The notes under the pieces: generated by a model
The model's input: the letters and a program-made list of their open reading frames with translations, nothing else
Told to the model about the DNA's origin: nothing
Databases searched by the model: none
In this document: positions 1 to 64,000 of the stretch, in pieces
Layout: every line of letters begins with the position of its first letter
How positions within the stretch are numbered: position 1 is the stretch's first letter
Assembly (NCBI GenBank): GCA_037179385.1
Contig: CM074190.1
Coordinates: forward strand, 5,718,284 to 5,782,283
DNA: 64,000 nt
DNA from: Holothuria scabra
Taxonomy: Eukaryota > Echinodermata > Holothuroidea > Aspidochirotida > Holothuriidae
Direction of reading: 5' to 3'
Program-made: the position numbers and the translations under genes

Positions 1-1080
1 GTGTTCAATTTATCTCTGTCTAAAGGTCCTTAGATTATTCCTGTATTTAAATCTGGGAGTAATAGTTTACCTTCCAACTATAGACCAATTTTTATATTTT
101 CAAATCTCTTGCAAAACTTTTTACAACTGGTTAATTATATTTATTAAAAACATAACGTTATCTCCTCTAGTCAATTTAGTTTTCGCAAAAATTACACTTT
201 ACTTCTATGGCAGCTATTGACTGAACAATAAAAAGTACACCCTTGGATTTTTTATAGATCGCTCAACACAGGCCTTTGACACATTAAATCATTCCATTCT
301 TCTCCATAAGCTTTCTCATTATGGTATTCGAGGTATTCCTCACAATTGGTTCAGTAGCTACTAAAGTAATCGTGAGCACTTTGTTAATGAGGGTTGAATC
401 AACTTGTAATTTTGTAACATCTGGTGTTTCCTCAAGATTCCATCCATGGTCCTCTATTATTCTTAATTTTTGTTAATAATCTCACTGTCTGCCCACCTTA
501 TTTGAAGTTATGCTTATTTGCTGATGATACAAGTGTTTTTTTTTAAATCTGATGACCTTATGTACTCTGTAAAGTTTGGTAATCAAGATATGAAAATAGT
601 CTGTGATTGGTTTAATGTAAACAAGCTACCTCTCAATACCAGAAAGATATTTTGCATTTTTTTCGTCCTTATCAATATTGCTTTAAAAATTCAGTTGCTC
701 CCAGACATTGTCTGCACCAACTTTTGTTTTAATTCTAATTTACACCCCTATCCCACGAGAACCATACTTTGATTCACTGGTGCTTCTCTTTTGGATGGTC
801 TCCCACGTTTAAGCTCTCTTCATCAACCCGTGAATTTTCGAAGTGCCTTAAGGACTATCTGCTCAACGTGCACAGTCTTTGATTAAATTAAAGTGACGGT
901 GTCATGTGCTTTGTAGTGTTGTACTTAATACTCTACTTTTTTCTCCTTCATCTTCCTTACATCATCTTCCTCATCTAACTATTCTTCGTGAGTAACCATT
1001 TGAACCCTTATGGTACCTTTAAAAAGGTGGTAGGCTTGTGTAAACTTTGAGCTTTTTCAGAATTTTCCCACGGAATAAAG
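1..1080 (+). mobile_element. LINE reverse-transcriptase relic (non-LTR retrotransposon), 5' end outside the window
   Basis: The plus strand, read across several frames with stops, gives typical non-LTR reverse-transcriptase pieces: PSNYRPI near 75-92, SSSQFSFRKN near 165-195, AFDTLNHSILLHKLSHYGIR near 271-330, and the catalytic-type LFADDTSV-like stretch near 515-537. A frame-broken PxGSxxGP-like region lies between them near 420-470. After about 780 the sequence looks like a decayed 3' part, with an AATAAA at about 1073. Frameshifts and stops show it is dead. The clade (Jockey/CR1/L2-like) is inferred only from the style of the motifs. Confidence 0.8.
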
Positions 1081-2247
1081 GTAACTATTTTAACATAAGA
1101 ATGAACATAATGTAGAAATATACAGTATACAATACAATACTACACAACACTGATTCATCCAAATCACTTAACCTTACCTTTCTTTCATCCAAGATCATAA
1201 TCTAGCTTTACAGGTGAACCTCATTTTAAAAAAGCAAATTTTTTTACGCAGTTATGTTGCTCACAACCCTTTCTCCCATATGTCACGTACTTGTTGACTT
1301 TGTTAATTTGTATAATACCGGTATGGTACGGTGCCGAGAACAACACAAAATCATTAGCGTATGTACGTTTGTAGTTTACATTGTTTATTGAAAAATATAA
1401 AATGTAAAATAACCCGCACAAAAATAAATAAGTAATAAGATTTTTTTCAATATGGTAATACAGAAAGCCTAGATATTTTTAAACTTGGTACCGCTTAACT
1501 AGTAGCTTATGTTTGGTTAGATTACTTCAGCGTATGGATACAGAACGGAAGCTTATATACAAACGTAGAAACAATTGTTCTGCTAATTTAATAAAAAAAA
1601 AATATATTTAAAATCCAAAACAGTTGCAAGTGTACCCACATCCACTTTTACTTACTCAGTCACCTTCGACTTCGTGTTAAGCAATTTACGCTTCATTTTG
1701 CCTCAACTTTTTAAACACATTTGAATTCTACACAAGTTTTGCTATTTACAACTATACATGTTTAGCAACTAAACGTGTTTTAAAGCGAAATGTTAAGGAA
1801 TAAATAAAGTTAATTAGATGCAGTTTTACAGCCCAGTTTTTAACCGACTGGTTTAAGTCGGGCCCGCCACGGTTATTTTTCCAGCAGTATCTCACTGTTT
1901 TGTTCTCGTTGCTACATTGGTTATGCTGAGCACCAAACACAATCATGGCAGTAGGAATGAGTGAAGAGTGTTAAGCATCTTAACGTGTTTTCAAATAGTG
2001 GCTGCAAAAAGTGTTTCGAACAAAAAAAAAAACCATTTAATTCCTAAAAACCGTTTTTAGAGTGTATGTGAAAATTGCACGGCAGATATTTTCTTGCCAA
2101 ACAGATATAGTACCGAGTTCGTTATCGTTGTTTGTTGGTACCGCGGTTTTACGATAAATCTCAAGTTTCCTTTATAGCTTTACTAAGATACGACTTAAAC
2201 TGATATCGGTCTAAAATCTTTATAAAACCGATGAAGCCAGTCGCAGA
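1081..2247. other. Intergenic stretch downstream of gene 1, repeat-derived in part
   Basis: No gene was recognised. From about 1751 to 2065 the sequence contains words shared with other loci in the window: ATGTTTAGCAACTAAACGTG, then a block like those at 46740 and 50825 (CAGTTTTTAACCGACTGGTT), then an end TTCCTAAAAACCGTTTTTAG just before GAGTGT. It is probably a compound of two small repeat families. No clear AATAAA for gene 1 was found on the minus strand here. Confidence 0.4.
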
Positions 2248-2556
2248 TTAGCGAATCAGAAGCCTCGATGTTTTGAAAAGTTTACCCCAAAGTGTCTGAG
2301 GGACATCGACACGGTAATCGTTATGAAGGGTCAGTATTTTCGTCATCACCGAATCTCTTTCGTGTAACGGGTCGTAATCCTCTTCATAGGTAGGTAACGC
2401 AATAACTCTTCCATTCATTTTGTCTCCGTAGTACTTTAGATTCTCGTTACCTTGTCGATTCAAGTAAGTTTCAACGGTTCCTTCTCCAATCACGTCATCT
2501 GAGTTAAGAATGATAAGAATTGCATGCTTCCAAACATCACTTCCAAAGTATTTCTT
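2248..2556 (-). CDS. Gene 1 terminal exon: second half of the GIMAP-like domain
   Basis: The acceptor TTTTCATTGCAG precedes AAG AAA TAC, and the frame ends with TAA at 2250-2248, giving 102 codons plus the stop. It encodes KKYFGSDVWKHAILIILNSD, then DVIGEGT, YLNRQGNENLK, NGRVIALPTYEEDYD and a basic tail. In GIMAPs this region is FG...ILFTRKEDL...YL...N..L..L....GGR; the G4 TxxD is replaced by LNSDD. The match in order and spacing is the best evidence for the family. Confidence 0.85.
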   Translation of the reverse strand, partial: KKYFGSDVWKHAILIILNSDDVIGEGTVETYLNRQGNENLKYYGDKMNGRVIALPTYEEDYDPLHERDSVMTKILTLHNDYRVDVPQTLWGKLFKTSRLLIR

Positions 2557-5500
2557 CTGCAATGAAAATAAAGAATAACATTTGAGTTGATAGATCGTTA
2601 TGCATCCAAATATTTGCTATTTAAACATTTGAGTGCTTTGATCATCACCAAATTTCATACTTAAAAAAACAAAACATTAACCTATATCTGAAAAATTTTG
2701 CAAATTTAATATTACTTGATTTTTAGATTTGATTTGTTTGATGTCTAAAGGATAGGGAACAAAATTGTACCTCCAAGTCAGCCATAGCTCGTTTAACGTC
2801 CGAGGAAAATCTTACAAAACTTGCATCAAATACCACAACAAAGCATCTGACGGTTTTAAAGAGTCGGTGTACGTCATAGACTGCTGAACGTAACTTGAAA
2901 TCTGCATATTGAGAGGGCGAGGCATACACTGTGACTTCAAAGTCATGGGTCTTCTCGTCTCCTTTAAATGTAAATTTTCTCTCTTGGTGTTCCATTCGCC
3001 GTGTCCTGCCTTGTGTAACAATTTCTCCTTGGTCTGATCGAAACATCTTCTGAAACATCTTTTCTCCACTCTTTTCGTGCAATCCAAATATAACAATGTT
3101 AATTTTATTTTCTTGTTGATTTCTTACATTCAGTTTAGGTTTCTTGGAAGAAAAAGGGGAGAAGATAATGATTAGGCACAGTGTTCCCAAGAGTGTAATT
3201 AAAAGTATACAGACTTTGCAATGACGTCACGTATCCACCCTGCTGGAAAACACTCGAGCCAAGTACCGGTCTGGCTTTGTGATGAACGCACTGCATAGAG
3301 TGCACTACTGTGGTAAACGCGATGTGCATATACACATTGAGCAAGGTATGTCGATTGTGATCTACTTCGTAGTTACATGCACACCAACATGGCTGCCACC
3401 GAGTGTTATGACGTCCTGTGAAAAGACTCTATAATGGCTTTAAAAATTAATTCTAATCAATTGGAAAATTTGATAAATGTTTACATGCTTACAAAATTGT
3501 GGTTTCTCGGCTACTTTTTAAGGGTAAATCTCCTTCAAATATTTCGTCGGTATACTGATACCATGTGATTTTATTTTCTAATGCAAACTGAACGTATGAT
3601 AACATAATCATTTTGAAACACGTCGGTATTAACAATTACGATTGAATATGAAAATATTTCTATTTTATTTTGCTCTCCGTTTTGGTTTCCTTCTTTCATC
3701 AGGAACCGGCCCCTGTGGGCTGGGGGTTGTAGAAAATACCCACGGTATTCCCCGCCTGCCGCAAGAGTCGACTAAACGGGAGACACTTGCACCGTATTTT
3801 AAGTGTATTACACTATATAACTCACTCGTGTGGGTGGATCGTTTAATCTTTTCTAAACAACTAATTAACGAACGAACTAACTAACCAAATAACTTCATCA
3901 AGAACCAGACCTGAAATGTGTTTCAAGTTTAATCTGATTCTGCTTATTTCGATATAAGCATATTAATTGTTTCATATCCTGCTGAAATACAAATTCTTCG
4001 TTTTTCTGTTAGCCTCACATATTGCTGTTCAATGGTCTGTTGAAAATGAGTAAACTTCAAACTTCACAGTTTCTCTTTTGTAAATTCAGAATAAAAGCTT
4101 CAAAGGTGTGAATTAAGTTACCGTCTCTCTCTTTGATGATGACATTTCACTTTTGCTTTCCTCTTTGTCTCCTTTCTTCGCTGTCTAAAAAAAAATTAAA
4201 AATGCTGTAGTTAAGATACCTTCATCAGATTCAATGGAAACATGTCATACTGTCTGTCAACAGTAACGATACGATTGTCTGTGTTAAAACAGACAAAAAT
4301 ATACTTTTCGATTTCTTTAATGTATCATATACATGTAAAGCTTCAAAAGATCTCAATCAAACATCGTTTGGCGTTTGCATTTAAAACAAATAAAACGAAT
4401 ATTTGTCTAAGATATTGAGCAGAACTACAAGCAGAATGAAGCGGTATATTTTGCACACCACTCTTTCCCAAAAGATATTCTTCGCTTGATTCTCATGGAA
4501 ACTCAGTTCCTTTGTAATTTGTAAGTGCAATTTTAAAAGGGAAATTGCCTGCAGGTCACTATGAAATAGTGAATCCATGGTATCACTAGTGATCTCTGGT
4601 GCCACAGACATGTCCAATTTATGCACAAAACCCCATCATTAACCTTCTTTCTGTCCAATGTAGTTAATCATGGTGTTGCAACTTTTTCTTTTCATCATAT
4701 ATCAAATATGTATACAAAGCATTTTTATCACTGAAACAAAAGCAGAAAACTAAGTTCATATTAATCATAAGAATAACTAAACTGACAAAACCAAAAAGCT
4801 CATTGTAATTGCTTAAAGGAGCAGTGGCGTAGCCACGGGGAGGGGGGCTGGGGGCCTAGGGCCCCCAGATTTTCTTCAGGCCCCCAGACTTTTTGCGTCC
4901 TGATAAAGTAATTGAAAAAAAATAAAATGTTCGAACGGAAGTCAAAACTGACGTTTTCCCTTCAAAACAGTAAATAAATAAAATGTGTAAATATTAAAAA
5001 AAAAAACATGGATGAATGTGTGTAAAACACATTTTGTGCGCACGTATGGAATCAAGTAAAAACTTCAAAATGCCTACTTTCAATGTGATCTGCACTGTCG
5101 TTTATTGCATTTCACTTCGAAGATGAAACGGAAGTCTCGACCACAAACTTTAATGTGACTTTGTTAGGTTAAGACCCTTTCTGCCTTTCGGATGGCTGAT
5201 TGATTTACTGAAAATAAGGCAATCGTACACTGGAGACCACTCTTGCACGACCATTCCTGTACTTTATCATTCACAAAATATGCCGTAAGCAAGTAATGGT
5301 AAGGTACTGCCTTCGGATAATTCTTCCCTTGAATCCTTAACAAGTAGGCCTATGTCGTGCCTCACTCCTGAACAAGACAAGTGCCACTGTAGAACGATTT
5401 TTTCGACCTCTTTTTACTACTTGGCACTGGAGTCCGGGGGATTTGTAAAATGTCCACAAGGTCCGGGTTTCATGTGTTTCCCACATTATTCATATTTTGA

Positions 5501-8500
5501 GAGATTTATTTGTAGCATTTTAATTTTGACTCTGCAATGTACCGATGAATAAATGCTGCACCATTTTGCACATGGTTTCTTTGGTAGAATGTATGTCCTT
5601 TGTAAAATCTCTACAAAAACTAAAAATATTTTGATATTTTTCATGTTCCCCAAAAAGGGAAAATCCTAAAACTTAGACCTGTAATCAGTTCAAAGTTTTA
5701 CCAAACAAAGCACCATTTCACATCTAGGAAATCTAACGCAAAGAAAGTTTCTCAGAGGGGGACACAACTAATTTTGGTTTTCCTGTTAAAGTTTAAGGTA
5801 CTGCCTTAGGTAAGCTGAAATCCATTCAAATATTGCGGCCGGCTACATCCAGTTCCAGTTTAAAACACGTGGGAAGTGACGTTTCCGGCCATCTGGATGG
5901 GTTGTAAAGCCCAAAATTTTCTTGTACGCTCCGCGCCAACTGATGGTGGCGCTCCGCTCAGATTCAAATATTGCCGCATTTGCGATCTACGTCCTTCTGA
6001 AGTGTACAGTTTTTCCCAAGGGAAAGGAAGATATCGGTTCCCTTTAGACTCATCCCCCAAGCTACAGATCAGAAGCGCCAATTTTTGGGGGCCCTAAAAG
6101 TGTATGTATTACCATTTTTCATAGATTGATTTTTTATTCTGATTATTTGAGAAGTGGCAGACATGAGATTCGTATTGACCAAAATAATATACTACTACTA
6201 TAAAGCTCAAAATTTTCTTGGACGCTCCGCGCCAACCGATGGTGGCGCTCCGCTTAGATAGTTTTGCCGTGTCTGACCCTCGTAGGTACCAGGCCCCCCA
6301 ACTTTTTACCTAGGCCTCCAAAAAATCCCATCCTGGCTACGCCACTGTAAAGGAGATATGTCGTTGTGTTTGTTTCACAGAAATAAACTTTTCTACTTGT
6401 AAAGCAAAGGCAAAATTGTGCAAAAATCCATCAGCTTTTACCAATCATTTTCCTACAAAAATATAAATAAATCATATGAATAATTAAATAGTTAGAGGGA
6501 TGTTTTAGCTTTAACATGATTAACCTTCAATATGCAATATTTAAGTCGGATTCATCAAGAAAGACATTAGGTCAATTGGAGGAATTCGTGATATGAATGT
6601 GCTGTTTTCATATTATTTTTAGGGAGTAGTGGAATGCTGCTATATTCATTTGCATACAATCACCTTTTTATTCCGTTGTTTTCTTTGTGGAGACGGGTTG
6701 GGAGGATGCACAAGCTTTTCCTCAACATCCACATGCGATGGTTCATCTGGAGATGAGTTCCTGTCAGGAGGCTGAATGTACTACAGATTGTGTTCAGAGA
6801 AATTTGAAGAACATTTAAAATTCCATTAATACATTACTAAATCAACACCTCTCAAAAAACTCAGTGAATATCTTGTCCGTCTAAAGTTCATGTTATGAAT
6901 ATCGCAGATACTTACAAAAATCATATGTAAAGATAATTACATTGAAAGCAGCAAAGTATGATTAGATTTTTTTTGATGGAATTAAAAATGACGTTGTTTC
7001 AACTAGATTTGTCACTGTTAATCTTAGACCATTTAGTTGCCTTTTTGAGCTCGATAAAAGTCTGATAATTACAAAAATTATACTCCTTCGTTATAATATA
7101 CAAGGCATATTTTGCTGAGCAAAACCTGGTGGAAACTCTTTGGTCTCATTGGGCAAAACCATGAAATAGGTTTGGTTTGTTTTTTATTTCATTATTATGT
7201 TGATTACTATGAGATGTTTAACCCCTACCGTGTGTTATGTCATCGGAACGAATTTATACTAAATTAACATGTAAATATATATTAAATTATCCTGACGGCT
7301 GTATTTAAATTTCACGTGTTTGACTCAATTTCATTAAACTTTACACAGATTTATTGACGACATGTCTGACTGACAATAGGAACAATGTGATGCTCTGTTT
7401 AAAAACAAAGACAAGAAAACTTATTTTTCTGTGTATTTTTTAACATGCCATATACATGTAAAGCTTCAAACGATTTCAATTACCATCGTTTGAAGTTTGC
7501 ATTTAAGACACGTAAAAAGAATATTTGTCTACGATAGAGAACAAAACTACAAACAGAATGTAAGTTAATTAACCTCCTGTTTCCCAAAACGGTTATTGGC
7601 TGAATTTCCAGGAAAACCTTACTATCTATGCGATTTCTAACTTCAATAATTTAAAGCAAGGTTAACATGAAATAGTGAGTCCTGGTAGCACATGTGAACC
7701 CTGTTACCACAAGCATGTCAAATTTATGCAAAAACAATCACTCTATTCATATCTCATTATCTAATATCTCAATCAAACACTCATCAAGAAAAATATGAAG
7801 GCAATCGAAGGAAGATGCGATATGTACGTATGATTTGAAAATGTTGTTTGGCTATTTTTTATTTTTATACAATCACCTTTACATTTCGTGGCTTTCGTTG
7901 TGGAGACATATTTGACGGTTGCACATGTTTGCTTTTAACATCCAAACCTGATGGTTTATCTGGATATGAGTTCCCATCAGGACTGCCCTTGTTGCGGTCT
8001 CTACATTCCCATGATTCATAAGGTGTTGACTCTTCTGTCATGGTTGAGTTACAAGTTAATGGAACTGATTTTGGAGTCGAAGGCTGAACGTACTAAAGAT
8101 TGTGTTGAGGGAAAAAAGAATTCAAAACTGTTAAACTCTTTTCAGATTTCAAAACCAGTAAGGTCTTCTTAAAATCAGTTTGGGATAAAAAAAAATATGG
8201 ATATCTTGTCCGTCTAATGTTCCTGCTACATATGAATAACCTAGACACTTCCAAAAATTCATATTTTTAGATAATGATATTGAAAGCAAATTATGTGGAC
8301 AAAAGCCTGACTGAGAAGTTTTTTCCCATGATGTCGAAGTTAAGCTGATACCATTTAATTATCCTTTCTCTCAATAAAAGTCTGAATATTTTAAAAAAAT
8401 TATATTTTTAGATAACGATATTAAACTCTTATTTTGTTGCTCAGAGCCTGAAAGGACATGTTTGATGCCACGTGGGCAATTCACGATTTTTTTTAATGTA

Positions 8501-11500
8501 GATACCTCTGTATGTGTAATAATTATGTCGCGCTAAATAACAGTGATATGCTTTACTAATCGAGACGTATTAAATACTAAATCAACACGCTTTATTTAAT
8601 TATTCCAACTTCTGTTTACGAACTTTACATATTAGACTAAATATCATGAGGAACTAAAGATATTTCTTGGCAAAAGTAACCTTTCCTCCCAAAATTATAC
8701 GTCGAGTTAGAAATCTGGTGTTAGTAAGGCGGGTTATACGGGGTTCTGAAAGGTTATGTCCTCTTGATATGATATAACTACACTCGCCCTGCATGCAAAA
8801 TAACATCTTTTTGATGCCTGCACTCTGTTCCTCTTACCAAGGATTTTTTAGGGAGAGGATACAATAGTCATAGCTGTTTCATCTATAGACACAAGAGGAC
8901 ATAGTTTTTTCACTCAAAAAGGGAACTTTGATTGACAGGTTCCTTCAGTCCTTTGTGCCCATTGTTAGGTACTGTTGACTTTCCCCTCACCAAACAGAAT
9001 CTGACCCTTTCATAACCAATTAATCCGAGAATATTTGCCTTTCTAAGAACATGCTTTGATCTTAGGTTTTTTATAGACAGGTTCTTAGTTCTTAGCAAAA
9101 CGTTTACTTAAATAGATTGCAGTTCTTTAAATAAATAGGTTCCTTTATTTTATATCTGCATCAATTTTAGGCGTAGTCTTCTACAAGTTTTTTTCAAAGT
9201 CTTAATCACTTTATCCAATTTTGGCACATTTCCGGATGACGTTTGAACATATTTTAAATGTACGTTGTGATATAATTGTCCAAAGAAGTTTTTTTTTAGA
9301 AATTATGATGATTGTGACCAGTACCGTACAAACTAAAATATTTTTCATAGTTGCAAGATGGCTGGCAAGAAAAAGTTAATATAGATAAAGTTGAAGGGTG
9401 TGTCTTTTCACTGGCATTTTGTCAATGCGTCGCTGATGCTAATTGATCATCGCATTGAGATAGGAATTTGGGAAGGAGGGCGGGATTACCGTCCAAAACA
9501 AACATTGCTCCGTGTAGTTAATAAAAGTTGTGTCTCCTTCCTTACCCTCCCTGGTCTTACATTGAGGAAAAGAGAATATGTAAGTCTATATTAAACGTGC
9601 AAGATGCTATAACCTTTATAGGCAATACTTACCTTGGCTGATAAATATTGGATGTTTTGAAATACTCCTCCTGACTTTTTTATCGGGCCAACTTTTATCT
9701 GAATGTTTCAAAGGAAAATATTGAAGAAATTTTTAACCATTGGTATCTAGGATAGTTAAAACCCCTGTTATTTTACCCGGCACAACAGTGCCTAAATTAG
9801 TATTATCCCATATTTGGGTAAGGGAGAAAAAAGTAGAAGACAAAATAACTAAGCTTTGTAATGACAATATGTTCATTTAAAAACTGTTGCAATGATTGTT
9901 TACGTAATTGACAATATTTCGGGGGAAAATGTACTTCCCCCTATGACCCTTTGTCCAAGACTCCTACATATTAATTTCTTTCAGTCTGGGCGTATTCAAG
10001 TGGTGCCAGTGAGTGTCTTAAGGCTCAGAGCAATAATGGACTTTATAGTAGGTTGAAATTGTGTTTGAAATATACTACACACAAACCTTTTACGTGTCAC
10101 CTTAGGTAATTTCAAATCATGACCTTCGACACAACACACACACATTTTTATATACCATCGTGGTCGCACTGTTCTTGTTGTTGTAATAGAAATCATTAAG
10201 ACCACTAAGCTGTAGTGTAAACCAAAACATGTAACCATTCGAAAACAGTCCAAACGTCTTTTTAATAAAATTTCAACCAATAATCTATGTAAAATTACCT
10301 GTCTGTGGTGTAACGATCTAGGTGGGGGGTCTTTTGGTGATTGTGCACGCCGCATCTCAAAAATATTAAGTGGTATTTCTGCGAATTCATCGGTCATATA
10401 ACGGTTGTCGACATGGTTTTGATTATACACCTGTATTGATTGAGAAGTTGGCTTCAATTGCTTCGATATCTTTGCGATGAAATTGAAAGATAAAATTGTT
10501 TTAACTAGATTTGTCGCACTGAGGCTTAAAAAATTTAATCGCTTTTTTGGCTCGATTAAATCCTGAAAATTATTAATGACGAAAAATCATATTATTGGAT
10601 AATGATATAAAGCATGAACTGTGGAGCAAACCCTGATGGGGATATTTTTGATGTTATGTGGGCATATTCATGAAACAGCTTTGTTTCGTATTTCTTTACA
10701 ATGTTGATACCCGCTGTGTTGTAAAATATGATGTAAAATAACAACAGTGTGCTACAAGACCTTTGGGACGAATTAATACTAAATCAACGCGTAAATATAT
10801 CTTTTAAATTATTCGGGCGGTAGTATTCAAATTTCACTTTTTATACTTCACCATTAAACTTATTAATTAATGGAAATTAAAACTACAAATTAACTGAAAA
10901 ATGCAATCACATTGTAACCGTCGAAAGAGTAATATTAACATCATAAGGAAGAGGTTAAGGATCAACTTTTGTATAAAACGGTGTTGTAAATTTGAATTGT
11001 TTCCTGGTAATAATCACAGAGTTCTCTGAGGAAGTTACAACAACAAGAAACTAAACAAGTTTTAATCCGCTTCTGTTACAAATTACCTGTAACTTTACAC
11101 TTGTGACACATCCTTGCATCTTCATTTCAGTTTGAAAATTTTTATGTCGTAAGGAGGGAATACTCGATATTGGAACTGGAAATTTTGTTTTTCTTCATAA
11201 TAGAGGAACGGTTCCCTAGGAAAGTCTAGTTAAAAGATTATTACCAATCGTTAGCCCCTTTGTTTGGTACACACATTTTTTAGAGTTACTTTAGATACTT
11301 TCAAAGACGCCCCTCAAGCAAAAACACGCTTAAGCGCCTACGGGATTGTTAAGAATTCACTTATCTGGAAAATTCTCTTCATTAATTAAACTTACAATGT
11401 TGGTAATGAATACTAAATATTGGGATTCGTTCTATGCATGAACAGTATACAAGTTTACGCTCTTAAATATTTTTTTTTTAATTTGTTGATACGATTTCCC

Positions 11501-14500
11501 TTCCGCCGTTTACCTGTACGGCCAGCAGTCGGTTCCATATCATCTGAAACTGACATAAACCGATAAAATACGACATAAAGCAATTCAAATATCCATATTT
11601 CAATTTAATTCGACACATACCAATTTAAATTGGCATAAACCAATTAAAATTGGCATACACAAATTTACATTACCTAAACTAATTGAATTTGACACAGTTC
11701 AAGACAGTCAAAAGCCGACGTCTGCCGATTTACTTCGTTAACACTTGATATCACGGTAATTCCATACAAGATACTTGATATCACGATATATACCAATTTA
11801 CATTGGCATATGCCGAATCAAATCAATATGTGTCGATTTAAATTAGTATATGTTAGTGTGGACAGGTATGTGTTGGATTAAATTGGTGTATGACGATATC
11901 CCATGATTTGTTACCCACTGCTCGTCATATACCTGTACTTCCCGTTGACGTCTTGCTGGAGGTGCTGGACGGTGTTGTTGCTCCTGCAGCTCCCATGACA
12001 TGTGGGGTGGTCTATTCGTGGGGAAAGGTGGTATCGAGGGTGTGTCAATGTTCTCTTTTGATATTATTTGTTCCGGATCTGTTGTGAGATTTGTTGATGG
12101 TCGATGAGATACTGATATTCTAGAATAGTTGTTAGACATATTTGCTTCCATGTTCATTTGTAATGGCCTCTCCATTCGTGTCTTTAACAACAGAGAAGAA
12201 GGAAATATAAACTGGATGATTCGAGGAACGTTTCTTATCAATTTTTATGTGTATTAATCATGTCAATTTTATATTGAGAAAAGTGTATCATAATCTCTTC
12301 CTATTGACGCATGCGTTAGCAGTGTTGTAATGACTCGAGTCACGATTTCAGTGACATATTAGGCTATTAGATGAATTGTACCTGCTCAATGTGTAAAGAT
12401 TAATAAAGACCCTTAACTGATAGATAATGTGTGTATTCCAACCTTCACATGTCGGGTTGTGAAATCAAATTTCAATTGAAAGAGCAAGTGTGGACATCAG
12501 TCACCTTCTTAACACCCCCCCCCCCCCCCCCATAGGCGAATGAGGCGAGGTTGTAGGGAACACTCGCCCTGCCAATTCGGATGAAGAGGGTTGGTCTATT
12601 TGGGCAAACATGATAAACGGTGACATTACTTGGACAAAACATGCTCTTTTCCCCTCATAGAAAAATACCTCCGTATGCCTATGCCCCCCTCATCCAACAA
12701 AAATGTGCAGTCACTTGGCAAAGCACTGCATTTGCAAAAGATCAACCTATCACATCATGGACTTGAGGCCAACTCAACATGTAAGAGATCAGGTGACTTG
12801 GAGTGACTCAAAGAAAATAATCACATTCTGACTGAGTTGACTCTAGTCACAAGACCACTCGAAGCTTCCGAAAGAATCGAAGTGACTCGAGACTCGACAT
12901 CAAGTGACTCGATTACAACACTGTGCGTTAGTGATCTTTCTGTTCAGGTCAACTAGTAACAAAACATAGGGACTCTGGGATGGGTGCGCACAGCATACTG
13001 TTTTAAGTGTGTTTATACATCCCATCATCAGTAAAAGTGCAACCATTTGACATTTGACCTATTGCGCACTACTGATCCTTGAAGAAAATTCGAACTGGTA
13101 TATTCTAACAGTGATAGGCAAGAGAAGGCAATAGATATACACGTGTGTAACATTTGGTAGTGGTGAAAAGCCAGTAAATTAGTGTTGAAACGATGCAAGT
13201 CGTCCGATAATATGTCCCAGTAAAACCATATATATCTTGTTTCAATAGAGATCCTCATTTGGCAGTAACTCAAATTATGCATAATATTTTGTAAAAAACC
13301 TGAAATAATGTTCATTGAATGGTTTGACGCACGTGATTGAAATCATCACATGATTACACAAGCTAAAAGAAAGTCGCAACCACAAAGTACACATTCGAAT
13401 TTTCCCAATGGCTGTTGTAAACACGAAGCATACCCGATGAGTTGGCCTATTGCTTAAGATACGTGCCCAGATATATATGCATATATACTTAAGTACATTG
13501 GGCGTGTTTGTTCAGCACACGGACACTTAAAGAATACATGAGCTAAGACTAAGTGTTATCTCTTCTTGGATACTTTCCTAAAATGTACGGCATCATTTAG
13601 CAATAGTGGACCGCAACTAGATTCAGTCTTTGGGCCATACGGAGGCTACAAAGGGTGGTACGGCAAGGATTGTCACTAGTCGTGTATAAAGAATGTAGGC
13701 TATATGCAGTTGGAGGTAAATGGGAGACAATGCTCAGAGGCATTAATTGTCTCTTAGCGGCCTGAATTTCTAAAAGTAATACTTCCAGGTCTGAAAAATG
13801 AATGCTACCCAAGATTTAGAAGACAGGTATGTGAACATTTCAAGATCTGAAGTAAGCTACTGCATAATTCTGAAACAAAATAATTGCTTATGTTCATTTT
13901 TGGTGAACACAATTTATAGAAAAAACACAAAACTGGTGTAAACATTACCTGGTCTTTCCCTTGGTATGATGGCAGGGTCTTTTGCATACTATCAACCTGT
14001 TGATGACGTTGTTTCTGTACACCCGGAAATCCATTAGTAGGTTGGTAAGATACTGGTGACTTCGTGCGCCACCCTCTATCCGATATTAAATATGAGTCTT
14101 CACACCGAGTCATCAATTGCTCTGCATTTGATGCAACTAAGTTCGTACTCCGTGGCATCTTCGATTGAATTGGTTGTGGCTGTTTTGATATTGCAGTTAA
14201 TGCGAAACGCCTATGGTGTTGACTTTTAGGCATATTCGTGTCTAGAACCTTTTTGATCGAATACAAAAAATTCAATCACCATAACCTGTTGAACTTTCTT
14301 TTATTTCAAGTATTACCATCCTGCAAATTTTCTGATGAAACATTTACTAATGTGAAATGACTTTTAGTTGCGAAAGATAAGATAATATTTTGAACTCAAT
14401 TTTTTTCGACAGGCCTATATTGATAATTAATTAATCGATATTGAATGCTTAATTTGGTCCTCGAGCCTAATCAATGGCAGAATGGGGTATTTCTTTTCTT

Positions 14501-14740
14501 ATTAGTAGACTTTTATACATGACATGTTGTCTCTTAATGAATGTCCATCGACGACTTTATCATGGAAATAACGTAACTAGAATCCCCCACATTGAAGCAA
14601 ATGTACCTAAAAGGACTTACAGTCGCTGTATAAACTTCATTCTGGTTGCTTCTTCGTGGATTATTACCGACATTGACGCTGTATTCGTTCTGGTCAAATC
14701 TTACATAGTCATTGTTTGTTACCAACATGTTTTCTAAAAG
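2248..14740 (-). CDS. Gene 1 (span of nine inferred exons): modular N-terminus plus divergent GIMAP/AIG1-like pseudo-GTPase domain
   Basis: Inferred join, in transcription order: 14740-14621, 14248-13949, 12181-11933, 10469-10299, 8083-7877, 6771-6664, 4184-4122, 3142-2771, 2556-2248. This gives about 632 residues if all exons are used. The last two exons encode the domain shared by the four genes. The N-terminal 400 residues are low-complexity and rich in Pro, Ser, Gln, Asn and Arg, with proline stretches such as SIPPFPTNRPPH, RPAPPARR and KDPPPR. The domain has GLHEKSG at the P-loop position and ASPSQYA at the G3 position, so GTP binding is doubtful. No signal peptide or membrane segment was seen; the C-terminus is basic (LWGKLFKTSRLLIR). 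The role is unknown; the GIMAP family is known from lymphocyte survival and plant defence, so an immune role is only an inference. The true 5' end is uncertain, and whether all nine exons form one transcript is untested. Confidence 0.65.
2771..3142 (-). CDS. Gene 1 penultimate exon: first half of the GIMAP-like domain
   Basis: There are 124 codons between acceptor TTTTCTTCCAAG and donor GAG|GTACAA. The order is a basic lead (KPKLNVRNQQ), strand 1 plus the altered P-loop INIVIFGLHEKSGEKMFQK, a charged middle, TVYASPSQYADF at the G3 position, and CFVVVFDASFVRFSSDVKRA, the equivalent of the GIMAP conserved box. The intron after ADLE is at the same place in all four paralogues. An alternative upstream reading through the acceptor is open but has no counterpart in the paralogues. 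Confidence 0.85.
3211..3430 (-). mobile_element. Short inverted-repeat DNA element (MITE), first of two copies
   Basis: This 220-bp block is in opposite orientation to 19900-20115 and shares GTGATGAACGCACTGCA-like and CTACGTAGTTGCATG-like stretches. It also shares an end with a TGACGTC word and AAAAGACTCT. The ends AGACTTTGCA and GAAAAGACTCT are imperfect inverted repeats. It lies in the intron just upstream of the first domain exon of gene 1. Confidence 0.6.
3704..3890 (+). mobile_element. SINE-like element, copy 1
   Basis: The core TGGGGGTTGTAGAAAATACC, then CCGCAAGAGTCGACTAAACG, recurs at 40768-40980 with GTCGTAAGAGGCGACTAAAG. It ends in a short tetramer-like AACTAACTAACC tail. The GTCGTAAGAGGCGACTAA word resembles a conserved SINE domain I know from several invertebrates; the exact family name is uncertain. 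Confidence 0.6.
4122..4184 (-). CDS. Gene 1 small charged exon (21 codons)
   Basis: The acceptor TTTTTTTTAG and donor ACG|GTAACT enclose 63 bp that read TAKKGDKEESKSEMSSSKRE plus T, without a stop. The sequence is a Lys/Glu/Ser linker just before the domain. Exact length divisibility by three and good splice sites support it; there is no protein homology to lean on. Confidence 0.6.
4822..6347. mobile_element. Non-autonomous hAT-type DNA transposon with 8-bp target duplication
   Basis: Ends are CAGTGGCGTAGCCA at the left and its exact reverse complement TGGCTACGCCACTG at the right. The flanks TAAAGGAG (4814-4821) and TAAAGGAG (6348-6355) are an exact 8-bp duplication, as hAT elements make. 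The 1526 bp hold no transposase frame. Two copies of a GC-rich hairpin word (GCGCCAAC..ATGGTGGCGC) lie near 5927-5958 and 6223-6254, each followed by CTCCGCT. The insertion sits in one copy of the tandem unit of gene 1 and is missing from the sister copy, so it postdates the duplication. Confidence 0.9.
6664..6771 (-). CDS. Gene 1 proline-rich cassette exon (36 codons), copy 1
   Basis: The acceptor GTAGTACATTCAG and donor AAG|GTGATTGTAT enclose 108 bp. It reads PPDRNSSPDEPSHVDVEEKL, then VHPPNPSPQRKQRNKK. It is paralogous to the exon at 7877-8083: they share NS.PDEPS..DV, the SPQRK end and the donor GTGATTGTAT. The pair arose by tandem duplication of exon plus intron. Confidence 0.7.
7444..8650. 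repeat. Tandem segmental duplication within gene 1, unit 2
   Basis: This is the sister of 4323-7345, without the hAT insertion. It includes the cassette exon 7877-8083 and the following intron sequence. A third, partial unit is at about 10299-10870, recognised by AACTAGATTTGTCGCACTG and the TACTAAATCAACGCGTAAAT region. Confidence 0.7.
7877..8083 (-). CDS. Gene 1 cassette exon (69 codons), copy 2
   Basis: The acceptor TAGTACGTTCAG and donor AAG|GTGATTGTAT enclose 207 bp starting PSTPKSVPLTCNSTMTEEST and ending SNMSPQRKPRNVK. It is longer at its 5' side than its sister exon at 6664-6771 but shares the 3' half and both splice contexts. It is Ser/Pro-rich with no recognised domain. Confidence 0.7.
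8651..10298. other. Gene 1 intron, nothing recognised
   Basis: No exon with convincing splice sites and no known repeat was identified here on either strand. Confidence 0.4.
10299..10469 (-). CDS. Gene 1 cassette exon (57 codons)
   Basis: The donor CAG|GTAATTTT is clear. The acceptor was chosen as CATCGCAAAG before ATA TCG AAG, because it gives phase 0 and 171 bp; nearby AGs are possible. It encodes ISKQLKPTSQSIQVYNQNHV, then EIPLNIFEMRRAQSPKDPPP and RSLHHRQ. The downstream intron (10490-10870) resembles the introns beside the 6664 and 7877 exons, so it may be a third copy of the duplicated unit. Confidence 0.55.
10299..10870. repeat. Partial third unit of the gene 1 tandem duplication
   Basis: Intron sequence from about 10490 matches 6990-7345 and 8330-8640 (for example TAATACTAAATCAACGCGTA against TATACTAAATTAACATGTAA, and ACCATTAAACTT against TTCATTAAACTT). 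The match weakens toward the exon, so exon homology is not certain. Confidence 0.5.
11540..11900. repeat. Degenerate short palindromic repeat, AATTGGCATAAACCAATT type
   Basis: The stretch holds many imperfect copies of a roughly 20-bp word: GACATAAACCGAT, ACCAATTTAAATTGGCATAA, AATTGGCATACACAAATTT, CCAATTTACATTGGCATATG and AAATTGGTGTATGACGA. Both orientations occur, as in a foldback element core. It is in the intron next to exon 11933-12181. Confidence 0.6.
11933..12181 (-). CDS. Gene 1 proline-rich exon (83 codons)
   Basis: The pyrimidine-rich acceptor CTTCTTCTCTGTTGTTAAAG and donor CAG|GTATAT enclose 249 bp. The reading starts TRMERPLQMNMEANM and includes SIPPFPTNRPPH and RPAPPARRQREVQ, which resemble SH3-type or WW-type proline ligands. 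There is no known domain. The open frame, codon-like composition and splice signals agree. Confidence 0.65.
12515..12531 (+). repeat. Poly-C tract of 17 bases
   Basis: A homopolymer run of C lies inside the intron between the exons at 12181 and 13949. Length may be unreliable in assembly. Confidence 0.9.
13949..14248 (-). CDS. Gene 1 exon (100 codons), Gln/Ser/Lys-rich
   Basis: The donor CAG|GTAATG is good. The acceptor AAAAAG before GTT CTA GAC was chosen to keep phase 0; TTCTAG seven bases later is an alternative. The product starts VLDTNMPKSQHHRRFALTAI and ends SMQKTLPSYQGKDQ. It has no recognised domain. Confidence 0.6.
14621..14740 (-). CDS. Gene 1 most upstream inferred exon (40 codons), possible start exon
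   Basis: A consensus donor ACT|GTAAGT ends the exon. Upstream, CACCAACACCAG could be an acceptor at 14741, giving LLENMLVTNNDYVRF. Alternatively ATG at 14728 (Met5 of that reading) could be the start. The product contains VGNNPRRSNQNEVYTAT. No recognisable promoter was found, so further 5' exons cannot be excluded. Confidence 0.5.
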
Positions 14741-17700
14741 CTGGTGTTGGTGAAAGAAAAAGATCAAATAAAATGGTAGAAATTTTCAACCTTGAATTAT
14801 TATATGAATAAATATCACTTGTTTACAAACTCAGACTTTACCAAAACTGATAAACTCAGATGAAACCATTAGCCGTCGATGGTTCAGTTGTTTAACTCCT
14901 ACACGTGTTCAAGTTCTTTCAAGTATTTTACATGAAAAATGAAAAAGTCATACGGTAAAGTCTCCATGAAGATTTAAAAGCATTATGGAAATGGTTGAAT
15001 GGCTGATTTGTTGCAAAAGAGTTTGAGGTTGCTTTCAATAACCAGGTAACATGCCGGGCAGATGTGAGGGTGTAGAGTTGTATAAACAATGACGCCGCTA
15101 CGGAAAGCGGGTCAGGCAACACAGGGTTGCCCCAAATGTTTGTTTGACCGATGCCCCACCCCACCATCACACGAATTAACTTCAACGTATTTCAGAGATA
15201 CTTATTCCTGGAACTTTCGTTATTTGTAGTCACAGTTTGCATTGTTTCCCTTACATACTTGATCAAATATTACAACAAGGTGTACCATAATTCCCTCGTT
15301 TAAGGGCTCCCCCATGTGCACAAAAAGCGGTCGACCGCAACAAGCTCACCCCATTCGAGAACAGTTTTCTACGTCTATATCTGTTATAGGCTACGTGAGC
15401 ATAAACGGCTGTTAGATGAAACCCTCCCTGACAAGAATGGTACATCAAAATCCCCTCTCTCTAAAGGTTACTGCTTCAATTGATAACGAAAATTTTCCAC
15501 TTCATCTTACAGACGTTACGTTCTTACTTACGGACTCTTGAGAGCAACGCGTATATTAATGGTGATTGACCATGAACGATATAGGGTAAAAAATAAGAGG
15601 TGAACTAAGTGTTTCATGTAGGGTGCGCATTTCAAGATAAAATTAACTTTAGTTTTTTTAAATAATTTATTTATCAACGTGTAAGTAAAGAGTACAAACC
15701 ATTTCCAGAGAGGGTCGTCTTGACCTTACCCCTCCTCTTCCTCGTTTCATGATAATAAGTTTAGGCAAACAAATATCACCTGTTCAGGAGCAATCTTTTA
15801 AAATTCCTCTCACACAATACTTATCACAAGTCCCAGCATTAACCGTGTTAATCCACTCCTCGTTGTATATTCCTTATTTTGTCTTACTTTGAACCAGTGT
15901 TAGTAACCGAATAAAAAGTATGCTACTAAAGTCAGAAAACAGTGTTCTGTGTTACCATCTAAAGGTATCTACGACGTTACGCATCAATGGTGTCAATCAG
16001 CGTTATAAAGTTAATAGCATTAGGTGACGTCATATTCATTTCGAATGAAACAGGCCACTATTCTTCCTATTCAGACAATAGGGACACAAGTAGTCCACAA
16101 AACTGAAAAAAAAACAAAACATACGTACATGCAAAAGACATCTATTTGAAAAGCTAAGCTTCACTAATTGATCTATAGGGATTTGTATTCAAATCTGCCG
16201 TTCTTTGTTAGCATCTGGTTCCTCTAGAAGACGGCTGTCGTCGAACAAAGATCCGGCTGTTCTCCGAAGACCTGCGTATGACCCTTCTTTGACAGTCTTT
16301 AATGACTGTACCTCAATATAGAAAGGAATCTACACAACCATTTATCACTTTTTTAGAGAAACAGATAACCAAATTAGATGCTTCAAAGTAGGTTTTGCGA
16401 ATTTGATCCTTTAAATACGCAACCATGTGGGTGGAAAAGGGGGGTGGAATCTTCCCCTTCACTATTTTTGAAAAGGGATCATCTCAAAAAGCCCCCCCCC
16501 CCCAACACTTTTTCAAATATGATGGGAACTGAAGCAGGGAGTGTACAAAATAGAACAATGTGATTTTAGTACGGGTAGCGATTGTAACATTTTGAAGTTG
16601 TCCAACCAGGGCAGCTTCTAGCTAAATGATCTCACCAGTAAACATTTTCAACTGTTTTCCGAGTATTAAAGTGCAAAGGAAAAATTAATGTAATTATTAA
16701 CTTGGTTGAAAACAGCCAGAAACGATAATTCTGGAGGGAATATTTCATGTTCATGGGCACTTTGCCATCTATTGTGTTATTTTTCACTGATTGTCAGTAG
16801 TCTTTTGCCGTATTCTCTCTGCTGTTTACGTTTTCAAGTTCGTTGTACAGTGTTTAGGCCTTTCGTTCTTTTATCGGGCAATTTGCGCCAGCTGGTTTTC
16901 ATAATGTTCGTTAATTTTCATAAGTTAGCTTAACATAGACTTGACGAAAGTTTGCGAAATAAGTACCTTATTATACAATATGCACATACTGGACTCGTTA
17001 TGTCACAGGCTGAGCTAGCTGTAAAGTTGCGTTTGTATAACAGCCTACACAAGCGTATGAACATATTTGCATGCTGTGTTAAAAGTGTAAACGTCAACAT
17101 TACTATACAGTTCTGTAATGAATTTTCATCTCTTGTATCATCCATTGGCCTATTCAGCTATTAGTCTAATTCACCTGAATAAAAACGTTTATATGATCAA
17201 CTTGACTTGTTTTTCATACTCTTGTGCATTACTTAATGCCAACTGTTCGGGTTTATGTCGAAAAGCCTTCAGTGTTCGGAATGGGTGATGGAACGATAAC
17301 GCAAATTTTTACCCATACAATTTTTGTGTATTTCTAATTCCTAACACACAGGGTCACTTTAGGCTGTCACGAATATCAATTGGAGACATCGCAAATATCT
17401 TGACTTTCTCTTGTGATGAAAAAACACCCAGATTTTCAGGGAGCTTGGTTGCTTAGTCTGCACCAGATCTCGACCCCGAAAATCCACAAGGTTTTCGACT
17501 CAGAAAAAATTCCTGCTCGCCCACTTCAAACCCTCGACTGTTGTGCTATCCTGGGTCAGGCCTATCCTTAAAACTTAGATGTTTGCAGTCATTCCTTTTC
17601 TCAACGTATGCGTTATCTTGAAAACGGTTAGGACTCACTAATGATAAAAACTTCCCTGCGTACGAATGGCATGAATGAGAAGAAAAAATTCAGAATCTTG

Positions 17701-18620
17701 TCAACAAATTCACACGATTTCTCCAAGGACAAACCAAAAAGATTTTATTAATTAACTTTGAGTCCAAATAGTCAGGTATCTCTGCAGTACAAGATTCCAG
17801 TTCGTGTCTCTATGGATTAGACTGTTGTCAAAGCGTTCATGGCATATTGTCTGTATTCGAAACCCTTTCCTTGAATTACCTGGAACATGATAATTACGAG
17901 GGAACTCTTGCTACAGTGTGAAGACGGACCCTTCAAAGGTACGTGAAAGCGTCCATAATATGACCTTATTGTACGGTATCATTTTATCTAAAGCGGGCTC
18001 AAAACCGTTGCTTTGCCCTCGGCCGGCCGACTAAAATTTGTCTCTTAAAGCCTCCCCTAAAGGTTGTGTACGTGTTTTCATAGGTGTTCGTGGATCATTT
18101 TGAGGAATCAAAAATCCTTGGTCGACGTTGGCCGATATTGGCATTGTGGTGTGAGATGCACTTTTGGATTACATGTCAAGAGCAAGCAAACAATTATTGG
18201 TTGGGATGGAGGTGCTAAACCTACCTTTATACCTTCAGGAAATGTTTACTTTTCATAATTACCAGGTCACAAGTCCGTTGTTAGGTCATTTACTCATATC
18301 GAGTACATTTTGTTTAAATTATTGTCATTTAACTTAGATTTCCCGTCATTTGTTCTCTGCAAAGACACTCGGTAATCTTTGTTACTACTCGTTCTCCCTG
18401 CACCACCAGACGAAGTAGTGTGAGATTGAGGCGCAGTACCAAATGAAGAACGTGTTCTTTCTTAAACGACTCTTTCAAAACACAGTCCTCTGCTCTAGGA
18501 AAGGGTATCGAATACACCCTTTATAGGGTGCATGAGAATATCCATGTTGGGTGCGTTTAGCTGGCAGTCTGGAGATTCTGACTCCTTATTCATGTGTTAC
18601 AATTGGCTATGTGCTATTCC

Positions 18621-19132
18621 AAATTAGTGGGTGGAAATGGCTCGGTGGTTTGAGCGTACTGCCTTGCATGCTGAAGGTCCCCGGATCAAATCCCGGTGGA
18701 ACCACTTGGAAATTTTCCGGGGTCTAAAAATTAGCTTGTTCAGCATAGCTGTTCACAGTGGGTGAATTACAAAATTGGGTATTGGTTGTCCGTTTCAGGA
18801 AGTTGTCCGACTCAAGTTGTCCGCTTGCTCAGTTCAGCTGTTGAGCAGTGGTGCAGAGCAAGTATGACCTCCACCCCTCCAGCCTTTGGGACAGTGGCTA
18901 AAGACTGGGGATACGCTCACGTCCGTCGGATGGGGACGTTAAATGGCGGTCCCGGGAGCAGGATTGGGAGCGATTAGTACACGCCTGCCTCGTTATCTCT
19001 GAGCACTAGTCGAAAAGAGAAGGCGAAGTTCATCCACGCTCACTCTGGCATAGGATCTTCAATGGGCCAAATGATTAGGGCCTGGAGTTAAGGGCATCTT
19101 ATGGGGCCTTGGCTCTCCTTTGCTCTTCAACC
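18621..19132 (+). mobile_element. tRNA-derived SINE with long body
   Basis: A tRNA-like head shows an A-box-like TGGCTCGGTGGTTTGAGC near 18638-18655 and a B-box-like GGATCAAATCCC near 18683-18694, spaced as in RNA polymerase III promoters. A body of about 430 bp follows, including GACGTTAAATGGCGGTCC and ATTAGTACACGCCTGCCTCG. The same head and body words occur in the opposite direction at 28775-29020. The 3' tail is the TATGT array. Confidence 0.8.
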
Positions 19133-19507
19133 TGTTATGTTATTTTATGTTATGTTATGTTATGTTATGTTATGTTATGTTATGTTATGTTATGTTATGT
19201 TATGTTATGTTATGTTATGTTATGTTATGTTATGTTATGTTATGTTATGTTATGTTATGTTATGTTATGTTATGTTATGTTATGTTATGTTATGTTATGT
19301 TATGTTATGTTATGTTATGTTATGTTATGTTATGTTATGTTATGTTATGTTATGTTATGTTATGTTATGTTATGTTATGTTATGTTATGTTATGTTATGT
19401 TATGTTATGTTATGTTATGTTATGTTATGTTATGTTATGTTATGTTATGTTATGTTATGTTATGTTATGTTATGTTATGTTATGTTATGTTATGTTATGT
19501 TATGTTA
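19133..19507 (+). repeat. (TATGT)n pentanucleotide array, about 73 units
   Basis: After one imperfect unit (TATTT), the run from 19145 to 19507 is pure. It directly follows the SINE body, so it most likely grew from the SINE's simple 3' tail. All three plus frames are open across it (MLCYV repeats), which is a by-product of a stop-free 5-mer and not a gene. Confidence 0.95.
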
Positions 19508-19899
19508 AATGTCTTGATAGCCTCCACATGTAGGCATTGCCAACATTATGAGTTATAAAATGATATTTCAATTTCGTTTATTTGTTCATAACGGTCAGAT
19601 GATCATGTATTATCCCGGCATAAACTCACCTTCCATTTTATATGTGCTATATTTCAGTGTAGTTATTTTCAAACAAAATTATATTTTCGTTTCCTTCTTT
19701 CAAATAAAAAGAATAACGTGTATGTGAGAACAAGGTTAAACAAATTTGCACCCGTCTATGAGAAGCAGAATAATTCACTCGTTGGGGTTAATGCTATTTT
19801 TTGTGCTAACTTCACATCGTGCATTGTCCTGTGCGAATATTAACGGTTTAATGAAACCATTGAAAAGTTTTCATATTCATACCTATATCAACAAATAAT

Positions 19900-20115
19900 A
19901 GAGGCTTTTCACGTGACGTCATAACCCTCTCCGGCGGCCATGTTGGAGTACATGCAACTACGTAGTAAACCATACGGGACGCGCTTGCTAATTGAATTTG
20001 TACGCACCGTGCATACCACAGTGCACACTGTGCAGTGCGTTCGGCACAAAGCCACGTGTATTTGGCATGCATGTCCTCCAGCATGGCGGTTCCGTTACGC
20101 AATTACAAAGCCTCT
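19900..20115 (+). mobile_element. Short inverted-repeat DNA element (MITE), second copy
   Basis: Ends AGAGGCTTT and AAAGCCTCT are exact inverted repeats. Inside the ends, GGCCATGTTGGAGTACATGC and GTCCTCCAGCATGGCGG extend the symmetry. It contains a palindromic CGTGACGTCA-like word. It is homologous, in inverted orientation, to 3211-3430. A target duplication could not be fixed. Confidence 0.65.
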
Positions 20116-21204
20116 TTACTACCGTTTTGGTATGATACTCATATTTTGTCACCCTGAACCAGAGTACGTACCGGACTTTATTTCAAAATTACAAACACAA
20201 TTAAAATTATTGTTCAAATGTTGATTGGTCCGTGATATACGTCCTGGGGGTTGCCTTTTTTATTCTTTGGTGGAATGTTTGTCAGTCTCTGCTAGTTTGG
20301 ATCGGTTTACTTTGATGCTTTGAAAGATGACACAAACTGGGAAAAGCTTTCTACAAGTAATGAAAATCTCAGGTACTTTCGTTTTACAGTTTTAAAAACA
20401 AAACAATTCTGTAATTTAATTTTTACTTACTGTTACAAAAAACAAAGTTGACTTCAGATCAGTTTTGTTCATTTTGATCATCGTTTGCCGTATGAGATTT
20501 TGTCGAATTGCGAAAGTCACTGAAGCACACCAATCACACACTTTTGTATAACCATGGAGTAACTGTTCTGCTTTACGTTGAATATTTTAGCCTTCACAGA
20601 TTTTGTGAATAATTATAACCATTTAATTCTCAGAATTTATGCTTCATAGTATGAAAACTGCAGAGCAATGCAGAACGACATTATTTAAATTTATGTTTAA
20701 ATTTATGTTATTTCCAAGGTAACGTCAGCAAATGCATAACCGACTTTACATAACATGAAAACTTTTCATTGTTACATGATTTTGGAGCAAAAACAATACA
20801 ATATGGGCCGATTGTGTTGGGAATGAATCAATTGCTGGAATGTTTTATGTTTGAAGTTGTTTTAAAAGGAGAAAGATTTCCGGACGAAAAAAAATGGTTC
20901 CAAAAAGAGAATGTAGCAATTACGAAATAAATTAAAATTACCCACTATAACGCAGTGCATTGTTTGTGGCAAGGTTTCAGGTAGAGCTTTTTGGAGGGAG
21001 CTATAGCAATTAAGTAATACCTTCGTAGTCAGTCAATTAAATTTGAAAGGTATAATAACCAAAGTTATAATATGAAGAAAAATCGCTTCCCGGCTTTTTT
21101 GCTAAAACGTTTGCTAAAATCGTGTTTAATATCTGTTCTGTCATCACGTCTGGAGCTATACATAACAGACCAATGATCCAAATGGTCTGACGACCGTGAG
21201 GTTC

Positions 21205-21420
21205 AGTTGGTCAAGTGATGTCTTTCAGTTGAGGTAGCTAAGTTCTTTGGGAAGCAGTTTATAGTTTGGTTTCGCTGAACTGCTGAAAGACTCTTTGTCA
21301 GAGGGTCGGGAGGACATTAGAAAAAGTTTAGAAAGAAAGATAGATCCAAAACACAGGATTTTATTGTAACTACAACGGAGCTTGTCCTTACTTGCTTTTG
21401 AGCATCTCAATTGTGGTACA
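21205..21420 (-). repeat. Dispersed coding-like fragment, related to 27930-28260
   Basis: Reading the minus strand, TCCTCCCGACCCTCTG, then GCGAAACCAAACTATAAACT and CTGCTTCCCAAAGAA match the plus-strand words TCCTCCCGACCCTCTGGCAA, GCGAAACCAGACTTGAATCT and CTGCTTCCTGAAGAA at 27994-28056. Two diverged copies in opposite orientation suggest a mobile-element relic of unknown class. Confidence 0.45.
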
Positions 21421-24040
21421 ACGAAACACTGCGAAAATAGAAGAAAAAGAGTGACATGAAACGATGCTGCTTACTAATATCGAAGAGAAGTGGCTTAATT
21501 TGCAGGAGAATATGTTCAAATTTCTAATAACACTGTTTTTGTTTGTATCAAACATTAACAACAAAAATATGGTCTACACCGTGATCTTATATGTCTATGA
21601 TAAAGCCTAACTGCCTAAGGTTGGGGATTACTCAACTTTTTTTTTTTTTTTGTTGTTGTTTCTTCTTATGCTCTTTATGTTTTTGCCTATATTGCTCTTG
21701 CTCTTGTACATTCTTTTAACTTCTTACTCCCTTTATCACAGACATGTAATTCCCTTATTGGATTCAACAAAATTTACTCTACCCTATCTCAAAAACTATC
21801 GAAAGCGTCATATCGACTACATAAGTGAAACACAAGTAGCACAATAATTTTCAACCTCAAAAGACGTGGAAAACTCCGATCGGATTTGACATTAGCCAAA
21901 GCTTTCAAAAAAGAATCCAAGATAGGCGGTCCACCAAGACTGACCATTTAGGACAACATTTCGAAATTTTGTGACTTTCGCAGCTGTATGGGACGGTTGG
22001 CATACCGCACATTCGGGAGTCTATAGAAAAGTGACTTTTTCGTTGGACCAAATTAGTACAGAATATTTTTTATCTTTGATCCCAACACATCACCAGAACG
22101 CGGAAAGAGCATTTAGCGCTCTTGGACTTGAGGGTTTTGAAAAATATGCACATTTCCAAAATATTTGTCTATTTAAGGCGGTAACTCTGCTAATCAATAG
22201 AGATCATGCACTTGTGGTCAGCTAGTTTGAATTCGTCATATTGGGGAGAACTGATCATGCGCAGTACATGTTTTCAGTGATGCGTTACCTATAAGCCAGC
22301 ACGCAGTCACCTTAGTGACATTATTGTTGTACAATGAACGCCTGTATGGCAAAATAGATATACGCACGACGCTGTGACGTCGTGCATGACCTCTATAAAA
22401 CTAATAAAAGTTTACTGTGTACATAGCTTGAATTGATGGATCGACGAGTTCAACAATGACCACAGAATCCTTCTAAAATGTGTGGATTTGTCCTAGTTTT
22501 AATGTTTTCCTAATTGTTTGCCTGAGCGGACTCCATTTTGTCGACATTAGGTCTGGGAAGTTCATTGTTAATCCTGATTGTAATATTTTACCTATGTCTT
22601 TTGGATTAACAATTTCAACGTTGGCACCATAGCCCGCATGCCTTAACGTTAACCTCAAGTCAAAATATTCACATGTGTATATTACAGAACAGCATGAAAA
22701 ATGAATTCTAAGTGTTCAATTTCCTTCTTCATAGGATATTCCTAAACCGAGATATAAAATGTTAAAATTTATTAAAAACAAATTAGTTCATTGCGTAATA
22801 ATTGTGACTTTCTTGTTGTACAACTCTCATTACCTGCTTCGTTTCCCTTTAAAACTGAAATTGTTTTTGTGACCTTGAACACTTCTTGTTTGCTTGTACC
22901 GCATGCTGCACAGAGAGGGCTTAATTAATTTCATCACCCCATAAAAGTGTTATCACCCCTTGGTACAAAGTGCATTAACTTTCAGAAAAACAAAGAATAA
23001 AAAGATTGTAATTTTGAGTATTACAGCAATGGCAGAATGGTATCACAAATTATCGTATGAAAATGTACCATTTTCATTTGAATGGACAGACTTCAACGTT
23101 TCATACCTCAGTTCAGGAATGTCCTATGACGATGGGCGGTGGACTGTTAAAATCTATTTTTCTTGATTTTTAATACATATTTTTAATGTTTTGACTTGAC
23201 TCATATCTTCAAAATCACGAAACATTATTTCTACTTGACATCTTTCTATCAATACATAAATGAACGTCATTTTCTTATTCCTAAATGTAGGTCGCATATT
23301 TCAATCTTTATACTTCAAAATAAAGATGTTCAAAAAAGTATGTGAAACATAATAATACGTATAAAACAATTGCTTTAGTAATACATAGACAATACAAGGA
23401 CTGTTAATTTAAGGCTATGTATAGACTCACAATTGACGCACAGTTTGTCCGCAAATCACATATATACTACCGGAATTTTCCTTACAACTGCATTGAATGG
23501 TATAGTCAATCAAAATGTTGGAAATTTTAGCATGGCCGTCCATGCAATTTTTATAATATATGAAGCAATGATTAAATATTGATGAAAATGTCGTGGTACA
23601 TGCTTATCCCTAAAATATAACTATGGTTAACGATCACGTTAGTAAAAAGAACATTTTATCGGAACATAGTTACCAGTGAACTGTAATGATACTTGGAAAG
23701 GATTGAATTTTTCTCAAGCACCAGCTTTCAGATTAGGGAACCGTAAGCTCCCTGGTCAGACAGATTAGGTGAATGTTTCTTTATCCGTTACAGCTTCCTG
23801 TTTCAATCTTTTTCATATTGACATAGATATAGATAAATGTATTACTACTGTACCGATGTCAACTTCACTCAAATATTTAAAATAATTGTATTAGCTTTTC
23901 TGACTCTTCCATTGAAGAGGTAAACAATGGAGGGCACTGGCATTGACTAAGAAAAGAATACGGCTTCAAGATGCCAAAGAGACACTACATCCCGTCTTTC
24001 ACTGGTGCCAGGACAAAGCTCTAGAGAGGAAGCTTTTCAT

Positions 24041-24340
24041 TTAAGACGAAGACAGTCTTCGAATTTTACCCCACAGTGTGGTTGGTTGGAAAGGTTCGTA
24101 GTCTCTTGGAATGGTTAAAATAACTCTTATTAACTCATTCATTTGGAGTTTTAGATCATAGTCGTCTTCATAGGTAGGTAAAGCTATGGCTCTTCCCTCC
24201 ATCCTGTCTGCGTAATGTTTCAAGTTCTCGTTGCCGACTCTGTTCAAATAGTTGTGAAGAGTACCGTCTCCAAGAACATCATCTGCGTTTAATATGACTA
24301 GTATTGCATTCTTCCATACGGTTACTCCAAAAAATTTCCA
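24041..24340 (-). CDS. Gene 2 terminal exon: second half of the GIMAP-like domain
   Basis: The acceptor TTCATACTTTCAG precedes TGG AAA TTT; 99 codons plus a stop follow. It reads WKFFGVTVWKNAILVILNAD and then YLNRVGNENLKHYADRM.GR-like sequence, ALPTYEDDYD, and a short basic/serine tail. The intron upstream is 537 bp and in the same position as in the paralogues. Confidence 0.87.
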   Translation of the reverse strand, partial: WKFFGVTVWKNAILVILNADDVLGDGTLHNYLNRVGNENLKHYADRMEGRAIALPTYEDDYDLKLQMNELIRVILTIPRDYEPFQPTTLWGKIRRLSSS

Positions 24341-26739
24341 CTGAAAGTATGAAAAGGGAGATGGATAAAAAAATATTTTTATTATTAAATTTGCTTTTTC
24401 ATGGCGATTGATTTCAATGCAATAAACTTGTAGCATGTATTGGTTTGTGCCTGCGCTAGTAAGAGTGTTAGCAGCTTTGAAATATGTATTTAAGCATACA
24501 CCGTTAGGTAATAAATGTAAATATTGTGTTGAATTCGAAAGTATAGGCCTAAAGAGGGAGTTATAATCTTTACATAGTCTTCTGAACCATACATCAAATA
24601 TAAATAAAAACACAAGGCAACCCTTTCATTTTATTACAACAAAGATTGAACACTGAGAAAAGAAAACCTGTGAAATAATTATAATAACTGTTCTAGTAGT
24701 AGGTAACCACCAAAAATCTCCGATATGTTCGTTTGAGCGCAGTTACTGTCTCAGTGCAGTTAACTGCTTTCTTTTCTTATATTTTGGTACACTTACTTCT
24801 GTTTGATGTGTAATTTGTTTCATTTAATCGTCTCTTAGGTTGAAAAGGAACTTCTAATTTTAAATGAAAAGCCCTACCTCTAATTTATCCATAGCCTCTT
24901 TGACATCAGATGAAAATCGAACGAAATTGGCATCAAACACCACAATAAAACATCTAAACGCATTTTGGTATCTTTGTCGCACCTCATGGACCGTTGACGA
25001 TAATGAGTGTATAGCATGTTGCGTTGGAGAGACAAATAGAGTAGTCAAAACGTCATACGATTGATCTTTATAGCTAAACGTAATTTCCCTCTCTTTATCC
25101 TCCTCATTATATGAACTCTCATCTGTTGTCGATATATTCTCCCCGGAATATTGTTCGAATTTTTCAAACATTCTTTGACCGCTCTTTTCGTGCAGTCCAA
25201 ATATAATAGTAGTCAAGTTGACAAATTGTTTGCCATCTTCGACCGGTTTTGTTTTGAAATAGACGTACTTCTTTCGAAACGTTTTGGGCTTGTCTTCTAC
25301 GTTGACTTTGTTCACCTCCTGTAAAGTATAATGACTAAACTGCTAAATGATCTGTTAAACATCACAATATATCGAATCTCACGCATGTAAAGCATTTATA
25401 GATACGTATCTATAAACATTTTTTGAATGAAGGTCTGGCTTTGACGACTTCAAAAGACAGTATATTTGTATATTTTTGATACAAATGCTTTCAGTTATGT
25501 ATGTACTTAAAAAGTTGACCCCTTTAATGATCAACCCCTACTTTCCATTTCCCTGAGACCTATTCTAAATATCTAGAAGACAGTTACAACCTGGTAAAAA
25601 AAACACACACAATAAAGACAGCAAAGTTAATATTGCATGTAACATAGTGCACCTTCTGTGATTTAAACAATAGCCTTAGGCTTTGATTTGTTTTAGCCAA
25701 GTTTAGCTATTGTTTTTTTCTTTCTCTCAAAGGTAAAAGACCTGTTCCAGGGTATCAAAATGTTACTATCTGTAAGTAATAAGTACGCTCTAAATACGTC
25801 CGGTTCAAATGGAACCGGCAAGGATCAAATGGGCAATAAACCGAAAGAGGATCAAATTTCTGACTAGATTTGGGTTTATTTTGAACCAAAACCGGTTCAT
25901 TTTTGCACCGAAACTAGTCAAATATTTGAACCTTTTTCGGTTCAGTGTCCATTTGATCCTTTGCAGGTTCAATTTGAACCGCGCGTTTTTAGAGTGTGCA
26001 TGTATGGATCGAAGAAATAAAAAAGACGCTTATACATGTATGCATAACTAAAAGGGAAATGATAATAAGGAAACAATACATTAAACAATATCAATACGAA
26101 CATTGATACATGTGTATGAGAAGACTTAAGTAAAACATGAAAATTGATAAAGTGATAAGTGGTAACGAATAATTCCAATGTGTAATGCTAGTCAGTTGGG
26201 ACGCCCCAGTTATCCCTAAAAAGAATAGTCCAAAAGCTTATGAAAATTATTTAAGGACGTTGAAAATATTGTGAAACAACGTCCGCCAGCAGCACTTGGT
26301 TCAAAATATTTTGACCTCGGAGAAAAACTAAACGAAAACTTTGAATTATATCTGAGTTGGTCGACGAGGCCATCACGTCATGGATTCACTTTCTCTGAGT
26401 GATCCGTTGGTAAAGAAGCCCCCAGTAATCCTGAAGAAGGCTGAATTAATGAAACTGACTTATGATGCAAGAGAAAATATGTGGCAACTTTGAGAGTTTG
26501 TTGGCTCGACATACAGTCAATTGTCATGGCACCGTTGATATATTGAAATTGAATTGACACTAACATGGTGATAGAAATTTGACAATGCACCAGTACGATT
26601 TAAAAGCTTCTAAGGCTGGTAAGGATTTGACATAGAAGACAAATCTTCATAAGGCAATACGTTTAAAAATGATAAAATGAGTGTAAACTTTCACCTGTAC
26701 AAAGATTGGTGGATATTGATGGTAGTGATTTCCAGACAT
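24041..26739 (-). CDS. Gene 2 (span of three inferred exons): short gene with the divergent GIMAP-like domain
   Basis: Inferred join: 26739-26695, 25318-24878, 24340-24041, about 261 residues. It is the simplest member of the array; only one short N-terminal exon was found, so it may be the most compact form or more exons may be missing from this model. The domain has IIFGLHEKSGQRMFEKF at the P-loop position, FVSPTQHA at G3, FRCFIVVFDANFVRFSSDVK for the conserved box and ILVILNADDVLGDGT at G4. The C-terminus LWGKIRRLSSS matches the LW.K.R.L ending of genes 1 and 3. No membrane segment was seen, and the product is predicted cytosolic. Confidence 0.75.
24878..25318 (-). CDS. Gene 2 penultimate exon: first half of the GIMAP-like domain
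   Basis: The acceptor TTATACTTTACAG and donor GAG|GTAGGG enclose 147 codons. The lead contains TFRKKYVYFKTK, a motif also seen as AFRKKYIYTNS in gene 4 and NFQERYVYCMT in gene 3. Then come TTIIFGLHEKSGQRMFEK, an acidic middle (SSYNEEDKERE), TLFVSPTQHAIHSLSSTV and the conserved box. Confidence 0.87.
25788..25994. mobile_element. Foldback MITE with GGTTCAAAT/ATTTGAACC core
   Basis: The two halves are inverted: CCGGTTCAAATGGAACCGGC plus AGGATCAAATGG on the left and CCATTTGATCCTTTGCAGGT plus TCAATTTGAACCG on the right. The ends are CTCTAAATACG and GCGTTTTTAGAG. The CTCTAAA...TTTAGAG ends recur in other foldback elements in the window (47041, 50991). It is in the first intron of gene 2. Confidence 0.75.
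26695..26739 (-). CDS. Gene 2 probable start exon (15 codons)
   Basis: ATG at 26739 opens MSGNHYHQYPPIFVQ and a donor CAG|GTGAAAG follows in phase 0. A TTTTTTTAG a few bases upstream of the ATG could instead be an acceptor, making this an internal exon. The short tyrosine/proline-rich peptide is not recognised. Confidence 0.5.
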
Positions 26740-27929
26740 GACGTATTTCTAAAAAAACAGGATTGAAATAGAAAAATTCGATGAAATGTATAAAAAACCA
26801 ATTTCAAAAGTTAACAAAAGTAGAACGTTTGCTTCATTCAGATAACGTTCGTCCATCACGGGCAATGAAATCATAAGTTGAATCAGTGAGTTGTTGTTGG
26901 ACTTGGATGAAGTATAAATATGCTACAGTACCGCTTTTAACGTATTTGCTTACCTTGATATGAGCAGAAAATTGCTTTTGACCCTAATTTTGCCATCACT
27001 TCTCAAAATATTTTACTATTTTTTAGAGTAAAAAAGGATATTGCAATTGAATAGCAACGTCTAGTGAAAAGAGGTTCTATTGCGATAGAAAATGTCATCG
27101 CACATATCGAGGATATTGCACAAGCCATTGATTTGTATTGTATTCGTACCAGTTGAAAAGGTAATTTACTCAGTCAGTAAGTTAGTTGGTTAATTAGTTG
27201 GTTAGTTAGTTATTTAGTTATTTATTTATTTAGGTATTTAGTTATTTAGTTAGCCAAAGTTAAAGTGTTACGAATAAGTTAACCTCTTTTGGTGTATAAA
27301 TTTAAATTTAGGACCCGACCTTTTTGTCAGATAACATTTATAAAATGTTTAGGTACTGTTCCGATGATAGCCCTTTTATGAACACGGGTGGGTAAAAGGG
27401 GGTTCGTTAAAATTGTTTTTTGATTAACGGTAACAAAGTACAGTGTGCAAATTCTAAGCACACGGTAGGTAAGATGCATATCAATTTTTGCCAATTCTTT
27501 TGAGTGTAGTTTTACCGCGGTTAAGTTAGCGCTAGCCATTCGAGGGGTGGCAATTCGGGGTCTCTCTTGTGAACACTGAGGGTTGTCATGAGTAAGTCGC
27601 TTTTAAGACTAGCACCGAATTCACACTCTGCTTATCTTGTCTGTATTCTTAAAATACAGAGTGCGAATAGTTTCAACCTTTTATTTACGTTTCTCAGACT
27701 GAAGAATATTTGTAATCTTTTTAACGTTCAATATCCTGTCGGATATTTATTATACAAGCAGTTATATGACCGTACTTTGGGTTGTCTTTCGCCGTTTAGG
27801 TAATGAACGTATAGGTGACCACGTATCGTCTTCTTTCCTTTAGAGGAGACAAGAGTTCGAGTTGGCGGCTATGTTAATCTATCGGGAAGCCTGCGTCTTT
27901 TGTTGGACAGACCGGAGGTTACCAAGGTT

Positions 27930-28260
27930 GGTTGCTAGACGTGACTGCCCGTGTTAAAGAGTTGCTTGCCGTGCAGAGGCCTTTTTCTAAAGTCCTCCCG
28001 ACCCTCTGGCAAAGGGCCGTTCGGCGAAACCAGACTTGAATCTGCTTCCTGAAGAAGCTACACGTGATCTCAGTCAAAACCCTAGAGGCTCATTTCGACG
28101 AAACCTTAAAAGCTGTGCAGAGCGAGGCATTTGTACTAGACGGACTAGACTATGGTTTTTGTGCAACTGAAGGGGCTAGCTACCTCGAAGAGTTGAACTT
28201 ACGTCTTTCGGACGTGAAAGAAAAATACTCCGATTCTGTTAGATGATTGGTTCTCTAAGA
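27930..28260 (+). repeat. Dispersed coding-like fragment, related to 21205-21420
   Basis: This holds the words TCCTCCCGACCCTCTGGCAA and GCGAAACCAGACTTGAATC seen in inverted form at 21.2 kb. A 60-residue open frame (28064-28246) reads MISVKTLEAHFDETLKAV and continues without recognised homology. It is most likely a retroelement remnant; the class is unknown. Confidence 0.4.
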
Positions 28261-28774
28261 AGGCGGAAACCATTCTTAGGAATTAGCATTTAATCTCAAG
28301 TCAAGTTGTGCTATTGTTGGAGGTTCTAAAGACTTTTTTCTGCTTTTTGGTTTCCCCTAACGGTAGGAGACGACTGAATATCGTGTCAGAGATTCTGCGA
28401 AGGAATTCTCGGCGGAACTTGTCTACGTTCCGATTTTCCCAAGAAAAGGGAAGCATTAGTCAAGTAAAAGAAGGGTAGAAGTTATCATAGTTTTTAGGAA
28501 AGACCCAAAATCAACTCACGGATTTGATGCGGAAGGAAGCCGGGGTTTGAAATTAAAGAGATTGGCTGTTATGACTAAGGTGGAATGGTTTCTGTTGTCT
28601 GGCTCATATTGCTATAATATGGCAGCAATTTCATCACTAGCGAACCGTCGTGGTTGTGGGTATAAGCTGCTGTTTGGGTACAATTCAAGGGTTTACGGAG
28701 CCAAAGTTAAAATATTACGTCAGTTAGTCAGTCAGTCGGTTAGATAGTCAGTTAGTCAGTTTGAGTGTCAGGAA

Positions 28775-29020
28775 GCCATTTGGCTCATCCAGGACCCTAT
28801 ATGCCAGAATGAGCCTGGATGAACACCGGCGAACTTCGCTTCGCTTCTCTTTTCGACTGCTCAGAGGTAACGAGGCAGGCGTGTACTAATCGCTCTCAAT
28901 GTAAACAGTGATGCTGAATAAGCTAATGTTTAGACTCCGGAAAATTTTCAAGTGGTTCCGATGGGATTTGACCTGGGGACCTTCAGCATGGAAGGCCACC
29001 GAGCCAACTCTGCCCTCAAT
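28775..29020 (-). mobile_element. tRNA-derived SINE, shortened copy on the minus strand
   Basis: On the minus strand the head GTTGGCTCGGTGGCCTTCCA, the B-box-like GGTCAAATCCCATCGGAACC and the body ATTAGTACACGCCTGCCTCG match the SINE at 18621. The middle of the body is missing. Its tail is a TTAGTCAGTCAG-like run at 28720-28770, a different simple sequence from the TATGT tail of the other copy. Confidence 0.75.
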
Positions 29021-29298
29021 ATATTTCATAGACTTTTTATCACTTTGAGCAGAACTTTGTCCTTCGTAAACGTGATGTGGTTCATTCTTCCCTGGTGACG
29101 AGGACCGGCCCGAGATGAAACAACAGTCGAGTCCTGAATACATACTTATTATTACATGCACAGTTAGATTTGAGAACTACTCAGTGTATTGTTAGAATAT
29201 TACTAGAAATGTTTCAGTTTATCCTCTAGCTACGAAAGGGTTATGACCTAACCCATTGCTGTATGGCCAACATTCTGAAACGATTTGAACAAACCTGG

Positions 29299-29516
29299 CA
29301 GTATCGTGGGGAGGGTTTTGAAGCACCACATGAGGGAAAGGTCTAAGGAAAGGGAGAAAACGGCTATTTTAGGTGTTCAGATTCAAAATGGTGCAATGTT
29401 TGTGCCTCAAATGTAATAAAACTAACAGTAATCGTGTGTTTTTCGCAATTAATTTTTTCCAAGGTTGGGTAATGGGGGAGTTCAACCCCAAAACCCTCCC
29501 CGTGGCTACTCCACTA
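29299..29516. mobile_element. Degenerate hAT-type MITE
   Basis: Imperfect ends CAGTATCGTGGGGAGGGTTT and CAAAACCCTCCCCGTGGCTA followed by CTCCACTA form an inverted repeat related to the CAGTGGCGTAGC ends. Flanks AAACCTGG (29291-29298) and ACACCTGG (29517-29524) are a likely 8-bp target duplication with one difference. Confidence 0.55.
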
Positions 29517-30779
29517 ACACCTGGAAGCTGTTAAACACCGCCTTCCCCACTCGTGTCATCAAGTTAAAAAGAACATGAATTAAAAGTGTTGAGACATCTG
29601 TAGCTACAAAAAGAGGTTATACCGTCTGCTCTATGAGGAATTTAAAGCGTCCTTTCTCTCTGCTTAGGTGGGTAAAAATTACCCCAGTTGATTACGACAG
29701 GGCATATTGCTTGGTTAACTAAACCTAAAGAGAGTAATTTTAACCAACTTTGACCATTTTATACCAAACAGATTAGCAGGACGATCCAGTGTCAAACCGT
29801 TTTAGAGCGTATAGTGTAGTCAGGAAACAGTTATCATTGAACTGTATTAGCTGGTAAATATCAACTCCCTGGTGAAATTATGGAACTAGTACCAACACGT
29901 GTTGGTAGCTCCATGATGTAGAAGCTCTCTAGCGTGATGAAGTCAAATTGAATTGCAAATACAGTGGAACACCTTTAGCTACAATTTGACCTCAGATCTA
30001 AACAACGATGCCCTCATTCTTTCCAGGGAGAAGTTTAAGACGTCAGCAAGCTAGCTGATCCTTGTTGACATACTAATCCCTTCATTCTTCACATAAATTA
30101 ACTGTAACTCATATGTGGAAAAATATTTTAAGTTCATTACTAACCTTGAAACTTCAAATGTGAAGCATGCGATAAAATGTCGCCCTTTACTTTGAATCCT
30201 TCAAGATATCAAATACGCCTGTCACTTGACAACGAGAGTATCTTACATATCGTGGCACTATAAAGCTGCTAAGACATATATAATGGACTGAAATGAACCA
30301 AACATGTTATATAGCAGACTGAACCATACTAAATCTATTTGTTTTGACTTAACCTTATAGCTTTATAAGGAAGTAAAATTGAAGAGGGAACTTCCTTTTA
30401 ATACCTTTCCCGTTTCTGTCTCACTTAGTCGAAACCTTAGAGCAGATCTATTACATGTATAGCACTCTTGATCAAAGCAAAAAATTTACGGTATCGGCAA
30501 TATTAACACTTAAAATGATTGAATGCAACAATTGAAAAGCGGCCAAAGCATCATAAAATGTCTTTATCTGTCAGTCTCTGTATTCAGTACTTATTGAAGT
30601 TTCTATTATAACTTTGGTTGTGGCGCAGTGAGTTACATGTTTGCAAAAAATAAATAGATTGTGCCGAAAGTTTTAATTCCAACAATCGGCCCTCCAATTT
30701 TTGTCTACAAAGAAGGCAACTGTATTGCAAACCTCTGTTGATCTTCCCCAGCAGAAAATTCTCTTTGAGACCCTTTTCC

Positions 30780-31070
30780 AAATTCCATTAACCAAAAGGG
30801 TTTCAATGGATTCCAAATGGTTCTTAAGGGTTTTCAGAAGGGTTTGGTTTATGCACAAGGTGATTTAATAATTCCCCCTGAGATTTGTCCAATTTCCATC
30901 AACAACTAAAGGGAACCCTTTGAATGCAGAGGGTTTTTGCAAAGGGTACCACTTGAACCCCTCTGGGTTCAAATGCCCTCCTTTTGGGTTCAAAGGGTAA
31001 TACCCCAAAGGGTTCCAAAGGAAATTTTCAGATGGGTTGCCAAAAGCTCGCGGGTTTGAAGGGATTGAAA
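30780..31070. repeat. AAAGGGTT/AACCCTTT palindromic short-repeat block
   Basis: Many close copies occur in both orientations: AAAAGGGTTTC, TTAAGGGTTTTC, AGAAGGGTTTGG, GGGAACCCTTTG, CAAAGGGTACC, TTGGGTTCAAAGGGT and CCAAAGGGTTCC. The pattern resembles the cores of the other foldback elements, but clear termini were not found. Confidence 0.55.
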
Positions 31071-33079
31071 GCAACAATAAAATTTATTTTTCCATAAAAG
31101 CAGAATTTTGAAAAGTGAAATACCAATGACGATGTTAAAGGCTGTGGTAGTTGTACCTTGCGCTCACCACTACAACCTTCTAACCCTTGTACTAGGAACG
31201 AAGGAATTTTTTCTTAGGATAGCAGTGATCTTTGTGTGTGTGTCTCATCCTGGGACTCAGACCCAGTCACGCCACAGGTAATAACTATTTTGAAATATAA
31301 TACTAGTTGTATTTGTTTACGAAGCTAGTGTTCTAAATTCACAACGACTCAAATTAGCAATGAAAGATACACTTCATGTTTGGCATATGAAATTTCATTG
31401 AGAGGAAGATCACTATAAATTTGATGGAGGCCAAAGGAAAGGTCAGAGAACCAGAGGTAAAAGGCCGAAAAATTGTAAAAACGATATTTCTAGAAATAAG
31501 GCATGGGTGTGTTTCGTATGTGGCTAGTGACTCAGTTCAATTCAGAAGATAAACCTAGTTAGGTTCGGTAGAAGTTAACGGCCATCTGAAATCACCGAAA
31601 ATAAACTTAACCCGATTTATTAGGCTGCTTGTAAATAGGATTTCATTACACCACTAAAAGAAATTTTCGACATCAAAAGTACTTATGACGTCAGCAGCGG
31701 CAAAACACTGAAGACTTTGAATAAACTACTCTATTCCAGGACAGGTGGTGATGGATAAATTTCTTAATTAATTTTAAGATTTGTTACTTCAATAATGCGA
31801 GCTATGTGGCTTGGGAAGGTCCAAGGTTTTCTGAGGTCATCACAGCTAAAAAGGTCCGGGGGTTGTGACGTAAGTGGTTGATCTTTATAGAAACAACGTG
31901 TATTTTCCAGAAGCAAAACTATCACAGTTATAACCTCTGTTAAGTTTTTTCAGTAACAAGTGAAAATGATGTGATGTGACAAAAGAGGGATGATTTTAAA
32001 TACCCTACACTGCATAGGTGTGTGTAAGTTGAAACCCTACACTGCAAAAGTGTGTAAGTTTGATGAAAATATGAAAAAACAAATACAAAGAGACTGTAGA
32101 AAAAAAGAGATAATTTTTTCAATTTTGTAGCACGCCTTTTGTCTATCATCTTTTTGTACCGCCCTGACTTTTGTTCTCTAAATACACCTTTTTTACAGTG
32201 TGCGTGTAGCCAGTTTCTTAATAACGTAGTAGCTGATTGGTCGCGCCATCTGGCTCTATCTTTGGATTAAACATGATTCACTTTGAAGCTACTGAACAGG
32301 TGCGATTATTCCAGTAGTTGACTTTTCAGGAAGGAGGGAATCTCACAGTTTTGATACATCAAAGTGAAAGATAGCTGCACACTCTACCCCTGATTCCCGC
32401 TATGTAACTTTTAAAATATTACGTGGAACGTTAAATTCGCTATGGGAGAAAGAAACAAGTAATTAATACCAGGTTACGGGTATTTATTTATTTCTACTTA
32501 TTTTTCTGAAGGCAAAACCGACCAAATTAAAGCACCGTAAAAATAAATAACTGCAGTGTTTCTACGTGCAATGAGCAAATCAAAATAGTGCGTTCGTTTG
32601 AATGAAATGCCATGAATAGATATTATCCTTACTTTTCACTTCAATAGCCTGATATCCAGCTCTGTTGATTTATATTCTTCATCTTACTTTCAAGTTTTAG
32701 ACAATTTCCTGCCCATATACCGGTATTCTTAGTTACACTTACTCATCGCCACAAATACAAGGATCTTTTAGCTAGACAGCCTCAAAGATAGTCTCTGTAT
32801 TTTCAAACAATAAACTTGAGTACTAAAAGAATCAAGGGTGTTTAAGGGTTCTTTTCAATGAAAACAGGGACGATACATATAACAATTGACTAAATAAATA
32901 TATTTTGCATTTGATTTTTTTCAATTTTTCTGATTTAACTTACAAACGATAGATGCTTAGTTTCGAAAACCCATTTCTTTACTCTAACACAAAAAGGACT
33001 TTGAACATTTAGTACTGAAATATGTAAACGACCTTAACTCTTTTTAAAGCTACACCCGTATTAGAACAAACTAATAAGT

Positions 33080-33315
33080 TTGTCATTCACTTTAAAACAT
33101 GTTTAGCAATTACACGCTTATTCCCCTCCCCCTCACTTCGTAAACATGTTCATATTCTAAACACGTATAGCTATTTAACGTGGTTTAAGAAAAAATGTTT
33201 AGGAATTTGACACGTGTGTTTATAGTTAAGCATTTAAACATTTAACCGAAGTAGGGCAAAGAGTATTGGAAAAGTGTTCCATTCCTAGAAACCGTGTAAG
33301 AGTGTTGTCAGCTTG
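33080..33315. repeat. ATGTTTAG-type palindromic repeat block downstream of gene 3
   Basis: Words ACATGTTTAGCAATTACACG, TTAACGTGGTTTAAG, AAATGTTTAGGAATT and the end TTCCTAGAAACCGTGTAAGA resemble those at 1751-2065 and 35040-35220. Confidence 0.55.
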
Positions 33316-33378
33316 ATTTTCGCAAACTAATATGTACACATATACACTCCACTGTTTTGAGAAAGCATACGGTTAATG

Positions 33379-33384
33379 TTTATT
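33379..33384 (-). promoter_or_regulatory. Polyadenylation signal AATAAA of gene 3
   Basis: TTTATT on the plus strand reads AATAAA on the minus strand, 13 bases past the TAA/TAG-ended last exon. The short distance would leave a very short 3' UTR, but no stronger signal was noticed nearby. Confidence 0.45.
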
Positions 33385-33397
33385 ATTTTATACAAAT

Positions 33398-33703
33398 TTA
33401 AAGGCCACCGCAAAACAATCGTCTCACTTTACTCCACAGAGAATTTTGAACAGAGGATTTGTAGTCATTTTGAAGACTGAAAATGATTTTCATAAACTCG
33501 ATCATTTGAAAGGCCAGATCATAATCATCTTGATAAGTTGGTAATGCAATGACTCTTCCATTCATTTTGTCTGCGTATTCCTTCAGGTTTTCATTTCCTT
33601 GTCTATTCAAATAACTGTGGATTGTTCCTTCACCAATGACGTCATCCGAATTAAGAATAACAAGAGCTGCATTGTTCCAAAAGGTTGGTCCGTAGTACTT
33701 CGT
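33398..33703 (-). CDS. Gene 3 terminal exon: second half of the GIMAP-like domain
   Basis: The acceptor AATTTAG precedes ACG AAG TAC; 101 codons plus a stop follow. It reads TKYYGPTFWNNAALVILNSD, then DVIGEGT, YLNRQGNENLKEYADKM, NGRVIALPTYQDDYD and a basic end LWSKVRRLFCGGL. The FG of the family is YG here. Confidence 0.87.
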   Translation of the reverse strand, partial: TKYYGPTFWNNAALVILNSDDVIGEGTIHSYLNRQGNENLKEYADKMNGRVIALPTYQDDYDLAFQMIEFMKIIFSLQNDYKSSVQNSLWSKVRRLFCGGL

Positions 33704-36700
33704 CTAAATTGTGTCAAATAAGAAAATAAGTTAAAAAGACTTCTACATTACAATACTTTGTTAAAAGAATGAAATATTAAAACCCACGTCTTTACTTCTT
33801 GTTTTTTTTTTTTCTTTCATCATATCAGTTCAATTTACAATACACATTGTGACCTTGAAATTCCACGTGCAATCTGACGATCTAATTATCATTTTCAATT
33901 GAAAGGTTGTATTTTTACCCGGAGTAGTGAAAACAAAATTCTCTTGTAAACATTTAACATCTTTTCTCAACACATAGTTTAGAAAAAGCAAAGCAAAATC
34001 AATCCAAAGTTAATATCTGTCAGAACAAAATTTATTTCAACATGCAAAGTTATCCACAGCAACTTACCACCGGTGACTAAGAGCTGGGGAAATGTATAAA
34101 TCGAATAGAATAAGGTAATCCTGTGTTTAATCTAGATATATAAATTGGACCCAATTCTACGTACGTCATTTTGGGGAGGCCAAGCCATCCGAAATGTTGA
34201 ACAATTTTACATTATGAACAGTCTATACATTGGATCAAGTAATGTGATAAGTGGTCTACAGCTCATATGAGATAGCTTAAAGGAATACCCATTACAACAT
34301 ACGTACGAAATATGCCAGAATAAATACAAACCAAATATCTTTTTGTATTATCCTGTTACATCATTATTTATGACAATCGAAAGGATCACATGCCAAGAGA
34401 TTTTCAAGGTTAAACTTTATCAAGCATGAACAAGTGAGAAAAATAAAAATAAACTGCGCGCTTTTAGATCTTTTTAATTCTATTGCATAACAATAGTTAT
34501 TTAACAAATTGAAGGCAGAAATAACACTGAACTACATACCTCTAAATGAGCCAAGGCTTGTTTTACGTCAGAGGAGAATCTTACGAAATTAGCATCAAAG
34601 ACTACGATGAAGCATCTAACGAGATTTTTGAATCGTTGGCGCACCTTACGGACAAATGATGATAATGAATATACTGCATACTGTGGAGGGGAAGCAAACA
34701 CGGTAACTGCTACTTCGCCAGGCATATATATAACCTTTCCTTCCTTAAATGGCTTTCGGTGAGTTCTCATCGTGCTCAGGTTTTCCTCTCGAACGTCGTT
34801 TGGAAACAGTTTCTGGAACATTTGCCCCCCACTCTTCTCATGGAGTCCAATTATCACAACGTTCATTTCAACTTCTTTAGGTTCTTCTTCTATCAGTGCT
34901 GTCATGCAGTAAACATATCTCTCCTGGAAATTTCTTATTTTCCGCTGCCTCGAGTTGAATCTGGGAACCTTCACCCAAATGAAATGAAACCACAAGGTAC
35001 TACAAGGAAACGTTGATGTTGCAAGTTTGTGGCAAGTACAAATTGTGAAAGTTATTAAAAAATACATGTTTAGCAATGAGACGCGTTTTAAAACGAAATG
35101 TTTATAAAACAGGTAATAAAACAGGTGTTGTAGCATCTGTGAACATATTTACAAAGAGGGGTTGGAAAGCGTTAAGAAAAAATTAAATGTTTAATTCCTT
35201 AACACCTTTTTAAAGTATGTGCAATCTAATAAGGGCATACAATGTGATAATGATGGCATCTGCTGAGAACTATACTACCCACGCGAAACTCACACGGTGA
35301 TCTAAAATGTACGATCTTAAATTGAGCACACGTTAGAAAATACCACATTAGCAGATTTAAGTTGGTGATCCCACCCAGACTTTGTGTTTCCCACGTGAAA
35401 CGCATTATGCAATAGGCTTTGTCACAGTGCAATAGTGGACTAAACATTAAATTATTCAACTCTGAAAGGTCTAAGCTCTGGAAAGAGACAGAATAAGATC
35501 ATCCAGCATGATGGTATATATGTAAGAGGAAATAAGCTTAGCATCTATCATGCAGCCCCTTGTAAGGTCATTTTGCGTCCTCGACCTAGGCCATTTAGCT
35601 CCATCATGACATCCAAATGATTATATGGAGTTAACTTGAAGGGAAATGTATGCAGAAGTAGCTTTGTCTTCGTACCAAAACTCTGCTTGAAAATGGACAT
35701 GAGTTTGTCACTATACTTTGCTGTATTATCCTTTCTCGTCTGAGCAATTTTTCTAATTCGTTGAAGGTGTTGCTCGGTGCCATGAAATTATAATACGCAA
35801 CAAAATATGGTGATTTTTTGTAATATCACATACAATTACATAGCTTCGTTTTTACGAACTGCGCAAAGTAATTCTCCCATTTAAAAACTGGCTATCTTAT
35901 AAATGACGAAAGATTTAAATTGCTGTGCCAAAATTCAACATTAAACAAAATTATATCTTGCAATGACAAACGCGCATAACGCAACAAGTAACAGTTACAT
36001 CGAGGAACTTTCGTTTTGCATTTGACTTCTTCTTTAGTACTCAAACAAGAAGTTTGTTATACATTAAAGGCATATTTTCATCAACCCAAACAGTTCCAAT
36101 TCTCCCAACCTACTTACTTCTAGCCCCTCCCACATTTATCTAAAACTCATCTTTATCCAGACACAATCCTAGTTTATTGCTTCATGGCTTGTCCCAGTGG
36201 CCATACAAGTCCATAATGTGTATTCAAGACACTCTCAGTGCCCATGCTGTGTAATTTAGCTATGATGCTTTGTTTGAATGTGATGCCAATCAAAGAGCTG
36301 TACCAATTGAGAGTTTTGATATATGTATACTGAAACTGTAGTTTACTTTACGATTGCTTATAGACATTAGTATGGTAGATCTAATGAATTTGGGGGGCCG
36401 GGCAGCAGTGAATGATACAAATTAAGGACCTTGGTCGACTTTAGGTAGTTGAGTCATCCTTTACAGGTACACCTAACCGATACACAGATTGGTTATATCT
36501 GTTGGTCTAATTTAATTTGCAATGGTAGGCGGTTGTCTCCATGAACCCGATTCCTAAATCGCAATCACAAAGGAAAAAATCTATCCCGCAGTCCTTTGTA
36601 ATTTCTACTTAGAAAGGGTCTATGAAAGACGCAAGTTCTCTTGTATGACGTCGTATTTTTATGTGGTCTTTACTCTTTGTTCTCTCAAAATACAACCGTC

Positions 36701-39700
36701 AGACACAGTGCACGCGTTCACTTCCACCTCCCATACTTTTGTATAATTCTATGGATTTTCGGGTTTGACATGTACTCACCTTCTTAGTTCCTGCCACAGC
36801 CGTTTTGTTTTGTTGGTCTTCCGTTTCCTTGTGTAGGGTCTTTAAATCAACAAAAGAAATATCGAGTATTTGTATTTTTTCGAAGTTGATATTATGGATA
36901 GTTGCCTTCTGTTATATTCCTCTAAATTACTTCTACGTCATCTATGACGTAGACGTAGCCATAGAGAAAATGAGATGTAAATATTTAAAATTTTACAAAG
37001 GTTGTCAGAAAATACAACCTCAATTGCCAGTGATCTTACTTACATTACACCTATTAAAAGTAATACATAAATATATAAATTTAGATAAAATCACCTCATC
37101 ATTTTCTTGATTTGATACAGTGGTAGGTGACTCAGCCTGATGTACTTCAGACCTATCACGATCCGGTGATGTTGAATTGACATGCCCCTCAGTCTGTCCC
37201 TCATTCTCTGTGTTTGTTTTTATTTCCGTTGGTACAACTGTTGATGATGTTACTCCATTCTCGAGAGAACCGTCCTCAACTTTCTTGGAGTCGTTATTCA
37301 TTGGAAGGGGTGCTGAGTTAGTTGTAATGGGAGGTGTTTGACTAAAAATATTTTCTAATACATCTTCTATTGGTGGAGGTTCGTGTGAAGATATCTTCGA
37401 CATCTGAATAATGTCGTCTTTTAGGATTTCGTGTTCTTTACTGTTTGCGTTAATATGTGAAGACGTTTCCTCGTCTTGTCTCTCCGACAACTTGGAATTT
37501 GCTGCCTTCGGTTTAGGGGCCACGGGTGGCTTTACTCTTACAATCTGAACGTACATTGGAAAAACATAGGTTAACCAAACATGTGATGACATGGATCTGC
37601 ATAATAAAAGCATATATATGAACAAGCATAGGAGTACGAGGGGTAATTTTCTACGAGTGAGCAAGAGCATGTTTTTCGAATAATGTCACCATTTAACATG
37701 TTTTGCCCATGTTTTACAAATGCTTTTTCCCGAATTGGGAACGCGAGTGCCCCTTGCACCAACGCTTCGTACGCCTATGTGAACAAGCAATTACGGATTA
37801 CATCAGTCTGTTCATTTTGGTGTAGCTGTGTGTTTTAACTTCATTAGAAGTAGTAAGTTGCTGAGGTAAACATGTTTTAGAACACCCCTGGAACATAAAA
37901 GAAATATCTATAAACAGTGCTAACTTTGTTTCATTCACAATAAAATTGTTTACATTTATAAACATTGTTACAGACAACTTGAAAGCATTTCAATATACAC
38001 AGAAAAATCAATATTTAACAAGTCGCAAACTAAACCAATGAATTCTTTCATTACGGTAAGAGAAGTGGATATATATTCCGTGCTTTAATTAGTAGAGAAC
38101 GTAAATTTGGATACACAGTTAGTTGTTTTGTTTCACATTTGTTTGATTTTGGGGTCTCGTTGGAGAATATAAAAGAGGTTAAAAGAGGTTAAAAGAGGTT
38201 GACTGAACGCCTTTAAAAGAATTCGGTAAGAAGAAGAGAGGCAGACATTAGAAATTTTACCAAGGTTGGAAGGTGTAACAATTACATTATACTTGTGATG
38301 AAATAAATGAACATATGAGTGAAGAAAGTATATCACCTTATCCATCCGTTGGTTGAATGCACTAGGTGTTGTTGTCTGAGACACGTTCGAAATAGCAGGT
38401 TCACTATTTGTTGAAACAGATGTTGAATTAATGTAAACTGTTGGTCCTTCTTTCTGTGTGTTTTGCTCTATTTTCCTTGGTTGAACTTGTGGTGAATCTA
38501 CTCCATTCCCAAAAGAGTAATTGTCCCTAACTTTCTTACAGTCGTTATTTGTTGAAAGAGAGGCTGATTTAGTTGTGATGGAAGGTGATTTACCTTCTGA
38601 TACAACTTCTTTTGGAAGATGACTTTGTGAAGGAGTCTCTGGAGCCTTATCAATAAGATACATAACTGTATCGGATTCTTTGCTAATCGGTTTATTGTCC
38701 CGTGATTTATTCGTTGACATTCCTCCCTCTTGTTCCAGAGACAATTTGAAATTTACAGTCTTCGGTTTAGGAGCTACAGGTGGCCCTACTCCTCCCTTCT
38801 GCAAGAAATAAGAGAAACATTGATTGACAAAACATGAGAAGAGGCTGTCTAAAGTATTTGGGAACCACCTGTAAGGAAATTGCCGTAACACAAGACATGT
38901 ATATAAACAGTGCTTGATGTGATTTTGTTGCATTACATTGATAGGTTGTAAGATATCGTTGCAAATAAGTATTTCAGTACACAGAAATAGATATTCATGG
39001 AAACTTATTTTGCCACAACACAGAGCGAGTATTATACGGCAATGTGCTCGTATTGAACGTGCTTTAAAAGTTTAAGAAACTCATTGAATTTGTCACTGTT
39101 TCGTCTTACTCCTTTTATATGGAATGTTACACTCACAAAAACTTTTCCTTCCAAAACGTCCTCATTACCCTTTTGATTACTGGAATCATTGTGACGTGTC
39201 TAATTTGAGTGGTGTAAACACGTCACATACAATTTTCTATTTAACTGAAACAAAGGTATGTAAATATTGCTATTGATTCACGATGACTCCTAGAAAGCAC
39301 AGGGTTGATTGTGAAATAATTCAATATTGAACCAGGGAGCTGCTATTGACAGATCCCTGGTTAAACTGCTTTCAGGAAAGTTAGACAGTTGAATATTGAA
39401 AATTTTATAGGCCTATAAGATCAGGAGAATGAAGGGTTGCACGACAAATGGTATCCAATGATTCATCCAAAATGTTGAGAAAATGTTCAGTTTGAGAAGA
39501 AGACCGTAATCATTTTATTGTCGGCACTATTAAAAGCGCTCAGGAACGTTTGTCTGAAGTGTTGAAATTAATTACATTCCAATTAAAAATCTTTATCACA
39601 TAAATTTGGAAAATGAAATTGCAATTTCGTTTTATCACCTAATAATGAACCAGTTTAGGGCTGTTACTGCCCATTTGCTATGAGTGCTTTCTATACTCCT

Positions 39701-42125
39701 ACAAAGAGACAGGTACGTTGTGCGCTTTCTGATGTTGTTGAGACGTTGGCTCATTGAAAAATCGCATTCCCTTGTAACCTTTGACCTTTAGACCACAACT
39801 ATAACTCATAATTTGCTAATTGTGAACAAACCTTTTCCTTGTGTTCATATGAAGCCGCGGGTGATGTCACAAACCTGACGCAATTTTCGACTTCCTTCAG
39901 TCTGGTGCTTGTGGTTGGAGAAACTGACAGGCTCTCGTTATACATCTTCTGCTGTTGTTTTGTAGTTTGTCCCCTTGGTTTCGTCCAAACTGGCCCTTCT
40001 AGCTTTTTCAAAAGCTTAAACTTTTTTGTTGTTGCTATGACATTTTCTGAGGGTAATAATTGTGTTTGATCGATGAACATTTCTGACTCTTTTCTGCGTT
40101 GTCCGTTCATCAGTATGTCAGGTGTCAACATCTTTTCATTTTCATTTTGAGGTAATGTAGACTTCTTTATCTTTGGCTTGGGTAGCACGGGTGGACCACA
40201 CCTCTTTGTCTAAGGAATCGAAGAAGAAAACATGAAAAATCCTGCGGAATCCTCAAAAAAAATTTACCGACTAAAATACTAATACGAAGTTACACCCTGA
40301 TTTGGGGTGGAAATAAAACAGACACTAGCTAAGTGAATGTTTTCTTAACCGTACACATTATAAATGCAAACTCTTGACGTAGTGCAACGTCATTTTTAGA
40401 GTAAACGATTGTTTTGGAAAATAGAATGTTTATCGTGCTTGAGTTTTAATCATTATTTGATGCATGCTGCTATTAATAGAATTCACGAAATTCAGACTTG
40501 GAGGTTTGATGAGAAAACACTAATCCCTAAATGAATCAAAATTTTGTAACTCACCATTAAACTTCATTATTTGTACAGTGTGCAACAAGCCAGAAGTAGT
40601 CTAATTAGTTGTTAATGCATAGCAATAAAGTCTAGGTCAAATTTCCCATTACTTTTCAATATAACCCCTCCCCCATTCATTGTTTGTATCCCGCTAAAAC
40701 AAAATCGGACTCAATCTTTATTTTAACTTATGAGGTGACTTAACGGGATAAATTAAGATCGAATTGAACTGTCCTCTGTGGGCAGGGGGGTGCAGAATAT
40801 GCTCATGGTATTTGCCGAATGTCGTAAGAGGCGACTAAAGGGAAACCAAATTTGAACTTGAACCATACTGATAAATAGGTTTAAACTTTAAACTTTTTAT
40901 CGAGTTGACTGAATTAATATAACAGATTAATCGTGTTGGTGTGACGTTAAATCCCATCTAACTTACTTTCTTCTTACGAATATTCTATTAAATTTCTTTC
41001 GTGTCAGAACTGTCGCACGGCACAATGTTATGTCGCTTTCAATACCAAGACGCATGTTCTTGTTGCAAAGAACAAATATCCTGATTCAATAAAAATCTGG
41101 GAGTGGATTACGTTTTTGATGCCATGGAGGTACTGCCGTAATACATCCATCGTAATGGTGACCATTTTATGCCTACTAGCAGTAGATAAACACTGTAAAA
41201 CACACGTTGTTAAGCTATACGATACCTTTATAAAGGGGTCAATCCAAATCTAGAGTCTAGGTCAAGACACAATTCACCGGGACATGTGCTCTTCTCAACA
41301 TCATAGTCCGCGCGGCTAACAACATGGTAAAATCTAGGTTACAAATGTTTTTACGTAATATAGCACTATAGACCGATCAGTAACCACGTGGACAAATTTC
41401 ATTTCATTTCATTTATTTGTTTTTCCACAATATTCGATAGTAATTGGTACAATACACAGAAACAAAAGCAGAATGTTACATGAAATCAATAATATTGTGA
41501 AGGGAAGCACTCTAAAAAACCCATAGGGTTTGTCGAGTAGAGTGCTCCCAGGAAACAGAAAAAGAAACAGAAAAGAACTAGGATAGTACAAACTAAAAAA
41601 GTATAAGAGGACAGGATATAACAAAACAAAGAGAAAACACATAGATCAAGAATACCTGTCCAAAGTCACACCCTCAATCCCTCCCTAAATAGATTTAGAA
41701 ATTTGCTAGCATGACGGTCCAATTGTTGAAAATCTTGACGTCTGCAGGCACCACATAGGCCTATGCACCGCAGGAACAATGCTTTACTAACAGAATCATA
41801 CAACAATTACGGACTCACCGGCTGCGGCGACTAACACCCCTGAATTTCATTCCCATGAAGAATGAGGATAAATCCATTTTCAAAATGTGTTTAAAAATGA
41901 AGGTTAGAGTTGGAAGAAAACTTATAGTTATGTAGACCAGATACATTTTTCATGTTCGTTTAAAATCCTGTGTCAGAATTGCACAAGAAAGGTTGAAAAG
42001 TTTTGGTTTTAAGCGTGTGGCCTTTTTCCAAAAACTAATTTACATTTAGAAGTATTCTTAGTGAACACCAAAATCAAAGAAAATCAACGACTTACCATTT
42101 CATTAGTTCTGGAATTAGCTTCCAT
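33398..42125 (-). CDS. Gene 3 (span of seven inferred exons): repeated PPV.PKPK exons plus divergent GIMAP-like domain
   Basis: Inferred join: 42125-42096, 40209-39832, 38798-38337, 37544-37095, 36839-36780, 34968-34540, 33703-33398, about 704 residues. A 10-codon start exon is followed by three long exons, each opening with a proline/lysine motif (GPPVLPKPK, GPPVAPKPK, KPPVAPKPK). These resemble SH3-domain ligands and could recruit an adaptor. The domain has VVIIGLHEKSGGQMFQKLF, VFASPPQYAVYSL, the box FIVVFDANFVRFSSDVK, and LVILNSDDVIGEGT. The Ser/Thr-rich middle is predicted disordered. An AATAAA on the minus strand (33384-33379) lies 13 bases after the stop. This is the most complete model in the window: start codon, exon frames and poly(A) signal agree. 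Confidence 0.8.
34540..34968 (-). CDS. Gene 3 penultimate exon: first half of the GIMAP-like domain
   Basis: The donor GAG|GTATGT is clear. The acceptor GGGTGAAG before GTT CCC was chosen for phase 0 and for length agreement with paralogues (143 codons); TTCCCAG eight bases on is an alternative. The reading includes RNFQERYVYCMT, EVEMNVVIIGLHEKSGGQMF, YMPGEVAVTVFASPPQYAVY and RCFIVVFDANFVRFSSDVKQ. Confidence 0.83.
35040..35220. repeat. ATGTTTAG-type palindromic repeat block in gene 3 intron
   Basis: ACATGTTTAGCAATGAGACG, CGTTTTAAAACGAAATG and the end AATTCCTTAACACC, then TTTTTAAAGTATG, match the blocks at 1751-2065 and 33080-33315. Confidence 0.55.
36780..36839 (-). CDS. Gene 3 small exon (20 codons)
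   Basis: TTGATTTAAAG precedes ACC CTA CAC, and a consensus donor AAG|GTGAGT ends 60 bp reading TLHKETEDQQNKTAVAGTKK. It resembles in size and charge the 21-codon linker exon before the domain in gene 1. The acceptor is pyrimidine-poor, so the exon is less certain than its neighbours. Confidence 0.5.
37095..37544 (-). CDS. Gene 3 PPVAPKPK cassette exon (150 codons)
   Basis: The acceptor AATGTACGTTCAG and donor GAG|GTGATT enclose 450 bp. It starts IVRVKPPVAPKPKAANSKLS and is then Ser/Thr/Asn-rich (SHEPPPIEDVLENIFSQTPP, ITTNSAPLPMNNDSKKVEDG) to QENDE. It is clearly paralogous to 38337-38798: PPVAPKPK, ITT.SA.L..NND.KKV and NGV line up. The first 25 codons may be the functional SH3-ligand part. 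Confidence 0.8.
37545..38336. other. Gene 3 intron, nothing further recognised
   Basis: This intron separates the two sister PKPK exons. Apart from short T- and A-rich words and a triple GTTAAAAGAG at about 38177-38200, no repeat or extra exon was identified. Confidence 0.4.
38337..38798 (-). CDS. Gene 3 PPVAPKPK cassette exon (154 codons)
   Basis: The acceptor TTATTTCTTGCAG and donor AAG|GTGATA enclose 462 bp. It starts KGGVGPPVAPKPKTVNFKLS and goes on SITTKSASLSTNNDCKKVRD and NYSFGNGVDSPQVQPRKIEQ to QRMDK. It is the tandem sister of 37095-37544. Confidence 0.8.
39832..40209 (-). CDS. Gene 3 PPVLPKPK exon (126 codons)
   Basis: The acceptor CGATTCCTTAG and donor AAG|GTTTGT enclose 378 bp. 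It starts TKRCGPPVLPKPKIKKSTLP and continues with Lys/Glu/Gln-rich sequence (FKLLKKLEGPVWTKPRGQTT) to AASYEHKEK. It shares only the first motif with the next two exons, so it is an older or more diverged copy. Confidence 0.75.
40768..40980 (+). mobile_element. SINE-like element, copy 2
   Basis: GGGCAGGGGGGTGCAGAATA followed by GTCGTAAGAGGCGACTAAAG matches 3704-3890. A GTGACGTTAAATCCC word near the end is common at SINE 3' ends in invertebrates. It lies in the first intron of gene 3. Confidence 0.6.
42096..42125 (-). CDS. Gene 3 start exon (10 codons)
   Basis: ATG at 42125 opens MEANSRTNEM and a consensus donor ATG|GTAAG follows in phase 0. The context AAAATGG is acceptable for initiation. 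No acceptor-like sequence lies directly before it, which fits a first coding exon. Confidence 0.7.
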
Positions 42126-45100
42126 TTTCAGCGCTTATATGACTGGATTTCTTCAGCCGACAGCAGTTCACGAAAGTCTTTGGAGGTTTACGTTTAAAAT
42201 ATTACATCTCCGTTAGCTAACTGTGGAAGGTTATAACAACCTGACAAATAAAAGCAGTATAAGCGAGCTTCGAGCAATCAATTATCTCATGCAAATGGAT
42301 ACCTGCCAGCTCGTGCTGCAATACATGTATTACGTCTGGTTCATTGAAAGAATGAGTCACTTAGGTGCCTGCGCTGAACACCAGGGTTTGGAATATACCT
42401 TGGTTGAATAACCACTATATTGTTCTGTAAATGAACTTAACCTTTTGCATTCAAAATTAGCCCGTTCTTTGATGTTAAATTCCGTACTCTAAAAATACGA
42501 TATTATTTTAGTTTCCGAGTAGTTTCGGTGCGTAGTGAATAAAAGTAGGTTTCATTTAGAGAAGAAACCTATGCATTGTTGTGGACTCTCTCTCCCATCT
42601 CCCCCCGTCAGCCCGCTAGTCCATGGTTTGACCGGGCTCGAATTCGAGCCAGAAAAGGAGCTCTGGAAATAATGCAGCCACAGTATAAGGTAGCCACAGT
42701 ATTTGTTCTTTGAAGAATCGATTTACTTAAAGTCCTGGTGAAATGATATGACAAAGATGGGTCTTTGATACAAAAATCATTGAAAATCCCCAAAATAGTC
42801 AACATTTCAATCAAAATTCATTGCAAAATGACCAATGTACAGGATAAGTTTAGGTTTGCACTTGTTCATGCATAAAGCCTACACATGAGCTAAATATGCA
42901 AATAATGTGATGTCAGGAGAGGAATATATCATATAAGTCTAATGTTATCCTTAGTTTTTTTCACAAGTTTTAAGTATGGAGAGTACTAACATCATTTCCT
43001 GAGAGTTCACTTTGGAAGTTTTAATTGTGTCCTTGCAAACCATCAGCATTACTTACTATCAATTTGATAAGTAATTAAGAGACAATTAGACAATTAATTA
43101 AGGGTTAAACAAAAGAAATGTTAACACTGTGCGAAAATTCCATATCATTTTTTTTTTTTTTTGGATAGGAAACAATAAGACTACAGGAAGTTTCAAACTT
43201 TGAAGAGGTATATCTTAAGAACCGAAAAAGGTATAATTTTTACAGTTTTTTTTTCTTTTTATTTTTTCTTTCATTGGAGCATTTTGCTGTAATGTCATCA
43301 TACCTTTGTAGTGAACTAATACCAGTTGTCCAGGAGGTCACACGAAAGGACTGGGCTCTTTAAATTTAAAAAGTATTTTACTATGAAAAATCCTTAAAAG
43401 TTTGTTCAATAAACCATCTCTTTCTTACGATACATGACACATGAACCAGGTTCACTGAAGTTCACCTATCTCATGGTTAACGGAGTTAGAATGAGACCGA
43501 AAGCTATATTTTTCTGACGGAGTGGAGTTGGTTTAACTCGACTGGCGACCTTACAACGACATGTTTATATTACCATAATTGTGGATGTTACTTGAAAAGT
43601 TAAGTCTTTCTTTGAGTTTGTCATTAAGCGTTGACGGGGGCTCTGCTTTACCGGCGTAAGATATACAGTCACATAGTTCCCCTTATCAACCCTTTTTTTT
43701 AATCTTCAGATATTGATAGCGCGACATACCGTACAAAATATTAATTTGATAATAAAGTCTGAACCCCTTTCTGTTTTTCGAAGTTAGTGCCAAAAGAGTA
43801 GCTTTGAAAATAATTTTAGAAACGTTGCAATACCGACTTTTAAAATCACCTTAAGCTATCAAGGAAGCCCGACATTTTTCTAAGCGCTCTTCGGATTGAG
43901 GAGGCTCACCAAATATTGTAAACGACAACATAAAATGACGTCAGAAGTATTCCTTTTTAGATTATGAAGACATATGGAACTAACAAATATTTCGCGGTTA
44001 TACTTATTCCTAAACAAAAAACAATCTATGATCTAAGCGTAAGTCTACAACAGTTACTGTAGTACAAATGGGTGAGTTTATGCTATAAGGACTTATGCGT
44101 TTCGCGAAATCTTTTGCGACTTGCTGATTATCACACAAAACCCCAAATGCATTCATGCAGTTGTAACTTTTTGTACTGAACTTTGTTTTGAGTTTAACAA
44201 TACTTAAAAAAGCTATTTCAGAAATGTGATGTTTCGTTTCTACACAATGAAGTTTGGCTTAGTCGCTTAGTGGCAAATCCTGTTTCACTTCAATGAATAG
44301 ATATACCTAATGAGGATATAGTGAAACAAGGTTTACATTTTCTGAGAATCAGTTGAATTGTATTTATTTACCCTAGGAAATTTTGGTCTATTTGCGAAAA
44401 GGTTGCAAATTTGACTCAAATGACGCAGCTTATAAATATTGTTTCCTATCTTACAAATACTAAAACCTCTCATCAATCTTTTAGTGCATCGCATATTTGC
44501 AAGCACAATGAGACCTGTTTCTTTATTTTTTAAGTTTTATGAAACTTAGTACGCGGGATTTAAATGCCAAACAGGTTTTAATCATGACAAAACGTCCAGC
44601 GTCCAATACTATATTTCTTTCCGTAAATGAAAATTAAAATTAGTGCTACTTTAAACAACTGCACGTTTTCAAAGTCTTCAAATTCTGTCTACATTTTAAG
44701 CTTTTTTGAACAAAATACTCATTAAACGTCAGGTCATGCTATCCTATGCTGTCTTAAAATAATTTCAAACTACAACAGACATTTTTTTTTTGCATTGCGT
44801 AACCAACAGAGTGATTGATCAGGGAACCTAGGTAGCATGTAAAGTTCTATCAAAAAGCGAGAAACTTCTACAGGCAGAGTAGCTTTTATATTACTACTGA
44901 CCTTTCAAGACTCATCATCAATGTACACTCTTTTTTAAAGTGCTGTAATTTTTGTACGAACTTCGCACAAAGCTGTGTAACCCTAATTTGCTTATAATTG
45001 TTCAATTGTAAAGATGTCAGGAAACACTATATTTTTATATGAGACGGTGCGTGATTACAAATTTCCCCACAGTCCCCCACCGTGGTTCGAACATACCAGT

Positions 45101-46870
45101 ATATCTTTTGACACTGACAGGTTCGATCGTGGAGTTAGACCACCATATCTTGGTGCAACTCTGAATCCTCCCCGACCCGGATTTGATAAGCTTTGAGATA
45201 CCGACAAGACGCGCACTTCTCCAAACACCCATAGAAAATAACGATTTCTTAATTCATTTCCTTCCATTTCATTCATTCAGCCTGACATTCATTTTATACC
45301 CTTTCCTTTATTCATTCTCGTTCACTCCCTCCATTCATTCTAATTTATTCATCCAGTGCCATCTTAAGATCCTCCCATGAAATTGTTCAGTCGTTACTAC
45401 TTTGTTCAATCTATTCATTCATACCTCCTTGTAACCGTTCATTTTTGCCAAAATTTCTTTCACGGATAGAGAAGTACGCTGATAAAACGTATGACAGTGA
45501 AATCCTAGACAACAAAAAGCTGATCATACAAAATGTGGAACCTTTAACAATGTTTGTCTAACACATTTAGCAAACTTATATAACAACACCCTGTTGGCAT
45601 GAAAAAGTACGCCCTAGAAAACAAAACACTTGGAATTAATTGGAACTTTTCTTAATCTCAGGCAAGCTTTAGGGCGAATCTGGCCTCTTGCCCATGGAAG
45701 AAATATGAAAACGGGGCACCAACAAGTGCTAAAGATACAATAATGCATTTTTCTCATAGGACTCAGGAAGGCGCATTTTCCTTTTATCTGGGATGTTCTA
45801 CATTTGTCATAAGATTAACTTCCCCCAGTTGTCTGGGATGTCTGTTGTTTTAGTTATCATATTTACACAGTTCATTTTCGGGGAAGTGACCATGACACCT
45901 CCCCCCCCCCCCCCCCAAAAAAAAAAGAATTCAAGTAAGGGTTGACGCAAATGCTTACTCATCACTTAACTTCACGCAAGTTATTATTACTTCGTTTTCA
46001 TGTAGTAACTTTACTTTGTGATATTCATTTCATCAAAGTGGGTGTTTTATTCCCATCGTCTCACACAGTACAAGCCGCACATGGAGATCGTGTTTTGTGC
46101 TGCACAAGTTACACATATGTAAGGGACGGTGTAAAGGTTTGAACCAACCATTATGATTTTCCCTCATTATTGTACAAAAATTGTAAAATAGCCAACTATA
46201 ATTTCAGGGAAGTGTGCTTAAAATGTAACGTGTTATATTTCTTCAAAAATTAGTTTTGTTGTTGTTGTTTTTTTTTTCTTCTTCTTCTTTCTTTTTTTTG
46301 TTTTTTTTTTGTTTTTTGTTTTTTTGCTCAATTGTTCTTAGGGTGTAAGAATGGATGGGAAACTTTCCTTAACCATTTTTATAGTACCATTATTTTCAGC
46401 ATGTTACATTTTAGGCAAAAATGATAAAATGTCTGTGCTGAAAGTGTGGCCACTGGAATAAGACACAAATGCGTGGTATTTCAACAACAGGAGAAACTGA
46501 TTTCTGTCGGCAGCTAACAGGTTTTCAAAAAAGATTTTCAAAGAATTATAATTTAATATGTCCTCACTGATATAACAAGAAGTCAGTCTTATGACTGTTG
46601 TGTGATGAATTAAAACTCTGAAACAGCCTCAAGATTTGAATTATAACATTCGTCTGTATTTAAGCAATTTGCTCATCTGTTTAATGATCGTTAACCAAGA
46701 TATAACCAGACCATAAGAGAGGTGTAATTTAAAATCAATCATATGGATGGGTCGGGTCAATCGGGTCGAGTCGAGCCGACCTCGACATTTCTTTTTCCAG
46801 TTGGGGCTCACTTGCTTGTTTCCATACTCCATTGTTTTGCTGAGCACCAAGCACTATAGCAGTAAGTGCC

Positions 46871-46902
<32 letters not shown>

Positions 46903-47040
46903 AAGGAACGTTTTATTTCAGCCTTCAAGTACACATATGCAAAAAAGTATTTACAGAGTTTGAGAAATGACTATAATGCTTTAATTATATCTTGATACAG
47001 AACAAAGGTTGAAATGTAAATAAAATATATACAAATACGG

Positions 47041-47287
47041 TCTTAAAAAGTTGGTTGAAAAAATTCACCAACACTGGTCACGTATGTCAAATACATGAAA
47101 TTGGGTTGAAAAGTTTTCCCCAACATGTGTTGTTTATCTGGCTATCCCACAGGCTGGTTACCCAATTAAGTGGTAAAAACCTCTTGGATAACCCATTAAT
47201 CAACAGTTATTGGGTAAACTTTACCCAATTTCAGGTATTTGACATACGTGACCAGTGTTGGTAAGTTTTTTTAACCAATTTTTTAGA
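47041..47287. mobile_element. Foldback MITE with long palindromic arms
   Basis: The left arm CACCAACACTGGTCACGTAT plus GTCAAATAC is the reverse complement of GTATTTGACATACGTGACCA plus GTGTTGG on the right. The outer arms are TCTTAAAAAGTTGGTT and AACCAATTTTTTAGA. The arms cover about 95 bp each, around a core of TTGGGTAA/TTACCCAA words. Confidence 0.85.
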
Positions 47288-47459
47288 GTGTTATATTTAC
47301 AGTGATTAAATTAACTTAACGCACTTACTTGTAAACCATAACTGAAATTACATTTAGATACTAATTACCGCAGTTGTCCGGAAGGAACACTGTCATTTTA
47401 GATTATTATGGCAGCCACCATTTTAGATTATTATTTTAGATTTATTATTTTTAAAAACT

Positions 47460-47535
47460 TCTGTATGACCCGGCTAGGACTTGAACTCCCGACCTCCCAA
47501 CTGCAAGCTAAATCACTTCAACATGCAGTCGGTCT
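47460..47535 (-). repeat. tRNA-like fragment, probably SINE-derived
   Basis: On the minus strand AGCTTGCAGTTGGGAGGTCG then GGAGTTCAAGTCCTAGCCGG has the look of an anticodon arm and T arm with a B-box-like GAGTTCAAGTCC. Stems are too poor and the 5' half too unclear for a working tRNA. Confidence 0.4.
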
Positions 47536-48202
47536 TAGGTTGGGAAGGGAATAATTATAAAATAGTGGTATTTAGTCAATTAAGGTACTGATTGTTATCG
47601 TTTTTTGTTACAATGGCTTCTGTTTTTATGGGAATTATCTTCGCTGTTAAACTACAAAAGGTTTTTGTTTTTCCATTCACGTTTTTTCTATATTCCCTCT
47701 GACTGTATTATTTTAAGTAGATGCGCACTGTTTGACAAAGTGTTTCTTGATTGGGTATTGGTTTTGTATTGTATCGATTGCTTTCTTTGTTCGGGTTAGG
47801 GATTAGGGTGATCGTTAGCCAGTTAGGAAATTTCTTATTAAACAGTGGGCATCGCCCCATTATTTTCATAACGTAGAAAACGAAAAAGTAATGCAATGAA
47901 TGAAATGAATACACCTGCAGACGTGCAGACGATCACACACCCTTTCCCGTATTAAGCAGACCGTGCACATTTAAACATTTCACCCTCGCACCATGCATCG
48001 GTTGTTCATTACACATTTTACTCCACGAATATCATCATCTTTCGCCGACATGTTGTTCTTAATGATCCTCTTTGGACTCCAACTTCATGAATCTCTACGT
48101 TACTGTCCTCTTTGAAATTGATTCGTAGTTTGCAAGTAAAAAATTAACTTTTTTGCAGTTTTAGATGCAATTTCAAATTTTCAAAAAAGCACGATTGAAA
48201 GC

Positions 48203-48473
48203 GCCTTTAAGGGCAGGAGCAGTCATCCCAAATTGAAGAACTTTAGTAGGCTGTCCAGTTTTATGATTGGCTGTTGGGAGTCATGTGACAATGTTTTTGT
48301 CTCTTCAGATGTGAAATTTACCAGAAATAACTGCTTGGCTTACCTTGAATATGCAATAGTAAAGTCATAAAATGTAATTACAGATGCTTTGAAGAGAAAT
48401 AAGATGAAAATTGAGTTATATAGCTTTTTCTTCAAAATAAATTTTGGGGGACTGTTCTTTACCTTTAAAAAGG
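48203..48473 (+). mobile_element. CCTTTAA-ended MITE, copy 1
   Basis: The ends CCTTTAAGGGCAGGAGCAGT and GGGGGACTGTTCTTTACCTT then TAAAAAGG are imperfect inverted repeats. The whole block is related, in opposite orientation, to 51515-51782 (GTCATGTGACAAT, CAGAAATAA..., TTACCTTGAATA). Confidence 0.7.
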
Positions 48474-50233
48474 TTTGGAAACAATGGTACAACACCCAAA
48501 AGTGGCCTCTTCAAAAATGGGTTTTTAAATGAAATAATTTTCAAAACAAGTTACAGTTTTCTGTTCGAAATTTTAATCCAGGTGCCATAGAGGATGTGCA
48601 GTCAAGTGCAGTCAAACAGTAAAAACTCTGAATTTGGCTAGAACGCCAAAATTTGGAGCTTTTAGGGGGAAAGTCTCTCACTTTCTGAAAACTTCTTCTA
48701 GTATTGCCTTCCTGTGCTATACCACATCATTTGGCCAAGGTTATAGATATTTCGCAAGTGACGTCATAGGAGCTTTTCACTTGTAGTATTTCAGACATGT
48801 TGATGGAAACCCCGGTATGTACGAACGGGCGAACTATCTATAAAGAAAGACAAAATCAATAAAAACCCAGGGCAAAGTCAATTATGAAACCACATATATT
48901 ATTTTCCACAACATATTCATTTGTACAAAGATATCAAGCACCCAAGTGTAGAATATTTTCTTGCAGTAAAATAACCAAGACTCAGGAAGCGAACACGAGT
49001 GGGGGTGGAAGGAAAATACCCCAATACTTTTTGCTTGGGTACATCATATCAAATGCCCAAAATATGTTATCCCACAAATGTCCCCCAATATTTATTTGAA
49101 GCACTAAGAAAATATTGTTCAGCAGATGTACTTTATTTTCTGAGTATTAGACTAATCCATATTTTTGGCGATGAATGTGATTAGTGGCATTAATGTCTAA
49201 AGCATTTTAACAAATTGTTCGCGTGATACGCCCCCTTTTCTCTACATTTAACTTTGGTTGAAACAGTTTTAAGCGAATTTCAGTTATATTTTGATTGAAT
49301 ATAAAAACAATCTAGTTTTCGCAAACAGTCTAGTCTGAACGGGCGTTATTATTATTTTTTCGAAAAACCAGTATTAAATCGAAAAAGTTCTCATTTGTCG
49401 CTCTTTATTTAAAGTCAAAAGGTGGTGGAAAACTGACAAGTTTTAATTTCATAGAAAATTCCTTGATTAGCCTGAATATTAACTTGCATGCCCCTCACGA
49501 AAATTTTTTAAAAACAATGTATATGAGTTTGCATCTGCAATAAGAAGAGCTCAAGACAGTTTTGGGAGCATTCTTTGTGCTTCTTTGTGTGTCTTGAGAA
49601 CTCATAGTCAAAGCTGAACTTTAAACTTAATTAGCATGACCGTTAAGCATTAATTTTTTAGTCCATTCAAAACACATGCAGGAAACGCTCAAAATTAGCT
49701 CCCGACATGAGACCAGGATGCTGGTTTTTGAACTCCTGCTTACGGTGCCACAAGTTTATTTCCAAATTTACCTTTTTAACATGAAAACATAGTCCAAAGT
49801 AAAAACACAATAAAAACATCAATCCGCTCACTCACTCAATCACCTTCAACTGAGCACCAAACACACGCTTCTCCATTTTGGTTGTTCTACGAGTTCAACC
49901 TGCACTCTAAAAATGTATGTTCAAATTAAAGAAGAGAAATCTTATCAAAGGGGCACTGAATATGTGAACTTATCAGATTTGTGAATACTCTGGTTTAATA
50001 AATAATTAATATTAAGTCATTCTTGAGCCTATCCAATAAAACCTTTGAATAATACCAAGCTCGTTACAAGGGCTTGAGTCACGCCCAAACTGAATGCTTA
50101 TACTTGCACAAACGATAAAGCGTACTGTATTTTGTTTCTTTGGTGGTCCCTTGGTCGCTCGAAAGAGAATGTGCTCAACCAACTAGGAGAAATTGATGAA
50201 ATTGTTTTCAATAATTTCTTTTTTTTTCTGTTT

Positions 50234-50239
50234 TTTATT
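50234..50239 (-). promoter_or_regulatory. Possible polyadenylation signal of gene 4
   Basis: TTTATT on the plus strand reads AATAAA on the minus strand about 80 bases after the stop of gene 4. It lies in a T-rich run, so chance occurrence is possible. Confidence 0.35.
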
Positions 50240-50318
50240 TTTCATACAATATATCAGCATGTCTTTGGTGACCTGTTTTGAAAACGACACCACTCTCCTT
50301 CCCCGCACAGTTGTTCCA

Positions 50319-50672
50319 TTACGCCTCCATTTCGGACTCTTCTTCCGTACGTATTCGTTCCCCGTTAGCGGTGAACAAATGTTGTAATTTACCGCGTATT
50401 TTGAGATGTGCATTTTTCTTCTTACCAGGCTGATACACAGTTTTGTCTCGACATATTAAACTTAAAATTTCCTGTCTCTGAAACTCTAACTTATAATCGT
50501 CCTCGTATGTTGGCAGTGCTAAAACTCCGCCTCCCATTTTATCGGCGTATTTCTTTAGTTCGTTGTTACCCTCGCGATATAAATAATCCAACACAGTACC
50601 CTCATCGAGTACGTCGTCCGAGTTTAAGATAATAAGAGTCGTATGAGTCCAAACAACTTCTCCGAAAAGTTT
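50319..50672 (-). CDS. Gene 4 terminal exon: second half of the GIMAP-like domain
   Basis: The acceptor TACCTTCATTCAG precedes AAA CTT TTC; 117 codons plus a stop follow. It reads KLFGEVVWTHTTLIILNSDD, then YLYREGNNELKKYADKM, GGGVLALPTYEDDYK, and a tail with KKKNAHLKIRGKLQHLF and an acidic end. It is about 15 residues longer than in the paralogues. Confidence 0.85.
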   Translation of the reverse strand, partial: KLFGEVVWTHTTLIILNSDDVLDEGTVLDYLYREGNNELKKYADKMGGGVLALPTYEDDYKLEFQRQEILSLICRDKTVYQPGKKKNAHLKIRGKLQHLFTANGERIRTEEESEMEA

Positions 50673-53600
50673 CTGAATGAAGGTAAAAATTAAGAATAAA
50701 ACGTAATACTTCTCTTTTACGTAATTATCAGGTACCAGATTTTTAATATATTTCAGTTATATGTTTTTCTTTTTCGAAACAGTAGGCCTATTGCAGTGGT
50801 CTTGTGGTGTTAGATAGAGTTTTACGCCCAGTTTCCAACCTATTGGTTCAAGTCGAGCCGGCCACGACCTTTTTACCAGTTGTGGCTCACTGGCCTGTTT
50901 TCCCTAGTGGTGTAAGAAAATTTTTGAATCAAACAAAAGATTTAACAGAAAAGAAAAAGTAAATGAATTACAATTGAGAAGCAAACTACCCTCTAAAATC
51001 AAAAGAATGAAATCAGTCACTCGCTATTAGAGTGAAAAATGTGCATTCACTCCAGGAGAGTGCTACTTTACTTCAGCAAGAGTGACATTCACTCCAAAAA
51101 GGTGTAATTTACTCCAAACGGTGAAATTTACTCCAAAAGAGCGTAGTTTCACCCTTGATGGAGTGCTTACAGTGATCACCTTTAAAGAAGACTGAACACC
51201 GCAGACACTCTTGACAGAGTGAATTTTCACTCTTCTTGGAATGAATTAACACTAATGGAGTGAATTCAAACTTTTACAGAGAGTGACCAAGTTCACTTGT
51301 TACTCTCGTTTGATTTTGGAATGACTCTCTGCTAGAGTGAAAAGTGTAAATTCACTCCATTAGTGTGAAAATTCACTCGAAGGTAAAATTCACTCAACGA
51401 GGATTGAAAATTCACTCTTTCGACGAGTGTCTGCAATGATCCCTCTTATTTAAGATTGATCACTGTAGAAACTTCATCAAGGGCGAAATTAGGCTCCTTT
51501 GGAGGGAATTTGACTCTTTATAAATCGGAAAGCAGTCACCCCAAACTTGCTTTAAAGCAGCAGCTGAATGTCACAATTTTCCTCTTATTTCTGTTTAAAG
51601 TATCTTTCAAATCATTTGATAACTTTATATTGTTTATTCAAGGTAAACCAAACACAGTTTCTCGTAGCAAATTTCACAACCGAGGAGGAGAAATATTGTC
51701 ACATGACCTTAAAGAGCCAATTATGAAACAGGACAGTCTGCTACACTACTTTAACTTGGGGGACTGCTCTTGTCCTTTAAAGTGAATGTCGCTCTTCTTC
51801 GAATCAATAAACACGCATATAGACTTAATAAACTCTATCAGAGAATGACTAAGTTCACTCATTTGATTTTAGAGTGTGTGTGAAAGAGTTAGTTAGAAAG
51901 AGTATTACGGTCCAGTTTCCGACCTATTGGTGAGTGAAAGGAAAAATATCTTCTAAATCTATCCTCTAAATCTAAAACATTATTCTGCACCACGCACCCC
52001 TAAAAGCTAGATACCTCATTTTAAAGATTCATAACTCTCGTTTAGAGACATCAACAGTTACCGGTATCATCAAAATGATAAACTTAGACGATAGGTGGGC
52101 ATATTCCCTAAGATTTCTTCTGCTTAACTCGTAATTGTATGTCCTGCTTGTCCTTGAATACCGGTCCATTTATACCTAGAATGGTGCTACTTAATATGAC
52201 GATAAAAATGAAAAATTTCATGGAGTAATGCCGATTTCTTATATTAATGCCAGACTATGTGTAATTAATCAACCAAAATGACATCACATAATTTTCATAA
52301 TTAATGTACTGCAGTATCGTCCAAATGCTGTATAGCTTTTGACTGTAAAGGATGTACTATGTGTTTCATACTTATATTTCCCTAACTTAACACAAATTTT
52401 AACACCAAGTTAAATATTGGTATTTTGGTTTAGGGGGGGGGTTCGGGTCAGTTTTACTTCTTATCTTGTAAACTCCTGAAGTCTTAAAAAACGTGTTTAG
52501 CAATTGAACACTTATTTCACCCCAATTTTGTATACACGTTGAAACATGAACATGTTTACCTATACTTAACAAATGAAATGTTTAGAAATTTAACCTGTTT
52601 CAAAACGAAATGTTTAGAAATTAGAAAATCGTGTTTAGCATTTTAAACATGTTTACAATGTGGGGGAAAACAAGTGTTTAGAAAAAATTTAACTCCTTCA
52701 CGCCGTTGTAACAATGATGGTTTAATCTAGATGCTCCCAGTTTATTCCCAGTTATGGGGCAACGTATAGTTTTCCATTCTCCATTATTTAAGGAGATCAT
52801 TACGCACAACTATAGAAGTTTCCATTTTTAATGTCTTTGCTGTGACTTCAAATAGGAATCGAACCCTGGTTCTCCGAGTGAAAAGCGGACGCTGTACTGT
52901 AGTTGAATATAAGTTATACGAAAGCTGGGCACTTGCCTGAAAATAAATCAGATACCTGAAAAGGATTCCTACTCTTAATTTCATCCTTCACCAACACGTA
53001 AACAAGTTGTTCATTTTAATTCTTAATAGTGTAGGTCAAGGAGTTACCTCGAATTTAGTCATAGCAGATTTCACGTCAGAAGAAAACCTCACGAAATTCG
53101 CATCAAACACCAAAAGAAAACTGGCAATTTTGTCAAACCGCCGAAAGGCTTCCAACGCGGTTGTAGAAAATGAATGGTCTGCGTATTGCGATGGTGCTAC
53201 AATGACTCTGACGACACTTGGCTCGATGCTCTCGTCTTCAAGTAAGTTTCCTTGTATTTCTGGGTTCTTCTGCACTTTACCATTGCAAATAACCGTACTT
53301 TGATCTATGATCTTCTCTTCGAATTTGAGCTCTTGGATCGTATTGTTATCCTTGACCTTTCCACCGAAAATTTTCTCAAATATGTATAATCCACTTTTTT
53401 CATGTAATCCGAATGTCACGATGTTTAATTTCTTCTTGTACAGATCACTGTTGGTATAGATGTATTTCTTTCTAAAGGCACTACGATCTGGTTCTTTTTC
53501 TTGCGATAAAATCTGAGAAAGATAATTATAACACTTTCGTATGTAAATCGTATTGGAAGAATTATTTGTAAAATAGGGGATAAAATAGCTCCCTCGAGAT

Positions 53601-56600
53601 GGACTTGGTGCTGCACATGGTATTCTTAAGGCCTATCCACACAGGATGAGTTGGGTTCCGTTCCGGATACGACACGTTTTTTCCGCATCCTTCCGGATAC
53701 GTCAAGACGCATGCCTGTCTAGGGTGCGTTCACACTACGTCAATTTCGATGCGTCTCTTTGAGATGCAGAGTGTAGTTTTCACAATTCATGCTGATTGAC
53801 AAAAAAGTGTATTTAAACCGTGGGAAAGTCCACAGCAAACCTGCTACAGTCACCGTCACTAACGATATTCAATATGACTACCATGGGCGACTCTAGCAGT
53901 GACGACGACCTTGCTATTACGGCTCTCATTCTCCACAGATGAGAAGGGCTCGATCCCATTAGCCCCGAAGCTACGCCACTGATTCTGTACGTCAACTGTG
54001 TTTCTGAACGCACATGGACTTTGCCAAAATTTGACGCATCCGGCCGGATACGTCAACTTTTTTCCGCATCGATCGTGACGTAATGCAACGCATCCTGTGT
54101 AGACGGCCCGATTGATTTACGTGCAAAGTGATAAAAGTGACGTGCCGTGTCGTATCCCTGTGTGAAAAAGGCCTTTAAGCCATGACTACACATTTTGGCA
54201 AAGACCATGTGCGTTCAGAAACAGAGTTGACGTACGGAAGCATGCATCAACTTTGATTTCTTTCACGTTTTTCTTTCATGAATCGCAATTTAACGGGATA
54301 TGGATCCAAAATGGTACTATTTGAGCTTAAAATCACAATGAAATGCCTGTAAAATAAGTAGAAAAGCTCACTTTTTGGGGGCATTTTTTTTTAAAATATT
54401 GGGAATGTATACGTAGGCCTATAATTCTTTGGTACCCCCTACCCATGCGATATTATTGACTTCGGTTGTGGAAAAACAGTTGTAAACTTGTTGGGACGGT
54501 AGGCAGGGGAAGTCTGGACACTAGACATGGCTGCACAGGGACATTTCACGGCACACGGGAAAATATAAATGTACAATGTAGTGTATATAATCAGTGGCGT
54601 AGATTCGGGGGCTTATGGGATCGAGTCCTTCTCCTCAGTCGTTGCGCTCCAAACGCCCCACAAGCGATCTGGGCCAAAAAAACTTCACTCGACTGGGCTA
54701 CTCAACTTGATAATGATAGACTTTGACTGTAGAAAATCTACATTCCAATTAATCCACTGAAATCAGTGGCGTACACAGGAGAAGGCCGTGTAAGACCATT
54801 CCCCTCACTGATGCCGATTTGTTTTTGTTCCTAAAAATGCGCAAAATTTTTAACACAAATTTTACTTCAAAAGGTAGCTAATGTGGCACCAGATCGAATG
54901 CAGGGACACCTAATTTTTCAAACGCCTTCAAAGGAGGAAGAGAACACCCCCTCCACTAGGACACCTCCCCCAGACCGGCGATCACGCAACATACTGAATG
55001 TCCCTACACTTCCATGAGAGAAATCCTGGGTACGTCACTGACTGAAAGTCATCGAGATAAACCCACTTTGAATATTTCTGAACAAATTCGGAAAGATTTT
55101 GACAAACTGAAAGTGTCTGGGAATAAAATCAAACCAAATTTTACATTTTTTCACAAAACTTGCACTTTTTTGTCAATCAGCGTGCATTGTCATTGTCATT
55201 GGAAACTACACACTGCATCTCAAAGTGATGAATCGAAATTGACGTAGTGTTAACGCATCTTGTACAGACAGGCATGTCTTGACGTATCCTGAAGGATCCG
55301 GAAAAAATGTGTCGTATCCGGAACGCAACGCAACGCATCCTGTGTGGACAGGCCTTAATGCTGTCATACGTCTCATCTTCACATGTTTCTTAACACTAAA
55401 AACAGCTAGTATACTTTATTTTTTTTTCTCACATGTTACCCGGGATTTTCTCAAATTTAGTCATGTCTACATTCATTTCAGTGATATTGATAATTTTGTC
55501 TTTGCACCATAAGTTTCATGTCAAATATTAATTTCCATTTTAATAGACCCCTTTAGAAGTCAATCCTGTCCAAAACAATTGGTTGCAAATGGAGGTAAAC
55601 GTTCTTTCTAGACCGATCGAGCTTAACTACTTACCGAATCTTCAGTTTCATCTAGTTCTGGAGCAATCTAAGCAGAAAAGCAAACATTTAAACGTATTTT
55701 GCCTGTATATGTAAAAATGGTGACGTAGGCCTACCTAAAATAAGCTAAAACACGGGATAAAATAGCCACCGACAGAACGACTTTGTACTGCAAATGGTTT
55801 TTGCTGCTATATGTCTTATCTAAACATCTTTCTTAACACTACAGACAGCTCGTATAGTCTATTATTTTTTTCACATGTTACCCGGGATTTACTCAATTTA
55901 AACATATCTACATTCATTTTAGTGATATTGATAGTTTTGTTTTTGAACCACACTTTTCATGTCAAATATTAATTTCCATTTCAATAGACTGCTTAAAACA
56001 TTGAGTCTGTGACCTTTAGAAGTCAGTCCCGTCGGAAAAATTTGGTTGTAAATGAAGGAAAACATTCTCTCTAGACCGATCTGTTCGGACTTAAAATACT
56101 TACCGAATCTTCAATGTCATATGGTTTCGGAGCAGTCTAAGCAGAAAAGCAAACATTAAACGTCTTTTGCCTTGTTTTTTTTTTTTTAAATCATGACGTG
56201 CTTAAAATGAGCTTGTTATCAATTCATACTTCAAGTAATGGTCGTAAAAGTATAGCTCCTTGCAGGAATTCAAATGTTTGCATATCTTAAGTCAAATTCT
56301 GCTTGACATGCAGTTAGGGATTAAATATAATGAAAGTAGTGGAATTTGCAATGCATTTTTTCTAGTGTATTCATCTATGGGATAGTTTTAAAGGGTAAGG
56401 GGAGTCTTCCGAAACTTCTTTTGAAACATCTGCCAAGTACCACAGATTTCTTCTTATTTTGCTCCCAAGTATCTGTCACTATATTTCAGGACTCCTTCAC
56501 TGCATATTCAATGTAAAACAATGAGTTACTAGTCTGTTTACTTTTTCCATAACTATTGGATATGAAACTTGACTTATCAGGCTAGTCATAAGCATTTTAA

Positions 56601-59600
56601 TGTGGTAGTGTACCCTTAAACGTAAAGGGAAACCAATTTTAAATTATTCCACCTAGGGCCTGTGTTTGAGTAATTAGAAGTTGAACAATCATAAAAGCCT
56701 ATTTGGGACGACATCCAGCTAAGGTTGAAAACCCGTGGCTAAGACATTCCCACAATTTTCCCGTACTTATATGTAGTAAATGTGCATACATAGTGCCTTT
56801 TCCAGCCAGCTTCCATGAATTTTCTGCCAACATTTCTTCTGCTTCACACCAAAAGATGCAGCGTTCCACTAAGACAGCCATACAATTTCTGTCGTGCATT
56901 TGCAGTAAATATTCCCGTCAAGTGCAGCATCTCGCAGCACTTTTTGCCAACATTTCTTGTTCTTCGCCCCAACTGATGGTGACGCTCCGCAATCCCCTAC
57001 AATGTTTACTCCGTAGTAAAAAATCCTGGGCGCGTCGTTTGTAACACTCCCCTATGTTATGCCAGCATGGAACGTACCGTACTAAAAAACTACTTCATTA
57101 ATGACTATAATGTATGATAAAAACATACACTTTTACCATGAAATGCCTCGTGAAAAGCTGTGAAAACAGTTCTGGAAATTTCAGCGAGTTTTCTCTGGTC
57201 GCTGTCGGCGACTATCTCCGTTTTTTAAATACCCCACTTCTGTCTGAATTTTTTAAAGGAAGGCATTAAAAGAGAGTAAATCGCTCGATTTAGGAAAATG
57301 TAGAAAAAATCCATGGGAACATTCATTTGTTGGTTTTATCCTGCAGAATTTTTTTACAATTTGGAAAATGTTTTCAAGGTGAGGACAAGAAAAATTTCGC
57401 TGTCCAAATTATTTCGGGCATTTATAAGTTCTACATGCAGAATGCTAGCCGGTTGTTTAAATACCACCCCTTTATCCAGTCGGTCCCGTCACAGGTTTCC
57501 AACCAGAGTTACACAATTCAGTCTTTAATGTTTCTGGAATGCTATACCATTTTATGGTATATCCTACTAACGCGTTAATAGGCTACTAGACTTCGAACTT
57601 GACCCCTGTGTTTTCCAACGTGATATCCAAATTGACAAGTACACAAAACAGGACTTCCTGTAAATAACTTCTTCTAAGCTTTCAATTTTGTTCTAATAAA
57701 CACTAAACAGTTGGAATCACTCGCGTACTACAACAAAACCGTTCCTCGTCCAACATAATATATCCTATTTAAAAACTTCAATCTGGATGTCTGAATATTT
57801 AAACAGAAAACGTACTAAGGGAAATGTTTACAAAGAGAGAAGGGTCGTTAAAATAGAAGAAAAACGCTTTGAGACGTCTATTGTGAATCCGAGCTTAGAA
57901 CACTTAGGCCAGCTTCTTTTTCAATAAAATGTATTATTTTCCACACGAAAGCTTTTGTGTATTACTTACCGGAGTTTTGACCTCATCTATTTCCGGAGTT
58001 ATCTAAACAGAAAAGCAAAAATTGAAATATCTTGAAATATTGAAATGTCTCTCCTAAGAATACGAACTGTAGTAACAAAAATTTTACTTCAAAAGATAGC
58101 ATATGTGGCACCAGATTGAATGTAAGAAAACCCAATTTCTCAAAAATTTTCAAAGAGGAGGGATTTCTTTCCAAGGCCCCCTCAGTAATGCCAATTTGTT
58201 TAACTCCTGAAAATACGCAACTTTTGTCAAATTCCAAATTCTACTTAAAGCACCCCTACTGTTTCAAAAATTCTCAACGGGAGGGGCCATCCCTTAGACT
58301 CCTGCCCGGCCAATGTAGACGTACGAGACGGAGGAAGGGGGCGGATGGTGTTAAGGTGCGGTGAGCAATAGTTTGCCATTTTCATGCACAAGATATTAGG
58401 AGTAAAAATCATTTATAGTCACGGCTTTTGCAGTAATAAAGACAATAAAATCAATTCAGCGGATCTTGAATTTAGCCAAGAGTCACAATAGAGAAATAAT
58501 GACATGTTTTCAATTCCAATGTTTAGTTTACCCCTGAAAAAATTAGGCCATTTAATCTATAGTGGTGTATTTTATGTGGTAATTTCCCGATCACTTAACA
58601 GATTGATGATATTTTGCTAACGAAAGCTAGAAATAGAAGACTGTTAAGATTCTCTCACAAACATGTAAACGAATTTACATGTTTGACGACCATCTGAGGG
58701 ATCGGGATTTTTCAAGATTTGCTCTACTCTCCGCCCAAACAAATCGTGGCGCTCACCTTAGATAGCCCTTCAGGCAAAATTGCATTTTTCTGTTCAAAGT
58801 ATTTCTGATCACTTCGCAGATTGCGAACTTATTTGGAAGTGAGAATTTTATTGCAAAGAGCAAAAAAAAAAAGATTGCGACTTCCTAGATTTCCCCATTT
58901 AGCACCAAACATTAAACTTTAACACTATCCCTGTAATAGTCGAAAATATGGCACCATTTTGCATCTATACACGAATCCGGACAGCAAGTGATGGTCTGAT
59001 TTCAGTCGGCCAGTGGCGTAGCTACTGGGGGGGGGGGCAGGGGGGGCAAGTTGCCCCCCCGGAAAAATTTTTGGGGAAATCTGATGAAAATGGGGAAATT
59101 TGATGAATCTTCTCATTATTACAAAATTTCACAAAAATTTCTCAAAATTTTTGTTACAATAAGAAATTGTGAGACATTTCTCATACATAATTCGTATTTT
59201 CATGCAACAAATGAACTCAGATTTCGTCAGTGTCGCATGAACCAGCCCAATTCGCGTTTCACAGAAATGTCCTCGCCGCGTAGCAGATTGAATGTTCTCT
59301 TGTGCTTGTATACGCACGGGGTTATGATCAGTGCATTTCAGTGCACAGGAAGCTGTTATTCAGATGATACTTTGGGAATTCAGTAAAATGATGTGAAAAC
59401 TGACAAGTCACTACCGTAGACCTCCGAGGTTGTTATGTTCTTCTACAGCAGGGTTGTCCAACCTGCGGCCCGCGGGCCGGGCCGTGGCCGTGGAAAAGGT
59501 TGCGTCCGGCCCGTCAAAAATAATCTATATTGCGAAATTATTCAGTAAGCAGATTAATTGATGACAACTTTAGGCTTCGCCGTCCCCTATAGCATGCTTA

Positions 59601-62600
59601 CTTTTGAATGAAATAATTCATTTCAAATGTCTGCTACATGTCTAGCCACATTGGAGTGTTATCCACAAGGACGGGTTGAGAATGATTCAGGAGGAATATA
59701 AAAAAAAACTTTGTCCGAACATTCTGCCCAACACCATCAATTTTTGCTAAAATTTATTTATTTGTTCAATCAAAAACGAAAATGAATCAGTTTTCTCTAC
59801 GCGCAATGATTGCATTTTGTTGCCTTGGGCGTCGGAAAAATTGAAAAAAAAAACAAACAAAAACGAGTAGGCCTATAGAATGCGCCCCCTCGTCCATTAT
59901 AACCATTACATGTGGCCCACCGCTGCGAAAGGTTGGACAACCCTGTTCTACAAGCTAGCAGTAGCTGTACGATTTTACTCTGTGTACATAACGATGGATT
60001 GGGCTGAAACAATCCAAGGCCAACGATCAACTTAAAGGTAATCTAGAAATTAGAATTAACGGGATCCGTTGGCACACTTAGATTTTGTTACTTACCATAA
60101 TCCTTGGAGGCTTACACGCTAGTTCGGGAAAATAGCTTTCTGCTCACTTTGAGTGTAACAATAAATGGACAATGAGTACCTTGTAGCCTTCTACACTTAA
60201 CATACTGCTTTTCTCACAGGACATCCTGTGTGATCGAGCCACTATTAGGCCTCCTAGTGGCATGCGAAGGGGAGACCATTGGGCCATGCCCCCCTCACAG
60301 ATGCCATTTTTTCATTGTTCTTAAAAATACGTAGTCTAACTTTATTAACACAGATTTTACTTCAAAAGATAGCATATGTGGCACCAGATTGCTTATAAGG
60401 ACACCCAATTTTTCAAAAATTTTCAAAGGGGAAGGATTGTCCCTGCAAGGTCTTTCAGTGATGCCATTTTTTTTTTAATTCCGACAAATAGACCTAGACA
60501 AATTCTGTCAAATTCCAATTTTTACTTAAAAAGGTAGACTCTGTTTCCCGCTGTTGGCGTCGATAAAAAGACTGCATGTTTAGATTCTCTTAAGAAGCAT
60601 GAATACGCTATTTTGACCATCTGAGGGGTCTGATTTTTCGAAATTTTCTTTACGCTCCGCGCCAACCAATGGTGGCGCTTCGCTCGGTCTTTGGGGCAAA
60701 ATTACATATTTGGGGTAAAAATAGCTCTTAACTCTCTGATCACTTTGCAGTTTGCGAACATATTTTGAAGAGAGCATTTTATTGCAAACGACAAAAGAAG
60801 AAAGCGACTGGCTAGATTCTTCGTATTATCCTGGAAAATACTATTTCCTGCCAACTAAGGGGTGTGATTTTCCCAAATTTTCTCTACGCTCCGCGCCAAC
60901 CAATGGTGACGCTCCGCTTAGATAATCTTTATGACAAAATAACATTTTGTGGCCAAGAAAACCCCTTCAGAGAAATCTTGCGTACGCCACTGCGTTAGTA
61001 CATACAAATAAACCAGATATTGTTTACCAAAATAATATACTTTGTTATTTCCGATTGCTCTATGTTATACTTTAAGATTAAAATGCAGGTAATATTACAA
61101 AATGACATGGTAATGTTGTTATACTTGTAAGTTTGCATATTTTATATGAAATACATACACATTGACCGGGAAAAGTTTTGGGGAAATTTCATACCTTTGC
61201 CCCCCTGGAAAAAATCCTAGCTACGCCACTGCAGTCGGCCATAACTGGGGTCCGTCACCTTTAAATCTTTCGATTTCCTTACTTACCTCTATCATGGATA
61301 GTTGTACGCTAATTTGTATCTTAAATTCTCTTATTTCATTACATATGAGGGCTTAAAATTCATGTAAACAATAAATAAAGACGATTTTAGGCTGATGGAC
61401 CCCACTAATGGCGACCTACAGTCACTTAAAGCAAGCGCTAATCGGATTCGTCTATAGGCTCCTTGAAAAAGCCCAAAATTTTCAACCATCTCCCACAGAC
61501 CGGCGATCACTCAACCAAACGACAAGACCCCGTTGAGAAAAACCTACAAACGCCACTGATTGTATCATTTTTTACTTCACAGGTATAGACCAAGGTGGGG
61601 TTTAAGACGTGTGTCTCCCTCTGGCCGTCGTCATGAATGCTTATAAATGTTTCAATGTGTATTAAATGTAGAACCATTTTGCATTTCAGCTGTCTTCCAG
61701 ATCTAAAATGGAAGTCCTTTCCTCAAAAGCCTCCTGCATGACAAAGATAAGTCAAACCTTTCAACCCTGCATATAAAACCTCCTAGACACTCCCCTAACC
61801 AGATAATTAAGCACGGTAGTTGATTCTTCATGCTGTCAATTCACCCATTAACTTTATGCTGCATCTTCTAAAAGCTCAAAATCCCGTCCTATAAGCCACT
61901 CAGCTGACCTAATTTATTAGACCATAATTTAGTTGTGCCCTCTTTCCGGTAAAGAGACGATTCAACTATATTTACCAGCCTTTCCTGAATTAGAGTATGG
62001 ATACTTCAATTTGTGATAAAATTAATGTTCTTATGGTGTTTTCATCACTGCAGTATGACGACACTTCGTTTTCTGGCTCAGTCAGGCTCAATACATCCTT
62101 GGTTTGAAAATTATAAAAACTCTCATACGAGAGAAAGAGATCATAAAATATAATCAGAACTCACGTTTGCATTGTTGGTGTTTGTTGAGACACTTATATC
62201 GAACTGAACTTTGTCTTCTGCACTTTCTCGTGTTTTTTCGGAAGTGTCGGCTGCGTTACACTCATCGCTACCGGAAACAAACACACTTATAGAGACAATC
62301 TGAAAGAGATGACAAAATCTCATCAACCCAACATAACCGGCATTGCTATTGCTCGCAAAACCGAATTAAAAAAAAATGTAATTTGTTTGAAAAATATTAT
62401 TCAACAGACTTGTAGTTTGAGTATACATCCTTGAGAACGTTAAGGTAGAGTAAAAGCGTCGTAAAGAGAACGAGTGTACAACTGCACATTTGAGGTTTGC
62501 ATTAGCCTCAGTCCATTATTTCTAAAATAATTTCTGAAAACACTCATTACAAGAGATACAAAATATTAATTTTCCCAAAAACGTGTATTAGCATTAAAAT

Positions 62601-63676
62601 ATAAGATCTTTCGAAGAAAATTCCTTCAACGGTTGTTATTTTTAAAGTTTAAAGTTCTGCCAGAAAAGAAACTGATGGCACGCTGAGGTCATTCCGTAGG
62701 CCTAAAAAAGTGTTGACCAATCAGCTGTTTGCATTTCCTAATGCTGTTTTGTTTTTTCTCCAAAATAGAACGTACATTTTGTGTTGTGACATCCATGCAT
62801 AAGGTCCATAGACAAATGGCCGCGCGCAGTAGAATTCGCATTTTGTGCGTAGAAGACTTACGCGCGCATCAGATGTTCTAAGCAGAGCAGATTGCTGATT
62901 GGGTTACAGTGGAATACGAGCGTAAGGGTACTCGAGCGTGTGCTCTACTGAGCGTACAGCGTGTTTCATTATTTTGCGCTACAATAATGTTGCTTGACCT
63001 CAATACAAAAGGTATAGACGCGTTTTCATTTATTGTCTACATTAATTTCAAACCCTCATATTCAGTAATATTGAGGAAATCAAAATGCAATATATTTTAC
63101 AACCATTCATGATGCAGATAAGCAAGAAAATTGAGAGATGAAAAGGTGATAAACCCGAGTCATGGCCGACTTGAATCAGACCATCAATTGCTGTCCGGAT
63201 TCGTCTGTATTGTGTGTACGCACCTTCTTCTCCTTACAAGTAGACGGTTGAGTGACTTGTGTAACGATGATATTCTGAGGACTTGATATCTCAAGTTTGA
63301 TGGAAGCAATCTAAGACAGCAATATATAAAACTATGGATGATTATAGAAAACCAATGATATTATGAAAAGGTTTTCTTTGTTTCGCATTGTAAAAAGGAA
63401 GAATTTTTGAAACAAGTTCAAGGATTTATACGTAAAGATTTATACGTAAAAATTTATAGCTTCATTTGACAACGTGGAACGTTCGTGACGAAAATACTTT
63501 TGATTTTCTAGGATAATCGAGCAAACCTTTAAATCTATTCGATAATTATTTCTATTCCAGTTTAGAAAACAAATGGATTTCATTATTTATTCACAGTCCA
63601 TTAAATAAACTACCTCTAAGCCTTTCACAGACACATCTTGTTTTGACCCAGGAAGATCCTCTTCATCGTTACCCAT
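50319..63676 (-). CDS. Gene 4 (span of eight inferred exons): mini-exon N-terminus plus divergent GIMAP-like domain
   Basis: Inferred join: 63676-63614, 63310-63224, 62299-62165, 58002-57970, 56136-56104, 55667-55635, 53512-53048, 50672-50319, about 400 residues. The N-terminus is short and acidic, with three 11-residue mini-exons (ITPEIDEVKTP, TAPKPYDIEDS, IAPELDETEDS). The domain is the most diverged of the four: IVTFGLHEKSGLYIFEKIF, VIVAPSQYADHSF, FLLVFDANFVRFSSDVK and LIILNSDDVLDEGT, with GGGV in place of NGRV. The C-terminus is longer and ends acidic (RTEEESEMEA), unlike the basic LW.K.R.L of the others. Several kilobases of inserted transposons swell its introns. An AATAAA on the minus strand (50239-50234) may end it. 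The first exon may not be the true start. Confidence 0.72.
50991..51874. mobile_element. Large foldback element with GAGTGAA/TTCACTC core
   Basis: The ends CTCTAAAATCAAAAGAATGA and TCACTCATTTGATTTTAGAG are inverted repeats. The interior has dozens of TTCACTC, GAGTGAA and ACTCCAA words in both orientations (51026-51442), for example GAGTGAATTTTCACTC. A second MITE (51515-51782) is nested inside. It occupies the last intron of gene 4. Confidence 0.8.
51515..51782 (-). mobile_element. CCTTTAA-ended MITE, copy 2, nested
   Basis: On the minus strand CTTTAAAGGACAAGAGCAGT, CATAATTGGCTCTTTAAGGT and CATGTGACAAT match 48203-48473. The far end CTTTATAAATCGGAAAGCAG mirrors it. It interrupts the GAGTGAA foldback element. 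Confidence 0.7.
52480..52690. repeat. ATGTTTAG/CTAAACAT short palindromic repeat block
   Basis: The block contains CGTGTTTAGCAATTGAACAC, GAAATGTTTAGAAATT (twice) and TTTAAACATGTTTAC. Related blocks occur at about 1751-2065, 33080-33315 and 35040-35220, always outside inferred exons. Confidence 0.6.
52845..52912 (-). repeat. tRNA-Glu-like fragment, not an intact tRNA
   Basis: The minus strand reads CGTCCGCTTTTCACTCGGAG then AACCAGGGTTCGATTCCTAT. CTTTTCAC around the TTC anticodon position and GGTTCGATTCC (B box) recall tRNA-Glu. The D arm and acceptor stem are not recognisable, so it is a SINE head or pseudogene. Confidence 0.45.
53048..53512 (-). CDS. Gene 4 penultimate exon: first half of the GIMAP-like domain
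   Basis: The acceptor TTATCTTTCTCAG and donor GAG|GTAACT enclose 155 codons. The lead ILSQEKEPDRSAFRKKYIYT shares FRKKYIY with gene 2. Then come NIVTFGLHEKSGLYIFEKIF, a longer charged insertion (LEDESIEPS), VIVAPSQYADHSF and SFLLVFDANFVRFSSDVKSA. Confidence 0.87.
53630..55354. mobile_element. TTAA-flanked inverted-repeat DNA transposon, non-autonomous, with nested insertions
   Basis: Ends GGCCTATCCACACAGGATG and CATCCTGTGTGGACAGGCC begin inverted repeats of about 190 bp that also share CGGATACGTCAAGACGCATG-like and GCTGATTGACAAAAAAGTG-like words. TTAA lies on both sides (53626-53629, 55355-55358), which fits a piggyBac-like target, though a TAA target of another superfamily is possible. The inside holds a second inverted repeat (53990-54030 against 54192-54235), two hAT-like ends (53981, 54594) and a complete small hAT-type element. 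No transposase frame was seen. Confidence 0.8.
54764..55040. mobile_element. Small hAT-type MITE nested in the TTAA element
   Basis: Ends CAGTGGCGTACACAGGA and TCCTGGGTACGTCACTG are near-perfect inverted repeats. Flanks ACTGAAAT and ACTGAAAG (54756-54763, 55041-55048) are an 8-bp duplication with one difference. Inside it shares ATGTGGCACCAGAT and CCCAGACCGGCGATCAC with fragments at 58.1, 60.3 and 61.5 kb. Confidence 0.8.
55635..55667 (-). CDS. Gene 4 mini-exon c (11 codons)
   Basis: CTTTTCTGCTTAG and CG|GTAAGTAG frame 33 bp reading IAPELDETEDS. Splice contexts are nearly identical to mini-exons at 56104 and 57970, and the surrounding 450 bp is duplicated with the 56104 copy. Confidence 0.72.
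56104..56136 (-). CDS. Gene 4 mini-exon b (11 codons)
   Basis: CTTTTCTGCTTAG and CG|GTAAGTAT frame 33 bp reading TAPKPYDIEDS. This copy carries APKP, recalling the APKPK motif of gene 3, though over so short a length this may be chance. Confidence 0.72.
56640..57969. other. Gene 4 intron between mini-exons, repeat-derived in part
   Basis: Around 56975-57005 the word GCCCCAACTGATGGTGACGC followed by TCCGC is a diverged copy of the hairpin word found inside the hAT-type elements. No further 33-bp exon or known gene was recognised. Confidence 0.45.
57970..58002 (-). CDS. Gene 4 mini-exon a (11 codons)
   Basis: CTTTTCTGTTTAG and CG|GTAAGTAA frame 33 bp reading ITPEIDEVKTP. It is the most diverged of the three mini-exons but keeps length, the TP/AP at residues 2-3 and both splice contexts. 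Confidence 0.7.
58080..58770. mobile_element. Decayed hAT-related fragment
   Basis: ATTTTACTTCAAAAGATAGC, ATGTGGCACCAGATTGAATG, CAATTTCTCAAAAATTTTCA and a decayed hairpin word near 58730-58760 match 60259-60992. Clear ends were not found. Confidence 0.55.
59449..59945. mobile_element. Charlie-like hAT MITE nested in the 2.2-kb element
   Basis: Ends CAGGGTTGTCCAACCTGCGG and CGAAAGGTTGGACAACCCTG are inverted, with GGCCCGCGGGCC next to the left end and TGTGGCCCACC next to the right. This is the typical look of Charlie-group hAT elements. Flanks TTCTACAG and TTCTACAA (59441-59448, 59946-59953) are the target duplication with one change. Confidence 0.88.
60259..60992. mobile_element. Degenerate hAT-type element nested in the 2.2-kb element
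   Basis: The right end AATCTTGCGTACGCCACTG is clear; the left, TAGTGGCATGCGAAGGGG, is decayed. It contains TACGCTCCGCGCCAACCAAT twice (about 60652 and 60888), and the ATGTGGCACCAGATTGC word. A target duplication was not found. Confidence 0.6.
61440..61556. mobile_element. Right-end fragment of a hAT-type element
   Basis: CACAGACCGGCGATCACTCA and GAGAAAAACCTACAAACGCC followed by ACTG match the right end of 54764-55040. The left part is missing. Confidence 0.55.
62165..62299 (-). CDS. Gene 4 exon (45 codons)
   Basis: The acceptor CATCTCTTTCAG and donor AAC|GTGAGT enclose 135 bp. It reads IVSISVFVSGSDECNAADTS then EKTRESAEDKVQFDISVSTN and TNNAN. It is Ser/Asp/Glu-rich, without a known domain. 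Confidence 0.68.
63224..63310 (-). CDS. Gene 4 exon (29 codons)
   Basis: The acceptor GCTGTCTTAG and donor AAG|GTGCGT enclose 87 bp reading IASIKLEISSPQNIIVTQVT and then QPSTCKEKK. Like several exons of this gene it begins with Ile-Ala/Val/Thr, which may reflect shared ancestry of the acceptor side. Confidence 0.62.
63614..63676 (-). CDS. Gene 4 most upstream inferred exon (21 codons), possible start
   Basis: ATG at 63676 opens MGNDEEDLPGSKQDVSVKGL plus E, ending at donor GAG|GTAGTT. The bases before the ATG (TTTTATTTCTCAATTTTAAG) also look like an acceptor, so the exon may be internal with the real start beyond 64000. The MG start could in principle be myristoylated but lacks Ser/Thr at position 6. 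Confidence 0.55.
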
Positions 63677-64000
63677 CTTAAAATTGAGAAATAAAAGAGG
63701 AAAATGATAGGTCAACGTCAACGACAAAGTTTATTTTTTCTTGGGCCAACAAAAGCTGGAGAAGTTTGTTAAGCATTCTGAGCAGTAAAGTTAAAAGGCA
63801 GAAAGGCCTTCATACAGGATTTTTCGATCACAACTAAACCGGTGTTTACACCGGTGTGTACAAAACAAACATTTGCTCATTTTGTACAAAAATTTCTAAA
63901 TTGTAACAATTGAGGTTAGTTGGATCGATTACACTTTAAAATGATATTGTAAGTTGAAAAGCTTCATAAAATGAAGAATTGTGTATCAAAGTTAGTGAAT
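63677..64000. other. Sequence upstream of the first inferred exon of gene 4
   Basis: The stretch includes a palindromic AACCGGTGTTTACACCGGTG near 63837. No exon or promoter element is convincing. It may be the gene 4 promoter or an intron leading to an exon outside the window. Confidence 0.35.

Follow-up and report, generated by a model that had tools for sequence, protein, structure and literature searches.

GIMAP/AIG1 proteins have been tied to immunity in animals from corals to mammals (PMC3723955, PMC8201404), and GIMAP2 is described as a GTP binder and GIMAP7 as a GTPase itself (PMC8201404). Septin pseudo-GTPases are septin-like proteins that have lost catalysis and kept a hetero-oligomeric interface at the pocket face (PMC10731463). 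In a snail, the AIG gene Bg25758 is reported to be without the G1–G3 motifs, and most gene models of the same animal hold one AIG1 domain in one exon (PMC7053062).

The family from Holothuria scabra described here resembles the GIMAP/AIG1 GTPases (PF04548) in domain order, in the position of an RF-bearing box, in clustering, in an intron column that also occurs in seven AIG1 genes of H. scabra, and in its best Pfam, PDB and Foldseek matches. In contrast to them it is without GxxxxGK[ST] and DxPG, carries the new invariant elements GLHE, VFDA-F-RFSSDVK and ALP-Y, and has a frame that stops shortly past the domain. Some septin pseudo-GTPases, unlike what is predicted for this family, remain GTP-bound, and they belong to another protein family with another signature (PMC10731463). 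Bg25758 is mentioned as a single gene and not as a clade with a replacement signature (PMC7053062). No such GIMAP pseudo-GTPase clade is described in the available passages of the septin, snail and coral papers listed by a literature search that covered papers outside subscription.

Gene array and exon models

The window (the whole stretch of 64,000 nucleotides of contig CM074190.1 that was analysed) carries four genes on the minus strand, A–D, each of which encodes, by our reading of open frames and splice sites, one domain split over two exons (Table 1). In each of the four, joining the exons across a GT donor and an AG acceptor keeps phase 0 and gives an open frame that ends at a stop; the exon-1 acceptor of gene C is a prediction. 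A preliminary description of this DNA had placed four minus-strand two-exon domain genes here, with coordinates that proved exact and joined frames that are open in all four cases. Its tandem array of four has to be extended to five copies, gene E lying 9.4 kb to the left of the window, and the 'expanded' family it spoke of is a modest expansion, with five copies at a single locus; the signalling or defence role that it suggested is a conjecture. At the level of single exons, searches of the 1.19-Gb genome turned up family copies in one 65-kb cluster only. Protein identity to gene A is 49% for B, 53% for C and 42% for D. Single exons match each other with blastp E-values down to 7.6e-42, and the likeness of the copies is therefore not a matter of chance.

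All upstream (N-terminal) exons are predictions, those of gene C being the best supported, and the disorder ascribed to the N-termini in the preliminary description is likewise conjectural. The splice and coding scan favoured a later acceptor for two gene C candidates, 40176 for the exon at 39832..40209 and 37505 for that at 37095..37544. The latter has a sole other match in the genome, the candidate at 38337..38798, and these two are 39% identical. Pfam returned no match for the predicted PPVLPKPK exon of gene C and no credible domain in nine pieces of candidate N-terminal exons. The window contained no tRNA by ARAGORN and no Rfam match at gathering scores. A viral origin was considered and rejected; in a scan of viral contigs, 39 pattern stretches came up and no relative did. 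COX1, searched for in the assembly, was represented by a single fragment that scored below the cut-off.

Table 1. Positions of exons and motifs of the family (window coordinates unless a contig is given).
Feature	Position	Strand	Basis or remark
Gene A domain exon 1 (degenerate G1 to conserved box)	2771..3142	-	acceptor CCAAG, donor GAG/GTACAA, open, phase 0
Gene A domain exon 2 (G4 to C-terminus)	2248..2556	-	acceptor TTGCAG, stop TAA
Gene A, GLHEKSG at P-loop site	3065..3085	-	exon-1 frame and motif test
Gene A, box VFDASFVRFSSDVK (conserved box, invariant Arg)	2792..2833	-	frame, alignment, motif test
Gene B domain exon 1	24878..25318	-	acceptor TTACAG, donor GAG/GTAGGG
Gene B domain exon 2	24041..24340	-	joined-frame reading
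Gene B, GLHEKSG	25178..25198	-	exon-1 frame and motif test
Gene B, box VFDANFVRFSSDVK	24899..24940	-	frame, alignment, motif test
Gene C domain exon 1 (5' acceptor uncertain)	34540..34968	-	donor GAG/GTATGT
Gene C domain exon 2	33398..33703	-	acceptor ATTTAG
Gene C, GLHEKSG	34828..34848	-	exon-1 frame and motif test
Gene C, box VFDANFVRFSSDVK	34561..34602	-	frame, alignment, motif test
Gene C, candidate upstream exon, PPVAPKPK motif (tentative)	37095..37544	-	read by eye
Gene C, candidate upstream exon, PPVAPKPK motif (tentative)	38337..38798	-	splice and coding scan
Gene C, candidate upstream exon, PPVLPKPK motif (tentative)	39832..40209	-	open frame, splice-like ends by eye
Gene D domain exon 1	53048..53512	-	acceptor TCTCAG, donor GAG/GTAACT
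Gene D domain exon 2	50319..50672	-	acceptor ATTCAG
Gene D, GLHEKSG	53390..53410	-	exon-1 frame and motif test
Gene D, box VFDANFVRFSSDVK	53069..53110	-	frame, alignment, motif test
Gene D, candidate first coding exon, MGNDEEDLPGSKQDVSVKGLE (tentative)	63614..63676	-	AG/ATG start, GAG/GTAGTT donor
Gene E (fifth copy), two exons	G000:C12:5708476-5708868 and 5706831-5707160		outside window

Relationship to AIG1/GIMAP

By sequence comparison, the five-copy family is related to AIG1/GIMAP. The joined translations of window domains A–D were scanned against Pfam AIG1, a comparison that the preliminary description had suggested, and all four scored above the gathering cut-off (29.3-38.6 bits; curated cut-off 27 bits), with joined-protein E-values of 3.2e-8 (A), 9.3e-10 (B), 6.4e-7 (C) and 4.2e-8 (D). 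This similarity is confined to the second half of the domain, AIG1 profile positions 84-189 (about 100 positions). The same model found matches in 12 of 14 control genomes, bacterial ones included, and exceeded the cut-off in seven, so that the cut-off alone cannot separate AIG1 from other GTPases. The best five matches in a PDB sequence search with the family profile were GIMAP2/GIMAP1 (E 0.003-0.013). For the exon-1 half, hhalign gave E-values of 1.3e-5 (global) and 2.7e-4 (local), with probabilities of just 59 and 41%. Ribosomal uS4 was the sole PDB sequence match of the exon-1 profile and, at E 0.14, was judged to be chance.

The intron lies in an identical alignment column in all 12 joined domains, five from the family and seven from canonical AIG1 genes of the same genome. 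It follows LE, as had been noted previously, with FE in gene D. The canonical set consisted of 13 genes chosen by regular expression for Walker A and [DE]TPG, and the presence of these motifs in it is thus by choice; L019, dropped by this selection, was read later. Among the canonical genes there are repeats (L003 = L016, L017 = L005, L022 = L001), and canonical donors were chosen by a script favouring AG/GTRAG within a range. No matching first exon was found for L024 and L025 in the DNA stretch examined, and exon 2 of L020 was truncated where an in-frame stop occurs. The tree was built with the seven of the 13 that have both exons, paired by nearness. We consider it likely that the family arose from an intron-containing AIG1 gene. 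The earlier proposal, a domain that derives from AIG1 and is no longer a normal GTPase in its motifs, is supported by the Pfam scores, the PDB and Foldseek rankings, the shared intron column and the motif counts given below, some of which are weak when taken singly; none of the tests spoke against it.

The two exons were folded separately, with 7 and 4 sequences, and gave weak half-domain models (mean pLDDT 49.4 and 67.6). The best six Foldseek matches of the weak exon-2 model are GIMAPs. The matches of the exon-1 model, also weak, are mostly other GTPases, and on a second look its best six include a nitrogenase-like protein and ATP citrate lyase. Foldseek E-values were at least 0.07, with none below 0.001 for either half model.

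Motif loss, replacement and constraint

Motifs were counted in nine exon-1 sequences, comprising the five loci and four relatives from elsewhere; P0004-P0007 are exon-2 pieces and were excluded. Neither the Walker A/G1 motif GxxxxGK[ST] nor the G3 motif DxPG occurs in any of the nine, and GLHE and VFDA-F-RFSSDVK occur in every one. The conserved box and the ILN..DDV motif of the preliminary description were recovered as VFDA[NS]FVRFSSDVK and ILN[SA]DDV..GT..YL. As judged from the alignment, the full signature (GLHE, a Q-Y/H-A switch II, VFDA-F-RFSSDVK, LN[SA]DD and ALP-Y) sits at the nucleotide-pocket loop sites of ordinary members. RFSSDVK aligns with the canonical RFTxED in 9/9 sequences, Ser replacing the Thr of the R-F/Y-T box. 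The G4 site, LN[SA]DD, keeps N and D and not K; canonical AIG1 genes of this genome are also variable at G4 (e.g. FTHSKG, SHADN). Lys-Ser within GLHEKS is found in seven of the nine sequences, the exceptions being E (Asn-Ala) and P0008 (Lys-Ala). Invariant columns make up 10/12 of the box, 5/8 of the G1 and 1/5 of the G3 pocket windows, which were defined after the alignment had been viewed. The box arginine is present in all nine sequences and aligns, via the canonical gene L016, with residue 103 of GIMAP7, which we take to be the trans-acting arginine finger of that protein. Arginine is common here in canonical members, and its retention alone is therefore no proof of a trans-acting role. 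In the gene models the family frames end soon after the domain; at other places in the genome, AIG1 matches to the second half sit in open frames that are 115 to 787 residues long.

The protein is under constraint: across the copies, synonymous sites are saturated and replacement change is limited. Relatives elsewhere were matched by A, B, D and E, and none by C. Exon 1 of gene B is 64% identical to relative P0001 and its exon 2 is 84% identical to P0004, while exon 1 of gene D is 54% identical to P0003. All four relatives outside this genome carry the part of the signature that lies in exon 1.

Alternative readings

A remodelled GTPase that still binds nucleotide, with GLHEKS as a contracted P-loop, its Lys-Ser holding phosphate and N[SA]DD serving as G4, would fit the retention of Lys-Ser in most sequences, the invariance of N and both D of LN[SA]DD at 5/5 loci and the richness of the former pocket-loop windows in invariant columns. 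However, the loop is two residues short of GxxxxGKS, Lys-Ser is replaced in E and P0008, and DxPG is missing throughout, and we consider this reading unlikely. The same clustering of invariance on pocket-loop windows, with His, Glu, Asp and Tyr unlike GTPase residues and an exon-1 signature kept outside the genome, could also mark a pocket repurposed as a sensor of another small ligand or peptide (via GLHE, QYA, FDA, NSDD and LPTY), independent of canonical GIMAPs. We think this quite unlikely; there is no known ligand, and the same pattern would be expected if the pocket face served as a protein interface, for which the septin pseudo-GTPases offer a precedent (PMC10731463).

The loss of canonical catalytic motifs might suggest that these are pseudogenes, copies from a GIMAP cluster that have lost their function and now drift. 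This very improbable reading was rejected because the five frames are open with intact splice sites, the codon-position pattern combines saturated synonymous change with limited replacement change, and A, B, D and E (not C) have relatives elsewhere. We give almost no credence to an unrelated Rossmann-like domain with a chance likeness to AIG1, which could be argued from the short span of the profile similarity, the matches of the AIG1 model in bacterial control genomes and the lack of a significant PDB sequence match for the exon-1 half. Against it stand the passing of the curated cut-off by all four window domains, the identical intron column in 12/12 and the lead of GIMAPs in the Foldseek list for the exon-2 model.

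A proposed partner role

Both main GTP-binding signatures are lost while near-unchanging new residues are kept, and we therefore favour, with some confidence, a reading in which this five-gene tandem family without G1 and G3 consists of predicted pseudo-GTPases that are likely to serve the canonical GIMAP GTPases of the same genome as non-catalytic partners. Loss of nucleotide binding in the family domains is indicated, and the non-enzymatic partner role toward canonical GIMAPs is inferred. The domain would keep the G fold without nucleotide, and its old pocket face would dock onto a canonical GIMAP in the fashion of GIMAP7 onto GIMAP2. The invariant box arginine may then be presented to the GTP of the partner, whose active state would be set or ended by a pseudo-GTPase that itself runs through no nucleotide cycle, and the differing N-termini may tether each copy to a separate site or signal. 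By analogy with the GIMAP2-GIMAP7 heterodimer, one G domain would act on another across the pocket face; unlike in that heterodimer, the partner that acts would, by prediction, carry no nucleotide, and the partnering is a presumed one. Extended further, the proposal becomes a two-class GIMAP system of canonical GTP-binders and a nucleotide-free pseudo-GIMAP clade that has the pocket face and arginine finger only, its members acting as built-in GAPs that are each addressed by their own N-terminus. This extension is tentative, and we regard it as possible though rather doubtful.

For the control of the GTP cycle of GIMAPs, the proposal made for the mammalian proteins is dimerisation between members. 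The fixed signature (GLHE, VFDA-F-RFSSDVK) makes relatives of the present family easy to find. If our reading is true, nature would have provided a loss-of-catalysis test of the dimerisation idea in this conserved clade, whose pocket face has been kept and whose pocket chemistry has not.

Copy number and gene anatomy

The domain common to the four minus-strand genes of the window (A–D; 64,000 bases, G000:C12:5718284-5782283, 36.5% GC) is split over two exons in each of them, as the preliminary description had it. The introns are GT-AG and phase-0 (214 to 2,375 bases) and all four joined frames are open and stop-terminated. The joined domains of B, C and D are 49, 53 and 42% identical to that of A. 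The same description counted a four-gene array; A–D stand, but the family numbers five, with an identically split copy, E, 9.4 kb outside the window. Exon 1 of E begins AG/ATG, its signature is GLHENAG where the others have GLHEKSG, its switch II reads NRSQYA, and it forms the longest family end branch in the tree. Exon-level searches of the whole assembly (1.19 Gb, 31 contigs) with P0003, a relative on a short contig, gave six matches, all on exon 1 of A–E, and with B exon 2 gave five family matches plus one at an E-value of 1.04. Neither search returned a copy beyond A–E; such counts are lower bounds, i.e. at least five copies.

Features outside the domain exons of A–D (window positions unless prefixed)
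Feature	Position	Strand	Remark
Gene E (L009, L010)	G000:C12:5706831-5708868		left of window
Gene C candidate upstream piece 1	39832-40209	-	predicted; open frame, PPV[LA]PKPK motif
Gene C candidate upstream piece 2	38337-38798	-	predicted; open frame, PPV[LA]PKPK motif
Gene C candidate upstream piece 3	37095-37544	-	predicted; open frame, PPV[LA]PKPK motif
Gene D candidate AG/ATG exon	63614-63676	-	end of the interval in the preliminary description

The upstream pieces are predicted exons, and their allocation to genes is tentative. None of nine candidate N-terminal pieces has a credible Pfam match. Gene C pieces 2 and 3 are 39% alike and matched nothing further in the genome beyond each other; we take the PPV[LA]PKPK pieces to resemble SH3-ligand-type linkers. 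Two similar candidate exons upstream of gene A (6664-6771 and 7877-8083, minus strand), both ending ..SPQRK[QP]RN.K before GT, possibly reflect exon duplication.

The locus also carries repeats. A pentamer array, (TGTTA)75 with 99% matches at 19133-19507, creates a false ORF open in three plus-strand frames. Inverted near-copies, foldback- or MITE-like, lie beside exon 1 of gene D (53565-53729 and 55243-55509), and inverted repeat copies also occur in the A–B (18628-18762) and B–C (28889-29176) spacers. Left of the array, an open frame (L014:8274-8930, plus strand) appears reverse-transcriptase-like by eye only.

Relationship to AIG1/GIMAP genes

The match of all four window domains to Pfam AIG1 (29.3–38.6 bits; cut-off 27) falls on the model's second half. 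Passing the cut-off is not specific by itself: the model rang in 12 of 14 control genomes and exceeded the cut-off in seven. A four-domain profile placed GIMAP2 (four sequences) and GIMAP1 at the top of the PDB (E 0.003–0.013), and hhalign of family against canonical exon-1 profiles gave E-values of 1.3e-5 (global) and 2.7e-4 (local); the corresponding probabilities, 59 and 41%, were modest.

At E <= 0.001 the assembly gives 51 AIG1 matches at the exon level, and the canonical first exons examined sit on C1, C10, C12, C17, C19 and C22. Thirteen were chosen by Walker A plus [DE]TPG, with the donor picked by script as the best GT in range; in every one of them a GT donor follows ..[IVL]E, or a variant of it, at the same site. 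The last exon-1 residue occupies a single alignment column in 12/12 domains (five family, seven canonical). In one snail, by contrast, one AIG1 domain lies in one exon in most gene models, according to the cited part of PMC7053062. In the tree, family and canonical domains fall on opposite sides of one fully supported branch, and no canonical parent is singled out. By these sequence comparisons the family is AIG1-related, which bears out the earlier claim.

An AIG1-like first exon with intact GHTGSGKT and DTPG lies on the same contig ~0.33 Mb from the window (L015:5146-5601, minus strand; near 6.11 Mb). L019 (G000:C19:9588500-9591300) is an ordinary AIG1 gene except for GKTGSGLS, in which Lys is replaced; DTPG is retained, and a GTN codon occupies the canonical donor site. 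Its degenerate P-loop may represent a separate start toward pseudo-GTPase status.

Constraint on the former pocket

Synonymous differences between the ten A–E pairs are near or at saturation (proportion 0.69–0.86), against 0.28–0.46 for replacements. Third codon positions differ most in 10/10 pairs and second positions least in 9/10 (equal to first in A–C); the protein sequence of the box, VFDA[NS]F[VI]RFSSDVK, hardly changes while its codons vary. A–E are constrained genes.

Neither G....GK[ST] nor D.PG occurs in the nine exon-1 sequences of A–E, P0001–P0003 and P0008. GLHE[KN][SA]G holds the P-loop site (GLHE in 9/9), seven keep a Lys-Ser pair, but its spacing from the glycine is two residues shorter than in genuine P-loops, and switch II reads ASPSQYA, VSPTQHA, VNRSQYA and similar. 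The box, LN[SA]DD and ALP[TS]Y are near-invariant. Across the five loci 46 of 173 gap-free columns are invariant: 24/37 inside windows aligned with G1, G3, box, G4 and G5 (5/8, 1/5, 10/12, 4/6 and 4/6), which were defined after the alignment had been viewed, and 22/136 outside. None of 172 circular shifts matched the observed count. The former pocket loops, G3 excepted, are thus still the most constrained part despite the lost GTPase letters.

Among the relatives, eight lgn-tagged proteins from short contigs, best family matches (54–84% identity) were A for P0002, P0005 and P0006, B for P0001 and P0004, D for P0003 and P0007 and E for P0008; none of the eight had C. P0001–P0003 have Val (GTN) directly after LE/FE, matching the window donor position. 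Since only five copies turned up in this genome, the relatives most likely originate in others, and A, B, D and E would therefore already have been distinct when these genomes diverged. P0005 and P0006, both A-like but unlike each other, point to two genomes or two copies.

Discussion

The retained Lys-Ser pair could be read as part of a contracted P-loop that still works, and the constrained loops as a pocket converted to a different ligand. We favour instead a nucleotide-free partner of canonical GIMAPs, given the position of the box arginine and the precedents in GIMAP2–GIMAP7 and septins. This arginine lies 14 residues from the exon-1 intron end at all five loci; at the same spacing canonical genes have R in 9/13 and K in 2/13. 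Aligned through L016, from the same assembly, it corresponds to residue 108 of the GIMAP7 chain 3zjc, or 103 after the offset is fixed by the name L100Q; Arg103 is reportedly (Schwefel, 2013) the arginine finger of GIMAP7. Mammalian GIMAP2 and GIMAP5, according to the cited portion of PMC8201404, bind GTP and by themselves do not hydrolyse it; in GIMAP2, hydrolysis is promoted by GIMAP7 (PMC8201404) through dimerization and a catalytic arginine finger (PMC8066113). Such fingers are described as common to septin-like GTPases (PMC11238149), and septin pseudo-GTPases as retaining the pocket-face interface (PMC10731463). By analogy, we infer that the family domain, presumably nucleotide-free, would dock onto canonical GIMAPs and may provide them with its box arginine.

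The cited part of a 2013 survey lists a sea urchin without AIG1 and an acorn worm with several (PMC3723955). What is new, as judged from sequence, is a signature-bearing, predicted pseudo-GTPase branch of the known AIG1 family, for which a defence role is plausible by analogy with AIG1 proteins in the cited parts of lancelet and coral papers.
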